Below, piece after piece: positions 1 through 64,000 of a stretch of 64,000 nt of DNA. Source of the stretch: Sphingomonas aliaeris. GTDB taxonomy: Bacteria > Pseudomonadota > Alphaproteobacteria > Sphingomonadales > Sphingomonadaceae. The stretch is taken from the NCBI RefSeq assembly GCF_016743815.1, contig NZ_CP061036.1:62001-126000 (forward strand), given 5' to 3'. Position 1 is the first letter of the stretch; every line of letters begins with the position of its first letter. The position numbers and the translations under genes are program-made. The notes below the pieces were generated by a model. It searched no databases, was not told where the DNA came from, and saw only the letters and a program-made list of their open reading frames with translations.

Positions 1-162
1 TACCAGCGAACAAGGGCCTCGCGCACGACGTCCGGAACGGGCGTGCGTTGCTGCAGTCCACGGGTATCGCGCGGGACCAACCACATGGGGAACTCTATAC
101 GATATTATACTTGCAAGGTCCACGTTGTTCACGGTACGTTCACCCGCAAGGAGAAGTCTGCC

Positions 163-684
163 ATGAAGACCGATTGCATCGAAGCCTTCGACCTCGATCT
201 AACCCTCAAGGACGCGTCCAGCGATCCGAGCATCCGGCCCACTCGGCGGATGATCGCGGCCGCATGTATCGGTCTCGGTCCGGAGGACGCCTATTACTCG
301 GTGCGTGAGTTGCGCGAGGCAGTGGAGTGGATCCACGAGGGCGAGCCTGCCGGAAAGCGCAAGCTGACCACCATCCTTTCGAACCACTGCGACGACTTTC
401 AGCGGTGCATCTACTACGCGCTCGCGGGCAAGGGCATCGTCCTGGTCCTAGACGATCTGCAGTGGCTGGAAGGGGTGCTACAGGCGCGTGGCAAGCTCGC
501 CGGCGAGTTGCTGCGCGGCAAGCGTCCGATGCTGCCGCTGGTGTCGCCCTATGTCGCCTCTGAGCCTGACGGTCCCGTGGGGAGGTTCGACGTCGACTTC
601 GAGATCGGTCCGTCGTGGTCGTTCGACCCCGGCCCGGATTACGAGGCCTTCGATCGGGTCGTCGACCCGAAGCTGTCGCTCTGA
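163..684 (+). CDS. Hypothetical protein, 173 aa
   Basis: I do not recognise the family. The frame is open further upstream, but the ATG used here is preceded by AAGGAG about 9 bases away, which makes it the clear start. The product is soluble and acidic, with no signal peptide or membrane segment. Upstream lies an AT-rich patch (about 95-112, TATACGATATTATA) that could hold a promoter. It is the only plus-strand gene in the first 13 kb and converges on the minus-strand nuclease-like gene, with a strong hairpin between the two stop codons. Confidence 0.7.
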   Translation: MKTDCIEAFDLDLTLKDASSDPSIRPTRRMIAAACIGLGPEDAYYSVRELREAVEWIHEGEPAGKRKLTTILSNHCDDFQRCIYYALAGKGIVLVLDDLQWLEGVLQARGKLAGELLRGKRPMLPLVSPYVASEPDGPVGRFDVDFEIGPSWSFDPGPDYEAFDRVVDPKLSL

Positions 685-696
685 CGGCAAAAGAAA

Positions 697-724
697 GGCG
701 GCCCTGGCTTGAGCCGGGGCCGCC
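697..724. terminator. Hairpin between convergent genes
   Basis: A 12-bp stem (GGCGGCCCTGGC with its near-perfect complement) and a TTGA loop. It sits between the stop codons of the convergent genes ending at 684 and 748 and can act in both directions. The flanking A and T tracts are short. Confidence 0.7.
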
Positions 725-747
725 CGTCTTGTTCGGGGGGTGTAGGT

Positions 748-1263
748 TCAACGCCGCTCGCAGGCGAGGCGTTCCCCGCGACGCCATTTCTCCGGCTCGA
801 TCCATTCGCCTGAGTGAATGCCTCGTCGGTGGCGACGCGCATCCTCGAACACCTCGACGTAGCGGGTCGCCCGCTCGGGATCGTTCTTCAGGTATTTCGT
901 GGCCGGCACGGCGAACCCTTGGGAGATCAGTTGCTCTCCAAGATCCAACCCGTTCACGCTGACGATCGCGACGGGACGGCCGTAGCTGCTGCTCCCGACA
1001 AGGCTGATCGTTGCCTCTCCGCTCCTGAGCATGCGTGCGGTCGCGTCCTGGGCGACCTTGCCGCACGGGTAGCAGGACCCCGATCGCTCGCACTGCTGCT
1101 TTTTCTCAACCGAATCCGCGCCCGAGAAGCGGAAGTCTATCGAAACGGTGTCGCCGTCGAGCGCGCGGGCATCGCCGCGGACCTCTGGTTGGGCGATCTC
1201 CTGCCCGGGGCTGGCGCTGCACGCTGACACGGTCACCGAGAGGAGTAGCAAGAGCGGCCTCAT
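748..1263 (-). CDS. Thermonuclease-like (SNase-fold) lipoprotein, 171 aa
   Basis: The start shown gives a lipoprotein signal: Met-Arg, a run of leucines, then a cysteine at residue 15. The body resembles the staphylococcal-nuclease fold: LDGDTV at 35-40, SYGRPVA at 93-99, and GLDLGEQLISQGFAVP near 105-120. The usual R-x-x-G-x-D-x-P-E active-site stretch is altered to a Cys-containing segment (CERSGSCYPCG, 58-68), so catalysis is uncertain. The start overlaps the stop of the upstream 81-aa gene by 4 bases (ATGA), so the two are translationally coupled. Such nuclease-like lipoproteins often accompany plasmid transfer or entry regions. Confidence 0.75.
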   Translation of the reverse strand: MRPLLLLLSVTVSACSASPGQEIAQPEVRGDARALDGDTVSIDFRFSGADSVEKKQQCERSGSCYPCGKVAQDATARMLRSGEATISLVGSSSYGRPVAIVSVNGLDLGEQLISQGFAVPATKYLKNDPERATRYVEVFEDARRHRRGIHSGEWIEPEKWRRGERLACERR

Positions 1264-1505
1264 GCGAGGCGCATCTCGAGCTCGACCTCGGGCCCGTCGA
1301 CGCTTTCGGCGACGACCCGGAGGGGCTGGAGGGGGTTGCTGGTCCGAAGGATGGAGACACAGTCCAATCCGTCGTCCATCATGCGTGCTGCCACGCGCTG
1401 GGCGTTCTCGCGGCTGCAGAGCGTTCGGCGCTTCGCGCTCAAGGGCGAATGGTCGTGGAGGGCGATCATGGCCATGATCCTGGTTTGGGTGAGCTTGTTG
1501 ATCAA
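1260..1505 (-). CDS. Hypothetical protein, 81 aa
   Basis: This is a small soluble protein of unknown family, with no signal peptide or membrane segment. It is supported mainly by context: its start overlaps the stop of the upstream 204-aa gene by 4 bases and its stop overlaps the start of the nuclease-like lipoprotein by 4 bases. This gives a tightly coupled three-gene unit on the minus strand. Confidence 0.65.
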   Translation of the reverse strand: MINKLTQTRIMAMIALHDHSPLSAKRRTLCSRENAQRVAARMMDDGLDCVSILRTSNPLQPLRVVAESVDGPEVELEMRLA

Positions 1506-2116
1506 GCGAACACGGTCTTGTGAACCTTCGTCTCGGGGACGATGATCCAGGCCAGCTGGCGGAGGCCACTGAGCCTGTAGCCGGGGTAGCTGCAGCCGGG
1601 CTTTGCGAGCCCGATCTTGCGGCCCCGCCTGTGGACGATGAACTCGTCACCTTCGTAGCCGTCGGTGAACTTCACCGGGGAGGGAAGACGGATACGCATC
1701 CCGTGCTCCAGCGGTCGCGACGCGCGCGCAAGGTTATCGATGCAGCGCCGGCGCCAGTTGAGCGCGGAGGGATCGTCGGTGTCGCCGAGCAGAGCCAGGA
1801 TGCGCTCCGGGCATTCGGCTTCGGACGGTCCCATGTGCTCCGTCATATCCTTGAAGCCGAAGACGTAGCCCTCCTTGTCGCGAGGGTTCCACTTGACCAG
1901 GCAGACGACGGCGAAGGTCGGCTCGTCGACCCCATCGGTACTCGGCACCGCGGCCGCATAATAGACTTGGTTGCGGAGGCAGGAGGACGCGACGATCCGA
2001 AGCGCCCTGCCCTTTCCGGCGTCAGCCCGTCGGTCATAGGTGAATTGGGCGTCGAGATAGGCCTTCGGGGTCGTGTGCGGGTGCATCGACGACAACGGCA
2101 TGGTGAGCCAGCCCAT
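1502..2116 (-). CDS. Hypothetical plasmid protein, 204 aa (DUF6927-like)
   Basis: The protein begins MGWLTMPLSSMHPHTTPK and has an AYLDAQFTYDR segment. I associate this with a conserved family seen on alphaproteobacterial plasmids (probably DUF6927; the name is from memory). No catalytic motif is evident and there is no signal peptide. The start has a good ribosome site (AAAGGA about 7 bases upstream). It is the first gene of the coupled trio ending in the nuclease-like lipoprotein. The gap to the next upstream gene is only 27 bases, so the transcript probably starts further up. Confidence 0.75.
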   Translation of the reverse strand: MGWLTMPLSSMHPHTTPKAYLDAQFTYDRRADAGKGRALRIVASSCLRNQVYYAAAVPSTDGVDEPTFAVVCLVKWNPRDKEGYVFGFKDMTEHMGPSEAECPERILALLGDTDDPSALNWRRRCIDNLARASRPLEHGMRIRLPSPVKFTDGYEGDEFIVHRRGRKIGLAKPGCSYPGYRLSGLRQLAWIIVPETKVHKTVFA

Positions 2117-2143
2117 GGTAGATCCTTTCCAGGTTGGGCCGCA

Positions 2144-2581
2144 TCAGAGGCGGCGTGGGTCAAGACGGTCGGCCAGCGCCGGATCGTCGGCGAGCCGCTG
2201 GTATCGGCCCATGATGTCCGCGATCTCGACGGACACTCGCTCGTCCGGCAGTTCGTCGGTAATTTCGAGCAAGAGCGGGATCGGGTCGACCATGGCCTCG
2301 GGGAACACTGTCGACAGGACGGCCGTATCGATCCTCGCGGCCATCAGATGAATTGCCCTTGCCTGCAGGGACTTCTCCCGGCAGGGCGGCATGGCCAGCC
2401 ACGCAATCGGAGCGATCACCTCGCTTATCCTGGCCAACAGACCTCGCCCGTGGCCGAAGTCGCTATGGTAGTGGATCTGGAACACGCGTTCCGGCGAGAG
2501 GGCGGCGAACGAGGCGTAGAGCCGGTACTGGTATCGAGGGCGAGTCCCCGTCACGCGGACGCGGGTGGCGAGCAGTTCCAT
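2144..2581 (-). CDS. Hypothetical protein, 145 aa
   Basis: This is a soluble protein of unknown function with no recognisable motif. It starts 6 bases after the stop of the upstream 214-aa gene and is therefore probably translated from the same message. The ribosome site is weak (a CCCGGG patch), consistent with coupling. Confidence 0.65.
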   Translation of the reverse strand: MELLATRVRVTGTRPRYQYRLYASFAALSPERVFQIHYHSDFGHGRGLLARISEVIAPIAWLAMPPCREKSLQARAIHLMAARIDTAVLSTVFPEAMVDPIPLLLEITDELPDERVSVEIADIMGRYQRLADDPALADRLDPRRL

Positions 2582-2587
2582 CCCGGG

Positions 2588-3232
2588 TCAGCCGAACAGG
2601 GTCACGCGTTCGGCCGAAGTGGGTGCCAGCCGCAACTCGCGGCGCACCCGTTCGGCAAAGCGCTCGGGGTTGAGGAGTTCGCGGATCGCTGCGAACCGGC
2701 GTCGATCGCCAAGATGGTCGTCGCGGCCCCTGACGCGTCGGAACGAAACTTCGTAGTCTGGTCCGAGCGCTCCCAACGAGAGCTGAACCCAAACTTCCTC
2801 GCCGTGGAGCGTGATCTCTCCGGAAGCGGCCGGACCCGACCGGTTCGATCGGATGGAATAGCTGTCGTCGGGAAGGCAGAGGGCAGCGGCCAGCTTGTGC
2901 ATCGCGCGGCGGCCATCGGCGTGGAAGAGGTCCTTGGCGGCCGCATCATATGCCACGCCCCGGATTGCCAGCGTCAACAGGGCGGGGAAGCGCTGCAGCT
3001 CGGCGATGCTTTCGGTAGCCCGGCGCCGCAGGATGGCGTCGTCGGGCATGCTCTTGGTGAGCGTGCCGAGATGACGCGCGAGCAGGATTACCGCAGCGTC
3101 TGCCTCCAGGCTGACGCCCGCGTTGCGGCAGTCGTCGATTGCGCGCGACAGTGCGTGAAGGCCGCTGGTGATGGTGGTCAGCGCACTGGGATCGAGCGCC
3201 TGCTGGTGGCGGAAAGGCACGTCGTAGGGCAT
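2588..3232 (-). CDS. Hypothetical protein, 214 aa
   Basis: This is a mostly helical soluble protein of unknown family. Two starts are possible: this ATG (protein begins MPYDVPFRHQ), with GGAG 6 bases upstream, and another ATG 39 bases further up at 3271 that sits right behind a G-rich leader. I prefer the internal one because of spacing. The gene belongs to the minus-strand run of small plasmid genes between the ArdC gene and the nuclease-like lipoprotein. Confidence 0.65.
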   Translation of the reverse strand: MPYDVPFRHQQALDPSALTTITSGLHALSRAIDDCRNAGVSLEADAAVILLARHLGTLTKSMPDDAILRRRATESIAELQRFPALLTLAIRGVAYDAAAKDLFHADGRRAMHKLAAALCLPDDSYSIRSNRSGPAASGEITLHGEEVWVQLSLGALGPDYEVSFRRVRGRDDHLGDRRRFAAIRELLNPERFAERVRRELRLAPTSAERVTLFG

Positions 3233-3278
3233 GGCGGTCTCCGGGTCCTGAGCGCGTCTCGCGCTCACCATCCCGCTT

Positions 3279-3296
3279 CCCCCTCCCCTTCCCGCC
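3279..3296 (-). repeat. G-rich intergenic leader motif, copy A
   Basis: Read on the minus strand this is GGCGGGAAGGGGAGGGGG, continuing to another GGG. It fits the canonical four-run pattern for a G-quadruplex. Related motifs occur at 7197, 11562, 12437 and (less similar) 14884, always between genes of this backbone. Confidence 0.5.
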
Positions 3297-3297
3297 T

Positions 3298-3492
3298 TCA
3301 GAGCATCAGGCCCGTTGGATCGGAGGATCGCGCCGCTGCCGCGAACCCCCGCTCCCAGGCGGCCGCAAGCCGGGTTCCTGCTCGGTAGCCGCAGCCGTTA
3401 CCAAAGACGTAGCAACGCCAGCCCGCCCGCTCGGCCTGCCAAACCGGGTCGGGTCGGGTCGGGCCGAGCAGCTGCATGAGGTCGAGCTTCAC
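3298..3492 (-). CDS. Small hypothetical protein, 64 aa (possible Rmf/CrpP-like)
   Basis: The GTG start overlaps the stop of the upstream 162-aa gene (GTGA), which supports translation. The pattern of a central Gly/Cys/Tyr cluster followed by AAWERGFAAA faintly recalls the small Rmf/CrpP-fold proteins found on plasmids. The match is weak and I do not assign a function. No membrane segment is present. Confidence 0.5.
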   Translation of the reverse strand: MKLDLMQLLGPTRPDPVWQAERAGWRCYVFGNGCGYRAGTRLAAAWERGFAAAARSSDPTGLML

Positions 3493-3977
3493 GATTGGGC
3501 CTGTTCGGATTGCGCGATCAGCAGATCGACCGCTTGCTCCACAGCCGTCTCATCGTCGTTCACGACACGAATGCCCGGACGGGTGCGGCGCACGGCGTCG
3601 GCCACGGCGCTCATCGAACGCCCTTTCAGCGGGTAGCCGAACACCTTGCCGTCATCGATCACGACCAGCTGTTTCTTGAAGGAGCGACGGAGCCGCTTTG
3701 CCTCCTCGGTCTTCGTGATCAGCGCCGCGACCTCGAACTCGAGCGTGTGCTCGAGAACGGTGTCGCCGAAGTGCGTGGGCTGCCGATTTGCGGCGAGCCA
3801 GGCGTTGACCGACGCCTCGCTGACAACGCCGACCTGATGGAAGTCGTCCGCGGCGCCATGGCCTCGGTTGGACGCCAGGAACGCGCGCGCGCCATCTACC
3901 CAGATCTCGGCGGTATAGCAGGTCGTCTCCTCGGAGAGGGCGTTGACGACCTTCAGCTTCTTCAGCTCGATACGCAT
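3489..3977 (-). CDS. Hypothetical protein, 162 aa
   Basis: The protein starts MRIELKKLKVVNALSEET, and the start is fixed by AAGGAG 8 bases upstream (an in-frame start 18 bases earlier lacks this). The family looks like a conserved plasmid protein with an alpha/beta pattern; I see no catalytic motif. It lies 24 bases downstream of the ArdC gene and overlaps the 64-aa gene by 4 bases, so it is probably co-transcribed with both. Confidence 0.7.
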   Translation of the reverse strand: MRIELKKLKVVNALSEETTCYTAEIWVDGARAFLASNRGHGAADDFHQVGVVSEASVNAWLAANRQPTHFGDTVLEHTLEFEVAALITKTEEAKRLRRSFKKQLVVIDDGKVFGYPLKGRSMSAVADAVRRTRPGIRVVNDDETAVEQAVDLLIAQSEQAQS

Positions 3978-4001
3978 GGTTGCGTCTCCTTGCACGGGGG
4001 A

Positions 4002-4964
4002 TCATGCGGCGAGCGCCTCGGGCTCGTGCCACTCTGCCGTCTCGTCGTCGGCCGGGGACGCGCTGGCGGGCCGCGCAAGGTCCCTCAGGTAGTTGAATGC
4101 CTGCTCGGCCTTCGACGCGGCCTTGATGATCGCGCTCGAGTCCGATTTCAGGATGCGAAGCCAGTGCTCGATGTAGCTGGCGTGATTGTCATGCAGGTCG
4201 CCGGGCAAGCCCAGCTCGGCGCAGACGAGGCATTGCCCGATCGACGCTACCAGTTCCTCGAACGCATAAGCGCTGTCGCCAAACTTCTTGCCGAACTCGC
4301 GTGCAAGACGCGACGCCGCACCCGACCAGTGGGTGTATTCGTGCCCCAGGGTGCTGGCGTAATGATCGTCCGACCGGAACGCACCGCGGTTCGGCATCTG
4401 GATGTAGTCGCCGATGGGCGAGAAATACGCCTGGTCGCCGCCATGCCGGACTGTGCCCGGCAAAGCCCCGAAAAAGGCATCGATCGACGCGCGGTGTTCG
4501 GACTCGACCCGCGGCTGTGGCGGCGCGACGGTTGGATAGTAGTAGGTCGGCAGCCCGTCGATCTGATCGACGTTGAAGACGATGTAGGACCGCAGGAAGC
4601 GAATGTTCTTGGTCGGCTCGGTGCCGGTGACGCGGTCCGTTTCGGTCTTTGAGAAGCTGGAGAAGTACACGCTCAGCGAGCCGCGCTCGCCGCGCCGGAC
4701 CTGGCCGCCCAGCTCTTCGGCCTGGCGATAGGTCATCCAGGTGCGGCTGTTGTAGCCACGAGCGTCGCCGATTGCCCACAGGTAGAGGGTGTTGATCCCC
4801 GTGTAGGGCGTACCGCAGTGACGCAGCGGTCGGCCGCCTGCTCCGGTCAGTCCCCAAGGACGTGACCAAGGCAGAACGCCGGCTTCGAGCTTCTCGATGA
4901 TCAGGTTGGTAATTTCGGCGGCGACGTCGCGGCGTGGCGCGTCGGGCTTGCGGCGAAAGGTCAT
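4002..4964 (-). CDS. ardC: ArdC-family antirestriction protein, 320 aa
   Basis: The protein has an N-terminal ArdC-type single-strand-DNA-binding domain (about residues 10-135) and a zincin-like metallopeptidase domain (about 150-300) with HEYTH at 208-212 and a downstream glutamate in FEELVA (about 236-241). ArdC proteins protect incoming plasmid DNA from host restriction. The start is set by GGGGAG 8 bases upstream; the frame extends further up but without a ribosome site. It sits behind the ParB-like gene and a terminator, so it may have its own promoter. Confidence 0.9.
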   Translation of the reverse strand: MTFRRKPDAPRRDVAAEITNLIIEKLEAGVLPWSRPWGLTGAGGRPLRHCGTPYTGINTLYLWAIGDARGYNSRTWMTYRQAEELGGQVRRGERGSLSVYFSSFSKTETDRVTGTEPTKNIRFLRSYIVFNVDQIDGLPTYYYPTVAPPQPRVESEHRASIDAFFGALPGTVRHGGDQAYFSPIGDYIQMPNRGAFRSDDHYASTLGHEYTHWSGAASRLAREFGKKFGDSAYAFEELVASIGQCLVCAELGLPGDLHDNHASYIEHWLRILKSDSSAIIKAASKAEQAFNYLRDLARPASASPADDETAEWHEPEALAA

Positions 4965-5002
4965 GGCGATAACTCCCCAAGGGGCGGCGTGGCGCCCTCG
5001 CG

Positions 5003-5034
5003 AAAAAGAGCGGCCGTCCCATCGGAGCGGCCGC
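5003..5034 (-). terminator. Rho-independent terminator after the ParB-like gene
   Basis: On the minus strand, GCGGCCG and CGGCCGC pair across an 11-base loop and are followed by TCTTTTT. It lies 30 bases beyond the stop codon of the ParB-like gene and separates it from ardC. Confidence 0.75.
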
Positions 5035-5063
5035 AAGGTTGCCCAGGAGACAGTCGGGCGGGG

Positions 5064-7135
5064 TTATTCGGCTGCGACGAGCTCGTTCTCGTCGTTCACC
5101 GCGCCGGCATCCGCGTCGGTGTCGTCGGTGTAGTCGTTGACCTCCTCGCCGGACAGGTCGTGGTCGTCCGATCCGGTGCCGCTGTCGTCGTCACCGAGCC
5201 CGGTGTCTTCGACCAGCTCGGCCGTACCAACGGCGTCGAAGCGCATGGCGTCGGGCACCCATGCGAGCGCCGCCTCCTTGGTCTCCGCCTCGGTGATCGC
5301 CTCGCCGGCGAACAGCTTTTCGCAGCTCGTCGATATCTCGCCCTTCTTGGAGCCAAGATAGCGGGCCGCCAGAGTGGCCCCCCCACCTCGGTGAGGGTCG
5401 CCAGCAGCGTACCCTTCGAGACGCGGTCGAAGAAGTTCTCGCAGGTCGGCCGCCACCACTTGGCGACGTCGATCTCCAGGATGGAGGCGAGACGGGCGTG
5501 AAGCGGGTTGGTCGTGACCGCGCCGTATTCCTGCTTCGCCTCAAGCGAGTCGGCGACCATGATGGCGAGCCAGGCCGCCTTGGCATCGTCGGAAAGCGCG
5601 CGGAACGCCTCGAACCGCTCGACCGGCGAGGCCAGCTCGGTCCAGCTGGTATCCAGCCCTTCGCGCGCCTCGGCGATCGCGATCCGAGCCTGCGTGGGCG
5701 CGAACTCTGCCGGCATCTGCGGATCGTTCGGCCGGCCCGCAGTGATGGTCGTGCCGGAACGCCCGTAGTTGCGGGTGCGGTCGACCATGGCGAACAGCGC
5801 ATAGTCGAGCGCGAGCCCGGGATCGCCCAGGATCGAGGCGGCGAGGATGTCGCGTCGTTGGACCGCGAGCTCGTCGTGGAGGCGAGCGCTGAGCGGCTTT
5901 CCGCCCGGTGCGACGGCCTCGGGCGGCAGAGAGGTGGTGTCGCGGCTCGATCCTGCCGGCTTGCTGTCCGCCTCGTCGCCCGGCGCGCGCAGCGGCGCTT
6001 CGCTGTAGTAGGTGGTCTCGAGCACGAGCTTGCCGGTCCGGTCGAGCATCAGGAACGTGCCGACCTGCCCCTTGATCTCGTCGGGCAGCACCGGCGGCTT
6101 GTTGTGGAGGTTCTCATATTCCTGCTGGAGCTGCTCCGTCTCGGTTTCGAGCGCGCCGTAGGCGGCATCGTCGAGGCTCTCGTCGTTCATCTCTTCGGAG
6201 ATGGCCTCGATCCGCTCGGAGATCTCAAAAGCGCGGACTTCTTCGGCTTCGCTGAGCGGTGCGGCCGCCAGTGAAACGCGGTGGAGGTCCGCTGTTGCAC
6301 CATAAAGGTTGGTCGTGACGATCGGTCGGATCCAGGCGAGCCCCTGTTCCTCACCGAGACGCTTGGCCTCGGCTTCCATGATCGTGCCGGCGAGCGACTG
6401 CGCGATCTCGGGATCCGACCAGCGGTCGCCGTCCTCGTTGAACAGTTCGCGCTCGATGCGCCCGCCAGCGGCGACATAGGCGTCAGCGCCGACCAGGATC
6501 GCGACAGGGTCAGTCGCCTTCATGGTGTCGTTCGAGATGGCGCGGCGGATCTGGTCGGCGTTGATGTAGGCGCTGTGCCGATACTGGGCGAAGACGCGCT
6601 CCTGCTTCGCGCGGTCCTCGGTCGAACCATAGGCCTTCGCCATGTCCAGGGTGATCTCGCCGTTCGCCAGCGCCTCGAATACCGGTTCCGCGAGGTTGGC
6701 GAGCCGGAGGCGACCCTCGATAAAGCGGCGGGTCTGGCCGAAGCGCTTGGCAACAGCATCGATGTCGCCGTCCGATTGCAGGAAGTGCTGGAACGCGCGG
6801 CACTCCTCCGCCGGCGTCATCACCTCGCGCTGGAAGTTCTCGGTCAGCGAGAGCTCGCGCAGGTCGTTGTCGTCACCGACGACGATCTTGACGGGCACGT
6901 CGTAGTCGGCCGCGACGATTTCACCCGCCTCGGCGAGCATCATGGCTCCAAGGAAACGGCGTTCGCCGGCGATCACCTCGAACGAGCCGCGGGGTTTCGA
7001 CGGCGTGACCAGCAGGTTCTGGATGATGCCGCGCGCCCGGATGCTGGCGGCCATGGCGGGGATATTCTTGGGCTGCGTCGTGCGGACGTTCTTCTCGGAC
7101 TGCTTCAGCTTCGCGAGTTTGACGGTCTGGGTCAT
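5064..7135 (-). CDS. ParB-domain DNA-processing protein, frameshifted near its 3' end (about 690 aa if repaired)
   Basis: The N-terminus has a ParB/Spo0J nuclease-like domain with GERRF at 57-61 and ENFQR at 99-103, then a helix-turn-helix (about 120-150). The long C-terminal region is typical of the large ParB-domain proteins on alphaproteobacterial plasmids. The start has AGGAG 7 bases upstream. As given, the frame changes in a seven-base C run at 5378-5384 and continues in the wrong frame to 5096. One extra base restores a C-terminus that ends in an acidic tail at 5064. It is separate from the parA/ribbon-helix-helix pair, so it may act in DNA processing rather than classical partition. 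Confidence 0.85.
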
Positions 7136-7272
7136 TGCCAGTCTCCTGAGCGTGGTTGGTGTCCGACGAAATCCCTCGCCGAACACCCTCCCCGCACCCC
7201 CTTCCCTTCTGCTCCGTAGCTCGCGCAGCGACATGCACTGCGCCTTGTACCGCGCTTTGCACTGTGGCGGCG
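7136..7272 (-). promoter_or_regulatory. Intergenic leader with G-rich motif (copy B) and shared 22-bp operator-like site
   Basis: This gap between the strawberry-notch gene and the ParB-like gene holds a G-rich tract (7185-7207) with four G runs on the minus strand. It also holds a 22-bp element at 7246-7267 (GCGCTTTGCACTG core) that matches about 16 of 22 positions of the paired elements upstream of parA. Confidence 0.45.
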
Positions 7273-10200
7273 TCAGCCGTCCGATTGTGCCGTCAGGCGG
7301 GCGATCACCTCCGAGGCACCCTCGTTGGGTACAAAGAGCCTCGTCTTGTACGAGACGATTTCCGTGTAGCAGCCGATCGACTTCAGCCATGGCAGTTGCG
7401 CGGCGGGGGCACCGACAACCTCGATCCGAGGCTTGCCGTTGACCCGAGCGCGCTTCACCTCGCATGCGAATGGTCGCTTGAGGACGATCGAGCCGCCTTC
7501 CAGCGCGGCCTTCGTAATTTCGTCCGGGCTGAGGACCTGGGGTTCGTCCAGGCCGAGTTTGTTGAACAGCCCGTGAAGATCCCGGGGAAGACCATTCGGC
7601 CAAGCCAGGAACGGCCTTCTCCGTCTACGACGCGGTTCACCGCCAGGTGATCGCTCGGTAGCGCCGACCAGATCGGGAGGAGCAAGCCGGTGGCCAGCCG
7701 GATCGTCTCGGTGTCGACCTTGGTGCGGGCTTCCTCGGTCTCCACCTCCCAAGCCCTCTGGAAGGTCTCGCGTGAGCACTCCTCCCAAGCCGTCTCGTAC
7801 ATGTCGTCCATCGTTAGATATTCTCGACGCGTCGGCCGCATCAGCTCGACCCGTTCGACCGCGACACCTTCCTCGGTCATCCCCGACCTGGAGGCGGTCC
7901 GCAGCGCGACTTTCCCCGATCGGCCGTTGTGCAGGAACACGGCGGTGCCGTCGCTGTCGGCAATGCGCAGCACCAGGTCGAGCGACACCGGCTGGCGCCG
8001 TCGGGTCACCTCGATGGTAAGGAGGTGCGAGGTTGCACCCGTAACGGCATCGGTCCGCAGGATCGTGTCGTCGAGCACGGTCGCGGTGTCGACGGCCATC
8101 GTTTCGACACCGACGTCGAGCGTGCCGGCATCCCGGGCTGCCGCGACACGGGTTTCGACGAGCGCTAGGAACTCGTCGAAGATGAGGTTCTGCAAGCCGA
8201 TCGGAAGCGCGAGGAGGCGATTGAGCCAGCGCTGAATGGGTGGCAGGTCGTCCTTCAGGACGCCGTCCTTGTCTTGCAGTTCGAGCCCGGTCCGGTGCGT
8301 AAAGTCTACGAGGTTCGTGCTGGTGAGCTTGCCGGCGATCAAGAGGTGATACCAGGTGATCAGGGCCGCCTTGGCGTACTCGGATTCGAGATTGTCGGCC
8401 GGGTCGAAGAGGTTCTGGCCGCCTGTCTGGCGCTGCCCGCGCGTCAGCGCGCCCAAGCTGTCCAGACGCCGCGCGATCGTCGACGTGAACCGCAATTCGC
8501 CTTTGCAGTCCGTCGTGACGGGCCGGAAGAGCGGCGTACAGGCCTGATGGGTACGGTGTGTGCGGCCCAGCCCCTGGATAGCGCGATCGGCGCGCCAACC
8601 CGGCTCCAGCAACAGGTGTACCCGCTGTTCCTGGTTCTTGACGTCGAGGCTTGCGTGGTAGGAACGGCCGGTGCCTCCGGCGTCGCTGAACACGAGTACG
8701 CGCTTGGTCCCTGCCATGAAGGCAGCGGCATCCGCCTGGGTCGCGCGGGCCGAACGGGACTCCAGCCTTTGGGTGCCGTTCGCGGTGCTGACGAGCCGCT
8801 TGGTCCGCCCGGTAACCTCGGCGACGTTGTCGTGACCGAAATGCTCGAGCACGCCATCGAGCACGGCCGCTATCGGTGGGAGTGCGCAGAGCTGCTCGAT
8901 CAGATCGTCGCGGGCCGCTTCTGCTTCGGGATTGGTGACGGGCGTGCCACGTTCGTCGAACATCGGCCGGGACCGGATCTCACCGGTGTCGTCACGGTAC
9001 GGCGTCATCTGCTGAACGGGAAATGCACGCTGCAGATAGTCGATGATCGCTTCTCGCGGGGAAAGGTCGAGGTCGAGCTCGGCCCGTTCGTCCGGCGAGA
9101 GTTCGCCTAGGCGCCTGTCCAGGATCGCCTCGGCGGTGCTGACCAATTGGAGTACGACGGACTGACCGGCCTCCAGGTGCTGGCGCACTGCAGCGATCAC
9201 GGTCGGCAGCTTGCACGATAGAAGCACCGCACCGAAGAAACGCTGTTTGCAGCTCTCAAACCGCGAGCGCGCGGCCGCCTTGGCACCGGAGTTCAGCGTG
9301 TCGCCCTTCAAAGGATCCACTACGCCAGTGAGCTCCAGGGCTTTCTCCATGTTGCGGTGGATAATGCCCCAGGCGTCAGCGTAGGCGTCGTACACCTCCA
9401 CCTGCTTAGGGGTCAGTTCATGTCGCAGGATGTCGTACTCGACGCCGGCGAAGCTGAGCGCGCGGGCGGTGTAGAGGCCGGTGGCCTTGAGGTCGCGGGC
9501 GACGAGCTCCATCGCGGCGATCCCGCCCTGCCGGATCTCGGTGATGAACGCCTCGCGGTTAGCGAACGACGTCTCGGGACCCCACAGGCCGAGCCGCACG
9601 GCATAAGCGAGGTTATTCACCTCGGAGGCGCCGGTCGCGGACGCGTATAGGACACGCGCCCCGGGCAAGCGGTTCTGCAGCACGACGCCGGCAATCCCCT
9701 GCTGGGAGCCCTTCTTGGCGATCATGCTTCCCTCGCCGCCCGCAACGCCGCCCATCTCGTGGGCTTCGTCCCATGCGATCACGCCCTCGAATTCGTCGCC
9801 AGCCCAAGCGATGATCTGCTCGAGCCGGCTCGCATCGCCCCGTGTGGAGCGCAGAGTCGGGTAGGTGACGAAGAGAACACCTTCGCTCATCGCGATCGGC
9901 TCGTCGATCTTCCAGCGGGAGAGCGGCTGGACATCGGCTGCGAGGCCGCCAAGCGCGGTCCAGTCACGGATCGCGTCGGCATGCAGGGCCTCGTTCTTCG
10001 ACACCCAGATGGCGCGGCGACGCCCGGCAAGCCAGCTGTCGAGGATCACGGCCGCGACCTGGCGGCCTTTGCCCGCGCCGGTGCCGTCTCCCAAGAAGAA
10101 GCCCTTGCGATACCGGCTGCCGTTCTCGTCAATGATGAGGCCGACCCCTTCGGGATCGGGACGGAAACGGCCGGGAATGAACTGCGTCCACGCGTGACCG

Positions 10201-11513
10201 GCGTACACCACGGTTTCCAGCTGCGAGGAGGACAGGAGGCGGTCCTTGACCGTTCGCTCCGGCAACGCCGGGACGTGGGTGGGGATCGGCGCGGGGATCG
10301 AGCCCATAGCGACCGATTCTACGAGTGCGGTCGGGTGCTCGCCGGCACTGTCGAAGACGATGCGGCTCGGCCGGTATGGCAGATAGACGCCCGTCTGCTC
10401 CGCAAGCGGTGCCGGAGTTTCCAGGACCTGGTACGTCACGGGCGCGACCTCGTTCCGGGCGCGCGCGCGAAAGACGCGAGGCGCGGCTGCGGGCTTCGAT
10501 CGGACGCTTCGGAAGAGGGACACGGCCCCTCCCCTCGCAGCGGCAGGCTTCTCGACCTCGTCCGAAAACTCCAGGCGTTCGGGTACGCTGATCTCGGGGA
10601 GGAGTTCGCGCACGGTCCCTCGCTGGATCGTCACGTTGTTGCTCTGGCCGACCGCTTTGTCGAGAACGTAGAGGCGGACCGCGACGCCGGTGCCGTGCTT
10701 GCCGTATGCGTCGGTGAGGCGGATCGAGGTCCTGACCGTCACCTGCTCCAGCGTGGTCGTCCAAATCTGGCCCATGCGCGCGGAGTTCGTGAACCAGTCG
10801 GGCATGATCGCCGCCACGCGGCCGTTCGGGCGGACGCGCCGGATCGCTGCCTGGAGATGTCGAACCGCGGCAAGCGAGTCCGTACCGTGCCCGATCGAGC
10901 GCGAGAATGGCGGGTTCATGATGATCAGTGTCGGGCGGGTCGACGCTGCCATCGCGCTGCCGATCGTTGCGCCGTCATGAGCCGAGATTGGCGCTTCTGG
11001 AAAGACCGCCTGCAACCGGGCGCGCCGCGCAGGGTCGATCTCGTTGAGCTGGAGGGCCGTGACCGTGGGAAGCTGGGCCACCAGCAAACCGTTGCCAGCG
11101 CTCGGCTCGAGGACGATGTCGGAGGGCATGGGAGCCGCCAGGATCAGGGCGACAGCAGCTAGGTCGAGGGGTGTCGAGAACTGTTGCCACTCGATCTGCT
11201 CCTCGCTTCTCACGGTCTGCGTTGGAAGCCGATCGAGCAGCACTGCAGCTTGCAGCACATCATCATGTGCAACGTGCAAGCGATCTGTACTGCGGTTTCG
11301 CATTGCAAGTGCAAGTGCAAGCTCAAGTACCTCGAAGCTCTCGCGCTGGGTCCAGCGGCCGTCGGCGTCGGAACCGCCGAAGGCGGTCGTCATCGCCTCG
11401 TTGAGCAAGGCGCGCGTGATCTTGTCCTGGCCCTCAAGGCTGGGAACGAGCCGCATCGCCGCAGCGGTGCAACATGACGCACGATCGCGTGCGGCGTCGA
11501 ACAGGTCGTTCAT
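7273..11513 (-). CDS. Strawberry-notch-class methyltransferase-helicase, frameshifted near its 3' end (about 1413 aa if repaired)
   Basis: The N-terminal half carries an adenine-type methyltransferase signature (LEPSAGNG at 135-142, NPPFS at 200-204). The middle carries an SF2 helicase core: GDGTGAGKGR at 475-484 and DEAH at 582-585, then the strawberry-notch helicase C domain. Related proteins include phage DarB-type antirestriction factors. The start (MNDLFDAARD) has CAGGAG 6 bases upstream. At CCCGGGG (7581-7587) the frame breaks; one added base restores a C-terminus ending at 7273, otherwise the protein reads out of frame to 7455. It lies upstream of the ParB-like and ardC genes, forming a DNA-processing and protection block. 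Confidence 0.85.
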
Positions 11514-11561
11514 GGGGATCTCCTGGCTCTGTGGCTGCACGACGCAGCTCACCAGACCAGT

Positions 11562-11583
11562 CCCCCTCCCCTCTATGCTCCGG
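11562..11583 (-). repeat. G-rich motif, copy C
   Basis: On the minus strand it reads GGAGCATAGAGGGGAGGGGG. The TAG in it is the stop codon of the primase gene, so the motif overlaps the end of one gene and the leader of the next (strawberry-notch). Confidence 0.45.
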
Positions 11584-12409
11584 TTCTGACGTCGGCCCAG
11601 TCGCCGAATTGCCTCGGAGGCGGCATTCGCCGGAGATCCAAGCCACGCGGACGGTAAGCTGCCCACGCTTTCCGACGGGCGCGTCTTCCCTCGGGATCGT
11701 TGTCTTCGGCGAAGATCAACGTCCTGACTGAGTCCGGGATGTGGACGCGGTCAAGCCTCGCGGCGCCAAGCGTCGCCCAGCACGGGATGCCGTTATGCTG
11801 GGTGAACATAGCTGCCGTCTCGAAACCCTCAGCAAGCGCCAGCGTGTCCGTCACGCGCATGCCCTGCCAGCTCGCGCCAGCCGGGGTCCCCAGCATCACC
11901 TTCTCGAGATAGCCTCCGTGTTCGAGGTCGAGGAAGACCCGCTGAACGGCGCGCAGGGCTAGACCTTCTCTGGCGGCGACTATCAGCGCAGGGAGGAACC
12001 GGGTGGTAGGCTTCGGTCCCCAAGGGCATCGGGGGTGAAACCGGAGGTCATCGAACCCGTCGCGGATCCCGCGCTGCCTCAAGTACACCTCCGCAGGCGT
12101 GCTGGCGACCGGGACGGCCTCGCTCCAAAGCCGCTCGACATTCGGCTGTCGGCCGTGCGGTGCCGCCTTTGGCGGCTCGTAACGCTGGCCGGGCCTCAGC
12201 CGGGAGATCTCTCTCAGCACGTCGTCCGCGTCGCAGCCTGCGAAGCAGTGAACGAGGATCCCTTCATGGCCCTGCCGGACCGAGAGGCTCGGCGTCTTGT
12301 CCTGGTGGGCCGGGCAGCGGCACATCGCGAGGTAGCCGCGCCAGGTGCCGCCTAGGGCGCCTACGATATCGACCATCTGCTGCGCGGGTTTAAGGGCGAC
12401 TAGAGTCAT
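11573..12409 (-). CDS. CHC2 zinc-finger / Toprim primase-like protein, 278 aa
   Basis: The zinc-binding ligands are visible at C30, C32, H35, C55 and C59 (CRCPAHQDKTPSLSV then VHCFAGC). They are followed by a Toprim domain with LAEGFETA (acidic motif) and FAEDNDPEG near the C-terminus. Such proteins prime plasmid DNA after conjugation or assist replication. The start is set by AAAGGA about 7 bases upstream; the frame opens 24 bases earlier without a better site. The gene follows the parA/ribbon-helix-helix pair on the same strand. Confidence 0.85.
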   Translation of the reverse strand: MTLVALKPAQQMVDIVGALGGTWRGYLAMCRCPAHQDKTPSLSVRQGHEGILVHCFAGCDADDVLREISRLRPGQRYEPPKAAPHGRQPNVERLWSEAVPVASTPAEVYLRQRGIRDGFDDLRFHPRCPWGPKPTTRFLPALIVAAREGLALRAVQRVFLDLEHGGYLEKVMLGTPAGASWQGMRVTDTLALAEGFETAAMFTQHNGIPCWATLGAARLDRVHIPDSVRTLIFAEDNDPEGRRARRKAWAAYRPRGLDLRRMPPPRQFGDWADVRTGA

Positions 12410-12436
12410 GGTGCATCCTTTCTCATGATGCACTCG

Positions 12437-12460
12437 CCCCCTTCCCTCCTACTCCTTAGC
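12437..12460 (-). repeat. G-rich motif, copy D
   Basis: On the minus strand GGAGTAGGAGGGAAGGGGG. It contains the TAG stop of the ribbon-helix-helix gene and precedes the primase gene. It is closest to copy B (CCCCCTTCCCT shared on the plus strand). Confidence 0.45.
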
Positions 12461-12763
12461 GCTTTCAGCCAGCGCCAGAAGTCGGTCGAGCGCGTCCGGG
12501 TAGGAGAGCTGCTCGCGGTCGCAATAGTCGTTGAAGCGGGTGTAGGTGGTGGGGGTGATCCTCATGGTCACCGACTTGCTCTTTGTCTCGCGCACCCTGC
12601 GACGACGCGCCGTTGGCGCGGACTGGTATTCGTCGGGCAACTCCATCGGGGCAGCGCTGGGGCGAGGGGCGGGAGTAGGGCGCATTGCTGAAAGATCGAG
12701 ACCGCTAGCAGCGGGCTCACGAGCGGCGCGGCCGAACTTCTTGGGTTCTGGTGCTTCGCTCAT
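12449..12763 (-). CDS. Ribbon-helix-helix partition partner, 104 aa
   Basis: The N-terminal 60 residues are Pro/Ala rich and disordered. The C-terminal part (about 62-100: SKSVTMRITPTTYTRFNDYC and onward) fits a ribbon-helix-helix DNA-binding fold. It overlaps the 3' end of parA by 4 bases (ATGA). This is the arrangement of type Ib partition cassettes, where a small RHH protein replaces ParB as centromere-binding protein and repressor. The role is inferred from context. Confidence 0.75.
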   Translation of the reverse strand: MSEAPEPKKFGRAAREPAASGLDLSAMRPTPAPRPSAAPMELPDEYQSAPTARRRRVRETKSKSVTMRITPTTYTRFNDYCDREQLSYPDALDRLLALAESAKE

Positions 12764-13437
12764 GCTTTGACCTCGGATGTGATGATGGCAACGATCTCCC
12801 GAAGGAGGCTTTGGACATTCTGGCGAGCGCGCTCGGTCCGCGCGAGGTTATGGGCGTCCAGTTCCTCCAACGTCATTCGGTAGAGAAACATCGCGCGATA
12901 AGCGTCGCCCAGGAACAACTCTGATGAGAAGACCGGTGCCGCCTGGCGCGTCTGCTCCATGATCTCGCGCTCGGCTCGCGAGGTGATGGCGGTCGTGCGC
13001 TGGGTGAACAGGATGCGGTGGGGGAGGGGCCTCTGCCGAGCACGCTCGATGAACTCGAGCCGGTCAAGGAACTCGATCGATCGCTCGAGGTCCGCGGCCG
13101 ACGCACGCTGAGGGATGATGAGCATGTTCGCTTGCAGCGTGGCGTACATCACCTGCTCATTGATTGCCCCTTTCACGTCAAGGATCACGAAGGGGTATTC
13201 CTGCGAGGCGTCGTAAACGGCTGTCTCCAGCTGCTTCTGCGTCATCTTGTGGCCGTCTTCGACCACGATCCCATCCTTCAGCTTCCAGTCCTCGAACCAG
13301 CGATAGAGGGAGAGCTGGGGATCCGTGTCGATGACGTAGACCGTCTGCCCCGCGGACCTGATTTCCGAGGCTAGCGCGAGGGCGGTAGTGGACTTGCCAA
13401 CTCCGCCTTTGATGGATCCCACGAGAATGACAGCCAT
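12760..13437 (-). CDS. parA: ParA-family partition ATPase, 225 aa
   Basis: The deviant Walker A motif KGGVGKST is at 10-17, DTDPQ at 37-41, and the VILDVKG Walker B-like strand near 85-90. The length fits the short ParA class that lacks an N-terminal helix-turn-helix. The ribosome site AAGGG lies just upstream of the ATG. The 170-base region ahead of it carries paired operator- or centromere-like repeats, suggesting autoregulation together with the RHH partner. Confidence 0.9.
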   Translation of the reverse strand: MAVILVGSIKGGVGKSTTALALASEIRSAGQTVYVIDTDPQLSLYRWFEDWKLKDGIVVEDGHKMTQKQLETAVYDASQEYPFVILDVKGAINEQVMYATLQANMLIIPQRASAADLERSIEFLDRLEFIERARQRPLPHRILFTQRTTAITSRAEREIMEQTRQAAPVFSSELFLGDAYRAMFLYRMTLEELDAHNLARTERARQNVQSLLREIVAIITSEVKA

Positions 13438-13608
13438 GACGGTCCCTTTGTACTGCTAACCAGCATTACAGTGCAATGCGCGTTACATGCGTCTTTGCAT
13501 GTGATTGGCGAAGCGAGCTACACCTTGCAAGCACAATCGCACTACACATTGACTTGCGCCGCGCTGTGTAATGCGCTCTGCACTGCAACGGTGTAAAAAT
13601 ATTCCACG
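13438..13608. promoter_or_regulatory. parA upstream region with inverted 22-bp repeats (candidate centromere/operator)
   Basis: Two 22-bp elements, 13466-13487 and 13567-13588 in opposite orientation, agree at about 18 of 22 positions (core CAGTGCA then GCGC and TTACA). Position 13463-13479 is also a near-palindrome (GCATT...AATGC). Between them are further short TTGCA/GCAAT repeats. A possible minus-strand promoter (TTGCAC, 17 bases, GTACAA) overlaps the parA-proximal element. Confidence 0.6.
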
Positions 13609-13644
13609 TTGCCAGGCCTGAAGGCGTGTGGTCCTTTGCTCGCT

Positions 13645-14574
13645 ATGGCGAAGAGGATGATCCTGGGTGCGAAGACGCTGATCGGCGTCGCTGCCGGCGC
13701 AGCGGCGATCACCAGCGCTGCCGCTCAGCAGGTCGAGCTAGTGCCGTTCAGAAGCGTCGGTGACGGTGTCGTGATCGAGGTGGGCAAGAAGCCCGCTGCG
13801 AACGAAATCCCGGCTGCTCTTCCGAGCGAGGCGACGGCGCTCTCGGCGGAGATCCTTGCGCAGGACTTCGCGGGCATGGCGCCGCCTCCGTCGTTCGCGC
13901 CGGCGATCGCCATGGCACCGGTCGAGCGGTCGTCCATCCCAGTGCCCCTGTGGATGCAGACCGGGAAGGTGACGACATCGGGTCTCGCGGCCGCGGCTGC
14001 GGTTGCACCGTATCTCTACAGCCCAGCCCCATGTTCGATTTCACCGTACCGTCCTCGGGGGGACCTGCCCATGTACCTTGAGCAGCGGCGCGCACGCTAT
14101 TACCCGCTGATCTCGGCCGTCGCCTGCGAGGCTGGCGTTCCCGTCGGGCTGTTCGATGCGCTCGTTGCGCAGGAGAGCCAGTACAATCCGCAGATCGTCT
14201 CGCCTAAGGGTGCGGTGGGTCTTACGCAGCTGATGCCGGGCACCGCGGCTTACCTGGGCGTGTTCAACTCGCGCGATCCGCTGCAGAACCTGAGGGGAGG
14301 GGCCCGCTACCTTCGCGAGCATTTGGACGAGTTCAAGAGGGTGGACTTGGCGCTCGCGGCCTACAACGCAGGACCGGGCCGGGTTCGTCTCAACGGCCGT
14401 ATCCCACCGTTCCGCGAGACGATCGGCTACGTCTCGGCGATCACGCGGGGCTGGAGTGCAAGCGCGTTTAAAACCGCGACGATTCAGACCGCCGCGCTGT
14501 CGACCAACCTGCCGACATTCCGCGGTGCCCAGCTATTCAACTACACGTCGACGAGCGTCGCGAACCCAAGGTAA
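13645..14574 (+). CDS. Lytic transglycosylase (VirB1/SLT type), 309 aa
   Basis: An N-terminal hydrophobic segment (about 6-27) ending in Ala-rich cleavage-like sequence suggests export. The C-terminal SLT domain has the catalytic glutamate E177 in AQESQYNP, then SPKGAVGLTQLMPGT and AAYNAGPGRV. These enzymes open peptidoglycan locally for conjugation machinery. No type IV secretion genes occur in this window, so its partners must lie elsewhere. The start is uncertain: the ATG at 13645 has a poor ribosome site, and a TTG at 13609 is also in frame. The 3' end overlaps the convergent small membrane-protein gene by 34 bases. Confidence 0.85.
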   Translation: MAKRMILGAKTLIGVAAGAAAITSAAAQQVELVPFRSVGDGVVIEVGKKPAANEIPAALPSEATALSAEILAQDFAGMAPPPSFAPAIAMAPVERSSIPVPLWMQTGKVTTSGLAAAAAVAPYLYSPAPCSISPYRPRGDLPMYLEQRRARYYPLISAVACEAGVPVGLFDALVAQESQYNPQIVSPKGAVGLTQLMPGTAAYLGVFNSRDPLQNLRGGARYLREHLDEFKRVDLALAAYNAGPGRVRLNGRIPPFRETIGYVSAITRGWSASAFKTATIQTAALSTNLPTFRGAQLFNYTSTSVANPR

Positions 14575-14816
14575 TTGGCGTAGAGCATGGCGATCGCGAG
14601 TATCGCCGGCACGCCGAGCAGGTAGTTGAGTTGCCAACGAACCCAAACGCGCGGAGCCGCGAGAACCTTGTCCATCACCGTGGTCGTGGACAGCGTCCTG
14701 CTTCCCGAGCGATAGTCGTGGACCGTCTTGATCACCGCGATGATCGCGCACAACGCGACAAGCAGTCCAACTGCGGCGTAAAGCGAGATCCACGCGTCGA
14801 GTTTCGCTTGCGGCAT
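14541..14816 (-). CDS. Small membrane protein, 91 aa
   Basis: Two hydrophobic segments (about 10-30 and 62-85) flank a basic, Ser/Thr-rich loop. The family is not recognised. Its 3' end overlaps the end of the lytic transglycosylase gene on the other strand. The hydrophobic pattern supports it being real. Confidence 0.55.
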   Translation of the reverse strand: MPQAKLDAWISLYAAVGLLVALCAIIAVIKTVHDYRSGSRTLSTTTVMDKVLAAPRVWVRWQLNYLLGVPAILAIAMLYANYLGFATLVDV

Positions 14817-14883
14817 AAAGGCTTCTTACAGCGAAGAGACTTCCGACGCCTTAACGGAGCGCTTTGGAGATTAGTTGCCAGGG

Positions 14884-14910
14884 CAGCTAAGAGGGCAGGG
14901 GAGGGGCTAA
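14884..14910 (+). repeat. G-rich motif, copy E
   Basis: GCTAAGAGGGCAGGGGAGGGG followed by CTAAGC, just past the repA stop codon and in the opposite orientation to copies A-D. It shares the GCTAAG start seen in copy D. The similarity is partial. Confidence 0.35.
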
Positions 14911-15800
14911 GCTGCAGCGTGCATTGGGGCTGCAACAGACTTTTGCTTCGGTCGCATCCTCACGCTGGTGGTCACCGACTTTCGCCGGCGTCCGATCGAG
15001 TCGGTATATTCTCCGGTTACCGTCTCGACCAGATCGACGTCATACTCCGGGAGTCGGTTCTCGCCCTCGATGGTCTTCACAAGTTGTTTCAGCCGTTTCA
15101 TCGGTCCCATCGAGCCGATCTTTCGGTGCAGATCCTCCAGCGTGATCTCGATTGGCCCGTTCTCACAATAACAGTGAGCGATTTCGTACATCCGTCGCTC
15201 AATAGCGCCGAGTCGAAAGTAGTCGTGATGATAATGGTAGATACGCTGATCTCGCTTGATCGCACGATACAGCCAATTGCACGGGCGAACCCGGACGTAC
15301 CGGAGCAGTTCGTCCCCGTTGGCCATCTTCTCGTATTCGACTTGAGCTTCAGAAAGCCAAGAGAACCAGCCCCGATCGATCTTCGATCCGGTCTCGATAT
15401 TCGTTTTGATCTGCGTACCCTGGAGACGCTCTAATGCCTCGGCAAACCGCCGATAATCCCGGATCGACGGACGCTCCACGCCCGTAATACGAAAGAAGTC
15501 ATGTGCCGCAAACGTGACGTCCTCGTCGGCGACCTGCCCATCGGCGATTGCCTGCGCCACCAGCGAGGCGACGTAGAGCAGGATTTCCTTGTCCCACATC
15601 GTCGCGACACCGGTCGCACTCGGGCGGATCTGGATCGTGACCTGATCATGCCGGTACTCGATCGGCTCAAGGTGGGCATTCTTCGATAAGACGAAGAAAG
15701 GAAAATCCATGATGCTCCGCTCACCACGGACCTTGCCATGGAGAGGGCTGTCCATGTCGAACAGCGAAATTTGCCGCGGTAGGGCGGGGGACTTAGCCAT
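14907..15800 (-). CDS. repA: RepA replication initiator (RPA family), 297 aa
   Basis: This protein matches the RPA-type plasmid initiator. It has LFDMDSPLHGKVRGERSIMDFPFFVLSK at the N-terminus, a winged-helix-like core with VTFAAHDFFRITG (about 92-105), and YFRLGAIERRMYEIAHCYC (about 193-211) in the second DNA-binding domain. The upstream gap to repC contains two inverted iterons, consistent with RepA binding and autoregulation. The gene is complete. Its neighbour repC is a second, unrelated initiator. Confidence 0.9.
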   Translation of the reverse strand: MAKSPALPRQISLFDMDSPLHGKVRGERSIMDFPFFVLSKNAHLEPIEYRHDQVTIQIRPSATGVATMWDKEILLYVASLVAQAIADGQVADEDVTFAAHDFFRITGVERPSIRDYRRFAEALERLQGTQIKTNIETGSKIDRGWFSWLSEAQVEYEKMANGDELLRYVRVRPCNWLYRAIKRDQRIYHYHHDYFRLGAIERRMYEIAHCYCENGPIEITLEDLHRKIGSMGPMKRLKQLVKTIEGENRLPEYDVDLVETVTGEYTDSIGRRRKSVTTSVRMRPKQKSVAAPMHAAA

Positions 15801-15864
15801 CAGCGCTCCATTCCGAAAACCCGCCTGAGGATAGCATCATCGAGCGCTGGATCACCCCCGTCCC

Positions 15865-15980
15865 GACATACGGTAACTGAAAGCACGAGGATTCGCGCCT
15901 GTTAGCGTGAGCAAATGGGCGTTTACCATCGCAAAACGTGTGAGCAGGGCAGGGGGCTCGTGCTTTCAGTTACCCTATCC
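15865..15980. repeat. Two inverted iterons upstream of repA
   Basis: Copies of the iteron with core CTCGTGCTTTCAGTTACC lie at 15865-15890 (minus orientation) and 15957-15980 (plus orientation). They bracket about 66 bases that must contain the repA promoter. They match the four copies at 17618-17797. Confidence 0.8.
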
Positions 15981-15984
15981 TCCC

Positions 15985-17337
15985 TCACAGGAACTGCGGC
16001 GACCTGCCGGTACGGGCCAGTTTGAGCGCAGCGGACGCAAGCTGACCAATCGAACGTGGCTCTGAACCGGTGGAGAGTGAACGCATGGCCTCGGTCCGCG
16101 CATTGTCCTTCAGGCCATGGAACGTCCGACCAAGGTTCAAAAGACCCGACGCAGCGTGCTTGTTCATGCCACGGAGGTAAGCGCCCGGACGCTCAACGTC
16201 TCCACGAAGGTGCTTGTGGGCCGTCGCCAACACGGAAGCTGCCGCGCCCTTTTGCCCCATAAGCCGACATGCTTCGTGCCAGACATTACGGTGAATTGCC
16301 GTCTGGTCGACGAGCCGCTCGGCCGTACCGATTAGCGCGCCCCATGTTGGCCGTTGCGTGTTGGTCAAGATAAACTCGGGCACCACAGACGCGATGAACT
16401 CGGGATCGACGCCGTGCTTGGCCAGGTCTGCCTCGACCTCCGTTTGCGGTTGTTCGTCACGGACGTCGTACCCGGCCTTGCTACTTCTTTCCGGATAGCC
16501 ACTACTGTATTCTGCTTTAGCAGTATCGGGTTGTTTTGTAGTTGTAATGACGGTGTCGTCGAGGACGCCCGAGGGCGAACTTTTTTCGTGAATCTGAGAA
16601 GGTTTCAACATCTCAAATGCTGCCGTGGCGCTCTTGCCAAGCTCATCAGCACGACTCTCCATCTGCTCAACGCAGGCAGAAAGGAGGGTTTCATCGCGAA
16701 CCTGACGCATCTGCCGAGTTGCGAGCTGCGCGATCTCGACCGCAGTCCATGCATCGATCCCCTCGATCGCCTCATCCTCCACCAACTGGGCCAAGCTGCG
16801 GATCCGACGACGAGCGGCCGTCAGCCGTTTACGCAGGACCTCGATCCGCAAATCGGAGGCGCTTCCTTCGTTCGCAGTCTCGACAAACTCCAGGTACCGG
16901 GCTCCAAGCGGGCTGAGATCGATCCCGTAGGCGTAGATCAGGCGGCCGTCTTTACCACGGGCGCCGATCCGGTTGCCGTTCGCACTGTCACGGTGCGTCA
17001 GTAGGCCGTAGCGGGCTGCACTGGTCAGCATCTTCTGCAGCTGCCGGACTCCGATGCCGAGCTTCTGGGTCAGCTTTTCGTTAGAGGGGAAGACAATTGG
17101 ACGCTGTCCATCGGACCAGTCGATCGGCCGGGACCAGCTCATGAGCGTATCGATGGCATGGACGAGGCGAGGGGGGATACCAAGATAGGGCGCCGCGCGC
17201 TTGAACATGGTGAGGACTTGGCGGTGGCTGACGTCCTCGGGAAGACCATTGAAAGCCTGAGCAAGCTGGTTGGTGGCGGCGGTGCGCGCATCTATCCGCC
17301 GGTGACCGGCGCCTGGAGCATAGACATAGGTGCTCAT
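15985..17337 (-). CDS. repC: RepC-like replication initiator, 450 aa
   Basis: The N-terminal domain (about 10-170) has the RepC features RHRQVLTMFKRAAPYLGIPP-like segment, RPIVFPSNEKLTQKLGIGVRQLQ and AARYGLLTHRDSANGNR. The C-terminal domain (about 325-425) matches the RP-C C-terminal region (RPTWGALIGTAERL; WHEACRLMG). Normally repC follows repA and repB of a repABC operon, but here no ParA/ParB pair precedes it. The gene lies between two iteron clusters. A terminator-bearing antisense element in its leader suggests ctRNA control. Confidence 0.88.
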   Translation of the reverse strand: MSTYVYAPGAGHRRIDARTAATNQLAQAFNGLPEDVSHRQVLTMFKRAAPYLGIPPRLVHAIDTLMSWSRPIDWSDGQRPIVFPSNEKLTQKLGIGVRQLQKMLTSAARYGLLTHRDSANGNRIGARGKDGRLIYAYGIDLSPLGARYLEFVETANEGSASDLRIEVLRKRLTAARRRIRSLAQLVEDEAIEGIDAWTAVEIAQLATRQMRQVRDETLLSACVEQMESRADELGKSATAAFEMLKPSQIHEKSSPSGVLDDTVITTTKQPDTAKAEYSSGYPERSSKAGYDVRDEQPQTEVEADLAKHGVDPEFIASVVPEFILTNTQRPTWGALIGTAERLVDQTAIHRNVWHEACRLMGQKGAAASVLATAHKHLRGDVERPGAYLRGMNKHAASGLLNLGRTFHGLKDNARTEAMRSLSTGSEPRSIGQLASAALKLARTGRSPQFL

Positions 17338-17424
17338 TCGGAAAATCCCCTTTGGATTCCCGTGCGGACGCAGAAGTCCGTGGCGCTCAGAGCGCTTTCT
17401 TCTTGCTGCGTGTTCGGAGCTCGA

Positions 17425-17490
17425 TTAGGGGATCGTTGTCACACGGCCTCTCCGAGGTTCCGAAAAGCCCGGCCTAGTGCCGGGTTTTTC
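17425..17490 (+). ncRNA. Candidate antisense (ctRNA-like) RNA in the repC leader
   Basis: The region opposite the repC leader carries a small stem (CCTC/GAGG near 17454-17465) and then a rho-independent terminator on the plus strand. A TTGCTG box about 17 bases ahead of TAGGGG could be a promoter, though the -10 is poor. repABC plasmids encode a short antisense RNA here; the assignment rests on position and terminator, and the 5' end is a guess. Confidence 0.4.
17463..17490 (+). terminator. Rho-independent terminator
   Basis: CCCGGC pairs with GCCGGG across a 5-base loop (17468-17484), followed by TTTTTCTTT. It reads away from repC. A smaller hairpin followed by TTTCTTCTT sits at 17383-17404. 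Confidence 0.75.
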
Positions 17491-17617
17491 TTTCTGCACG
17501 GCATTCCCTTGTTCTGGTTTCTCGCCGTCGCTCGGCGACGAGGTCGCGCCTCGGACACCCGAGGCTTGCGACTTTCACAAGGTAAACGGCAGTTGCTTCG
17601 AGAGTCGCGTCTCGTGG

Positions 17618-17797
17618 CTCGTGCTATCTGTTACCGTGTCCTGGAAATCCTCGTGCTTTCAGTTTCCCTATGCGTCGTTCGGGGTCACACGGAGTGGCGC
17701 TAGGGGATACGGTAACTGATAGCACGTGTCCGTCTGAGCCTCGATCATCCTTTTCCGCCGTAGTGGCAGCGCCTCGTGCTTTCAGTTACCCTATGTC
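17618..17797. repeat. Iteron cluster, four copies (candidate oriV)
   Basis: Copies lie at 17618-17641, 17649-17673, 17704-17728 (inverted) and 17772-17797, all variants of CTCGTGCTWTCWGTTWCC followed by STAT. Together with the two copies at 15865-15980 they make six. The region has no gene from 17338 to 17837 and is the best candidate for the vegetative origin. Confidence 0.8.
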
Positions 17798-17837
17798 TGA
17801 AAGGGGCGTGCGAGCGCAGCTGGGCGAACGATCTCTG

Positions 17838-19052
17838 CTACATGAACCCCTTCCCAGCGTGATCGCGGTAGCGCTCGGTATCCCGGACATACTCGGCCAC
17901 CATATCGATCGAAGCATGGCGGCTGTGCTGCCGCATCTTGAACAGATTGGCGTTCTGGCGTCCGGCCTCGGTGAGGAATCCCGCGCGCAAGGAATGGCCC
18001 GCGAACAGTTCGGGCGGATAGCCGGCTGCGGCCGCGGCAGCCTTCACCACCAGCGCCACGCCCTTGGTGCTCATCGCCTGCTCGGTGAGGCGGCCCTGCG
18101 GTGTGAGCTTGCGAAACACCGGCCCTGCGGTGATCCCGGCCTTCTCGATCCAGGCGTTATAATGGCGTACCGGCTCCAGCCGGGGTCCGTCGAGCACGGC
18201 GACACCTTGGCCAGCGCCAAACTGGTCCGTCTTTGACGACTTCACGTTGATGGTGAGCCCCTCTGGATCCCGCCTCACTCTCGCCACCGTGATCGCCACC
18301 AGCTCGGAGCGCCGAAATGCGCCACCCATCCCGATCGCGAGCAACGCGCGGTCGCGGTGGGCGCGGAGGTCGTCTCCGGTAATGCTACGGAGCATGTCGC
18401 GCAGAATGTCGCCGTCAGCCGCGCGCTTCTTACCGACTTCGTCATCTTTCTTGGTGCGTCGAATTCCGCCGACAACAAGTCCCAGATCACCAGCGCCTGG
18501 CTGCGACGTCGGCGGCTCGACCTTGCCCATCCGATGCGCGAACACAATCGCGGCAAGTCGGCGGTCAATCGTTGCGCGCGTCAGCGGCTTCGGTTCGCGC
18601 CGTATACGCAGCTTGCCCGTCTTCGTGAACTGATCGGCCGCGGGAGTGAAGCCTGTGGTAGCCAGTTCGGTCAGGAACGCCGCGACCGTTGCCGGAGTCG
18701 CCGGCAACGGACGGTAACGTCGCTCCGAGCACCACGCGAGGAACAGGTCCCAATCCGATCGGTAGGATTGCAGCGTCGCCTCGGCGCGGCCACGACGCAG
18801 GAAGTGATCAACGCGCTCCTGATCGTCAGGCGCAAGATCGGGAAGGTAGAGCTCCTGCGGTTCGACGCGATCAAGCACGGTGAGTGCTCCATTGATGATC
18901 GCATCGAGACTAGCCGGACGATCGTCGCCCGGCACCGGGTCGAGCATGGTATCAGCATTTAGCGGCACGCTCGAGGTTCCGCTTTCTTCATCACGGCGCG
19001 CAGGCGTTTCATCTCTGCTGTTCACAAACGATCGATTTTGACGCGCCATCAT
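17838..19052 (-). CDS. Tyrosine recombinase / site-specific integrase, 404 aa
   Basis: The protein has an N-terminal SAM-like core-binding domain (about 80-170) and a C-terminal catalytic domain with the arginine of GGAFRRSELVAI (about 247), HSLR (353-356), a histidine in QHSRHASID (about 379) and the tyrosine of EYVRD (388). All hallmark residues are present, so the enzyme is likely active. The start is uncertain: two adjacent ATGs at 19052/19049 are used here, while an internal ATG at 18947 is also possible. It is divergent from a serine resolvase and adjacent to the iterons, which suggests multimer resolution or integration. Confidence 0.85.
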   Translation of the reverse strand: MMARQNRSFVNSRDETPARRDEESGTSSVPLNADTMLDPVPGDDRPASLDAIINGALTVLDRVEPQELYLPDLAPDDQERVDHFLRRGRAEATLQSYRSDWDLFLAWCSERRYRPLPATPATVAAFLTELATTGFTPAADQFTKTGKLRIRREPKPLTRATIDRRLAAIVFAHRMGKVEPPTSQPGAGDLGLVVGGIRRTKKDDEVGKKRAADGDILRDMLRSITGDDLRAHRDRALLAIGMGGAFRRSELVAITVARVRRDPEGLTINVKSSKTDQFGAGQGVAVLDGPRLEPVRHYNAWIEKAGITAGPVFRKLTPQGRLTEQAMSTKGVALVVKAAAAAAGYPPELFAGHSLRAGFLTEAGRQNANLFKMRQHSRHASIDMVAEYVRDTERYRDHAGKGFM

Positions 19053-19148
19053 GTGAGAACGTCTAGCAGCGGTCACGGGCGTATCAAAACACATTCTCGA
19101 TTGCTGGGACCCGTGATAGGCACAAGAGATGAGTTTTGAGAACGCTTT
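19053..19148. promoter_or_regulatory. Divergent region between recombinase genes, possible res site
   Basis: TGAGAACGTC (19054-19063) and TTGAGAACGC (19135-19144) are short related repeats flanking AT-rich sequence. The location directly upstream of a resolvase gene is typical of res sites. Subsites could not be defined by eye. Confidence 0.35.
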
Positions 19149-19727
19149 ATGCTGATCGGCTACGCCCGGGTCTCGACAGCCGAACAAGATCTGAGACCGC
19201 AGCTCCATGCTTTGCGCGAGGCAGGTTGCGAACGGACCTTCAGCGACAAGGCGAGCGGCGCGAAGGCGAACCGCGTCGGCTTGGCAGACGCGCTCTCCCA
19301 TGCCCGACCCGGCGACGTGTTGGTCGTGTGGAAGCTCGACCGCTTGGGCCGAACGATGAAGGGGTTGGTCGACCTGGCCGCTGATCTGGCGGAGCGCGGC
19401 ATCGGGTTCCGATCGCTGACCGATGGCATCGACACGGCCGGCACTGCCGGCAAGCTCGTCTTCCACATTATGGCTGCCATGGCTGAAATGGAGCGCGACC
19501 TTAACCGCGAACGCACGACAGCCGCCCTGGCGGTGGCGCGGCGCGAGGGGAGGGTGGGCGGCCGGAAGACGGTGATGACGCCCAACCGGCTCGCGGCTGC
19601 TCGCAAACTCTTGGCGTCCGGGATGCCGATGCGTGAGATCGCCCCCGCGATCGGGGTCTCAGTTCCAACACTCTACCGCCACCTTCCAGCGCCGGAGCAA
19701 GAAAGCATCAGCGCGGAAGGGCAGTAA
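19149..19727 (+). CDS. Serine recombinase (resolvase/invertase family), 192 aa
   Basis: The N-terminal catalytic domain starts MLIGYARVSTAEQD with catalytic Ser9, contains KLDRLGRTM (about 62-70) and the MAEMERDLNRERT arm helix (about 113-125). A C-terminal helix-turn-helix (MREIAPAIGVSVPTLYRHL) follows. Size and layout match Tn3-family resolvases and plasmid multimer-resolution enzymes. No transposase gene is adjacent, so a plasmid-stability role is at least as likely as transposon resolution. Confidence 0.9.
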   Translation: MLIGYARVSTAEQDLRPQLHALREAGCERTFSDKASGAKANRVGLADALSHARPGDVLVVWKLDRLGRTMKGLVDLAADLAERGIGFRSLTDGIDTAGTAGKLVFHIMAAMAEMERDLNRERTTAALAVARREGRVGGRKTVMTPNRLAAARKLLASGMPMREIAPAIGVSVPTLYRHLPAPEQESISAEGQ

Positions 19728-19915
19728 CGGGATTCAGAGAAAGGATAGCGGTCTCCGTCGTGGGTCTAGAACTCGCCCTTCGTTCACATGACCCGCAACG
19801 TCCTGAATTGGGGACTTTCCTGCCTGTCCGCTTTCGGGATCGGAATGGTCGAAGCGGCCACCGCAGACGGTGTCCCAACCGTTCGGTTGTGACACTTGAA
19901 ACAGCGAGGACTGAG

Positions 19916-20806
19916 CTATGAAGCAACAGGTCCAAACCGGTTCAGTGGCACCTTGAGAAACGCCGTCCCACATTCGTCGGCATCTGGCAGTCGGCCGCCA
20001 CGTATGTTCACCTGAAGCGCGGCAAGCATCAGGTCGGGTAGTGGGAGCGATGCGTCGCGTTTCTCGCGGGTCGCGACGAACTCGGCTTCGTCGATGCCAT
20101 CGTGAACATGGATGTTGTCGCGACGCTGATCGGCGACGGTCGAGCGACCAAGTACGTCCCGACTATCCTTGCCATAATCATGCCCGACATAAGTTGCGGT
20201 TTCGGGTGGCAGATCGAGGATGGCGCGGATCGAGCGCCACAGCGCATGAGCATCACCACCCGGGAAGTCTGCCCGGCTTGTGCCGCTATCGGGAACCATC
20301 AGCGTGTCGTGAACGAACGCGGCGTCACCGACGACATAAGTGATCGAAGCGAGCGTATGGCCCGGCGACAGCATGACATGAGCATCGAGGGTGCCGATCC
20401 GGAAACACTCGCCATCCGCAAACAACCGGTCCCACTGGGTGCCGTCCACGGCGAGATCGGGCAGGCAGTAAATGTCCCGCCACAGCTTCTGCACTTCCAC
20501 GACCTTGTTGCCGATCGCGGTTTTGCCACCGGTCTTGCCGGCAAGGTACGGAACGGCTGAAAAATGATCGGCGTGTGGGTGGGTGTCGAGCACCCATTCG
20601 ACGTTCAGTCCTTTCTCGCGCACATAGTCGAGGATCAGATCGGCGTTACGGGTTGCGATCGCACCAGCTCGCGGATCAAAATCTAGAACCGGGTCGATGA
20701 TCGCGGCCATCTTCGTAGTGTCGTCGACAACAACATATTGGAAGCTGCCTGTGTGTTCGTCATGGAGCGACGCAACGGTCATGCCATCGTGGTTATACTC
20801 GATCAT
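19916..20806 (-). CDS. Metallo-beta-lactamase-fold hydrolase, ETHE1/persulfide dioxygenase-like, 296 aa
   Basis: The metal-binding motif is DTHPHADHFS (about 74-83), with further ligands in SPGHT and HDYG. The fold and length match the ETHE1/persulfide dioxygenase group, which oxidises glutathione persulfide to sulfite. It is the last gene of an 11-gene minus-strand operon that also encodes sulfide:quinone oxidoreductase. A second paralogue opens the operon. The C-terminus departs from the usual ending (LKVPLNRFGPVAS), so the 3' edge may mark a recombination junction. The ribosome site is GAGG about 8 bases upstream. Confidence 0.85.
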   Translation of the reverse strand: MIEYNHDGMTVASLHDEHTGSFQYVVVDDTTKMAAIIDPVLDFDPRAGAIATRNADLILDYVREKGLNVEWVLDTHPHADHFSAVPYLAGKTGGKTAIGNKVVEVQKLWRDIYCLPDLAVDGTQWDRLFADGECFRIGTLDAHVMLSPGHTLASITYVVGDAAFVHDTLMVPDSGTSRADFPGGDAHALWRSIRAILDLPPETATYVGHDYGKDSRDVLGRSTVADQRRDNIHVHDGIDEAEFVATREKRDASLPLPDLMLAALQVNIRGGRLPDADECGTAFLKVPLNRFGPVAS

Positions 20807-20826
20807 GTTTGCATCCTCTTGCTCTG

Positions 20827-21468
20827 TTAGCTTTCCGTCCGCGCCCGCGCGAACAACCGTTCAAAATCACGCTCTTCGATCGCGCCCATCACCAGCATAC
20901 GTCCGGCAAGAAAGCCTGGGGTGCCGGCCAAGCCAATCGAATAGGCTTCTTGGCCGTTCGCGCGCAGACGCGCGGCGACAGCCTGTCCATGCGCAGCAAG
21001 CCAGGTCGTCGCGCGCAGCCAGTCCCCGCCAGCGCCGGTGACAATGTCCCTGAGCATGTCGTCGTCGATCATACGACTGTCGGTCATCAGCTGGCGATGA
21101 ACGGCCGGGTAGATGCCCTGTTCGGCACAGGCGAGCGCAACGCTCGCGGCGCGTTCGGACGGCGGACCGAAGATCGGCCAGTCCTTGTAGATGACCCGAA
21201 CCTTGCCATCGCGTCGCACCGCCTTTTCCAATGCGGGGAAGGCGTGACGACAGGCCGGGCAACGATAATCGGTGAACACGGCAAGTCGCAGCGTGGCATT
21301 GACAGGGCCGTATTCAGGCGAACCGCTGCCCGCCAGAAACAGGTCAGCGGTCGGACCAACATCGCGACCGATTGGCGCTGTGCGTCGCAGCACCTGTCCG
21401 ACTGCCCAGCCAGTCACGACGACAGCTCCAAGCCCGACCGCCTGCCTGCGATTGAGTGGCCCTGGCAT
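20827..21468 (-). CDS. DsbA-family thioredoxin-fold protein, 213 aa
   Basis: The CPAC active site (C70-C73) sits in FTDYRCPACRHAFPALE. The N-terminus has an arginine pair and a hydrophobic segment (about 9-25) that should anchor or export it. A cis-proline stretch (LAGTPGFLAG) precedes the C-terminus. It is probably a periplasmic thiol oxidoreductase. It lies 2 bases downstream of a second DsbA-like gene in the sulfide operon, suggesting paired duty on secreted or metal-sensitive thiols. Confidence 0.85.
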   Translation of the reverse strand: MPGPLNRRQAVGLGAVVVTGWAVGQVLRRTAPIGRDVGPTADLFLAGSGSPEYGPVNATLRLAVFTDYRCPACRHAFPALEKAVRRDGKVRVIYKDWPIFGPPSERAASVALACAEQGIYPAVHRQLMTDSRMIDDDMLRDIVTGAGGDWLRATTWLAAHGQAVAARLRANGQEAYSIGLAGTPGFLAGRMLVMGAIEERDFERLFARARTES

Positions 21469-21470
21469 CT

Positions 21471-22097
21471 TCAGCGCGCCTGAGGCTTGCTGCGCGCCGT
21501 TGCGACAAGCCGGCGTAGCGCCGGCAGGTCGACCGCGCCGGCCACCACTTGCGAGCCGACGATCAGCGCCGGTGTTCCGTTGAACCCGATCGCTTGAGCG
21601 ATGGCGTTGGTGCGTGCGAGAAGCGCATCAATTTCTGCGCCGCGCGTCTTCAGATCGCGTTGCAGACGTGGCCAGTCCACCCTGGCTTTCGCGGCAGCGG
21701 CCCTGATCCCGGCACTGTCGAGCCGTGCCGGCGAGGTCAGCAACGCCTCATTAAAAGCGGCATGTTTGCCCTGCCACTGGCTTGCGACTGCAGCCCGTGC
21801 GGCTTCCCGGGATGCAGGGCCAAAGATCGGCCAGTCACGATAAACGATCCGTACCTTCGGATCGGCCGCGACAAGCGCGTTCAGCACCGGCTCCATTCGC
21901 CGGCAATAGGGGCAATTATAGTCGGAAAATTCAACGACGGTGACGTCATAGGCTTGGCCGACACGTTTCGGAGCAACGAGATCGTCTACGACCGCCTTGC
22001 GCGACAGATCGGGTTGCTGTGCGACTGATGGCATTGTCGGCACGGCGACGGCGAGCAACGCCAGAAAGCTGCGAGAGAGAAGGTTGCGTCGGTTCAT
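21471..22097 (-). CDS. DsbA-family thioredoxin-fold protein, 208 aa
   Basis: A signal peptide (about 1-26, ending SVAQQ) is followed by a thioredoxin fold with CPYC at 62-65 (FSDYNCPYCRRMEP) and the cis-Pro segment FNGTPALIVG. Its start overlaps the end of the TlpA-like gene. The shared KDWPIFGP/RDWPIFGP segment shows that this and the following gene are paralogues. Confidence 0.87.
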   Translation of the reverse strand: MNRRNLLSRSFLALLAVAVPTMPSVAQQPDLSRKAVVDDLVAPKRVGQAYDVTVVEFSDYNCPYCRRMEPVLNALVAADPKVRIVYRDWPIFGPASREAARAAVASQWQGKHAAFNEALLTSPARLDSAGIRAAAAKARVDWPRLQRDLKTRGAEIDALLARTNAIAQAIGFNGTPALIVGSQVVAGAVDLPALRRLVATARSKPQAR

Positions 22098-22901
22098 CGG
22101 TGTTTCCTTGCCATATCGATCCCATCAGCGAGGGCCGCGCGTGACAGCTCGCCGAGCTGAAGCTGCACGATCGTGCCGTCCGCAGCGACGAAGGCGGTTG
22201 CGGGATAACCAGCCACCTCGAAGGCTTGGGAAAGCCCACGGGCAGGATCGAGCGCGACATTGCTCACGCCGACGCCTTCACGGGTAAGAAACCCGGTCAC
22301 GATTGCTGGAGCTTCACCCTGATCTGCGAGCAGGATCGGCACATCCCGATTGCGCGTTGCCGCGGCGTCGAGCATCGGCAGCTCGCGCTGGCACGGCCCG
22401 CACCATGTCGCCCATAGATTGACCACGAAGGGGCGGCCTCGGAAACGTGCAAGCGGGAGAAGAGCGCCGGACGGCGTCGTCAACGTTAAATGATAGGGGA
22501 AGGGGCCATATGTCACGGGCGGGACAAGCACCTGGAGCGTGAACCACAGGCCACCCGCTATCGCCAATGCCCCCAGCCCACCGCCAAGGCGCGTGTTCGG
22601 CCAAGCTGGAAGGCTAGCATCGCGGCAGCACCAATGATGCCGGCGATGGGGGAGAAGCCCCCTGCCAGACTGCGAAAATGGATAGGGGAGCTTCGACGTA
22701 GCTCGCCCAATGCGCCGCGACATAGCTGATCCGCGCCGCCACCAGTCCAGCGACGATGGCACTGGTTGCGACCGTGGACACTCGCGGGAAGCGGAACCGC
22801 CCTGCCAAGGTTGTCAGCCCCAGGAACACGACGATGCATAGCACCGCCAGTCCGCGGTCGACCGCCATCATGAGCGGTCCGATGGCAATCGCGCTTCCCA
22901 T
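22094..22901 (-). pseudogene. Membrane-anchored TlpA-like thioredoxin, reading frame broken twice (about 269 aa if repaired)
   Basis: Three overlapping frames together make one protein. It has an N-terminal membrane domain with several hydrophobic helices (weakly like the Lgt-type domain found in some TlpA fusions), then a TlpA thioredoxin domain with WATWCGPCQREL. Breaks are at the C run 22658-22662 and near 22581-22592; each is repaired by one added base. The start is coupled to the TauE/SafE stop, and the end overlaps the DsbA-like gene by 4 bases. Because operon spacing is perfect, I suspect sequence error rather than loss. Confidence 0.75.
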
Positions 22902-23683
22902 CAGAGAAACGCGCCTGCGCTCTTCCAGAGCATGTAAGCTGCCACGACGAAGATCAGCACCGCGAAGACGGTGGTAAGCGTTCCGCCCGAGCCAAGGCGC
23001 TTGGCGATGCGTGTGCCGATCAACCCGCCGACGACCCCGCCGCCAATGAAAACGAAGGCAAGCGGCCAGTCGACCAGCCCGGAGAATGCATAATTAGCGG
23101 CGGTCGTCAGGCCGAAGGCGGTGACAGCAATCAACGACGTGCCGACCGCGTTGAGGATCGGCATACCCGTTGATCCGATCAGGCCCGGAACGATCAGAAA
23201 GCCACCTCCGATGCCGAAAAAGCCTGAAAACAAGCCCGTCCCAAGGCCGTAGCCCAGCACCTTGGGTGCCTTCTCCCGGTTACATTCCGCGCCGGGATTA
23301 CCTGCATCACCCCGCCCGCGAAGCATCAGGACGCCGACGACGACCATGACGAGCGCGAACAGAAAGAGCAGCTTGCCGCCATCGACGGCCTTGCCGACGG
23401 TGGACCCCAACAGCGCACCGATGACGCCCGCTGTGGCGTACATGCCCCCGCACCGCCATTTTACGGTATGAGCCTTGGCATGACCGATCAGACCGGTTGC
23501 GGCATTGGCTGCCACGGCAAACGCACTCGTGCCGATGGCAAGGTGCGCATCGGGCACGCGCACCAGATACACCATCAGCGGTACGGCAAGGATCGAGCCC
23601 CCGCCGCCTACAAGGCCAAGGGTAAATCCGACCAGGCTGCCCGAAAGGGTGCCAAGCAGATACTGGATCGGTTCGAGAGTCAT
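22901..23683 (-). CDS. TauE/SafE-family membrane transporter, 260 aa
   Basis: About eight hydrophobic helices and the repeated glycine-rich motifs FTLGLVGGGGSILAVP (about 21-36) and GFFGIGGGFLIVPGL (about 154-168) identify the TauE/SafE family. Members export sulfite or other sulfur compounds. In bigR-type operons a TauE/SafE gene travels with the persulfide dioxygenase and YeeE/YedE genes, as here. Its start overlaps the stop of the SQR gene by 4 bases. Confidence 0.88.
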   Translation of the reverse strand: MTLEPIQYLLGTLSGSLVGFTLGLVGGGGSILAVPLMVYLVRVPDAHLAIGTSAFAVAANAATGLIGHAKAHTVKWRCGGMYATAGVIGALLGSTVGKAVDGGKLLFLFALVMVVVGVLMLRGRGDAGNPGAECNREKAPKVLGYGLGTGLFSGFFGIGGGFLIVPGLIGSTGMPILNAVGTSLIAVTAFGLTTAANYAFSGLVDWPLAFVFIGGGVVGGLIGTRIAKRLGSGGTLTTVFAVLIFVVAAYMLWKSAGAFL

Positions 23684-24912
23684 GCTGCCTTGCCGATTTT
23701 ATGCGGGGCGGCCATCCACTCGCGACCCTTCAGCATGCCCTGCCAATAGATCGGGGGAAGCATGCGCTCCTTCAGGAACCAGGCGGCGCGCGTGGGTCGC
23801 GTTCCGTCCAGCAGCCAGGATGGGAAGCTGGGCAGCAGCTTTCCGCCATAGCCAAACTCGGCGAGGACGATCTTACCGCGTTCGACCGTGAGAGGGCATG
23901 AGCCGTAACCATTATAGTCGGCAACGGGCGGGCTGCCGTCAAGCGCGGCCAGCGCGTTGACCGCGACTACCGGCGCCTGGACGCGAGCAGCAGCGGCCGT
24001 CTTGGCGTTGCTGGTCCCAGCGGCATCGCCAAGGCCAAAAACGTTTTCGAATCTCTTGTGCCGCAGCGTAGTCTCGTCGACCTCGACAAAGCCGTTCGCG
24101 GCAGCGAGCGGGCTATTGGCGACGACGGCATGCGACACTTGGGGCGGAACGACGTGGAGCATGTCAAACGGGCGTTCGATCCTCTCGGAGACGCCGTCCT
24201 GCTTGCGCTCGAACGTGGCGACACGACGATCGGCGTCGACTGCGACAAGGTTGGATTCAAGCCTGAGATCGATGCCGTACTTCTCAACATATTCCATCAG
24301 CGCCGGGACGTAGATCGGAATCCCGAACAGGGCGGCGCCGGCGTTGTGGAACTCAACATCGATCGCGGGGAGGAGGCCGCAGCCTCGCCAGATATCACAT
24401 GAGAGATACATGGCCTTTTGCGGTGCGCCGGCGCACTTGATCGGCATTGGTGGCTGCGAAAACAGCGCACGCCCCTGCTGCAATTCCTTAACGAGCCGAT
24501 AGGTGTAGGGCGCCAGGTCATAGCGATAGTTGGAGGTGACACCGTTGCGGCCAAGGGCTTCTGGTAGCCCCTCGATCTTCTCCCACGCCAAGCGCAGCCC
24601 GGGCGCTACAATCAGGACGTGATAATCAATGGAGCTTCCGTCTCCGAGCTGGATCGCGTGGCGGTCGGGGTCGATGGTGATCGCAGGCAACCGTATCCAC
24701 CGGACGCCCTTAGGCATCACATCGGCTTCGGCCTTCCGGGTTTGCTCGAGCGTGAAGACGCCGGCTCCGACCATCGTCCAACCAGGCTGGTAATAGTGGT
24801 CCGTCGCGGGATCGACGACCGCGATCGTCACCTTGGCGTTGCGCTTCAGAATGCTGGAGGCGGTCGCGATGCCGGCGGCACCGCCCCCAATGATGACGAT
24901 GTCGTAGGTCAT
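23680..24912 (-). CDS. sqr: Sulfide:quinone oxidoreductase, 410 aa
   Basis: The N-terminus has the FAD-binding GGGAAG motif (9-14). Redox cysteines C161 (KCAGAPQKA) and C340 (GYGSCPLTV) are at positions expected for type II, mitochondrial-like SQR, and VFGLGDAAG (about 292-300) binds FAD near the C-terminus. The enzyme oxidises sulfide to persulfide and passes electrons to quinone at the inner membrane. The neighbouring persulfide dioxygenase genes would consume its product. It overlaps both neighbours by 4 bases. Confidence 0.9.
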   Translation of the reverse strand: MTYDIVIIGGGAAGIATASSILKRNAKVTIAVVDPATDHYYQPGWTMVGAGVFTLEQTRKAEADVMPKGVRWIRLPAITIDPDRHAIQLGDGSSIDYHVLIVAPGLRLAWEKIEGLPEALGRNGVTSNYRYDLAPYTYRLVKELQQGRALFSQPPMPIKCAGAPQKAMYLSCDIWRGCGLLPAIDVEFHNAGAALFGIPIYVPALMEYVEKYGIDLRLESNLVAVDADRRVATFERKQDGVSERIERPFDMLHVVPPQVSHAVVANSPLAAANGFVEVDETTLRHKRFENVFGLGDAAGTSNAKTAAAARVQAPVVAVNALAALDGSPPVADYNGYGSCPLTVERGKIVLAEFGYGGKLLPSFPSWLLDGTRPTRAAWFLKERMLPPIYWQGMLKGREWMAAPHKIGKAA

Positions 24913-25343
24913 TGATCAGCCCTTTCGGAACGGCGCTTCAGCGCAGGCGTGAGATCGGCAAGGTCGTACCCGGCTGCCTTTGCCTGGCCGATGATCGTCG
25001 TCGGGTCGGCGCGATCGGCCTCGGCCAGTGCCCACAATGTCGCCGCGCGCGTCCCGCTGCGGCAGAAGCCGAGCGTCGGCTGTGGTAGCGTGGCCAGCGC
25101 CTCCTTCATGCGATCCGCATCGGCGTCAGTCGCTTTGCCCGGTACGATTGGAACATGCGCAAACGCGAGCCCGTGTTCGCTGGCCAATCGAGCAATTACT
25201 TCCGCGCTTGGCTGGCCCGCCTCCTCGCCGTCCGGGCGGCTTGAGATGATCGAGCGATATCCTGCCTGCGCGGCAGCGGCGAGGTCGGCTTGCGTCAGCT
25301 GGGGGGCGGCAGAGAAGGACGAGGTGATCTGCTTGAAAGCCAT
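24909..25343 (-). CDS. DUF442/TIGR01244 phosphatase-fold sulfur protein, 144 aa
   Basis: The active-site loop GFCRSGTRAATLWA (Cys about 92) follows the Cys-x5-Arg pattern of the dual-specificity-phosphatase fold used by the TIGR01244/DUF442 family. In Xylella and Agrobacterium the same domain is fused to an ETHE1-like domain in Blh of the bigR operon. Here it is a separate gene in the same operon as two ETHE1-like genes. A sulfur-transfer role is likely, from family knowledge. Confidence 0.87.
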   Translation of the reverse strand: MAFKQITSSFSAAPQLTQADLAAAAQAGYRSIISSRPDGEEAGQPSAEVIARLASEHGLAFAHVPIVPGKATDADADRMKEALATLPQPTLGFCRSGTRAATLWALAEADRADPTTIIGQAKAAGYDLADLTPALKRRSERADQ

Positions 25344-25361
25344 GTGATGTCTCCTGTCTGA

Positions 25362-25787
25362 TCAGGCCGAACGGCGGGAAGTGAATGCAAAGCGGTGGAC
25401 GGCAGCGCCGAGGGCCATTGCAGCGATGAAGATCAGTGCCGGCAGAGGCTGGATCGCCAGTGCGGCAATGGCGGGACCTGGGCACAATCCGACGATGCCC
25501 CAGCCTATACCGAACAAGGCCGCACCGCCGATGAGGCGCCGGTCGATCGGCGAGGTGGCGGGCGTGTGAAATTGTTCGGCCGCAATCGGGGTCGAGCGAC
25601 GCCGCACGACGAACCACGCTATCGCCATCGGCAGAATTGCGCCCGCCATGACGAACGCCAAGGTCGGGTCCCACGCGTCGGTGACATCGAGGAACGCCCG
25701 CACGCGCGCCGGATCGATCATTCCCGAGACGGCAAGGCCGGCGCCGAACAGCGTCCCGCTGGCGAGTGAAATGAGGTTCTGGCGCAT
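25362..25787 (-). CDS. YeeE/YedE-family (DUF6691) membrane protein, 141 aa
   Basis: Four hydrophobic segments and the motif [16 protein letters not shown] (about 93-108) mark a half-size YeeE/YedE sulfur-compound channel, with the conserved cysteine in LCPGP. The frame extends far upstream, but the ATG used here overlaps the previous stop by one base (TGATG), matching the operon pattern. It presumably forms a pair with the next gene upstream. Confidence 0.87.
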
Positions 25788-26224
25788 CACAGTAGTACCC
25801 CGGACAGACGCATGATCGTGACCGTGACGACGCCGGTTGCCATGAACGTAGCGGTCGCGGCGATGGACCGGGGCGACAGGCGAGACAGGCCGCATACGCC
25901 GTGACCACTGGTGCACCCGGACCCGAGCCGTGTTCCGATACCGACGATCAGACCAGCGACGGCGATCAGCGAAAGCGACGTCGGAAAGCTGGCCTTCACG
26001 CCTACGCTGGCTGCAACAATACCCGCGCCCAAAGGCAGACCCGCGGTGAAAAACAGCGCGATTGCCCATGGTGGGCCTCCAGTGGAAAGACCCAAAATCC
26101 TCGCGAACATGCCGCTGACTCCGGCGATGCGGCCGTTTCCGAGCAGCATGATCGCCGCGGCGACACCGATCATCAACCCGCCGATGAAGCCTTCGAATGG
26201 CATGGCATGGGGAAAGCCCGGCAT
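25787..26224 (-). CDS. YeeE/YedE-family membrane protein, 145 aa
   Basis: Four hydrophobic segments and [21 protein letters not shown] (about 96-116) give the partner half of the YeeE/YedE pair, with conserved cysteines in [16 protein letters not shown] three bases further up is also possible. The start overlaps the stop of the hydrolase gene by one base (TGATG). These proteins import thiosulfate-type sulfur; the substrate here is not shown by the sequence. Confidence 0.87.
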
Positions 26225-27141
26225 CACAGCGCATCCAGCGGAATCTTGAGGTAGCGGGTGCCGTTGGCTTCCGGCTCCGGCAGATGACCACCGCGCATGT
26301 TCACCTGGATCGAGGGCAGGATGAGCTTGGGCATCGACAAGGTGGCGTCGCGACTGGTCCGCATCGCGACGAAGTCGTCTTCGCTGACCCCTTCGTGGAC
26401 ATGGACGTTGCCGACACGCTGAGCGCCTACAGTTGTTTCCCAGACATATTCGTCGCGGCCCACCGCCTTGTAGTCGTGGCAGAGGAATAGGCGCGTCTCG
26501 TCCGGCAGCTGCATGAGCCGGCGGATCGAGCGGAATAGCTGGCGTGCGTCGCCACCAGGAAAGTCTGCCCGCGCGGTGCCGTAATCGGGCATGAAGAGCG
26601 TATCGCCGGTGAAGACCGCGTCACCGATGGCATAGGCCATGTCCGCCGGCGTATGGCCGGGCACGTGCAGCGCAATGGCGTCGATGTTGCCGATGGCAAA
26701 GCGGTCGCCGTCCTCGAACAGCCGGTCGAACTCCGAGCCATCGCGCTCGAAGTCGGTGCCAGCGTTGAAGATTTTGCCAAACACGTTCTGGACCCGGATG
26801 ATCTCACGACCGATCGCGAGCTGCCCGCCAAGCGCCTGCTGAAGATAGGGTGCCGCGGACAGGTGATCGGCATGTGCATGGGTTTCCAACAGCCAATCGA
26901 CCGTCAGTCCCTGATCCCGCACGTAAGCGATCACTGCGTCCGCCGACGCGGTTTTGGTCCGGCCCGCCGCGGCGTCAAAATCAAGGACGCTGTCGACGAT
27001 CGCAGCCTTTTTCGTCACCGCGTCCCAAACGACGTAGGTCGCTGTGTTGGTAGGCTCATCAAAGAAGGACTGAACGACCGGTGATCCGGCCGTTTTTGCG
27101 CGTCTGATCTGGGCGTTGGCTTCGCTCAAAACCGGGTCCAT
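26224..27141 (-). CDS. Metallo-beta-lactamase-fold hydrolase, ETHE1/persulfide dioxygenase-like, 305 aa
   Basis: The metal site is ETHAHADHLS, with VPGHT, a GDTLF aspartate and CHDYK supplying further ligands; this fits the persulfide dioxygenase family. It is the first gene of the sulfide operon. The start is chosen because GGAG lies 6 bases before this ATG and directly abuts an alternative ATG at 27147. It is paralogous to the last gene of the same operon (VLDFD...ADAVIxYVR and similar blocks shared). It faces the peroxiredoxin gene across a palindromic operator. Confidence 0.88.
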   Translation of the reverse strand: MDPVLSEANAQIRRAKTAGSPVVQSFFDEPTNTATYVVWDAVTKKAAIVDSVLDFDAAAGRTKTASADAVIAYVRDQGLTVDWLLETHAHADHLSAAPYLQQALGGQLAIGREIIRVQNVFGKIFNAGTDFERDGSEFDRLFEDGDRFAIGNIDAIALHVPGHTPADMAYAIGDAVFTGDTLFMPDYGTARADFPGGDARQLFRSIRRLMQLPDETRLFLCHDYKAVGRDEYVWETTVGAQRVGNVHVHEGVSEDDFVAMRTSRDATLSMPKLILPSIQVNMRGGHLPEPEANGTRYLKIPLDAL

Positions 27142-27164
27142 GACCATCTCCGTTTAATCAATCT

Positions 27165-27191
27165 CATGCTTTATGTAGTTGTGTAAGCATG
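27165..27191. promoter_or_regulatory. Palindromic operator between divergent sulfide-stress genes
   Basis: CATGCTT and AAGCATG form perfect 7-bp arms around 13 bases. The site lies between the divergent starts at 27141 and 27233 and is the likely target of the ArsR-family regulator encoded at 27847. Confidence 0.65.
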
Positions 27192-27232
27192 TTGCGTCAA
27201 TGGGGTGTTCGTGCCATTTGGGAGAAATGGAA

Positions 27233-27850
27233 ATGATGGATGCGAACATGCCGCGCTCGCTGCGCATCGGGGATGCAGCCCCGAACTTCACCGCCCGCAC
27301 CACGCAGGGCGAAATTGCGCTCGATCAGTATCGTGGGCGCTGGGTTGTATTCTTCTCGCACCCTGCCGACTTCACGCCGGTTTGCACGAGCGAGTTCGTG
27401 TCCTTGGCTGAAGCGGCCCCTCAATTCGAGGAGCTGGATTGCGTGCTGCTCGGGTTGTCGGTCGACAGCCTCTATTCGCACGTCGCGTGGATGCGGGCGA
27501 TCAAGGATGTCTTCGGCGTAGAGGTGCCATTTCCGGTGATCGAGGATCCCTCGATGGCGGTGGGTTATGCCTACGGGATGCTCGACGATCAGGCCGGCGA
27601 TGCTTCAACTGTGCGCGCGACCTATTTCATCGATCCTGAAGGCATCATCCGCGCGCTTAGCTGGTATCCGATGAATGTTGGTCGGTCTGTCGACGAGATG
27701 CTGCGCACCGTAAGGGCATTGCAGCGTTCAGCTGATGGCGAGGCTTATACGCCCGCTGACTGGCAGCCGGGCGACGACGTGCTGCTGCCTCCTGCCTTGC
27801 CGGGGAGCGCGGGAGCCGACTGGTTTCACCAGACAAAGGCCGACCGGTGA
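27233..27850 (+). CDS. Peroxiredoxin (1-Cys/Prx6-like), 205 aa
   Basis: The peroxidatic cysteine C51 lies in HPADFTPVCTSEF, and a second cysteine (C70) is not at the usual resolving position, so a Prx6-type enzyme is likely. The C-terminal extension after residue 150 (WQPGDDVLLPP) matches that class. The start is the ATG 8 bases after GGAG; several other in-frame ATGs and a GTG at 27179 exist. It reduces peroxides and possibly persulfides, and is divergent from the sulfide operon. Confidence 0.88.
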   Translation: MMDANMPRSLRIGDAAPNFTARTTQGEIALDQYRGRWVVFFSHPADFTPVCTSEFVSLAEAAPQFEELDCVLLGLSVDSLYSHVAWMRAIKDVFGVEVPFPVIEDPSMAVGYAYGMLDDQAGDASTVRATYFIDPEGIIRALSWYPMNVGRSVDEMLRTVRALQRSADGEAYTPADWQPGDDVLLPPALPGSAGADWFHQTKADR

Positions 27851-28209
27851 CGGCGATACACCAGTCCCGCGCGCTCGCCGACGTTGCAGTCGAGAAGCTG
27901 CGCGTGTTCGCGCAGCCTCAGCGGCTTATGATTTTGTCCTATCTATTAGGCGGCGAACGGCAGGTAGCGGACATTGAGGCCGCCACGGGCGTGACTCAAC
28001 CGGCGCTCAGCCAGCAGCTTGCCGAACTGCGGCGCGCCGATCTGGTGAAGACCAGGCGGGAGGCGAAGCAGGTTCACTACCGTCTCGCCGACGATGCAGC
28101 CGCGCTGTGCGTGAGAACCCTCGAGGCAATGTTCGGAGCCGACGATCTGTCGCCTCCCCAAACAGCCCCCGTCCCCGCCCAGTGCGACCGCGCGAGACGC
28201 CGTCCGTAG
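27847..28209 (+). CDS. ArsR-family transcriptional regulator (BigR/SqrR-like context), 120 aa
   Basis: A winged helix-turn-helix (VADIEAATGVTQPALSQQLAELRRADLVKTRRE, about 40-72) identifies the ArsR/SmtB family. The GTG start overlaps the peroxiredoxin stop (GTGA). Context matches the persulfide sensors BigR/SqrR, which use two cysteines. Here the only cysteines are C88 and C113, and the usual first cysteine near residue 40 is missing, so sensing may differ. It probably represses both divergent units at the 27165 palindrome. Confidence 0.85.
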   Translation: MTAIHQSRALADVAVEKLRVFAQPQRLMILSYLLGGERQVADIEAATGVTQPALSQQLAELRRADLVKTRREAKQVHYRLADDAAALCVRTLEAMFGADDLSPPQTAPVPAQCDRARRRP

Positions 28210-28284
28210 TTCGACCGCATAACATTGGTGCGGCCGTTTTTGCGAAAGTTGGCTGATCATTTTGGCTAAAGAAGGAAAAAGCGG

Positions 28285-28830
28285 ATGCGTATGCCAATCA
28301 TTGCTCTTGCAGGATGCTTGTCACTTATGAGCAGCGTCAATGCTTCAGCCGGCGTGCCTAAGCAGGCGGTGATAGTGGGATATGGCGCGATCACACCCAT
28401 CGAAGGCGCTGCGGAACGGCCTGATCGCAAGTTGCGCTATCGCGTGCTGTTCAATGTGACCAAGGCGGCGGCAACGCCGGATAAGATCAATCCATCTCTG
28501 GAGAAGGTCGCCCGCTTCCTGAACCTGCTAGGCAACGACGGCGTTCGTCCAGAACAAGGCGATGTCGTCGTGATTGTCCACGGCGCGGCGACGCCCATCG
28601 TCACCGAAGATCGCGCCTATGCGACAAAAACCGGAGTAGCTGCGAACCCTAACCTTGTCTTGATTGAGGCTTTGAAAAAGGCGGGCGTGTCCGTTCGGGT
28701 ATGCAGCCAGGCTCTTATCGGAAACGGGATCGACCCCGCTACGGTAGGAAAGAATGTCGAAACTGACGTGTCTGCGCTGACGACTATGGCGACGTTGCAG
28801 CTGCGTGGTTGGGCACTGATCCCTGACTGA
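28285..28830 (+). CDS. Secreted DsrE-family sulfur-relay-like protein, 181 aa
   Basis: A signal peptide (about 1-22, SSVNASAG) precedes a DsrE/DsrF-like fold: RVLFNVTKAAATPDKINPSLEKVARFLNLLG, VVIVHGAAT and VSVRVCSQALIGNGID with a conserved cysteine. Exported DsrE-like proteins accompany sulfur and metal clusters; their role is unclear. AAGGA lies 9 bases before the ATG. It is the last plus-strand gene of the sulfide cluster. Confidence 0.8.
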   Translation: MRMPIIALAGCLSLMSSVNASAGVPKQAVIVGYGAITPIEGAAERPDRKLRYRVLFNVTKAAATPDKINPSLEKVARFLNLLGNDGVRPEQGDVVVIVHGAATPIVTEDRAYATKTGVAANPNLVLIEALKKAGVSVRVCSQALIGNGIDPATVGKNVETDVSALTTMATLQLRGWALIPD

Positions 28831-29203
28831 CCACGCCAACACGTTTCCTGTTTCGTCATTCTAGTCCGTAACACTGCTGGTGTCATAACCGGTCGGTTTC
28901 GACGCTGCAGACCCGAACACGGTTTTCCAGAGATTTGCGTGTGTCAGAACCCCGGTTTAAAACGTCCGCTTCCAAGATCAGCAACTTGCCTCGGCTACGA
29001 CCGCCTTTGGGTCGCTAGCCGCCGTCCAGAGAACGGTCGTTTCAATGAGCGCGGTCCACAGGGTTTCCGTTGCTCCACAAGCCCTACTTTACCGAAGAAC
29101 CCGCTCATGTTCTGGAGCGGGTCATGGCACCAGATCCATTCGCGACGCGTCAAGCTTAGCGTAGGGTTCGACTGTCGTGTCACCGGACCCGACTAGCCCA
29201 CCT
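28831..29203. other. Gene-free junction between sulfide and arsenic modules
   Basis: No convincing gene is present. The stretch includes a Tn3-like end (listed separately) and, at about 28924-28955, TGTGTCAGAACCCC, which faintly resembles the outer part of Tn3-type ends. It looks like a scar between two acquired modules. Confidence 0.4.
29155..29190 (-). repeat. Tn3-family-like terminal inverted repeat, single copy
   Basis: Read on the minus strand it begins GGGTCCGGTGACACGACAG and ends CCCTACGCTAAG. The final TACGCTAAG is the conserved inner end of many Tn3-family 38-bp repeats. No partner repeat or transposase was found in the window. Confidence 0.4.
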
Positions 29204-29231
29204 CAATATATCCGCTATGCTGGATATATGG
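29204..29231 (+). promoter_or_regulatory. arsR operator palindrome
   Basis: ATATATCC and GGATATAT flank GCTATGCT and overlap the arsR start codon. This is the likely autoregulatory ArsR binding site; being on the start codon it would also hide it from ribosomes if structured. Confidence 0.65.
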
Positions 29232-29572
29232 AAATCGATTCGGCCATCTCCGCTTTGAGCGCGCTCGCGCAAGCGACGCGCCTCGACGTCTTTCGCCTGT
29301 TGGTGCGGCATGAACCGGTCGGCATGGCAGCGGGCGACATCGCTCGTCAGCTCGATGTGCCGCAGAACACCATGTCCGCACACCTCGGCATTCTCGCGCG
29401 CGCGGGTCTCGTGCGATCCGAACGACGCAGCCGCTCTATCATTTACCGCGCCGACCTCGACGGCCTGCGCGCGCTCACGCTGTTCCTCGTCAAAGACTGC
29501 TGCGCCGGCAATGCCGCGCTGTGCCCGCCGCTCGTTGCCGAACTCACCCCTGCTGCTGAAAGGACACCCTGA
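29228..29572 (+). CDS. arsR: ArsR arsenite-responsive repressor, 114 aa
   Basis: A winged helix-turn-helix protein with VGMAAGDIARQLDVPQNTMSAHLGILARAGLV (about 31-62). C91, C92 and C99 (DCCAGNAALC) lie in the C-terminal helix, resembling the As(III) site of the Acidithiobacillus-type ArsR rather than the E. coli type. The frame extends upstream, but the ATG used here sits in the operator palindrome and gives a normal family length. Its stop overlaps the arsC start by one base. Confidence 0.92.
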   Translation: MEIDSAISALSALAQATRLDVFRLLVRHEPVGMAAGDIARQLDVPQNTMSAHLGILARAGLVRSERRSRSIIYRADLDGLRALTLFLVKDCCAGNAALCPPLVAELTPAAERTP

Positions 29573-30000
29573 TGGCCGTCGATATCGTCATCTATCACAA
29601 TCCCGAGTGCGGCACGTCCCGCAATGCCCTCGCCATGATCCGCAATGCCGGCATCGAACCGCATGTGGTCGAGTATTTGAAGACACCTCCCTCGCGTGCA
29701 CTGCTCGTCGAACTGATCGATCGCGCGGGAATGACGCCCCGCGAGCTCCTGCGCGAGAAGGGCACGCCCTATGCGGAGCTGGGACTGAGTGACACGGCGC
29801 TGTCTGACGACGCGCTCGTGGAGGCGATGATAATGCACCCGATCCTCATCAATCGGCCGCTGGTCGTCTCGCCTCTCGGCGTTAAGCTATGCCGACCGTC
29901 AGAAGCGGTTCTCGATCTGCTGCCGACAGACCAGCTGGGCGCCTTCTCGAAAGAGGATGGCGAGCAAGTTGTGGACGCCTCGGGTCAGCGCGTCGCCTGA
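29572..30000 (+). CDS. arsC: Arsenate reductase (glutaredoxin-coupled ArsC), 142 aa
   Basis: The catalytic cysteine is C13 in [14 protein letters not shown], followed by [22 protein letters not shown] and PILINRPLV; these are hallmarks of the glutaredoxin-dependent ArsC family. It reduces As(V) to As(III) for export by the next gene. One-base overlaps on both sides show tight coupling. Confidence 0.95.
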
Positions 30001-31286
30001 TGCTCCTTGCCGTCCTGATCTTCGTCGCCACGATCGCGCTCGTCATCTGGCAACCGAAAGGGCTGGGCATCGGATGGAGCGCGATGGGCGGTGCCGTCGT
30101 CGCCTTGCTCGCTGGCGTCGTCACCCTCTCGGACGTCCCGGTGGTGTGGAGCATCGTCTGGAACGCGACCGCTGCTTTCGTCGCGATCATCGTCATCAGC
30201 CTGCTGCTCGATGAAGCCGGGTTCTTCGAATGGGCAGCACTGCATGTCGCACGCTGGGGCAGGGGGCATGGCCGGCGGCTGTTCGTCCTCATCGTCCTGC
30301 TAGGCGCGGCAGTATCCGCGTTGTTCGCCAATGACGGAGCGGCGCTGATTTTGACTCCGATCGTCATCGCCATGCTGCGGGCGCTGGGCTTCAAGGACAA
30401 GGCGACGCTGGCATTCGTCATGGCGGCCGGCTTCATCGCCGACACCGCGAGCCTGCCGCTGGTCGTCTCGAACCTCGTCAACATCGTGTCGGCCGACTTT
30501 TTCGAGATCGGCTTCGGTGAATATGCGGGCGTGATGGTGCCGGTCGATCTGGTATCGATCGCGGCGACGCTCGGCGCACTCCTGTTGTTCTTTCGGCGCG
30601 ACATCCCGCAGGCCTATGACGTGGGGGCGCTCCGGCTTCCGCGTGAGGCGATCCGCGACGCCGCGACTTTTCGCGCCGGTTGGATCGTCCTGGCGCTGCT
30701 GCTCGCCGGCTTCTTCCTGCTCGAACCGCTCGGCGTGCCCGTCAGCGCCGTCGCCGCTGCCGGCGCGATCCTGCTGCTGGTGATCGCCGGGCGCGGACAC
30801 GTGATCGAAACACGGAAGGTGCTGCGCGGCGCACCGTGGCAGGTCGTGATCTTCTCGCTCGGCATGTACCTCGTCGTTTATGGTCTGCGGAACGCCGGCC
30901 TGACCGACCACCTGGCCGCGCTGCTCGATCGCACGGCACAAGGGGGCGTCTGGGGTGCAGCCTTTGGTACGGGTGTGATCGCGGCCGTGTTGTCCTCGGT
31001 GATGAACAACATGCCGACCGTGCTGGTAGGGGCGCTGTCGATCGACGCGACCCATGCCACGGGCGCGGTCAAGGAGGCGATGATCTACGCCAACGTGATC
31101 GGGTGCGACCTCGGCCCCAAGCTCACTCCGATCGGATCGCTCGCGACGCTCCTGTGGCTTCACGTCCTGGGCCAAAAGGGCATTCGGATCGGATGGGGCT
31201 ATTACTTTCGCGTAGGCGTCACACTGACCGTTCCGGTGCTGCTGGTCACGCTCGGCGCCTTGGCATTGAGGATCGCTATTGAATGA
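30000..31286 (+). CDS. arsB: ArsB arsenite efflux permease, 428 aa
   Basis: About 11-12 hydrophobic segments with [41 protein letters not shown] and [29 protein letters not shown] are diagnostic of ArsB in the ion-transporter superfamily. The ATG overlaps the arsC stop (TGATG); the frame opens 111 bases earlier inside arsC. It exports arsenite across the inner membrane. Confidence 0.95.
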
Positions 31287-31606
31287 CAGCTCTGATCTAT
31301 ATCGGCGCGGCACTAGCCGAAATTGCGGGTTGCTTCGCATTCTGGGCCTGGCTCCGGATGGGCAAGGCGCCCCTCTGGCTGATCCCTGGCATTGCTTCCC
31401 TGATCCTGTTCGCGTGGCTTCTGACCCGAGTCGACAGCGATGCAGCGGGGCGGGCCTATGCCGCTTACGGCGGCATCTACATCTGCGCATCTTTGCTCTG
31501 GCTGTGGAGCGTTGAGGGGGTCCGGCCCGATCGTTGGGACGTAGGGGGCGCCGCCCTTTGCCTCGTCGGGACCTGTGTGATCCTGCTCGGGCCACGCGGC
31601 GCATGA
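31283..31606 (+). CDS. YnfA/UPF0060-family membrane protein, 107 aa
   Basis: Four hydrophobic helices and the family blocks [33 protein letters not shown] and [14 protein letters not shown] identify YnfA (UPF0060), related to small multidrug exporters. It overlaps arsB and the acetyltransferase gene by 4 bases each, so it is an integral member of this ars operon. Its substrate here is unknown. Confidence 0.9.
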
Positions 31607-32037
31607 CGGTGCTGATCGCCACGCGTCTCCGACCGGACGAGTTGGGGGAACTTGCGCGGCTCCTCGACGCCGCTTGCCTGCCCAGCGCCGATCTTGCGGA
31701 GTCCGATCGCATGTTCTTCCGGTTCGGCGTCGACCACATCGTCGGCTATGGCGGCCTGGAAGGTGAGGGCACCGACCGCCTGCTTCGCTCCGTCGTCGTC
31801 CTCCCCGATCGCCGGGGTCTGGGCGTTGGCCGCGCCATGGTCGCGGCGTTCGAACAAGAAGCGCGCGAACTCGGCGTGCAGCGTCTTCACCTGCTGACCA
31901 CGACCGCGGCGCCGTTCTTCTCCGCGATGGGGTATGCCGCTGCCGATCGGGACACGGCGCCTTCGGCGATCGCCAGCTCGCGAGAGTTCACCTCGCTCTG
32001 CCCCGCCTCGGCGGATTACCTCGTGAAGGCCTTCTGA
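31603..32037 (+). CDS. arsN2: ArsN2-like GNAT acetyltransferase, 144 aa
   Basis: A single GNAT domain with [40 protein letters not shown], where RRGLGVG is the acetyl-CoA loop. ArsN-type enzymes acetylate arsinothricin or phosphinothricin-like compounds, and the ArsN2 branch is typical in ars operons. The start overlaps the ynfA-like stop (ATGA) and the stop overlaps arsH by one base. Confidence 0.85.
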
Positions 32038-32792
32038 TGCCGCTTCGCACCCTTACAAATCCGGACGTGCTGCCGGCGCTGAATCCCGCCTATATCCGCT
32101 CCCGCCTTGGCGAAGGGCTCGGACCGATTCAGCCAGCCCCTCGCATCCTGCTGCTCTATGGCTCGCTGCGCGACCGGTCGTTCTCCCGCCTTGCGGTGGA
32201 AGAAGCCGCTCGCCTACTGCACCTGTTCGGCGCCGAAACACGCATCTTCGATCCATCTACGCTGCCGCTACCCGACCAGGTGGCCGGGGACGATCATCCG
32301 GCCGTTCACGAGCTGCGCGAGCTGTCGATGTGGTCGGAGGGTCAGGTCTGGTGCAGTCCGGAGCGGCACGGCCAGATCACCGGAATTATGAAGGCGCAAA
32401 TCGACCATCTGCCGCTCGAAATGAAAGGGATGCGTCCGACACAGGGGCGCGCGCTCGCGGTCATGCAGGTGTCGGGCGGATCGCAGTCGTTCAATGCGGT
32501 CAACACGCTGCGCCTGCTCGGCCGCTGGATGCGCATGTTCACGATCCCGAACCAGTCGTCTGTCGCCATGGCTTACAAGGAATTCGACGAGGCAGGCCGC
32601 ATGAAGCCGTCGAGCTATTATGATCGGATCGTCGACGTGATGGAAGAGCTGGTGCGCTTCACCGTCCTCCTGCGCCCCCACGCGGTACAGCTCGTCGATC
32701 GTTATTCGGAACGGAAGCAGGCGGGCATTCCCACCGACATTGAAACAGATCTGTCGAGCATCGCCATCGCGCCTCAGGGAAGGGGCGCCTGA
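32037..32792 (+). CDS. arsH: ArsH NADPH-dependent FMN oxidoreductase, 251 aa
   Basis: The FMN-binding segment [24 protein letters not shown] and the later [36 protein letters not shown] block are characteristic of ArsH, which oxidises trivalent organoarsenicals. Length is normal. It is the last gene of the ars operon; no clear terminator follows before the chromate promoter. Confidence 0.93.
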
Positions 32793-32828
32793 AGGCTACT
32801 TACCGCTAGGGGAGGATAACGCTGGGAG

Positions 32829-32886
32829 TTGACAATCGGCGTAGCGGTGGCTGAATAGGAAGCATGGGGACTGCGATCTCCCCATG
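32829..32886 (+). promoter_or_regulatory. Promoter and hairpin upstream of the chromate genes
   Basis: TTGACA (32829), 17 bases, TGAATA (32852) form a plausible sigma-70 promoter. It is followed by an inverted repeat (CATGGGGA at 32863 and TCCCCATG at 32879) that could be an operator for a chromate-responsive regulator. Confidence 0.5.
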
Positions 32887-32936
32887 AGGCGTCAGCCAAA
32901 GAATCGCGTCCAGCTCGATTTTGCTAAGGACGCGTC

Positions 32937-33773
32937 ATGCCTGCGCTGAACACAATAAGTCCCGATAAGCTTGCCCGTTTGGTTGCCCTTCCTGGATCGC
33001 CGTCGCTCGTCGACTTGCGTAGCGACACAAGCATAGCGATCCCCGGATCGGTATTCCGTGCACAATCTGATCCGAGTAGCTGGCGCCCCGTTGGTGGGAA
33101 CAGTGTTGTCACGATCGACGCCGAAGGGACGGGCGGGGCAGTCGCCGCAGCCGCAATCCTGCGCAGCGAAGGCGTTTCGGCCGAGGCGCTGGAGGGTGGC
33201 TTCGCTGCATGGCTCGCCGGGGGCCTGCCAACCGTATCGCTCACGCACTTGCCGCCGCGTCATACAGACGGACGGACCTGGTGGGTGACACGGGCACGGC
33301 CGAAGGTAGATCGGATTGCCTGTCCCTGGCTGATCCGGCGTTTCATTGATTCGGAAGCGCGCTTCCTGTTCGTTGCCCCGTCCGAGGTGCTGACCGTTGC
33401 TGCTCAACAGCAGGCAGAGCCGTTCGACGTTTCCGACGACCGCGTGATGTGGAGTCACCGCGGCGAATTCTGCACGTTCGACGTGATGGTCGATGCCTTT
33501 GGGCTGAGTGGCGATGAGGCACTGACGCGGCTCGCTGCGATCGTCCGGGGCGCCGACACCGATCGGCTCGATGTCGCACCGGAAGCGGCCGGTCTCCTCG
33601 CCATGTCGCTAGGCCTGTCCCGCATATACGACGACGATCATGCACAGCTCGAGGCGGGCATGATCGTCTACGACGCGCTCTACCGCTGGAGCCGCGACGC
33701 GCGCGGTGAGAAGCACAACTGGACCTCGCACCAGCCCGGACGAGTCCCGGCGCACAAGGAGGTATCGGCATGA
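32937..33773 (+). CDS. chrB: ChrB-like chromate resistance protein with rhodanese-like N-terminus, 278 aa
   Basis: Residues about 10-105 look like a rhodanese domain (LVDLRSDTSIAIPGSVFRAQ; EALEGGFAAWLAGGLP), but the catalytic-cysteine position reads TIDAEG with no cysteine. Residues about 115-265 match the ChrB C-terminal domain (WWVTRARPKVDRIACPWLIRRFIDSEARFLFV; HRGEFCTFDVM). ChrB proteins regulate or assist ChrA. It overlaps chrA by 4 bases. Confidence 0.85.
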   Translation: MPALNTISPDKLARLVALPGSPSLVDLRSDTSIAIPGSVFRAQSDPSSWRPVGGNSVVTIDAEGTGGAVAAAAILRSEGVSAEALEGGFAAWLAGGLPTVSLTHLPPRHTDGRTWWVTRARPKVDRIACPWLIRRFIDSEARFLFVAPSEVLTVAAQQQAEPFDVSDDRVMWSHRGEFCTFDVMVDAFGLSGDEALTRLAAIVRGADTDRLDVAPEAAGLLAMSLGLSRIYDDDHAQLEAGMIVYDALYRWSRDARGEKHNWTSHQPGRVPAHKEVSA

Positions 33774-35167
33774 CCGCGGCGACGGTCGGCGTCATTGCGC
33801 CTGCTCGCCCGGAGCCGGTCACGCTCGGCCAGGCCTTCTGGGTCTGGCTGCGGATCGCGTTGCTATCGTTCGGAGGCCCGGCGGGGCAGATCGCGGTGAT
33901 GCACCGCATCCTGGTCGACGAGAAGCGCTGGATCGGGGAACAGCGTTTCCTCCATGCGCTCAATTATTGCATGTTGCTGCCGGGACCTGAGGCGCAGCAG
34001 CTCGCCACCTACATCGGTTGGCTAATGCACCGCACGAAGGGCGGCATCGTTGCCGGCGTTCTCTTCATCATCCCCGGCGCAATCGCGATCATGGCGCTGA
34101 GCTGGGTGTATGTCCTTTACGGCCGCGTCGGCATCGTTTCGGCGCTGTTCTTTGGCCTGAAAGCAGCGGTGCTCGCCGTCGTCCTGCAGGCCGTGGTGCG
34201 GATCGGCGGACGGGCTCTGAAAAGCACTGAGTCACGGCTGCTCGCAGTGACCGCCTTCGTCCTCATCTTCTTTCTCGGTGCACCATTCCCTCTGATTGTG
34301 CTCGGTGCGGGCCTGATCGGCTGGGGGGCAGGACGACAGGGCTCCGCCGCGTTCCGCGGCGGTGGCCACGGTGCAACGAAGGGCGCGGTGGTCGCCGACG
34401 CCGACACGTTGCTCGGTGAGGATCTTCCGGCACACGCACGACCGACGTGGCGCGAAACGGTTCGCACCGCGCTGATCTGGCTGGCGCTGTGGCTGGTGCC
34501 GGTCGCGGCGCTGCTGATCGCACTCGGTCCCGACGATGTGTTCAGCGGGATCGCCACCTTCTTCTCGACAATGGCGGCCGTGACTTTCGGAGGCGCCTAT
34601 GCCGTCCTTGCCTATGTCGCGCAGCAGGCTGTGGAGAATTACAGTTGGCTCGGACCGAAGGAGATGCTCGACGGGCTCGGTATGGCGGAGACGACGCCCG
34701 GGCCGCTCATCATGGTCTTACAATTCGTGGGCTTCCTTGGCGCCTATCGCGATCCCGGCACTCTGTCGCCGCTACTTGCCGGCACACTTGGCGGGCTGCT
34801 CGCGACCTGGGTGACGTTCGTGCCCTGCTTCCTGTGGATTTTCCTCGGGGCGCCCTTTATCGAGCGACTTCGCGGCAATGCCGCAGTCGCGGGCGCGCTG
34901 TCCGCGATCACGGCGGCCGTTGTCGGCGTGGTGCTGAATTTGGCGGTATGGTTCGCGCTACACACCTTGTTCCGCCAGACCGCACCGGTCGCCCTCGGCC
35001 CAGTGCGCTTCGATGCACCGGTCCTTGCGAGCATCGATCCCTGGGCCACGCTGCTGGCTGTAGGCGCGGCGGTGGCGGTGTTTCTGCTCCGGGCCAACGT
35101 CATTGTCACGCTGCTGGCCACGTCGGCCGCCGGCGTCGCGCTGCATTTCCTGGGCCTGGTCGGCTGA
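33770..35167 (+). CDS. chrA: ChrA chromate efflux transporter, 465 aa
   Basis: A two-repeat (long-chain) CHR transporter. The first repeat begins FWVWLRIALLSFGGPAGQIAVMHRILVDEKRW and the second has ATFFSTMAAVTFGGAYAVLAYVAQQAV and GMAETTPGPLIMVLQFVGFLGAY. About 10-12 hydrophobic helices are visible. It exports chromate and is coupled to chrB. Its stop overlaps a possible downstream ATG by one base. Confidence 0.95.
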   Translation: MTAATVGVIAPARPEPVTLGQAFWVWLRIALLSFGGPAGQIAVMHRILVDEKRWIGEQRFLHALNYCMLLPGPEAQQLATYIGWLMHRTKGGIVAGVLFIIPGAIAIMALSWVYVLYGRVGIVSALFFGLKAAVLAVVLQAVVRIGGRALKSTESRLLAVTAFVLIFFLGAPFPLIVLGAGLIGWGAGRQGSAAFRGGGHGATKGAVVADADTLLGEDLPAHARPTWRETVRTALIWLALWLVPVAALLIALGPDDVFSGIATFFSTMAAVTFGGAYAVLAYVAQQAVENYSWLGPKEMLDGLGMAETTPGPLIMVLQFVGFLGAYRDPGTLSPLLAGTLGGLLATWVTFVPCFLWIFLGAPFIERLRGNAAVAGALSAITAAVVGVVLNLAVWFALHTLFRQTAPVALGPVRFDAPVLASIDPWATLLAVGAAVAVFLLRANVIVTLLATSAAGVALHFLGLVG

Positions 35168-35214
35168 TGCGCGCCCGTTGGTGGATGCAACAGCGCAACT
35201 CGGGGAGGTCTGCT

Positions 35215-35574
35215 GTGGCGGAATTGAATCTGCGAACGGCTTTAATGGCGGGACTGGCAACCATCATGGCAGCTCTGCCCGTAGAAGCGGACGCTCAGGT
35301 CGGCGAGACTGTCGCCCAGTTCTACAAGAGCTGCCAAGCGGAGAATGGTCGCGTCGACGGCCGGTGTGACTCCTACATCGAAGGCGCAGCCGACACGTTG
35401 GCCGCATTCGGCAAAGGCGGCGCCGCGAACGGGATATGCGGCCGGGGCTACAACGAGGGCGAGCTCAGCCGCATATTCATGGCGTGGGTGCCCGGAAACC
35501 GGCAAGTTTGGGGCCTGCCTCGTCTGGCAGGAGTGATGATTGCGCTTCGTGAGCAATACCCATGCCGGCGCTAG
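35215..35574 (+). CDS. Secreted Rap1a/Tai-family-like protein, 119 aa
   Basis: Signal peptide (about 1-24, LPVEADAQ), then QFYKSCQ, CDSYIEGAADTLAAF, CGRGYNEGELSRIFMAWV and a final YPC match the cysteine and tyrosine pattern of the Rap1a/Tai family. Immunity is known only for some members; here it is more likely a general periplasmic protein. The GTG start has GGGGAGG 6 bases upstream; an ATG at 35167 overlapping the chrA stop is the alternative and would add 16 residues. Confidence 0.75.
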   Translation: MAELNLRTALMAGLATIMAALPVEADAQVGETVAQFYKSCQAENGRVDGRCDSYIEGAADTLAAFGKGGAANGICGRGYNEGELSRIFMAWVPGNRQVWGLPRLAGVMIALREQYPCRR

Positions 35575-35597
35575 CATTGAATAGGAGCGAATTTGAC

Positions 35598-36503
35598 ATG
35601 CTGAAACGCGCGATGATGGCAGGCCTTCTCTCGATCGGCTTGGCGGCACCCGCCTTGGCGGCGCCCGATTGGGCCAAGGTCGACGCTGCGCTAGGGCGCC
35701 CCGGCACCGCACAGGCCGGAGACGTGCATCGGTATGGTTTTCCGCGGTCGGACTTGAATGTCACCCTGGACGGAGTTGCAATCAAGCCTGCGCTCGCACT
35801 CGGGTCATGGGCAGCGTTCCAGCCGATGGGCGAAGAAGTGATGGTCATGGGCGACCTCGTGTTGACCCAGGAGGAGGTCAATCCGGTGATGAGCCGCCTG
35901 CTCGCCAGCGGCTTCACCATCACTGCGCTTCACAATCACCTGCTGCGTTCGGCACCGGCGACGATGTATCTGCATATCGGGGCGCACGGCGATCCGGTGA
36001 AGCTCGCCAAGGCGCTACACGAGGCGCTGGCGGTAAGCCGGACGCCGCTCGCCTCGCCGTCGCGAGACTCGCAACCGCCTTCGGCCGGCGCAGGATCGAG
36101 TCCGCCCCTCGATCTCGATACCGCCGCGCTGGATCGAGCGATGGGGGCCAAAGGCAAAGTGAACGGCGGCGTCTATCAATTCAGCTATCCCCGCGCCGAG
36201 AAGCTCATGGCGGGCGGGATGCCGGCCCCGGCGACCATGGGAACCGCGACCGCGATCAATTTCCAGCCGACAGGGGGCGGCAAGGCGGCGATCACGGGCG
36301 ATTTCGTGATGATCGCGCAGGAGGTCGATCCGGTCATGCGCGCTTTGCGGAGCAACGGCATCGAGGTGACGGCGCTTCACAACCACATGCTCGACGATGA
36401 GCCCCGGCTCTTCTTCATGCACTTCTGGGCCAACGAGGACGCCGGGAAGCTGGCACGCGGGCTCCGCGCCGCACTCGACGGGATGAACATCCAGAAGCCG
36501 TAA
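35598..36503 (+). CDS. DUF1259 (LppY/LpqO-like) secreted protein, 301 aa
   Basis: A signal peptide (about 1-22) is followed by two copies of a repeat: LGRPGTAQAGDVHRYGFPR with ITALHNHLL in the first half, and MGAKGKVNGGVYQFSYPR with VTALHNHML in the second. Both halves keep the ALHNHxL metal-binding-like signature. DUF1259 proteins have no established function but are often near chromate and other metal genes. The start chosen gives the signal peptide; an upstream in-frame GTG/ATG at 35562 lacks it. Confidence 0.85.
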   Translation: MLKRAMMAGLLSIGLAAPALAAPDWAKVDAALGRPGTAQAGDVHRYGFPRSDLNVTLDGVAIKPALALGSWAAFQPMGEEVMVMGDLVLTQEEVNPVMSRLLASGFTITALHNHLLRSAPATMYLHIGAHGDPVKLAKALHEALAVSRTPLASPSRDSQPPSAGAGSSPPLDLDTAALDRAMGAKGKVNGGVYQFSYPRAEKLMAGGMPAPATMGTATAINFQPTGGGKAAITGDFVMIAQEVDPVMRALRSNGIEVTALHNHMLDDEPRLFFMHFWANEDAGKLARGLRAALDGMNIQKP

Positions 36504-36518
36504 TCGCCCGAATGGGGC

Positions 36519-36552
36519 GGCCACCAGTCGCATGGTCGGGCGACTGGTGGCC
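36519..36552. terminator. Perfect 13-bp hairpin, bidirectional terminator
   Basis: GGCCACCAGTCGC and GCGACTGGTGGCC pair perfectly across 8 bases, between the convergent DUF1259 and czcA stop codons. There is no long T run, so efficiency is unknown. Confidence 0.7.
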
Positions 36553-36557
36553 TTCAC

Positions 36558-39500
36558 TCACGCCAGCATGGGCTCGCGAGCCGGGATGCGGTGCCTGCCC
36601 GACCAGCGCGACACCCAGGCGGTGATCGCCGGCAGCACCAAAAGGGTGAGCGCGGTCGAGGTAATGAGCCCGCCGATGACGACAGTAGCCAAGGGCCGCT
36701 GGACCTCGGCGCCGGTGCCGGTAGCAAGCGCCATCGGCACGAAACCGAGCGACGCCACCAGTGCGGTCATCAGCACCGGCCGCACCCGCTCCATCGCACC
36801 GTCGGCGATGGCCTGATCGTCGTCCTCTCCGTCCTCGCGGTGCTTACGGATTGCGCCCATCATCACGAGTCCGTTGAGGACGGCCACGCCAGACAAGGCG
36901 ATAAAGCCGACAGCCGCGGTGATCGAGAAGGGTATGCCGCGCAGCAGCAGCGCGAACACTCCGCCTGCCAATGCCATCGGCACCGCCGAGAACACGATCG
37001 CTGCCGGAATGAAGCCGCCAAGCGCCATGTAGAGCAGGGCGTAGATCGCGACGAAGCAGATCGGCACCACGATCATCAGTCGGAGGCGTGCCGATTGCAG
37101 GCTCTCGAAGGTGCCGCCCCATTCGGTGTACATGCCGGCTGGGAGCTGCATCTGCCCGATATTCGCTTCGGCCTCCTTGACGAACCCGCCGAGATCCCGG
37201 CCGCGCACGTTGACCTGGACGATGACCATGCGCTTGCCGTTCTCGCGGCTGATCTGGTTCAGCCCCTCAGTATAGCTGAACCGCGCAACTTCGCGCAGCG
37301 GGATCGAGCGTGCGACCTGACCATCCGCTGCGGGCAGCATGACCGGGATCGCGCCCAACGCATCGACGTCGTCGCGCTGCGCGTCGGGGAGACGCACCAC
37401 GACCGAGAACCGCCGATCGCCCTCGAACAATAATCCGGCCTCGCGCCCACCGAGCGCGGCCGAGACGGTGTTCGCCACCTCCTCGACGCTTAGGCCGTAG
37501 CGAGCAACCGCCTGCCGATCGATCTTCACGTCGAACGTCGGCGCGCCATCGGTCTGTTCGGCGCTCACGTCGGCCGCACCGGGAATCGCCCGAACCGCCG
37601 AAGCGATCTGCCGCGCCTGCGCCGTCATCTGGTCCAGGTCGTCACCGTAGAGCTTGATCGCGACGTCCGAGCGGACGCCGGCGATCAGCTCGTTGAAGCG
37701 CATCTGGATCGGCTGCTGGATCTCCGTGCGGTTGCCGATCAGCGGCTTCATCCGCTCTTCGATGCGGCGCAGGATATCTTCCTTGCTGTGAACGTCGGCC
37801 GGCCACTCGTTCTCGGGTTTGGGGATGACGTAGGTGTCGGAGGCATTCGGTGGCATCGGATCGGTGCCGAGGTCGGCATTGCCGTTCTTGGAGAACACCA
37901 GCGCCACCTCTGGCAACGTCTTCAGCGCATTCTCGATCTGGAGCTGCATCTGCGTGGATTGATCGATCGAGGCGGAGGGCACGCGGAAGTTGGTCACGGT
38001 GATGTCCTTCTCGTCGAGCTGCGGCATGAACTCCTCGCCGAGCAGCCCGAAGCACAGCACCGCGGCAACGAACACGCCGAGGCCACCCAAAATGAAGGGC
38101 ATGGGCCGGCGGATCGCCTTGGCCAGCAGCGGCGCGTACCTTTCCTTGAACCAGCGGATTGGCCGCACCTCCGTCTCGCTCACACGTCCCTTGATGATGA
38201 TCGCGATCATGGCCGGCACGAAGGTCAGCGACAGGACGAACGCGGCAGCGAGCGCCAGCATCAGCGTGGTCGCCATCGGCGCGAAGGTCTTGCCTTCGAC
38301 ACCCTGGAAGGTGAGCAGCGGCACGAAGACGAGGAAGATGATGAGCTGGCCGAACACGGTGGGCCGGATCATTTCCCTGGCAGAGGCCGTCGTCGTCTCC
38401 AAGCGCTCCTCGAGGGTAAGGAGCCGGCCTTTCTCCTGCTGCCGTTCGGCGAGATGCCGTAGTGCGTTCTCGACGATGATGACGGCACCGTCGACGATCA
38501 GCCCGAAGTCGAGTGCGCCGAGACTCATCAAGTTGCCCGACACCCCCAGCGCGTTCATGCCGGACGCCGTCATGAGCATCGTGATCGGGATGACCGCTGC
38601 GGTGATGAGTGCCGCCCTCACATTGCCGAGCAGCAGAAACAGCACGACGATAACGAGGAGCGCGCCTTCGATGAGGTTCTTCTCGACAGTCGCAATGGTC
38701 GCGTTGACGAGCTTGGAGCGGTTGTAGACCGGCTCGGCGAAAACATCCGGCGGCAAGGCCTTGTTGATCTGGTCCAGCTTCTCGCCGACACTCGTCGCAA
38801 CGATCCGGCTATTCTCTCCAACGAGCATCAGCACGGTCGAGATGACCGCCTCCGATCCCATCCGGCTGCCGGAGCCAGTGCGTACCGCGCCTCCGATCAC
38901 GACCTGGCCCACGTCCTTCACGCGCACGGGGACGCCGTTGCGGGTGGCGACGACCGCCTCCTGTATGTCTTCGATCGATTTCAGGCGCGCATCGGCACGG
39001 ACGAGGAAGCTCTCGCCAGCGCGACGGACATAGTTCGACCCGGCGGACAGGTTCGCCCGCTCCATTGCGTCCGCCAGCTCAGTGATGGAGAGGCCGTAGG
39101 AGGCGAGCGCGTTGAGGTTCGGTTCGATCAGATATTGTTTGACGTATCCGCCATTGGAATCGACGCCGGCTACGCCCTTCACGGTGCGCATCTGCGGGCG
39201 GATGATCCAGTCCTGCACGGTGCGCAGATAGGCTGCCTTGGCAAGTTCGGTGGTCAGCCGCTCGCCCTCGGGGGTCAGATAGGAACCGTCCGATTGCCAG
39301 CCGGGTTTCCCGTCGACGGCCTTCACGCCCTTGCCGTCGGGATGGCGGAAGGCGATCGAGTAGAAGAAGATCTCGCCAAGGCCGGTGCTGAGGGGGGCAA
39401 GGTTGGGCTGTACGCCCGCGGGCAGGCTGTCCTTGGCCTGGGCGAGCCGTTCAGTGACCTGCTGGCGTGCGAAATACACGTCGGTCGCGTCGGTGAACAC

Positions 39501-39785
39501 CGCCGTCACTTGGGCGAAGCCGTTTCGCGAGAAGGAGCGCGTCATTTCCAGGCCGGGGATGCCGGCAAGCGCGGTCTCGATCGGAAACGTCACCTGCTTT
39601 TCGATGTCGACCGGGCCGAGCGTCGGCGCGAACGTGCTGATCTGCACCTGTCGATTGGTAACGTCGGGCACGGCGTCGATCGGCAGCTTGGTGATCTGCC
39701 ACGCGCCGAAGCCGACGACGGCGAGGGTGAGGAAGGCGACAAGCCAGCGCAGATGCACCGACGTCGATAGGATGCGCTCGATCAT
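36558..39785 (-). CDS. czcA: CzcA/CusA-family RND metal efflux pump, 1075 aa
   Basis: A full-length heavy-metal RND protein with N-terminal helix then LPIDAVPDVTNRQVQISTFAP, a central DFGLIVDGAVIIVENALRHL in the transmembrane proton-relay region, and two large periplasmic loops. Length matches CzcA/CusA. It drives divalent (or monovalent) cation export with the CzcB and CzcC homologues encoded upstream; the start overlaps the czcB end by 4 bases. Substrate cannot be set from sequence by eye; accessory genes suggest Co/Zn/Cd. Confidence 0.93.
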   Translation of the reverse strand: MIERILSTSVHLRWLVAFLTLAVVGFGAWQITKLPIDAVPDVTNRQVQISTFAPTLGPVDIEKQVTFPIETALAGIPGLEMTRSFSRNGFAQVTAVFTDATDVYFARQQVTERLAQAKDSLPAGVQPNLAPLSTGLGEIFFYSIAFRHPDGKGVKAVDGKPGWQSDGSYLTPEGERLTTELAKAAYLRTVQDWIIRPQMRTVKGVAGVDSNGGYVKQYLIEPNLNALASYGLSITELADAMERANLSAGSNYVRRAGESFLVRADARLKSIEDIQEAVVATRNGVPVRVKDVGQVVIGGAVRTGSGSRMGSEAVISTVLMLVGENSRIVATSVGEKLDQINKALPPDVFAEPVYNRSKLVNATIATVEKNLIEGALLVIVVLFLLLGNVRAALITAAVIPITMLMTASGMNALGVSGNLMSLGALDFGLIVDGAVIIVENALRHLAERQQEKGRLLTLEERLETTTASAREMIRPTVFGQLIIFLVFVPLLTFQGVEGKTFAPMATTLMLALAAAFVLSLTFVPAMIAIIIKGRVSETEVRPIRWFKERYAPLLAKAIRRPMPFILGGLGVFVAAVLCFGLLGEEFMPQLDEKDITVTNFRVPSASIDQSTQMQLQIENALKTLPEVALVFSKNGNADLGTDPMPPNASDTYVIPKPENEWPADVHSKEDILRRIEERMKPLIGNRTEIQQPIQMRFNELIAGVRSDVAIKLYGDDLDQMTAQARQIASAVRAIPGAADVSAEQTDGAPTFDVKIDRQAVARYGLSVEEVANTVSAALGGREAGLLFEGDRRFSVVVRLPDAQRDDVDALGAIPVMLPAADGQVARSIPLREVARFSYTEGLNQISRENGKRMVIVQVNVRGRDLGGFVKEAEANIGQMQLPAGMYTEWGGTFESLQSARLRLMIVVPICFVAIYALLYMALGGFIPAAIVFSAVPMALAGGVFALLLRGIPFSITAAVGFIALSGVAVLNGLVMMGAIRKHREDGEDDDQAIADGAMERVRPVLMTALVASLGFVPMALATGTGAEVQRPLATVVIGGLITSTALTLLVLPAITAWVSRWSGRHRIPAREPMLA

Positions 39786-40941
39786 CCCTCGGCCCCCTCG
39801 TTCTTCTCAAGCTCGGCCTTGAGCAGGAAGGCGTTGATCGTGGCGATGGGCGTGCCGGCGGCGAGGCCGTCGGCAATGGCGACCATGCCGCCTGACCGGC
39901 TGCCGATCCGGATCGGCTGCGCCTTGAAGCCGGTGCGCGTGCGAACGAACACGACGGTTTGACTCCCGAGCGTCTGTACCGCGTCCTGGGGCACCATCAC
40001 GCCGCCCTTGGTCGCGCCACCACTGGCGAGGATGCGCGCCTGAACGAGCTGACCTGGGGACAGCGTGCTGGTCCCTGCGGTTGGTGTCACGATCACGGTC
40101 GCGGTCCGCGACTGTGGATCGACCACGCCGGTGCTGGCGCGAACGCGGCCCGTGATTGTCCGGCCGTCGCTGGTGGTCAGCTCAACCCGGTCGCCCGTGC
40201 GAATGCGTGGAGCGTCGGCGGGGGGACGCTCGCGGTGATTTGAAGTCGCCTGGGATCTGCGACGCGGAACAGCTCGGTTTCGGCCGCGACGAACTGGCCG
40301 AGATTAGCACCGGCGCTTGTCACGCGCCCTGACACGGGGCTGACGACCGCAACGGAGCGACCGTCACCGGATACCCGCGTCGCGCCGGCCGCAGCGCTGG
40401 CGCGACGGGCGTCGGCCTGTGCGACAGCAAGGGTCGCCTGCGCGGTCTCGAAGTCGGCGCGAGGGCTGACGCCCTGCGCAAGCAGCGTGCGCTCGCGCGC
40501 GAGCTGGCGCTGAGCGAGCGTCACCCGCGCCGATGCGGCCGAGCGATCGGCAGCGATCTGCGAGGCATCGCGGCTCTCGACCAAGGCGAGCGTCTGCCCG
40601 GCACGAACGGGATCGCCGATCCTCGAAAAGATGCGCGTGACGGTGCCGGGCGCCCGGGCAGTCAGGACCGCCTCGGCATCAGGCGTGGAGTCCACTGTGG
40701 CCGAAGCGAGGATCGCGGCATCCAGCTCGCCGGACGCGGCGGGTGCGACGGTGATCTGCGACGTTGCGACCGCCTGCGGCGTCATAGCGACCGCGTTTCC
40801 GGGCTTTGCAGGCTCTGCGGCCTGCACGGGCGCGGAAGGGGGCGCGGGTGATTGGGTGAGGCGCGCAGCGCCAAAGCCGAGCGCGGCAGCGGCGACCAGC
40901 CCGATGGCAGCCCCGGCATAGAGACGATTTCTATCGGTCAT
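39782..40941 (-). pseudogene. czcB: CzcB-like periplasmic adaptor, reading frame broken (about 386 aa if repaired)
   Basis: The first 250 residues have an N-terminal membrane anchor (AAIGLVAAAALGFGAARL), a biotinyl-lipoyl-like half, a coiled-coil hairpin (SQIAADRSAASARVTLAQRQLARER) and the beta-barrel start. The frame then breaks at the G run 40219-40224. One added base restores VPPADAPRIRTGDRVELTT and the remainder to 39782. Because both flanking genes overlap it by 4 bases in normal operon fashion, sequence error is likely. Confidence 0.85.
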
Positions 40942-42197
40942 TGGACCGCTTCTCCGGTGATGGTGAGACCCGACAGGCGGGCGAGGTTGGCGCGGGCGTC
41001 AAGGCGAGCGATTGCCGCATCGAGGATGACGCCGCGGGCTGTCCCGAGATTGTGGCGGGCGGCAAGCAGCTCGATCAGCGGCGACTTACCGGCCTCGTAG
41101 GCGATCCGCGCAAGGCGGTAGCCCTCCTCGGCGGTCGCCATCGAGCGTTCGGCCGCAATGGCTCGGTTGTCGGCTGCTGCGACAAGCGCAAGCGCGGCAC
41201 GCGTGCCGGTCTCGGCATCGAGCCGAGCCACTGCGGCCCGCGCCTCTGCCCCTTGCAGATCGGCACGTGCTGCGGCGATGTTGCCACGGTTACGATCGAA
41301 GATCGGCAGCGGCACAGAGACGCCAGCAACGACGGCGGGTCCGCTCGCCACGCGGAGCTGGCGGACGCCAAGCTGGGCGGTGATGTTGGGTAGGGCGAGG
41401 CGCTGCTGCACTGTCACTGCCCTTGCCGCCGCCTCGCGCTCGGCTTCTGCCACGCGCACGGTCGTCGCTTGCATCGGATCGAGCGGCCCGGTGACAGGGC
41501 GCGCATTCAAGCGGTCGAGCAGCGATTCCGAGACGCCGGTGAAGGGCGTCGCCACGCCTGCCAGAGCCGACAAGCGCGCGAGCGCGACGGTCTTCTGCGC
41601 GCGGGCGGTCTCAAGCTCTGCTTGAAGCGTGTTCAGCTCGGTTTCTGCCTGCACTTGGCGTAGCCGTGCCTCCTTGCCTGCACCGACGAGCGCCCGTGCA
41701 ACCTTCAGGTCGGCGGTTGCTTCCTCCACTTCGTCCTCGGCTAGCGCGATCCGGCGGTCGGCGATCTCCGCGCCGGCATAGGCGCGGGCAAGATCTGTTG
41801 CATAAGCGAGGCGGCCTTCGCGGTTGCGCGCCTGGGCAGCGGCGACGCCGGCTTCGCCGGCAGCGATCCGCGCTGATCGCTTGCCGCCCAGCTCGATGGG
41901 CTGGTCGATCTGGAATGTCGTCTGCTCCTGGTTGCGGGCGTTTCGGGTCAGATCGCCGGCAAAGTTTTCGGCATAGATGTTGATCGAGGGGTTGGGGCGC
42001 GCGCGTGCCTGCTCGGCAAGGCCGCGCGCGCGCGCAACCTCGGCGTCGAGCACAGTCACCCGGGGGCTGTCGCGCGTCTGATTCAAGAGCTGCGCGAAAG
42101 GTGGCGCGGTCTGCGACCACGCCGCGCTGGCGGGCGATAGCACCGCGAGCGTACCGGCGAGCGCGAACGCGCGTCGTCGGCAATTATTGCCGTTCAT
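40938..42197 (-). CDS. czcC: CzcC-like outer-membrane factor (TolC family), 419 aa
   Basis: A signal peptide ends near AAWSQTAPP. Two helical repeats follow with QTTFQIDQPIELGGKRSARIAAGE and VSVPLPIFDRNRGNIAAARADLQGAEARA, the typical CzcC signatures. It forms the outer-membrane channel for CzcAB. Two in-frame ATGs are close together; the one used has AAGGA 8 bases upstream, while that at 42203 is only two bases from it. Confidence 0.92.
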   Translation of the reverse strand: MNGNNCRRRAFALAGTLAVLSPASAAWSQTAPPFAQLLNQTRDSPRVTVLDAEVARARGLAEQARARPNPSINIYAENFAGDLTRNARNQEQTTFQIDQPIELGGKRSARIAAGEAGVAAAQARNREGRLAYATDLARAYAGAEIADRRIALAEDEVEEATADLKVARALVGAGKEARLRQVQAETELNTLQAELETARAQKTVALARLSALAGVATPFTGVSESLLDRLNARPVTGPLDPMQATTVRVAEAEREAAARAVTVQQRLALPNITAQLGVRQLRVASGPAVVAGVSVPLPIFDRNRGNIAAARADLQGAEARAAVARLDAETGTRAALALVAAADNRAIAAERSMATAEEGYRLARIAYEAGKSPLIELLAARHNLGTARGVILDAAIARLDARANLARLSGLTITGEAVQ

Positions 42198-42248
42198 AGC
42201 CATTGTCCTTTCCGGAGATGATCTTGTCGGCGGCGTGCGCCGGCCAGG

Positions 42249-42611
42249 TCAGCCTCGCGGAGGGCGGAGCAGCTCGGATGGATTGATCCCTTGCTGCAGC
42301 GGGGAATCGAATGAAAGCCATGCATTCTCGATCGGAACCGGCGAGAACGGCGCGCCGGCTTGCGCGGGTAACGCAAGTCCTTGGCCGCTTGCATGTGCTG
42401 CAAGGTGGATCGGCCCATCCGGATCATCGTGACCCTCATGCCGGTCGTGATCCGCCTGTTCGTGGCCATGCTCGATCGACGTTACGTGGCCAGGATCATC
42501 GTCGTGGATGGTCGCGCTGTGCCACCCCGACAGCGCAGCGAAGCCGAGCATGGCGACGAGGGCCAGCACGGCAGCCAGAAACGCTGATCGGGGCCGCCGC
42601 GCGATCCTCAT
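42249..42611 (-). CDS. His/Asp-rich secreted protein, CzcI-like, 120 aa
   Basis: An N-terminal hydrophobic segment (about 10-28) is followed by a His-Asp-rich stretch (HGHEQADHDRHEGHDDPDG, about 49-67). Small proteins of this design precede czcC in several czc operons (CzcI type) and may bind metal or tune the system. It starts immediately after the stop of the 116-aa membrane protein. Confidence 0.7.
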   Translation of the reverse strand: MRIARRPRSAFLAAVLALVAMLGFAALSGWHSATIHDDDPGHVTSIEHGHEQADHDRHEGHDDPDGPIHLAAHASGQGLALPAQAGAPFSPVPIENAWLSFDSPLQQGINPSELLRPPRG

Positions 42612-42962
42612 TTACAGTTGCAATCCAAGTCTCGGCGCCATCCAGGTCATCGCCACGTATAAGGCGATCGTCAGCATACACCCAAGCCCGAGCGCCGCCC
42701 AGAAGGGCAGTCCTCTCTGAAGCAAGGTGGGTATCAGGAGAAACATCGGCAGGGACGGCAGGACGTACCAGAATGTGGCGCTGGAATGGGCAGCCATAAG
42801 TCTGGCGTCGGGCTTGTCGTGCCACAGCCAGATCATCCCCAGCACCGACACAAGCGGCAGCGATGCGATCAGCGCGCCGACGCCGGGAAACCGCTTCGCG
42901 GTCTCCGACGCCAGCGCGATGAGAGCGCCCGAGATCAGCGCCTTTGCGGCGAGATAGAACAT
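42612..42962 (-). CDS. DUF3147-family membrane protein, 116 aa
   Basis: Four hydrophobic segments and the blocks LIALASETAKRFPGVGALIASLPLVSVLGMIWLWHD and FWYVLPSLPMFLLIPTLLQRG match DUF3147, a small integral-membrane family common beside metal exporters. Its start overlaps the dmeF stop by one base and its stop abuts the His-rich gene. Confidence 0.82.
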   Translation of the reverse strand: MFYLAAKALISGALIALASETAKRFPGVGALIASLPLVSVLGMIWLWHDKPDARLMAAHSSATFWYVLPSLPMFLLIPTLLQRGLPFWAALGLGCMLTIALYVAMTWMAPRLGLQL

Positions 42963-43885
42963 CAGCGTGTCTCAACGGTGAGATGAGCCAGCTCGTGAAC
43001 CGGCGCGAGCCGGGCACGGATCGTATCGCCGGTGACGCCTTGATCGGCGACGACGCTGACGATCGCGGCATGGGCTTCGGGGCCGACGCGCCAGACATGC
43101 AAGTCCGCGATCCGGGCATCACCTGACGCCTCTACCAGCTCGCGGACCTCACCGGCGACGTGATCGTCAGTCCTGTCGAGCAGTACGGCAGCGGTGTCAC
43201 GCATCAAAGTCCACGACCAACGGGCGATGACCACGGCACCGACAATGCCCATTGCCGGGTCCATCCATGTCCACCCGAGATAACGGCCGGCGAGCAACGC
43301 CGCGATAGCAAGGACCGACGTCAGGGCATCGGCGAGAACGTGAACGTAGGCCGAGCGAAGGTTGTTGTCGCCGGCATGGGTATGATGCTCGTGGCCGTGC
43401 CCGTGATCGTCATGTCCGTGATGGTGGCTGCCGGAGAGCAGGAAGGCGCTGGCGATGTTCACGAGTAATCCGACCACCGCGATGATGGTCGCTTCGCCGA
43501 AGGCTACGTTGATCGGTTGGAACAGCCGCATGACGGACTCAGCCCCGATCGCGAAGGCGATCAGGCCCAGAACCATCGCTGAGGCGAAGCCTGCCAGGTC
43601 ACCGACCTTCCCGGTGCCGAAGCTGTAGGCAGGGCTTCGTGCGTGCCTCTTGGCGTAGGCGTAGGCGCCGGCGGCGACCGACAATGCGCCGGCGTGCGTT
43701 GCCATGTGAAAGCCATCGGCAAGCAATGCCATCGAACCGGTCACATAACCTGCGATGATCTCGCCGATCATCATCACGGCCGTCAGCGCGACTACCCACC
43801 GAGTTCGGCGGGCATTTTCATCATGTGACGCGCCAAGAAACACGTGGTCATGGGCGTAAGCGTCGAGGTCGGAACGGGAAGCCAT
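42962..43885 (-). CDS. dmeF: DmeF-like cation diffusion facilitator, 307 aa
   Basis: Six transmembrane helices, metal-site motif LLADGFHMATHAG (first HD-type site) and ADALTSVLAIAALLAG (second), a His-rich loop (HHHGHDDHGHGHEHHTH, about 165-183) and a cytoplasmic C-terminal domain identify the DmeF type, associated with Co and Ni export. The start gives a normal N-terminus (MASRSDLDAYAHDHVF); an upstream start lies inside the operator. It is divergent from dmeR and leads into the czc accessory genes. Confidence 0.9.
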   Translation of the reverse strand: MASRSDLDAYAHDHVFLGASHDENARRTRWVVALTAVMMIGEIIAGYVTGSMALLADGFHMATHAGALSVAAGAYAYAKRHARSPAYSFGTGKVGDLAGFASAMVLGLIAFAIGAESVMRLFQPINVAFGEATIIAVVGLLVNIASAFLLSGSHHHGHDDHGHGHEHHTHAGDNNLRSAYVHVLADALTSVLAIAALLAGRYLGWTWMDPAMGIVGAVVIARWSWTLMRDTAAVLLDRTDDHVAGEVRELVEASGDARIADLHVWRVGPEAHAAIVSVVADQGVTGDTIRARLAPVHELAHLTVETR

Positions 43886-43898
43886 GGCGTATTCAACT

Positions 43899-43936
43899 AT
43901 CCCCCGGGGGATCAAGTCTATCCCCCGTGGGGGATA
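43899..43936. promoter_or_regulatory. Two G-tract palindromes: DmeR/RcnR-type operator
   Basis: ATCCCCCGGGGGAT (43899-43912) and TATCCCCCGTGGGGGATA (43919-43936) lie between the divergent dmeF and dmeR starts. The AT-C5-G5-AT form is the recognised site type of RcnR/CsoR-family repressors. Confidence 0.8.
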
Positions 43937-43972
43937 CTCGACAGCGACCTTCTGGCGGCACTACATGGCGGT

Positions 43973-44242
43973 ATGTCGCACAACGCTCACACCAGTCACC
44001 CGGCTATCATCAAGCGTCTGAACCGTGCTGCCGGTCACCTGCGCAGCATTGTGGGAATGATCGAGGAGGAGCGGCCCTGCGTCGACATTGCTCAGCAGCT
44101 GCAGGCAGTGGAAAGCGCCATCGCCAGCGCCAAACGGGCGCTCATCAACGATCATATCGATCATTGCCTGGTGCACGCCGAGGAAGGCGAGGGGCCGCAA
44201 CACGCGATCGAGCAGTTTCGGGCGATCTCAAAATACTGGTGA
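43973..44242 (+). CDS. dmeR: DmeR (RcnR/CsoR-family metal-sensing repressor), 89 aa
   Basis: The all-helical DUF156 family is recognisable from HPAIIKRLNRAAGHLRSIVGMIEEERPCVDIAQQLQAVESAIASAKRALINDHIDHCL. The N-terminal histidine (SHPAI), C35 and the HIDHC cluster supply Ni/Co ligands as in RcnR. The frame extends upstream through the operator, so the internal ATG is the proper start. It is divergent from dmeF and should repress it. Confidence 0.92.
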   Translation: MSHNAHTSHPAIIKRLNRAAGHLRSIVGMIEEERPCVDIAQQLQAVESAIASAKRALINDHIDHCLVHAEEGEGPQHAIEQFRAISKYW

Positions 44243-44269
44243 GGAGTGCGAGTCCATCCTTATTGGCAT

Positions 44270-44677
44270 TCAATCAGGCTCAAACGCCGACAGGATGGGG
44301 CAGGGGCCCTCAGAGCCCGATCCGCATTCACTTGCGAGCCGGTGAAGTGACGCACGCACCCGACTTAGACTTTTGATCTGCGCATCCAGGGCGGCGATCC
44401 GCGCATCGGCGAGTTGGCGCGCGCGGGCACGATCGTCCGTTGCGTCGAGCGCCAGCAGCTCGCCGATCTGATCCAACGTAAACCCGGCCGCTTGCGCCGA
44501 TCGTATAAAGCGAAGGCGACGCACGTCTTCGATCCCGTAACGCCGGATACCGCCCCCGGACCCTGATCCCTCAGGCCGATCTGGCGTATCGAGCAAACCC
44601 CGGCGCTGGTAGTAGCGCACGGTTTCGACGCCGACGTCGCCGTCGCGCGCGAGGCCCGCAATCGTCAGTGTCACCAC
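44270..44677 (-). CDS. MerR-family regulator, Hg-type operator but incomplete cysteine set, 135 aa
   Basis: The helix-turn-helix (TIAGLARDGDVGVETVRYYQRRGLL) and dimerisation helix fit MerR. At the C-terminus C118 and C126 (ASECGSGSEGPCPILSAF) resemble MerR mercury ligands, but the third cysteine expected near residue 82 is replaced (LDATDDRARA). The start is one of two adjacent GTG codons. It is divergent from the glutaredoxin-MauE gene, with a mer-like operator between them, and presumably regulates it. Confidence 0.88.
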   Translation of the reverse strand: MVTLTIAGLARDGDVGVETVRYYQRRGLLDTPDRPEGSGSGGGIRRYGIEDVRRLRFIRSAQAAGFTLDQIGELLALDATDDRARARQLADARIAALDAQIKSLSRVRASLHRLASECGSGSEGPCPILSAFEPD

Positions 44678-44680
44678 GCC

Positions 44681-44711
44681 TTGACTCCGTACTATAGTAC
44701 GGATCCTATAT
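44681..44711 (+). promoter_or_regulatory. MerR-type promoter/operator
   Basis: TTGACT (44681), a perfect 16-bp palindrome CCGTACTATAGTACGG (44687-44702), and CTATAT (44706) with the stretched 19-base spacing of MerR-activated promoters. It closely resembles mercury merOP sites. Confidence 0.85.
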
Positions 44712-44739
44712 AGGTCCGCGAACAGGACGGAGAAGTGAG

Positions 44740-45507
44740 ATGGCGACCGCGGCGCCCAAGAAAGCGACGATCTACCGGATGGTGATCCCGACGCACACCT
44801 GCCCTTATGGTTTGAAGGCCAAGGATCTGCTGCGCCGGCAGGGTTACGAGGTCGAGGATCACTGGCTGCGCACGCGCGAGGAGACGGACGCGTTCAAGGC
44901 CGAGCATGACGTGAAGACCACGCCGCAGACCTTCATCGGGGGTGAGCGCGTAGGAGGCTTTGACGATCTGCGCCGCTTCTTCGGCAAGGCGGTGCGCGAT
45001 CCCAAGGCCGTCACATACAGGCCCGTAGTCGCGGTGTTCGCCATGACCGCGCTGATGGCGCTCGCGGCCAGCTTCGCTGCCTTCGGCTCCCCGCTCACGG
45101 TCCGCGCCGGGGAATGGTTCATCGCCTTCTCGATGTGCGTGCTCGCCATGCTGAAGCTCCAGAACGTCGAGAGCTTCTCGAGCATGTTCCTCAACTACGA
45201 TCTGCTCGCCAAGCGCTGGGTGCCCTATTCCTACGTCTATCCCTACGCGGAAGGTGTCGCGGGCGTGCTGATGGCCGCTGGTGTGCTCACCTGGCTGTCG
45301 GTGCCGATCGCGCTCGTCATCGGGACGATCGGTGCGGTATCCGTTATCAAGGCGGTCTATGTCGACAAGCGCGAACTCAAGTGCGCCTGCGTTGGCGGGG
45401 ACAGCAACGTACCCCTCGGCTTTCTTTCGCTGACCGAGAACGTGATGATGGTCGCCATGGCGCTATGGATGCTGATCGCCCCGGCTGCGCTCTCGATGCC
45501 GCACTGA
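44740..45507 (+). CDS. Glutaredoxin-MauE/DoxX-like membrane fusion protein, 255 aa
   Basis: Residues about 8-90 form a glutaredoxin domain with THTCPYGLKAKDLLR (CPYG active site) and TTPQTFIGGERVGGFDDLRRFF. Residues about 95-250 have four hydrophobic helices of the MauE type and end with a CACVGG motif before the last helix. It probably relays thiol electrons at the membrane. It is the only obvious target of the divergent MerR regulator; no merA, merT or merP is nearby. Confidence 0.85.
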   Translation: MATAAPKKATIYRMVIPTHTCPYGLKAKDLLRRQGYEVEDHWLRTREETDAFKAEHDVKTTPQTFIGGERVGGFDDLRRFFGKAVRDPKAVTYRPVVAVFAMTALMALAASFAAFGSPLTVRAGEWFIAFSMCVLAMLKLQNVESFSSMFLNYDLLAKRWVPYSYVYPYAEGVAGVLMAAGVLTWLSVPIALVIGTIGAVSVIKAVYVDKRELKCACVGGDSNVPLGFLSLTENVMMVAMALWMLIAPAALSMPH

Positions 45508-45546
45508 CCCGTTGACTTCAGGTCCAAAAGGCTGCCGGTAGCCGGG

Positions 45547-45888
45547 GTGAAGTCAGGGTCTCGCCCTCTTGTCAGCATCTTGCGCGCGGCCGTCTTGGCC
45601 GTGCTTGCTATGATGCTGCTCGTCCGGTTGGGGCCGATCTGCGAAACCAGTGCCCAAGCCGCTCCGATCGCGTCGGCAATGGCCGGGTGCGAGGAGAAGA
45701 ACCCTTCGGCGCCGGACAGAAAAGCGCCGCCATCGGCCTGCGCGACGCCCTGCATCGCCGTTCCGGTGGAGGCTCTGGCGAGGGTAGAGCCATTACCCTC
45801 ATTCCCGATCGCGCCTTGGCCGTCGTCGCCCTCCGCCATGGACGGGTGGCCGATACCGCCCGCCACTCCGCCTCCGCGAGCCGTGTGA
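45547..45888 (+). CDS. Hypothetical secreted protein, 113 aa
   Basis: A hydrophobic N-terminal segment (about 10-28) is followed by a proline/alanine-rich tail with four cysteines and no known motif. It uses a GTG start with a poor ribosome site. The position between a redox membrane protein and a Cys-rich metal-binding protein suggests an envelope metal role, but the gene is only moderately supported. Confidence 0.5.
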   Translation: MKSGSRPLVSILRAAVLAVLAMMLLVRLGPICETSAQAAPIASAMAGCEEKNPSAPDRKAPPSACATPCIAVPVEALARVEPLPSFPIAPWPSSPSAMDGWPIPPATPPPRAV

Positions 45889-45926
45889 CCCTCCAACAGA
45901 CCTACACACGATTCACGGAGATACCG

Positions 45927-46130
45927 ATGACCAAGTTCAAGCTGATCGGCGCCGCTTTGGCGCTCGCCCTGCCCACCGCGGCGTTCGCTGCCGGCTCCTG
46001 CTGCGCCGACATGCCGTGCTGCAAGGAAGGCTCGGATTGCTGCAAGGACGGCAAGGGCGATTGCTGCAAGGACATGAAGAAGGCCGGCGATCATGCCGGT
46101 CACGACATGTCCGGAATGCCCAAGAAGTAA
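45927..46130 (+). CDS. Cys-rich periplasmic metal-binding peptide, 67 aa
   Basis: A clean signal peptide (1-22, ending AAFAA) is followed by four CC pairs spaced 5-7 residues apart (SCCADMPCCKEG, DCCKDGKGDCCKDM) and a His/Met tail (DHAGHDMSGMPKK). This is a designed-looking metal ligand cluster for Cu, Hg or Cd. The start has GGAG 6 bases upstream. A strong TTCG-loop terminator follows immediately. Confidence 0.85.
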   Translation: MTKFKLIGAALALALPTAAFAAGSCCADMPCCKEGSDCCKDGKGDCCKDMKKAGDHAGHDMSGMPKK

Positions 46131-46136
46131 GCTGGG

Positions 46137-46166
46137 GAAGGGAGGCGTTCGCGCCTCCCTTCTTTT
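46137..46166. terminator. TTCG-tetraloop terminator
   Basis: GAAGGGAGGCG and CGCCTCCCTTC pair perfectly around TTCG and are followed by TTTTC. It ends the plus-strand transcript and may also serve the convergent DUF411 gene. Confidence 0.88.
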
Positions 46167-46606
46167 CAGTGGTGGGCGAACACCTTGCGTCCACCGGGTC
46201 CGAACGCAACGACGTCGTAGGGCTGGGCCTTCATGCCCGGCATTTCCATGCCCGGCGAGCCCATTGGCATCCCGGCAACCGCAAGACCCGTCACACCCTT
46301 CGGGTGCGTTGCCAGAGCCCGCTTCATGTCGGCGATCGGCACATGACCCTCGAAAGTCATGTCGTCGATGATGGCCGTGTGGCACGAGGCCAAGTCCGCG
46401 GGTACGCCCCGGGCCTTCATGAATGCGGGCCGGTTCGCGTCGTCGACGACGCGGACCGCGCGACCGAACTGAGCCTTCACCTGCTGCGCCCACTTCTCGC
46501 AACATGGGCAGCCCGGATCACGGTGCATCAGCACCGGCCCGGCAGCCACGGCTGCGACCGGCATGGCAAACGCTACAACAGCGGCGAGAAGGCGGATGCG
46601 GGTCAT
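46166..46606 (-). CDS. DUF411 metal-binding protein, 146 aa
   Basis: A signal peptide (about 1-22) precedes MHRDPGCPCCEKWAQQV with the CPCC motif and SCHTAIIDDMTFEGHVPIADMKRAL, both standard for DUF411, which accompanies copper and silver resistance genes. A Met-rich insert (MPMGSPGMEMPGM) is near the C-terminus. It is the last gene of the minus-strand copper block. Confidence 0.87.
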   Translation of the reverse strand: MTRIRLLAAVVAFAMPVAAVAAGPVLMHRDPGCPCCEKWAQQVKAQFGRAVRVVDDANRPAFMKARGVPADLASCHTAIIDDMTFEGHVPIADMKRALATHPKGVTGLAVAGMPMGSPGMEMPGMKAQPYDVVAFGPGGRKVFAHH

Positions 46607-46664
46607 GTCTATTCCTAAATTGCCGCTCCACCGCAGGCCAGCCCTGCGGTAGAGCGGTGGCCGA

Positions 46665-47039
46665 TCACTGTGCAGACTTGCCGTGCGCCCGCAGCCAGGC
46701 GTTCAGCTCGCCGACTTCCTTGTTCTGCTCGGCGATCGTCTTGGTCGCCATCTGGCGGACCTTTGCGTCCTTGGTTTCGCGCAACACTATCTGCGACATG
46801 GCAATACCGCCGCGATGATGCTCGACCATTTTGCGGACCCAGGTCTCGGTCGCATCGGCGCCCATGGCCGACATCATCTTTTCATGCATCTGCATTTCAG
46901 ACGGCGGATAGGGGTTCGCCGGCGTCGGCTTCATCATCTGACCGTGGTTCATGCCCGAATGATCCATGCCCTGCATCTGGGCGACGGCCGGGGCGGCGCC
47001 GAGCGCGGCCGCAAGGGCCAGAACAGTCATCTTCTTCAT
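46665..47039 (-). CDS. DUF305 secreted protein (CopM-like), 124 aa
   Basis: A signal peptide (about 1-20) is followed by a Met/His-rich segment (MQGMDHSGMNHGQMM) and a DUF305 domain containing MVEHHRGGIAMSQIVL. CopM-type DUF305 proteins bind copper in the periplasm. It has its own short upstream gap (47040-47120) with an imperfect hairpin (GATACGG/CCGTATC). Confidence 0.85.
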   Translation of the reverse strand: MKKMTVLALAAALGAAPAVAQMQGMDHSGMNHGQMMKPTPANPYPPSEMQMHEKMMSAMGADATETWVRKMVEHHRGGIAMSQIVLRETKDAKVRQMATKTIAEQNKEVGELNAWLRAHGKSAQ

Positions 47040-47120
47040 CGTGTCTCTCCTGGGTAAACGCCCCCGCCCACAGGAGAGATACGGGCGCGCGGACCGTATC
47101 CCTCACGCCCGTGATCGAAT

Positions 47121-47714
47121 TCAGCGTACCGGCTGAAGCGTATTCACCCCGACGCTCTCGTCGGTCTCGGGCGGGGGAGGGGGAACCTGCTTGTCACGAT
47201 AGGAGGGCAGGTCGGGCGCATTCGCAGGCGTGGGGTTTGCCTCGAGCCTGGCAATGGCTCGCTTCATCTGCGTGATTTCGCGGACCTGAGCATCGATGAT
47301 CCCGTCCGCCAGCTTGCGCACCTCGGGGTCTTTGATGTTTGCGCGCTCGCTCGTCAGGATCGCGATCGAGTGGTGCGGGATCATGGCTTTCATCCAGCTC
47401 ACGTCGTCCACCGTCTCCTGGCTGCGGACGAGCCACAGCGCGAGCGCGAACACCACGATGCTACCGCCGATGATCGCGGCATTCGTCCGCTTGTTCTTGT
47501 ACATCGACCACATGAAAAGGAGCATGATGATCGCCATGGTGGCGCCCATCACAAACGCCATCCAGAACCGCGTCTGGCTGAACTCGATATGCCCGAGGGC
47601 ATAGACGTTCACGTACATCAGCCCGAACATGACAACGGTCGACGTCGCCACCATCGCCGCGAAGCGACCGTAGCCCATTCCCATGTTCATCTTGTCTTGG
47701 TGCTCGTCCATCAT
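47121..47714 (-). CDS. DUF305-domain membrane protein, 197 aa
   Basis: Three hydrophobic helices (about 15-38, 50-68, 80-98) precede a DUF305 region with DVSWMKAMIPHHSIAILTSERANI; the C-terminus is proline rich. The membrane anchor distinguishes it from the secreted paralogue downstream. Its ATG should overlap the repaired stop of the PepSY gene (ATGA). Confidence 0.85.
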   Translation of the reverse strand: MMDEHQDKMNMGMGYGRFAAMVATSTVVMFGLMYVNVYALGHIEFSQTRFWMAFVMGATMAIIMLLFMWSMYKNKRTNAAIIGGSIVVFALALWLVRSQETVDDVSWMKAMIPHHSIAILTSERANIKDPEVRKLADGIIDAQVREITQMKRAIARLEANPTPANAPDLPSYRDKQVPPPPPETDESVGVNTLQPVR

Positions 47715-48465
47715 GCGACTCCCTGTCTGGAATTACGCCCCCGGCTTTGCGGCGCGGCCGTCTCGGCCAGCGCATGAAAAGAAGGATCGCGCCCGACACC
47801 GCGAAGACGAGACCGCCTGCGGCAAAGGCGTTGAGCCACGGCGTGTTGAACCGCTCGTGCTCGGTCCAATCCATGATGTGAAGGCCCCAGAAGAAGTCGT
47901 ACAGCCGCCACGTTCCTGTCCTGACCGACGTGAGACGTCCCGTGTCGGCTGCTACATAGATGCGGGTGGCGTCATCGTCGGCGAACGTGGCCCGCCAGGC
48001 CGGCAACGCCCCGCGATACTCGGTGCTGGCTCGTTCGACCCGTTCGATGGTGGGCGCGGGTACACCACTCCCTCGATACGCTTTCTGAGCGATCGTCCCG
48101 GCCACCGTGGCATCCAATGGTGGGATCGGCGCAGCCGTACGAGCGTCCAGCAGACGGATGCGACCATCCACAAGCTGTGCCTCAACGATCGGCCGCCCGA
48201 GCAGCATGCGGTGCTGAAGCTGGCGGACCGGCGCTCCTGCCGACGCAAGCAAGGCAGGTAACGGTGCGAAGCCTTGGGTGCTCGACAGCGCCGGCTCGGC
48301 GTTCCGTTCGATCCGGTGATCGCCATGAACCGTGTCGATCGGGAGCAGGCTCATCACAAGCCCGCTGGTGAACCAGACGATCGCCTGCGCGCCGATCAGG
48401 AGAGCAAGCCAGCGGTGAATCTTGCTCGCGCCAAGGTGGAGGCGGAGCCGCGGGCTCAGAACCAG
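47711..48465 (-). CDS. PepSY-domain membrane protein, frameshifted at its C-terminus
   Basis: IHRWLALLIGAQAIVWFTSGLVMSLLPID is the first membrane segment of PepSY-associated proteins. A periplasmic PepSY-like region follows, then YDFFWGLHIMDWTEHERFNTPWLNAFAAGGLVFAVSGAILLFMRWPRRPRR. As given, the frame reads on to 47461 inside the next gene. One base added at the C run 47738-47742 ends it at 47711, overlapping the DUF305 start. The N-terminus is unresolved: no ATG/GTG/TTG lies between the copB stop and the conserved region (a CTG at 48459 would overlap that stop; a GTG at 48555 lies within copB). Confidence 0.7.
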
Positions 48466-49669
48466 GTCCTCACGCCGGCGACGAAACTGAAGCCGCCCGT
48501 ATCGTCGCCCCGTGCCCGCGAGAAGCGCGCGGTGTCGCCGAACTGCCGTTCCCACGATACGCCGATATAGGGCGCGAACTCACGGCGGCCCTCGTAGCGA
48601 AGCCGCAAACCGGCCTCCAAATCCGTCAGCCCGGAGCCGATCCCGGTCTCCCGCACGTCCTGGGCCGCGAAGTTGGCCTCCACCCTGGGCTGGAGAACGA
48701 AGTAGTTGGTGATGCGCTGGTCGTAATAGCCCTCGGCGCGGGCGAGCACGTCCCCCTTGTCGGAGAGGAACAGCGCGCCCTCGATCTCGAACTGATAGGG
48801 GGCCAAGCCCTCGATCCCGATCGTCGCATAGGTGCGCGACGGGTTTGGCTTGAAGTCGTAGCGGACGCCGGCCTGAAGGTTCCAATAGGGATCGAGGGCG
48901 TGGCTGTAGAGCGCCTGCACCTCGGCGCTTTCCAGCGACTTGCCGAAGCTGCCTTCACCCTCCGACTTCAACCACAGTCGGTTGATGTCGCCTCCGATCC
49001 AAGCCTCGCCATCCCAGCGGTAGCCATCGCTTCCCTTGCGGGCCTGATACTCCGCGAGATTGAAGAGCACCTGGTAGTAGGTCATCCCGCCATGCTCGCG
49101 CCGCAGATCGTTCTCGCGCGAGCTGGCCATGGCATCCGCCCCCCAGAAGCGATCGGCGAGATGATCGCCGGACGGCGCGGGAGCGGGCTTGTTGCCGGGA
49201 AGAAGGTCGGTCCCGACCTTGGCGCCTGCCTGGCTACCCTCCATCGCCATACCGGGCATCGCGCTCATGTCATGCCCGGCATGCGGATCCTGCCCCGCTG
49301 CTGCCGGGGAGCCCATATCGGGCATAGCGGACATGTCGTGGCCGGCGTGCGGGTCCTGGGCGGGCGCGGCCTGCTGCCCGCCCATGTTCATGCCCTGCAT
49401 CCCGCTCATGTCGTGACCGGCGTGCGGATCGGCCGCCTGAGCCGGCGCGGTCGACGCACGACGAGGGCCGCGCTGCGAACGGGCGCCTTCCGCTTGGCCG
49501 CGGGCTTCGCCGCTGCTTTGCGCGCCGGCTTGGGGGCCGCTTTGGCTGCGGGTTTCGCCGGCATGGTCATCCCCGGCATGTTGTGCATGGAATGATCCAT
49601 GCTCTGCCCGAACACGGGGCTGGCGACGACTGCCGAGGCGAGGCCGGCGAGAAGGAGCGACCGGCTCAC
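48456..49669 (-). pseudogene. copB: CopB copper-resistance outer-membrane protein, reading frame broken near the N-terminus
   Basis: The C-terminal barrel is intact (YYQVLFNLAEYQARKGSDGYRWDGEAWIGGDINRLWLKSEGEGSFG ... AGVRTWF) and is preceded by Met/His repeats (DPHAGHDMSAMPDMG type). The signal peptide and Lys/Ala-rich segment (VSRSLLLAGLASAVVASPVFGQ) lie in a different frame; the break is near 49465-49490 and one added base joins them. The GTG start overlaps the copA stop (GTGA). CopB with CopA forms the pco/cop system. Confidence 0.82.
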
Positions 49670-51642
49670 GCTGCTGCCTCCCCGGGCTTGCGGACCTGGA
49701 CGACGCGCATCATCCCTGCGTGCATGTGGTAGAGCATGTGGCAGTGGAACGCCCAATCGCCTTCCTCGCCGGTCACGTCCCAGCTCACCGTGCCGCCTGG
49801 CTGGACGAGCACGGTGTGCTTCCGGGGCGCGTATGCGCCTTTTCCTGTCACTAGGTCGAAGAAGTGACCGTGGATGTGAATGGGGTGCCCCATCATCGTA
49901 TCGTTGATGAGGGTGACGCGCACCCGCTCACCGTGCAGCAGGGTGATCGGATCGGGGCTCTCCGACAGCTTCTCGCCATCGAAGCCCCACATGTACCGTT
50001 CCATATTGCCGGTGAGGTGGAGCTTGATCTCGCGCTCGGGTGCCCGCGTGTCGGGATTGCGGTCTAGGGCAACAAGATCGCGATAGGTCAGCACGCGGTG
50101 CCCGACATTCTCCAGTCCCTGACCTGGCTCGCCGGTGCGATCGACTGGCATGGCCGAAATGGTCTGGACACCCGGACCCTTCTTTACGCCCGGGGCCTTC
50201 GAAAAATCGCGCATGTTCATGCTGCCCATGTCCATGCCGGCCATCGACTGCCCATCTGCCATGCCCGGCATCGCACCCGACCCGTGATCCATCCCGACCA
50301 TTGCGCCACTCTGACCCTGCGGCGCGGTCATCCCGGCCATGGCGCCGGCAGCGGCGCCGGCGGCACCATGGTTCATCTGGGAATGGTCCATGCCCTGCAT
50401 CGAACCGCCACCTGCGCCATGGTCCATACCGCTATGGTCCATGCCCGCCATCGATCCAGCCTGTGCGCCCGTCGCAGCGCTTCCCATGCCCTGCATGGAG
50501 CCGTGATCCATCGTGCTCATGTCATGGCCGCCCATGCCCATGTCCTTCATGGTCGCGAGCGGCCGCTTGCGAAGCGGCGGGACTTCGGCAGCCATGCCCT
50601 CGCGGGGTGCGAGCGTCGCGCGCGCCATGCCGGAGCGATCGACGCTCTCGCCCACCAGCGTGTAGGCGCGCATGTCGGGCGGCGTGACGATCGCGTCATA
50701 GGTCTCGGCCGGACCGAACTGGAACTCGTCGATCTGAACGGGGCGGACGTTCAAGCCATCGGCCGCGACGATCGTCATCGGCAGGCCGGGGATGCGGACG
50801 TTGAAGGTCGTCATGGACGATGCGTTGATGAAGCGAAGCCGCACCCGCTCGCCCGGCCGGAACAGCGCGGTCCAATTGTCCTTGGGACCATGGCCGTTGA
50901 CCAGATAGGTGTAGGTCGAGGCGGTCACGTCGGCGACGTCGGCGGGGTCCATCCGCATCTTGCCCCACATCAGCCGCTCTTTGAGCGGCTGATCCTTGCC
51001 CGCCAGCAGCCCGCTTAGGGTCTGGCGCTGGCGGTTGAAGTAGCCCGACTCCTTCTTGAGGCGGTCGAACAGGTAGTGCGGATGCTGGAAGCTGTGATCG
51101 GACAGCACGATGACGTGCTCGCGATCGAACTGCACCGGGTCGGGGTCCTTGGGGTCGATCAGAATCGGCCCGTAGTGCCCCTCCTGCTCCTGAAGCCCCG
51201 AGTGGCTGTGATACCAGTAGGTGCCGCTCTGGATGATCGGGAACTCGTAGGTGAAGGTCGATCGTGCCGGGATGCCTGGAAAGGCAATGCCGGGCACGCC
51301 GTCCATCTGAAAGGGCACCAGCAGCCCGTGCCAATGAATAGAGGTTTCCTCATCCAATTCGTTAACGACGTGGAGGCGCACGTTCTGCCCCTCGCGCAAG
51401 CGGATGAGCGGAGCGGGCACGGTGCCGTTGATGCCGATCGCGTGGCTCTGCCGCCCGTCGATCATCATCATCTGGTGAGCGATCTTTAGCGTAATGTCGT
51501 CGCCCGAAACTGTCGGCAACGGCTTGGCGATGCCCGCGGACACCGGCTGCGCCCACGCCGGCATATAGGCCGACAGAGCAAGGCCGCTTCCGGCTAGGGT
51601 GGCACCGCGCAGCACTTGGCGGCGGTCGAGAACGCGCGACAT
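49666..51642 (-). CDS. copA: CopA multicopper oxidase (pco/cop type), 658 aa
   Basis: An N-terminal twin-arginine-like signal (RRQVLRGATLAGSGLALSAY) and three cupredoxin domains are seen, with copper ligands in SIHWHGLLVP, TYWYHSHSG, HPIHIHGHFFDL and WAFHCHMLYHMHAGMM. Between about residues 360 and 476 lies a Met/His/Gly-rich repeat region (MDHSGMDHGAGGGSMQGMDH pattern) for Cu(I) capture. It oxidises Cu(I) in the periplasm. It lies downstream of the sigma gene and starts the copA-copB unit. Confidence 0.95.
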   Translation of the reverse strand: MSRVLDRRQVLRGATLAGSGLALSAYMPAWAQPVSAGIAKPLPTVSGDDITLKIAHQMMMIDGRQSHAIGINGTVPAPLIRLREGQNVRLHVVNELDEETSIHWHGLLVPFQMDGVPGIAFPGIPARSTFTYEFPIIQSGTYWYHSHSGLQEQEGHYGPILIDPKDPDPVQFDREHVIVLSDHSFQHPHYLFDRLKKESGYFNRQRQTLSGLLAGKDQPLKERLMWGKMRMDPADVADVTASTYTYLVNGHGPKDNWTALFRPGERVRLRFINASSMTTFNVRIPGLPMTIVAADGLNVRPVQIDEFQFGPAETYDAIVTPPDMRAYTLVGESVDRSGMARATLAPREGMAAEVPPLRKRPLATMKDMGMGGHDMSTMDHGSMQGMGSAATGAQAGSMAGMDHSGMDHGAGGGSMQGMDHSQMNHGAAGAAAGAMAGMTAPQGQSGAMVGMDHGSGAMPGMADGQSMAGMDMGSMNMRDFSKAPGVKKGPGVQTISAMPVDRTGEPGQGLENVGHRVLTYRDLVALDRNPDTRAPEREIKLHLTGNMERYMWGFDGEKLSESPDPITLLHGERVRVTLINDTMMGHPIHIHGHFFDLVTGKGAYAPRKHTVLVQPGGTVSWDVTGEEGDWAFHCHMLYHMHAGMMRVVQVRKPGEAAA

Positions 51643-51687
51643 GAAAGCTCCTAGAAGGTGGGCCGCTACCGGCCCGTTTCACTCCTT

Positions 51688-52281
51688 CTACGCGTCCCGC
51701 ACGCCGATCCCTTGTTCGGTGTTCAACTTTTCGAGGAGGCGCGAGCGGGCACGGTAGAGGCGGGTTTCGACAGCCTTCTGGCTGATCCCCAGCACGTCGG
51801 CGGTTTCGGCTTGGCTCAAACCCTCGATGGTGCGCAGCACAAGAGCCTCTTTTAAATTCATGGGCAGAGCGGAAATGGCATCTGTTACCCGGTCCAACTC
51901 CTGGCGGTCGGCTGCGCCGTCGTCGATTGCCACCTGATCGTCCACCACAGCTTCAGCCCGATGATCGATGGGGGCCGCGAAGGAGAAGAACCGGCGCACC
52001 GTGCGCTTTCGCGCCCAGTCACGACATTTATTGATCGCGATCGTCGAAAGCCACGCTCTCATGGCGCGCTGCCCGTCGTAGCGCGGGAGGGCCTGGTGTG
52101 CGGCGACGAACGTCTCCTGCACCAGATCAAGCGCTTCGTCGGGTTCGCCGACGCATGCCCGCGCGAGCCGGAACACCGGCTGTTGGTAGCGTCGCACGAT
52201 TTCGGCAAAAGCGGCCTGCCGACCGGCAATGCTGAGCGTCGCCAGCTCGCCATCGGACAGCGTGGTCCAATCGAGGCTCAC
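51688..52281 (-). CDS. ECF sigma factor (CnrH-like), 197 aa
   Basis: Region 2 (FAEIVRRYQQPVFRLARACVGEPDEALDLVQETFVAAHQAL) and region 4 (LPMNLKEALVLRTIEGLSQAETADVLGISQKAVETRLYRARSRLLEKL) are clear. The two genes directly upstream, each overlapping by 4 bases, encode a periplasmic metal-sensor-like protein and a small membrane protein, giving the cnrYXH order. It probably activates copA-copB and perhaps copC-copD. Confidence 0.92.
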   Translation of the reverse strand: MSLDWTTLSDGELATLSIAGRQAAFAEIVRRYQQPVFRLARACVGEPDEALDLVQETFVAAHQALPRYDGQRAMRAWLSTIAINKCRDWARKRTVRRFFSFAAPIDHRAEAVVDDQVAIDDGAADRQELDRVTDAISALPMNLKEALVLRTIEGLSQAETADVLGISQKAVETRLYRARSRLLEKLNTEQGIGVRDA

Positions 52282-52718
52282 CCCTGGCCGTCGGTGAGCG
52301 CCTTCACCACCGCAGCATCGAATTGGGAGGTTTGATCGGCCCGCAGAAGCTGCCGCATGGCAAAGATATGCGCCAACGTGGCCTTCTGCAGCTCGCCCAT
52401 CGCGGCATGGCTCTGATCGACCGCGGCCGTGACCCGCGGTCCGTTGCCGTGCTCGGCCTCGATCGCCTCGGCAAGCCGGGCATTGGTCGCGCGCAACTCC
52501 AGCTCGAGAGCGCGCCGTTGCACCGCGAACCGATCTTCTAGGACCTTCAGCTTCGACTGCTGATCGGCATCAAGCGCGAGCTTGTGGTGCAGGACCTCGT
52601 GCAGCGCGGCGCCCGGCTGCTTGGGCTGGGGCAACAGCGCCCGTCCAACGAACACGCCCCCGATCGCCGCGAGAAAGGCGAGGACGACACACAGCAGGAC
52701 GCGCTTGGTCGAGGTCAC
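52278..52718 (-). CDS. Periplasmic heavy-metal sensor (CnrX-like), 146 aa
   Basis: An N-terminal membrane anchor (about 7-25) precedes a helical periplasmic domain with EVLHHKLALDADQQSKLKVLEDRFAVQRRALELEL; the histidines in HEVLHHK are candidate metal ligands. It fits the metal-resistance sensor fold of CnrX/ZraP-like proteins. Sitting between anti-sigma and sigma genes, it should release the sigma factor when metal binds. Confidence 0.85.
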   Translation of the reverse strand: MTSTKRVLLCVVLAFLAAIGGVFVGRALLPQPKQPGAALHEVLHHKLALDADQQSKLKVLEDRFAVQRRALELELRATNARLAEAIEAEHGNGPRVTAAVDQSHAAMGELQKATLAHIFAMRQLLRADQTSQFDAAVVKALTDGQG

Positions 52719-52987
52719 GGCTCGCCGATCAGCAAAGTCGAGGGTGCGAGCGGCGAGGCCCCGCCGAGCGGTGCGAGCGACACCGCAGGGCTCGCGGTCG
52801 CGGGCAGCTCGGCGCCGATCATGCCGATCGCCAATGCCGCGACCGTCACCGCACCGATGCCGAGCCCGGCCTGTCGCACGACCGGCCGTGTGCCGATGCG
52901 CGCGAGAACACGTGCTTCGACGTCGTCGAGCGCAGCCGGAACAGGTGCTCCCGCCAACCTCGCCAACGCTCTGTCCAGATCATCCAT
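52715..52987 (-). CDS. Small membrane anti-sigma-like protein (CnrY-like), 90 aa
   Basis: A short cytoplasmic N-terminus (MDDLDRALARLAGAPVPAALDDVEARVLARIG) precedes a single transmembrane helix (about 42-62). This is the layout of CnrY-type anti-sigma factors. The start has GGAG 8 bases upstream; a GTG 9 bases earlier is less well placed. It is the first gene of the three-gene sigma unit; a GTAACC box lies upstream (about 53013-53018, minus strand). Confidence 0.78.
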   Translation of the reverse strand: MDDLDRALARLAGAPVPAALDDVEARVLARIGTRPVVRQAGLGIGAVTVAALAIGMIGAELPATASPAVSLAPLGGASPLAPSTLLIGEP

Positions 52988-53106
52988 GTTTTCCACTCCG
53001 CCCCTCTAACACTGGTTACGCAGCGCTGCCCATCATCCCTCATCGGTCGCGTGAGGGGTGCGCGACTGTGCCGCGTAGAATGGACAGAACATCACGGAGT
53101 AGCCTC

Positions 53107-53478
53107 ATGCGTAGCGCCCTAGTCCCTGCCGCCCTTGCCATCCTCGGGCTCGCCAGCGCCGCCCAGGCTCACCCTAAGTTGCTGTCCGCCTCACCGGCGC
53201 CGAACGCGACTGTCGCCAAGCCAGCGCGTCTCGCGCTTCGGTTCAGCGAAAAGCTGATGCCGAAGTTCTCGGGCGCGGACCTGATGATGACCGCGCATGG
53301 CGGCACCGCGCACCCGCCCATGAAGGTCGCGGCTGCGGCCGGGGTCGCCGATGATGGCCGCACGCTCGTCGTCACGCCCAAGGCGCCGCTCGCCGCGGGG
53401 CGCTACAGCGTCGCGTGGCACGTGGTCTCGGTCGACACCCACCGGGTAGCCGGAAACTTCGCCTTCGCGGTCAAGTAA
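53107..53478 (+). CDS. copC: CopC periplasmic copper-binding protein, 123 aa
   Basis: Signal peptide 1-20, then mature HPKLLSASPAPNATVAKPARLALRFSEKLMPKFSG. The N-terminal His after cleavage, HGGTAHPPM and WHVVSVDTHRVAGNFAFAV are standard CopC features (Cu(II) site; the Met-rich Cu(I) loop is reduced). The frame is open upstream but the signal peptide fixes the start. It is followed 2 bases later by copD. Confidence 0.92.
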   Translation: MRSALVPAALAILGLASAAQAHPKLLSASPAPNATVAKPARLALRFSEKLMPKFSGADLMMTAHGGTAHPPMKVAAAAGVADDGRTLVVTPKAPLAAGRYSVAWHVVSVDTHRVAGNFAFAVK

Positions 53479-53480
53479 GG

Positions 53481-54410
53481 GTGGAGACCGACTGGCCGCT
53501 GATCGCGGTTCGCTTCGCGCTCTATGCAACGCTGAGCGGATTGTTCGGCCTGTCGGCCTTCAGTCTCTACGGCCTCAAAGCCGGCGAGCGCGCCGACGCG
53601 CTCGCCTTGCGCCCTTGGCTCGTCGGAAGCGGCCTGCTCGGCCTCCTGTTCTCCGGGATCGCCCTCGCGCTGCTCGCGGCGGCGATGGCCGGGGCACCGC
53701 CCTGGCCGATCGATCAGGAGGCGATCGGAATGCTCCTCTCCGGGTCCGCGACGGGCACGGCGTGGGAAGCGCGCATGGCGGCGCTCGTGGTGGCGTCGAT
53801 CGCGGCCCTCGTGGCAGCCGGTCGCGCGGCTTTGCTCGGCCTGGTGGCGTTCGCTGCGGCCGTGGCGCTCGCCACGCTTGCTTGGACAGGGCACGGCGCG
53901 ATGGACGAGGGCGCTGTCGGCTGGGTGCATTTGGGCGCCGACATTCTCCACCTGCTTGCCGGCGGAGCCTGGGCCGGAGCCCTGCTCGGGCTCGTGCTTC
54001 TCGTCGCCCGGCCGGTTGGCCGCGTCGACGCCGCCCATCTGACCCTGACGCACCGCGCACTGCATGGATTCGGCCTGGTCGGCACGATCCTGGTCGGCAC
54101 GATCGTCGTCACGGGTGTCGTCAACGCGTGGCTGCTGGTCGGCCTCGCCAATCTGCCGGACCTCCTGACTACGCGCTACGGCCAGCTCTTGATCGCCAAG
54201 CTCGCGCTCTTCGGCGCGATGCTCGCGCTCGCATCGCTCAACCGCTTTCGCCTCACGCCGGCGTTCGAGCGATCGATCGCCGTGGCCGATCATCACGGTG
54301 CGCTTCGCGCCCTGCGGCGCAGCCTCGCGGTCGAGGCAAGCTGCGCAGTGGCGATCCTGGCGCTCGTCGCATGGCTGGGAACACTCGAACCGCCTGCTTC
54401 GGCGATGTGA
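53481..54410 (+). CDS. copD: CopD inner-membrane copper protein, 309 aa
   Basis: About eight hydrophobic helices, with GHGAMDEGAVGWVHLGADILHLLAGGAWAGALLGL (conserved His residues) and HRALHGFGLVGTILVGTIVVTGVVNAWLLVG, identify CopD/PcoD. It uses a GTG start 2 bases after the copC stop. CopC delivers copper and CopD moves it across the inner membrane. A hairpin separates it from the convergent storage protein gene. Confidence 0.92.
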   Translation: METDWPLIAVRFALYATLSGLFGLSAFSLYGLKAGERADALALRPWLVGSGLLGLLFSGIALALLAAAMAGAPPWPIDQEAIGMLLSGSATGTAWEARMAALVVASIAALVAAGRAALLGLVAFAAAVALATLAWTGHGAMDEGAVGWVHLGADILHLLAGGAWAGALLGLVLLVARPVGRVDAAHLTLTHRALHGFGLVGTILVGTIVVTGVVNAWLLVGLANLPDLLTTRYGQLLIAKLALFGAMLALASLNRFRLTPAFERSIAVADHHGALRALRRSLAVEASCAVAILALVAWLGTLEPPASAM

Positions 54411-54413
54411 GGG

Positions 54414-54436
54414 GCGGGCGGCCGAATGCCGCCCGC
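54414..54436. terminator. Hairpin between copD and the copper-storage gene
   Basis: GCGGGCGGC and GCCGCCCGC pair perfectly around 5 bases, directly after the copD stop and before the convergent gene's stop. Confidence 0.7.
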
Positions 54437-54444
54437 CTCGCCGT

Positions 54445-54777
54445 TCAGGCGGCCATCTTCTCGCATTCCTCGGCGCAACGGTTACAGGCCGCGACGCAAT
54501 CCTCCATGCCGGCGAGCCCTTCGCAACTCGCCGCGCACGCCCGGCAAATCTCGGCGCACTCGTGGCAGATATGACGATGGTGTTCGGATTTGCGGGCCAT
54601 GAAGTCGATCGCGACTGCGCAAATCTGCGCGCAATCGGCCATAATTTTCATGTGCTGCGGCTCGGCGTGCTTCCCACCTGCCTCAAGGCAGTGGTTCATC
54701 GCCATATAAAGACAGGTGATATGGCATTCGTGGCAGGCGTCCATGCACGCCTTCATCGCCGGGTCCATCTGATGCAT
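54445..54777 (-). CDS. Four-helix-bundle copper-binding protein (DUF326, Csp-like), 110 aa
   Basis: Thirteen cysteines lie at helix-like intervals (CMDACHECHITC, CAQICAV, HICHECAEICRACAASC, DCVAACNRCAEEC), filling the core of a four-helix bundle as in copper-storage proteins and DUF326. No signal peptide is present, so it is cytosolic. It is divergent from the copper ATPase and probably buffers Cu(I). Confidence 0.9.
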   Translation of the reverse strand: MHQMDPAMKACMDACHECHITCLYMAMNHCLEAGGKHAEPQHMKIMADCAQICAVAIDFMARKSEHHRHICHECAEICRACAASCEGLAGMEDCVAACNRCAEECEKMAA

Positions 54778-54933
54778 CGGTCATTCTCCGTCTTATCCCC
54801 GCCCTAAAGGAGATACGCGCCAGATCGCACTTTCCCTCGCCTTCTTGGCCCTTTTCGAGGGGCAAAGCCTTCGGCCGCGTAGCTCATATTAGGCGGCTTG
54901 GCCGCACGGTCGCGGGTTAAGCTCGACCTGGCC

Positions 54934-54964
54934 TTGACCTTGACACGGTGTCAGACCCTACATG
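54934..54964 (+). promoter_or_regulatory. CueR-type promoter/operator of the copper ATPase
   Basis: TTGACC (54934), a 19-base spacer containing the perfect palindrome TGACACGGTGTCA (54941-54953), then TACATG. The spacing is that of MerR-family activated promoters; the CueR-like gene is downstream in the same operon. Confidence 0.8.
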
Positions 54965-54988
54965 CCTTCGGGTCGAAGGAGTTACGCC

Positions 54989-57454
54989 ATGAACGATCCT
55001 CATTCTCATGCCCATACTGGGGGTTGCGGCTGCTCAGCAAAGTCAGCCGAGCCGGCTGCCGAGCCCGCTTCATGCTGCTCTGGGGGCTCTACCGCGTCAG
55101 TGCCAGTCGAACAGGCCGGCAAAATGGGTGGCTGCTGTTCGGGACCCAAGGTGCCCGGCGACGTGACCAAGGTAACGGACCCGGTGTGCGGCATGACGGT
55201 CGATCCAGCGAAAACGGCGCACCATGCCGAGCACGCCGGCCATGAATATCATTTTTGCAGCGCCGGGTGCCGGAACAAGTTCTTGGCTGATCCGAACGCC
55301 TATCTCGGCGATAAGCCAAAACCTGAGCCAACAGCGACGCCAGGGGCGATGTGGACGTGCCCCATGCACCCGCAAGTCCGCCAGGAAGGGCCGGGGACGT
55401 GCCCTATCTGCGGCATGGCGCTCGAGCCCGAAGAACCGTCGCTCGACGACACACCCAACCCCGAGCTGGTCGATTTCACACGCCGGCTTTGGGTGGCCGG
55501 CGCACTGACGATCCCGCTCCTCGTCGTTTCGATGTTTGCCGAGATGCTCGGCATCAATGTCGTCAGCCCCACGGTCTCGCCGTGGGTCCAACTCGCGCTA
55601 ACCGCACCGATCGTGCTGTGGGCGGGCTGGCCGTTTTTCAAGCGGGGGTGGACCTCGATCCGCACCCGCCATCTCAATATGTTCACGCTGATTGCGATCG
55701 GGGTCGGTGCCGCCTTCCTCTACAGCGTGGTCGCGACGCTCACGCCGGGCATCTTCCCCGCGACGTTCCGAATGCACGGGGGCATGGTCCCGGTCTATTA
55801 CGAGGCTGCCGGTGTCGTGGTGACGTTGGTGCTGCTCGGGCAAGTGCTCGAGCTGCGCGCCAGGGCGGCAACCGGGCGCGCGATCCGAGCCCTCCTGGAT
55901 CTCGCTCCCAAGACAGCTCGGCGGTTGCGGACTGACGGCTCCGAGGAAGAAGTCGGCCTTGCCGACGTCGCCGCCGGTGATCGATTGCGGGTCCGTCCCG
56001 GCGAAGCGATCCCGGTCGATGGCGTGGTGGTCGAAGGCCGCTCGTCGGTCGATGAATCCATGCTCACCGGCGAACCTGCGCCGGTCCTCAAGGAAGTCGA
56101 GGCGGCCGTCACGGGGGGGACCGTCAACGGCACGGGTAGCCTGGTTTTGGAAGCCCGCGCCATCGGCCCGGATACGATGCTGGCGCGGATCGTCCGTATG
56201 GTCGCCGAAGCGCAGCGCAGCCGCGCCCCGATTCAGGCGGTCGCCGATCGGGTGTCGGGATGGTTCGTGCCGCTGGTCGTGCTGATCTCGGTGGTGACGT
56301 TCGTGGTATGGTCGCTGGTCGGCCCTGAGCCGCGCATGGGCCATGCCCTGCTCAACGCCATCGCCGTGCTGGTCATCGCCTGTCCGTGCGCGCTCGGGCT
56401 CGCCACGCCTATGTCGATCATGGTCGGCACTGGGCGCGGCGCGACAGCCGGGGTGCTGGTCAAGAATGCGGAAGCCTTACAGGGGCTCGAGAAGGTCGAT
56501 ACGCTCGTCATCGACAAGACGGGCACGCTCACGGAAGGCAAGCCTAAGCTGGTCGCGGTCGAGACGGTCGGCGCAGTCGCGGAAAACGACATGCTCGCGC
56601 TTGCCGCGGCCGTCGAAGGGCAATCCGAACACCCGCTCGCTCACGCGATCATCGTTGCCGCCAAAGAGCGGGCATTGCAGCTCGGCACGGTAGCGGACTT
56701 CGCCTCGCAAACCGGCCTGGGTGTCAGCGCCACGGTCGACGGCCGCTCGGTCGTCATCGGCAACGCCGCGCAAATGAGCCGGATCGGCGCTGATCCCAAG
56801 CCGGTCGATGCCGCGGCTGATCGTCATCGTAGCGAAGGCGCGGGTGTCATCCTTGTCGCGATCGATGGGGCGCTCGCTGGCTTGCTGGCGGTCGCCGACC
56901 CGGTGCGGGCATCGGCACGCGACGCCATTGCCGCACTTCGCAAAGAGGGCTTGCGCGTCGTCATGCTCACCGGCGACAATCGTGGGACCGCGGATGCGGT
57001 CGCGCGCGCGGTAGGCGGTCTCGATGACGTGCGCGCCGATCTGCGGCCGGAAGACAAAGCGCGCATCATAGGCGAGCTGAAGGCAAGCGGCGCCAAGGTC
57101 GCGATGGCCGGCGACGGCATCAATGACGCCCCGGCGCTTGCCGCTGCGGACGTGGGCCTGGCGATGGGCACGGGAACGGACGTGGCGATCGAAAGCGCCG
57201 GCATGACGCTCACGCGCGGCGATCTGTCGGCGATCGTGCGGGCGCGCAAGCTCGCCCACGCAACGATGCGCAATATCCGCCAGAACCTGTTCTTCTCGTT
57301 CCTGTTCAACGGCATCGGCGTGCCGGTCGCGGCGGGGGTGCTTTATCCCGTCGCCGGCATTCTGCTCTCGCCGATGCTAGCCGGTGCGGCGATGGCGCTC
57401 TCGTCTTTCACTGTCGTTCTGAACGCGCTGCGGCTCAACGCGGTGAAGTTGTGA
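54989..57454 (+). CDS. Copper-translocating P1B-type ATPase, 821 aa
   Basis: The N-terminus has Cys clusters (GGCGC, SCCSGG, GGCCSG), a YHS domain (about 64-107) and a heavy-metal-binding segment [23 protein letters not shown] (122-143). The pump core shows CPC at 465-467, the phosphorylation site DKTGT with D509, TGEP and GDGIND. The start has AAGGAG 7 bases upstream. It exports Cu(I) from the cytoplasm and is coupled (GTGA overlap) to the regulator gene. Confidence 0.95.
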
Positions 57455-57834
57455 ACATCGGAACGGCGTCGGACGCCAGCGGCGTCTCTCAGCGCATGAT
57501 CCGCCACTATGAGAAAATCGGCCTCGTGCCTGCGCCGCCTCGGCGCGGGAGCTACCGGGATTATTCAGAGGCCGATGTTCACCGGCTGCGCTTCATTGCC
57601 AATGCGCGCGATCTGGGGTTCCCGATCGAGGAGATCCGCACACTCCTCGGCCTCTGGTCGGATCGCAGCCGTTCGAGCAGCGAAGTAAAGATGCTCGCCC
57701 AGGCGCGCGCCGATGAACTTGGGCGTAAGGCGGCTACGCTCGAAGCTATGCGATCGACGCTGCTGGACCTGGTGAACCGCTGCCACGGAGATGATCGACC
57801 GGACTGCCCGATCCTTCGCCGTATGGAAGCATAG
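57451..57834 (+). CDS. cueR: CueR-like MerR-family copper regulator, 127 aa
   Basis: The helix-turn-helix ([25 protein letters not shown]) and the C-terminal metal loop ([14 protein letters not shown], two cysteines 8 apart) fit CueR. Serines replace the third MerR cysteine (RSSSEVK), as in monovalent-metal sensors. The GTG start overlaps the ATPase stop. It should activate the 54934 promoter and so its own operon. Confidence 0.9.
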
Positions 57835-57842
57835 GGTCGCGC

Positions 57843-58051
57843 CTACTCGCTGGCGCGACGAGCAACGCCGTCCCGCCACGGGCGTTGCGAAAAGCGAAGC
57901 GTGATCCGCAAAGTCGCCACACGACCGCGGATTGTGTCCATCGTGCGACCCAACTCGCGGACAATCTGGCTAATGGTCTGCTTCCCAGCCACACGCCGCC
58001 GAAGTTCGGCGTCGTCCTCCTCGTCCAAGGCGCGCCGCGCCGGGTGGTCAC
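57843..58051 (-). pseudogene. Small SANT/helix-turn-helix-like protein, reading frame broken
   Basis: One added base near 58022 joins MTTRRGAPWT to EEDDAELRRRVAGKQTISQIVRELGRTMDTIRGRVATLRI. This is a recognisable small DNA-binding family (RGAPWTxEED...LGRTxxxIRGR). As given, the frame is split. The ribosome site before the GTG is weak. A perfect 8-bp hairpin (GTCGCGCC/GGCGCGAC, 57836-57859) lies at its 3' end against the convergent regulator gene. Confidence 0.6.
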
Positions 58052-58154
58052 CTCAATTTATCCTTATGGTTCTTCCGATCATTTCCGGCTTCTCGTTGAA
58101 CCGACTCGAGCGGGGCGAACGAATTTACTTTGGATGACATTGTCGAGCCAATGC

Positions 58155-58547
58155 TCAAGGTAGCCGTGAAGATAACGCGTCGATCAACCGGCATTCGGCG
58201 ATCGTTGTGGCGTCGCAGCGCCCCCATTTGACGATCTCTTCACGCAGCGTCTGTAGGCCGGCGAGTTTGTGGTCGATCTCTGCGATGTGCAGCACCGCCA
58301 TCTCGTCAACTGCATCGCACGATCCGCGCGGATCGTCCGCCAGGCGGAGCAGGTCACGCACCTGATCGAGCGTAAAGCCCAAGTCGCGCGAGCGCTTGAT
58401 GAACGTCAGGCGATCAAGGTGCGACTGATCGTAAAGGCGGTAATTGCCCCCGCTCCGACGCGGTGCAGCGATCAAACCCTCACCCTCGTAAAAGCGGACG
58501 GTCTCGACCTTCAGCCCGGTGCGCTTCGCAATATCGCCGATCTTCAT
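58155..58547 (-). CDS. cadR: CadR/PbrR-like MerR-family regulator, 130 aa
   Basis: The helix-turn-helix (KIGDIAKRTGLKVETVRFYEGEGLI) and divalent-metal cysteines C77 (GSCDAVDEMAVLHIAEIDHKL), C111 and C119 (GRCDATTIAECRLIDALS) are the CadR/PbrR pattern for Cd, Pb or Zn. It is divergent from a CDF exporter with a matching operator between them. Confidence 0.9.
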   Translation of the reverse strand: MKIGDIAKRTGLKVETVRFYEGEGLIAAPRRSGGNYRLYDQSHLDRLTFIKRSRDLGFTLDQVRDLLRLADDPRGSCDAVDEMAVLHIAEIDHKLAGLQTLREEIVKWGRCDATTIAECRLIDALSSRLP

Positions 58548-58557
58548 GGATGAGCCC

Positions 58558-58588
58558 TTGACCCTCTAGTGACATGAAGGTGCATATG
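58558..58588 (+). promoter_or_regulatory. CadR/PbrR-type promoter/operator
   Basis: TTGACC (58558), 19 bases containing CTCTAGTGACATGAAGG, then CATATG (58583). The sequence resembles the TTGACCCTATAGTGG type of CadR-regulated promoters. Confidence 0.75.
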
Positions 58589-58617
58589 GGGGGTCCGACA
58601 CACGAATCGAGTGCATC

Positions 58618-59268
58618 ATGGCGGACGACTGCTGTTCCAGAAAAGGCGACACGATCGCGCAGCTCGGCCGCAAGACCGATCAACGACGCGTGCTGATCGC
58701 CGTCATGGTTATCAACTTCGTTATGTTCGTTGCCGAGTTCGGCGGGGGGGTGTTCGCGCGGTCGTCCGCACTGATGGCGGACTCAGTCGACATGCTCGGC
58801 GATGCCGTGGTCTATGCACTCAGCCTCTATGCGTTGAGCCGCGGCCCCCGCTGGGAAGCCGGGGCGGCACTGGCCAAGGGCGGCATCATCCTCATGTTTG
58901 GCATCGCGGTCGTATTCGAGATCGTCGACAAGGTGGTCAACGGCGTTTCGCCCTCGTCTTCACTAATGCTGGCGTTCGGCGGTGCCGCGCTCGTCGCCAA
59001 CCTGACCTGCCTCGCGATGCTGTGGCGCTTCCGGTCGGAGAACGTGAATATGTCCAGCACGTTCGAGTGCTCGCGCAACGACGTGGCGTCAAACGTCGGC
59101 GTACTTATTGCGGCCGGGTTTATCGCCATGACCGGCGCGGCATGGCCTGATATCGCGGTGGGCGGCGTCATCGCGCTCATCTTCCTGCGGTCAGCGTGGC
59201 GTGTTCTCGCCGAAGCGATCCCGGCATGGCGAGAGACCCGGCCGGTAGCACCGGAAGTCTTGCGATGA
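58618..59268 (+). CDS. Small cation-diffusion-type exporter, 216 aa
   Basis: An N-terminal Cys pair (MADDCCSRKGD) precedes about six hydrophobic helices with SALMADSVDMLGDAVVYALSL (metal site D-x3-D) and ECSRNDVASNVGVLIAAGFIAMTG. It lacks the long cytoplasmic C-terminal domain of DmeF-type pumps. The CadR-like regulator opposite suggests Cd/Zn/Pb export. It overlaps the next gene by 4 bases. Confidence 0.88.
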   Translation: MADDCCSRKGDTIAQLGRKTDQRRVLIAVMVINFVMFVAEFGGGVFARSSALMADSVDMLGDAVVYALSLYALSRGPRWEAGAALAKGGIILMFGIAVVFEIVDKVVNGVSPSSSLMLAFGGAALVANLTCLAMLWRFRSENVNMSSTFECSRNDVASNVGVLIAAGFIAMTGAAWPDIAVGGVIALIFLRSAWRVLAEAIPAWRETRPVAPEVLR

Positions 59269-59633
59269 CACTCGGACGTATTTCGACTAGACGGCCTGAA
59301 ATGCTGCGCAGGCTCTGGTCCCTTTTGCTCGTCATGATTGCGTCGTCCCTGGTGATGACGGCGACCGTGCACGCGCGCGAGGTTGCAGGGCCGGTGACTA
59401 TCGAGTGCAGCGGCACAGTGCATAGCGACGGCGACGCCGATCAATCGCAAGGCGATGCCGACAAGGCGGTGCCGCACCACCATGCCACCTGCCACGGACA
59501 GTTACTGAACCTGCCAGCGAGCAACGCGCTGCCGTTGATGGCATGCGCTGACGGTCTGCATCCGTTCCCCGCACCCGCCAGTGCCATCGCGTCGCATCTC
59601 GTCGATCCCGCGCTGAGGCCCCCGGCCGCCTGA
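59265..59633 (+). CDS. Small secreted His-containing protein, CzcI-like, 122 aa
   Basis: A hydrophobic N-terminal segment (about 15-32) is followed by a His/Cys patch (PHHHATCHGQ) and a proline-rich tail. Like the 120-aa gene beside the first czc operon, it sits just upstream of czcC, where CzcI-type proteins occur. The ATG overlaps the exporter stop (ATGA); an internal ATG at 59301 is also possible. Confidence 0.65.
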   Translation: MTLGRISTRRPEMLRRLWSLLLVMIASSLVMTATVHAREVAGPVTIECSGTVHSDGDADQSQGDADKAVPHHHATCHGQLLNLPASNALPLMACADGLHPFPAPASAIASHLVDPALRPPAA

Positions 59634-59690
59634 CGACACCCGCTCGCCGGCATCTGCCGGCCCGACGTGTTCTGTCAGGATCGATATTTC

Positions 59691-61004
59691 ATGAAAACAA
59701 TGCTAGCGGCCATGCTGGCCGCGGCGTCCTGCGCATCGATAGCGCAGGCGCAACAGGAGGCGGCGCCGCAGGCGGCCACCCCGTCTGAAACGCCGACCGC
59801 GGCGCAACCGCTCCCCGGCTTCTCGCTTGATCAGGCGGTGTCTGCCGCGGGCGGAGCAGCGCCATCGGGTGCCGCTGCTACTGCATCGGTCGAGGCGGCG
59901 CAGGCGGCCCGCACGGTGGCCGGGCTCCGGCCGAACCCCGTCTTCCAAGGGCAGGTCGAGAACGTCGTCGGCTCCGGTCCTTATCGGGGCGTGCGGAGCG
60001 CGGAGACGACGGTGGGGGTCGCGATCCCGATCGAGCTTGGCGGCAAGCGCGGTGCCCGCGTTGCTGTTGCCGACGCGCAAATATCACGTGCGCAACTCCA
60101 GAGCGCGATCGTCGCGGCCGATATCCGCGTCCAGGTCACACAGCTCTATGTCGAGGCAATCGCGGCCGAACGCCGGCTGGTGACGGCGCGCGACCAGGCA
60201 CGGATCGCGGCCGAAGTGCTGCGGGGGGCTGCGGTGCGCGTCCAGGCGGGGCGAGCGTCGCCGCTGGAGCAACAGCGCGCCGATGTCGCGCGTATCAATG
60301 CCGATGCCAATGTCGAGCGGCTGACCCGGCTCGCCGAGGCGGCACGGACCAATCTCGCGCGGCGGCTCGGCCGTCCGATCGACGGCACGCTCGACGCAGG
60401 CTTGCTCGACCGGTTGCCGCCGGCGACCTTCGGCCCTGCAGCACCGCTACAGACTGCCGGCACGCTGGCGCTGGCGGCGGCGGATGCCGATCTTGCCATC
60501 GCCGATGCCGGCATCAGGCTCGCGCGCGCCAACCGCGTACCCGACATCAACGTCGGACCGGCGCTCCGACGGCTGGAAGCGACGAACGATACCGCCGCGG
60601 TGTTCGCGATCTCGATCCCGATCCCGCTCTTCAACAACGGCCGCGCCGCCATCGCGCAGGCGACCGCGGAGCGGACGCGCGCCGAAGCGGTGCGGCGCGT
60701 AACCGCGCTCGACGTCGAGCAGGCGATCACCGACGCGCAAGCCGAAGCCGCCAATGCGGCAACGACCGCGCGCGCTGCGGTCGGGCCGGCGCTGGCAGCA
60801 GCAGCAGAGGCCGCGCGGATCGCGCGGATCGGCTACCGCGAGGGCAAGTTCGGCCAGCTGGATCTCCTCGATGCCGAACGCACGCTCGCCGAGACGCGCG
60901 TCGCCGCGATCGACGCGCTCGCCAACTATCAGAATGCCCGTGCGCGATTGGAGCGGCTGACCGCGCCTGCGCCGACCACCAACACCGGGGGAACCGACCG
61001 ATGA
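59691..61004 (+). CDS. czcC: CzcC-like outer-membrane factor (second copy), 437 aa
   Basis: Signal peptide 1-21 (ASIAQAQ), then the TolC-fold repeats with GVAIPIELGGKRGARVAVADAQI and FAISIPIPLFNNGRAAIAQATAERTRAEA. It has the same architecture as the copy at 40.9-42.2 kb, with clearly different sequence. It ends in a 4-base overlap with the adaptor gene. Confidence 0.92.
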   Translation: MKTMLAAMLAAASCASIAQAQQEAAPQAATPSETPTAAQPLPGFSLDQAVSAAGGAAPSGAAATASVEAAQAARTVAGLRPNPVFQGQVENVVGSGPYRGVRSAETTVGVAIPIELGGKRGARVAVADAQISRAQLQSAIVAADIRVQVTQLYVEAIAAERRLVTARDQARIAAEVLRGAAVRVQAGRASPLEQQRADVARINADANVERLTRLAEAARTNLARRLGRPIDGTLDAGLLDRLPPATFGPAAPLQTAGTLALAAADADLAIADAGIRLARANRVPDINVGPALRRLEATNDTAAVFAISIPIPLFNNGRAAIAQATAERTRAEAVRRVTALDVEQAITDAQAEAANAATTARAAVGPALAAAAEAARIARIGYREGKFGQLDLLDAERTLAETRVAAIDALANYQNARARLERLTAPAPTTNTGGTDR

Positions 61005-62173
61005 AGACCATCCTGACGGGCGGCGTTCTGCCGTTCGGCCTTGCCCTGTTGCTCGCGGCCTGTGGCAGCAGCTCCGAAGGCGGCAACGAGACTGCCGGAA
61101 ACGAAACCAGCGCAGGTGCCGAAGCCGGCGGTAACGAAGCCGCCCATGCCGATGAGGGTGCGGTAACGCTCTCGGCGGACCAGATCACCGCGGCGGGCGT
61201 CCAGATCGGTCGCCCGCTCACGGGCGGTGCGGGGACGATCGAACTGCCGGCGACGATTGAGGGCGACCCGCAGGGGACGCAGGTCGTTTCGGCCGCAATC
61301 GGCGGGCGTGTCGTGGCACTCACGCGCAACCTCGGCCAATCGGTCGGGCGCGGGCAGACGATCGCCGTCATCGAAAGCCGCGAGGCCGCACAGCTCAAGG
61401 GTGAGGTCGAGGCATCGCGTGCCCGGCTCGCGCTTGCCAACTCCAATCTCAGCCGCGAGCAGCGGCTGTTCGCGCAGCGCGTGTCGCCCGAGCAGGATTT
61501 GATCGCCGCGCGCACCGCGGCAATCGAAGCACGTATCGCCTACCGGCAGGCGCAGAGCCAGGTGTCGGCAGCGGGCGGGGGCGGGGGCGGGCTCAACCGG
61601 CTCGGCATCGTCGCGCCGATCGGCGGTCAGGTCATCGCCCGACCGGTCGTGCTAGGGCAGACGGTCGCAGCAGACAGCGAACTCTATCGCATCGCCAATC
61701 TCAGCCGGGTGTCGCTGGCGCTCAACCTCAGGCCAGAAGATGCCGGCCGGGTGAAGCCAGGTAATATTGTTACCGTGACGGCGCCGGGGCGGCAGGCGAG
61801 CGCTCGAATCAGTTTCGTGTCGCCAGCCCTCGATCCGCAGACACGGCAGGTGCCGGTCATCGCGACGCTCGACAATGGTGGCGGTCAGTGGCGCGTCGGC
61901 GAGCCCGTCACCGCTGCGGTCCAACTCAGCGGTAGCGGAGGCAGCAATGCGGTCCGCGTGCCGACGACGGCAGTGCAGACGGTCGAAGGCAAATCAGTCG
62001 TTTTCGTCCGTACGGCCAAGGGGTTCCAGTCGACCCCGGTCACGCTCGGCGACGCGGCCGGCGATACCGTCATCATCCGCTCGGGCCTGACCGGCCAGGA
62101 GCAGATCGCCACCACCGGCAGCTTCACGCTCAAAGCCGAACTCGGCAAGGGCGAAGCGGCGCACGAGGATTGA
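61001..62173 (+). CDS. czcB: CzcB-like periplasmic adaptor lipoprotein (second copy), 390 aa
   Basis: A lipoprotein signal (LALLLAACGSSS, Cys 21) replaces the membrane anchor of the first copy. Barrel-sandwich and hairpin segments follow (RGQTIAVIESREAAQLKGEVEASRARLALANSNLSREQRLFAQRVSPEQDLIAARTAA) and the beta-barrel and membrane-proximal domains are intact to FTLKAELGKGEAAHED. The frame is unbroken, unlike the first copy. Confidence 0.93.
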   Translation: MKTILTGGVLPFGLALLLAACGSSSEGGNETAGNETSAGAEAGGNEAAHADEGAVTLSADQITAAGVQIGRPLTGGAGTIELPATIEGDPQGTQVVSAAIGGRVVALTRNLGQSVGRGQTIAVIESREAAQLKGEVEASRARLALANSNLSREQRLFAQRVSPEQDLIAARTAAIEARIAYRQAQSQVSAAGGGGGGLNRLGIVAPIGGQVIARPVVLGQTVAADSELYRIANLSRVSLALNLRPEDAGRVKPGNIVTVTAPGRQASARISFVSPALDPQTRQVPVIATLDNGGGQWRVGEPVTAAVQLSGSGGSNAVRVPTTAVQTVEGKSVVFVRTAKGFQSTPVTLGDAAGDTVIIRSGLTGQEQIATTGSFTLKAELGKGEAAHED

Positions 62174-62177
62174 TGTC

Positions 62178-64000
62178 ATGATCGCTCGCATCGTCAATTG
62201 GGCGGTTGAGAAGCGCTGGCTCGTCCTGCTCCTCACCGCCATCGTCGCCGTCATCGGCGCCTTTTCGCTCTCCCGGCTACCGATCGACGCGGTGCCGGAC
62301 ATCACCAACAATCAGGTGCAAATCAACGTTCGCGCGCCCGCGCTCTCGCCCGAGCTGGTCGAGAAGCAGGTGTCGTTCCCGATCGAAACCGCGCTCGCCG
62401 GCATCCCCGGCCTCGACAATACCCGCTCACTCAGCCGCAACGGCTTCGCGCAGATCACCGCGGTCTTCGACGAATCCACCGACATCTATTTCGCCCGCCA
62501 ACAGGTCGGCGAACGGTTGCAGGGCGTCGCGGAAAGCCTGCCCGATGGCGTGAACCCAGAGATGGGGCCGATCGCGACCGGGTTGGGCGAGGTCTATATG
62601 TGGACTGTCCGGCTGGAACACCGAAAGGACGACAAGCACCGCGCTGGCGAGCCGGGGCAGCAACCTGACGGCAGCTATATCACACCGGAAGGCGAGCGGC
62701 TGACTACGCCTGAAGATAAGGCGACCTATCTGCGGACCGCGCAGGACTGGATCGTCACGCCTCTGCTCAAGAACGTACCCGGCGTGGCGGGCATCGATTC
62801 GATCGGTGGCTACGCCAAGCAATATCTTGTCGTCCCCGACGTGCAGAAACTGGCGTCGCTCAAGATTACACTGACAGATCTTGGCACCGCGCTTGAAAAG
62901 AACAACACCAGCGTCGGAGGGGGGTTCGTCAATCGCAACGGTGAAGGATTGGCGGTCCGGTCGGACGCGCTGGTGCGCAATGCGAACCAATTGGCGCGCA
63001 CCGTCGTTGCCACCCGTGACGGTATCCCCATTACTCTTGACCAGGTCGCCAACGTCCGCACGGGGCAGGCGATCCGGATGGGCTCGGCGTCGGAGAACGG
63101 CACCGAAGTCGTCGTCGGCACCGCGATCATGCGGATCGGCCAGAACAGCCGCAACGTGGCGACCGCGGTCGCCGACCGGTTGAAAACTATCAACGCCTCG
63201 CTGCCACCTGATGTGGTGGTGCAGCCGGTGCTGGATCGTACCGCGCTGGTCAATTCGACGATCAAAACGGTCGCCAAGAACCTCTCCGAAGGCGCGCTGC
63301 TCGTCATCGTCGTGCTGTTCCTGCTGCTCGGCAACTTCCGTGCGGCGCTAATAGCTGCCGCGGTCATCCCGGTCACGATGATGCTCACCGGGTTCGGTAT
63401 GCTTCGGCTCGGGGTGTCAGCAAACCTCATGAGTCTGGGTGCGCTCGACTTCGGGCTGATCGTCGACGGCGCGGTCATCATCGTCGAGAATGCCCTGCGG
63501 CGTCTTGCCGAAAAACAGCATCACGAAGGCCGGCTGCTAAGCGTCAAGGAGCGGCTGGATGCGGTCGCGACCGCAGCGCGAGAGATGATCCGGCCGTCCG
63601 TATATGGGCAGGCGATCATCATCCTCGTGTACGTGCCTTTGCTCACGCTGACCGGCGTGGAAGGCAAGACGTTCGTGCCGATGGCGCTGACCGTCATCAT
63701 CGCGCTGCTCTTTGCCTTTGTTCTGTCGCTGACCTTCGTACCTGCGGCGATTGCCATCTGGCTGTCGCGGAAGGTCAACGAGGAGGACGGCCGGATCATC
63801 TCGTGGCTGAAGAAGCGCTACGAGCCGGGCCTGGAAAAGGCGATGAAGCGGCCGATGATAACTATCGGCGCCAGCGTAGTCAGCCTCGTGCTGGCGGCAT
63901 TCGCTTTCACGACCCTGGGGCAGGTGTTCCTCCCTCAACTCGACGAAGGCGATCTACTCATCCAGTCGCTACGCATCCCGGCGACGTCGGTCCAGCAAAG
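62178..64000 (+). CDS. czcA: CzcA-family RND metal efflux pump (second copy), cut by the window end
   Basis: The N-terminus reads MIARIVNWAVEKRWLVLLLTAIV, then LPIDAVPDITNNQVQINVRAPALSPELVEKQVSFPIETALAGIPG and ANLMSLGALDFGLIVDGAVIIVENALRRL. 607 codons are visible and the frame is open to the last base; the family length is about 1040-1070. The start is the ATG 4 bases after the adaptor stop; an ATG overlapping that stop is immediately followed by TGA. Confidence 0.94.
   Translation, partial: MIARIVNWAVEKRWLVLLLTAIVAVIGAFSLSRLPIDAVPDITNNQVQINVRAPALSPELVEKQVSFPIETALAGIPGLDNTRSLSRNGFAQITAVFDESTDIYFARQQVGERLQGVAESLPDGVNPEMGPIATGLGEVYMWTVRLEHRKDDKHRAGEPGQQPDGSYITPEGERLTTPEDKATYLRTAQDWIVTPLLKNVPGVAGIDSIGGYAKQYLVVPDVQKLASLKITLTDLGTALEKNNTSVGGGFVNRNGEGLAVRSDALVRNANQLARTVVATRDGIPITLDQVANVRTGQAIRMGSASENGTEVVVGTAIMRIGQNSRNVATAVADRLKTINASLPPDVVVQPVLDRTALVNSTIKTVAKNLSEGALLVIVVLFLLLGNFRAALIAAAVIPVTMMLTGFGMLRLGVSANLMSLGALDFGLIVDGAVIIVENALRRLAEKQHHEGRLLSVKERLDAVATAAREMIRPSVYGQAIIILVYVPLLTLTGVEGKTFVPMALTVIIALLFAFVLSLTFVPAAIAIWLSRKVNEEDGRIISWLKKRYEPGLEKAMKRPMITIGASVVSLVLAAFAFTTLGQVFLPQLDEGDLLIQSLRIPATSVQQ

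Follow-up and report, generated by a model that had tools for sequence, protein, structure and literature searches.

Assemblies made from long reads carry a described class of residual error. In its available text, the Kastor report (PMC12007338) states that most long-read errors are short indels at homopolymers, and that losses depend on the runs more closely than insertions do. The Homopolish paper (PMC8011154), as far as its excerpted text goes, describes an excess of false pseudogenes in nanopore assemblies polished with Racon and Medaka, and an excerpt of a further study (PMC10228379) cites the NCBI note 'many frameshifted proteins' to illustrate problematic sequencing or assembly. The genome considered here resembles the cases presented in these excerpts. 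As in the Kastor and Homopolish cases, its genes are fragmented by short indels, mainly at homopolymers, and, as in the assemblies noted by NCBI, frameshifted proteins are widespread. It differs from the example in the Kastor excerpt in the composition of the runs, since A/T runs dominate there and G/C runs here.

The window, i.e., the whole stretch of 64,000 bases that was analysed, comprises bases 62001-126000 of the plasmid contig C2 (203,171 bases), which belongs to a genome of 4,262,007 bases in three contigs (G000); the 60 stretches taken from this genome contain no N. Copper, czc-type, and other metal genes are located in the window beside plasmid-maintenance genes, and among the best plasmid matches listed for it the majority are sphingomonads. 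Sphingomonas faeni ALB2 shares 96% identity with window positions 10018-14273. Positions 32861-32939 hold a chrB-a RNA (RF03078), a cis-regulatory RNA family, with a score of 82 bits (gathering score 43.9). The first-pass annotation had claimed that eight one-base losses interrupt otherwise intact genes of this window and had attributed them to homopolymer shortening in the reads. The analysis described below indicates that the breaks are almost certainly single-base length errors left in the assembly.

One-base losses in the window

The proteins of relatives, in which the genes have one open frame, were compared with the window by tblastn and by a purpose-written frame-aware aligner, the latter being supplied with the last 330 residues of the ParB-like protein and the last 270 of the strawberry-notch protein. 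The frame-aware alignment gave a net shift of -1 in every relative tried, namely 3 of 3 for the ParB-like gene, for both breaks of the TlpA-like gene, and for copB, and 2 of 2 for the strawberry-notch gene and czcB. The same six breaks were found by tblastn, in the ParB-like gene as a frame switch. No in-frame stops are listed in these alignments, and the tested genes are otherwise intact over the aligned length. A wider scan with 581 reference ORFs of named loci, covering 47,965 of the 64,000 window bases, recovered these six shifts of the large genes. The ParB-like break appears there in 17 reference ORFs (3 of them antisense), each TlpA-like break in 3, and the czcB break in 2; the copB and strawberry-notch breaks were recovered as well, the latter also in nine references whose offset is larger and of the same class. 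Shifts seen in a single reference, five of +-1 (near 10610, 10995, 11525, 11995, and 20812) and one of +8 (31803), were not counted.

For the small DNA-binding gene, frame translations inspected by eye show one open frame in the relatives L119 and L120 and two frames in the window. Seven of the eight claimed losses are thereby confirmed, six by frame-aware alignment and one by frame translations, all as a net -1; the exception is the PepSY gene. There the frame-aware aligner detects no shift with any of the three relatives, since the claimed site belongs to a C-terminal tail that, as an alignment of the tails shows, varies among them. The PepSY frame continues for 328 aa to its stop, into the ORF of the next gene, compared with 242, 242, and 212 aa in the relatives; a lost base is therefore plausible on the basis of gene architecture, although unproven by homology. 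The sites are collected in Table 1.

Table 1. Confirmed and claimed frame breaks in the window
Feature	Position	Strand	Context
ParB-like gene break (net -1)	5372..5384	-	seven-C run; gene aligned span about 5067-7135
Strawberry-notch gene break (net -1)	7581..7590	-	four-G run; gene aligned span about 7282-11513
TlpA-like gene, first break (net -1)	22659..22662	-	five-C run; gene 22097-22901
TlpA-like gene, second break (net -1)	22573..22588	-	beside five-C run
czcB break (net -1)	40219..40225	-	six-G run; gene 39788-40941
PepSY gene, claimed break near end	47738..47742	-	variable tail; gene aligned span 47719-48447
copB break (net -1)	49460..49493	-	interval without long run; gene 48459-49669
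Small DNA-binding gene, break near start (net -1)	58021..58031	-	without long run

A nucleotide comparison is offered by L130, a lichen metagenome contig from a Sphingomonas MAG, which is 95.7% identical to window positions 6345-15568. The two differ by 395 mismatches and four indels, and the window is the shorter sequence at all four. One indel marks the strawberry-notch site, where L130 is one base longer, and a second, of three bases, falls within that gene as well. The other two each involve a single base at an ORF end or next to one: at 12433 another relative, L166, exceeds the window in length too, and at 13640 L166 is the shorter.

The statement that most breaks lie in G or C runs is borne out, as 5 of the 7 confirmed sites lie at runs of 4-7 G or C. 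Taken site by site, the longest run measures 7, 4, 5, 5, 6, 3, and 2 bases. These lengths add up to 32, against a mean of 18.0 for coding intervals drawn at random, and the sum was reached in 0 of 20,000 such draws, with the reservation that the window sites were perhaps picked by the first-pass annotation partly for their runs, which does not apply to the seven chromosomal sites. When both sets are taken together (14 sites, some intervals being set by the analyst from profile ends), the longest-run sum is 59 against a mean of 36.0, again reached in 0 of 20,000 draws. Runs of 4 or 5 bases occur at 5 of the 7 chromosomal sites (rpoB, mutS, a PaoC-like gene, a WS/DGAT-like gene, and glnD), and a long run is absent at copB, the small DNA-binding gene, cobT, and Cof. 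Overall, long G/C runs show a weak deficit in the genome relative to the same-genus control genome G008 (183:1146 vs. 84:405, P 0.07).

Broken genes and repeated copies on the chromosome

The genome was searched for eight long gene families. Four of them, rpoB, valS, mutS, and mutL, are each divided between two frames, the halves matching adjoining parts of one family each, and the other four, rpoC, the main dnaE, secA, and ileS, are unbroken. The rpoB gene occupies one frame in 7 of 8 other same-genus genomes, the eighth copy being cut by a contig end, and has a net shift of -1 against 4 of 5 relatives' ORFs; the reference L199 was dropped as a wrong ORF (139 of 443 identical). The valS gene is a single frame in 7 of 7 other same-genus genomes. 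Both rpoB and valS are indispensable to the cell. Since these essential genes are split, the breaks are unlikely to exist in the living cell, and this constitutes the strongest evidence on the origin of the shifts. The apparent two-frame splits of mutS (L205 1471-4076) and mutL (L207 649-2562) are located on the chromosome and come from the search of this genome.

The halves of ten chromosomal shifts were also named. In five cases, glnD, cobT, and three further genes, both halves belong to one family. Among the other five, one has a single domain spanning both halves, one has different domains, two have a name for one half only, and one has no match. Compared with nine loci from eight other genomes, cobT shows a shift of +1.

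Copies of one sequence within the same genome provide a further comparison. The 16S rRNA family, searched for as such a multi-copy test, has no match in G000, which is given as 99.88% complete, and the 16S rRNA stretch may be absent from the sequence. Its place was taken by a 1.1-kb insertion sequence, present on the chromosome in at least nine copies (L019 8486-9660 and L099-L106). A G run within it is 5 bases long in five of the nine copies and 6 in four, and the copies also differ in a few further one-base indels. An open frame of 333 aa is retained in three copies, all with a run of 5. The length of the run goes against the kinship of the copies: between L019 and L099 there are 3 mismatches, but the runs are 6 and 5 bases long, and L103 and L104, with one substitution in columns 6-1086 by manual count, also have 6 and 5. 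The run of 6 is likely to contain an extra base introduced by error. Together with the +1 shift of cobT, this extra G implies that the errors go in both directions.

Density and direction of the shifts

The density of frame shifts was estimated with a codon-position model that had the long ORFs of the genome itself as its training set, uses no relative, and requires a gain of 4 or more; G008 was read with its own codon model as the control. The scan gave 34 shifts in 720 kb of the chromosome (20 of the loss class, 14 of the gain class), 12 in all of C2 (203 kb; 9 and 3), 3 in all of the third contig, C3 (142 kb; 1 and 2), and 2 in 400 kb of G008. The densities of the chromosome (P 3.6e-5) and of C2 (P 9.2e-5) differ from that of G008, C2 does not differ from the chromosome (P 0.48), and C3 alone, with 3 shifts in 142 kb, shows no significant difference from G008 (P 0.12). 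When single-base changes were placed at random in G008, the model detected 37 of 100 losses and 48 of 99 gains. After correction for detection, a rough estimate for the chromosome is about 10 shifts per 100 kb, or some 400 genome-wide, a density with which eight breaks in a 64-kb window are in keeping.

Two other counts were made. A stricter scan, now superseded, had counted 7 shifts for the window, 12 for the remainder of C2, 7 for C3, 27 for 480 kb of the chromosome, and 3 for 82.9 kb of plasmid records. An early protein comparison, drawing on 400 kb of G008, was dropped for rates, as little content was common and the control was noisy: over 35.6 kb of the chromosome, 38.5 kb of G008, and 37.4 kb of plasmid records it gave 8, 4, and 3 switches of any size, of which 2, 1, and 1, respectively, were exact +-1 switches, the one in G008 being in cobT, which was read with the broken ORF of G000.

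All of the 7 confirmed window shifts are losses, compared with 20 losses to 14 gains on the chromosome (Fisher P 0.07), although the chromosomal classes are rough. The gain class absorbs close pairs of losses, so that the two TlpA-like losses come out as one gain, and the PepSY site is also labelled as a gain. The one-sided bias that the first-pass annotation had pointed out holds within the window and does not extend to the genome, where cobT has a +1 shift and 4 of 9 insertion-sequence copies have an extra G. For the same reason homopolymer shortening is too narrow a description.

Origin of the breaks

The breaks are spread over the genome regardless of the importance of the genes, as seen both from the codon-model scan and from the splits of rpoB, valS, mutS, and mutL. 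An explanation by real decay, in which metal-resistance and maintenance genes of the plasmid are no longer useful and have accumulated frameshifts, accounts for frame breaks that are truly present in the given sequence. Decay of this kind is nevertheless very improbable, because the density is equal on the chromosome and the plasmid, the essential genes are not spared, and the tested genes are otherwise intact over the aligned length, with no in-frame stops listed in the frame-aware alignments. The preference of the first-pass annotation for read error over gene decay is upheld by the equal densities, the breaks in rpoB and valS, and the concentration at homopolymers. The loss of mismatch repair typically shows itself in slips within runs, and the apparently split mutS and mutL would by themselves suggest a mutator lineage in which MutS and MutL no longer work and the one-base slips are true mutations. 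No mutator is known to survive with broken rpoB and valS, and with errors as dense as estimated, any gene of 2-3 kb would commonly be broken. A real mutator is accordingly given hardly any credence, and the splits of mutS and mutL are best read as two more errors. It is similarly very doubtful that a natural mutator carries hundreds of real G/C-run slips and tolerates them, even in rpoB and valS, through the polymerase or the ribosome slipping back. The most remote of the alternatives is programmed frameshifting or transcriptional slippage, by which a correct sequence would still give rise to the proteins. Slippage is possible in principle at the several sites that are G/C runs; against it, several other sites have no run, the longest run has 7 bases, and the shift is not conserved, the aligned relatives having the confirmed genes in one frame.

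Assembly error is favoured over these alternatives because the breaks occur genome-wide, in rpoB and valS, and at runs, and because the insertion-sequence copies disagree with one another. The errors would arise mostly through the undercounting of G/C runs, and sometimes through overcounts or single bases elsewhere. Judged from the assembled sequence, their source is probably a long-read assembly without polishing by accurate reads, and we infer that the living strain most likely has these genes intact. The interpretation of the first-pass annotation is supported as right in substance, with the amendments that the errors are genome-wide, that extra bases are included among them, and that the PepSY loss is unproven.

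Users of this genome would falsely list genes of metal resistance, plasmid maintenance, DNA repair, and even RNA polymerase as lost. The combination of breaks in essential genes with disagreeing repeat copies constitutes a test that requires no reads and is usable on other assemblies. Claims of gene loss, of pseudogenes, or of a mutator phenotype that are derived from this assembly should await accurate reads.
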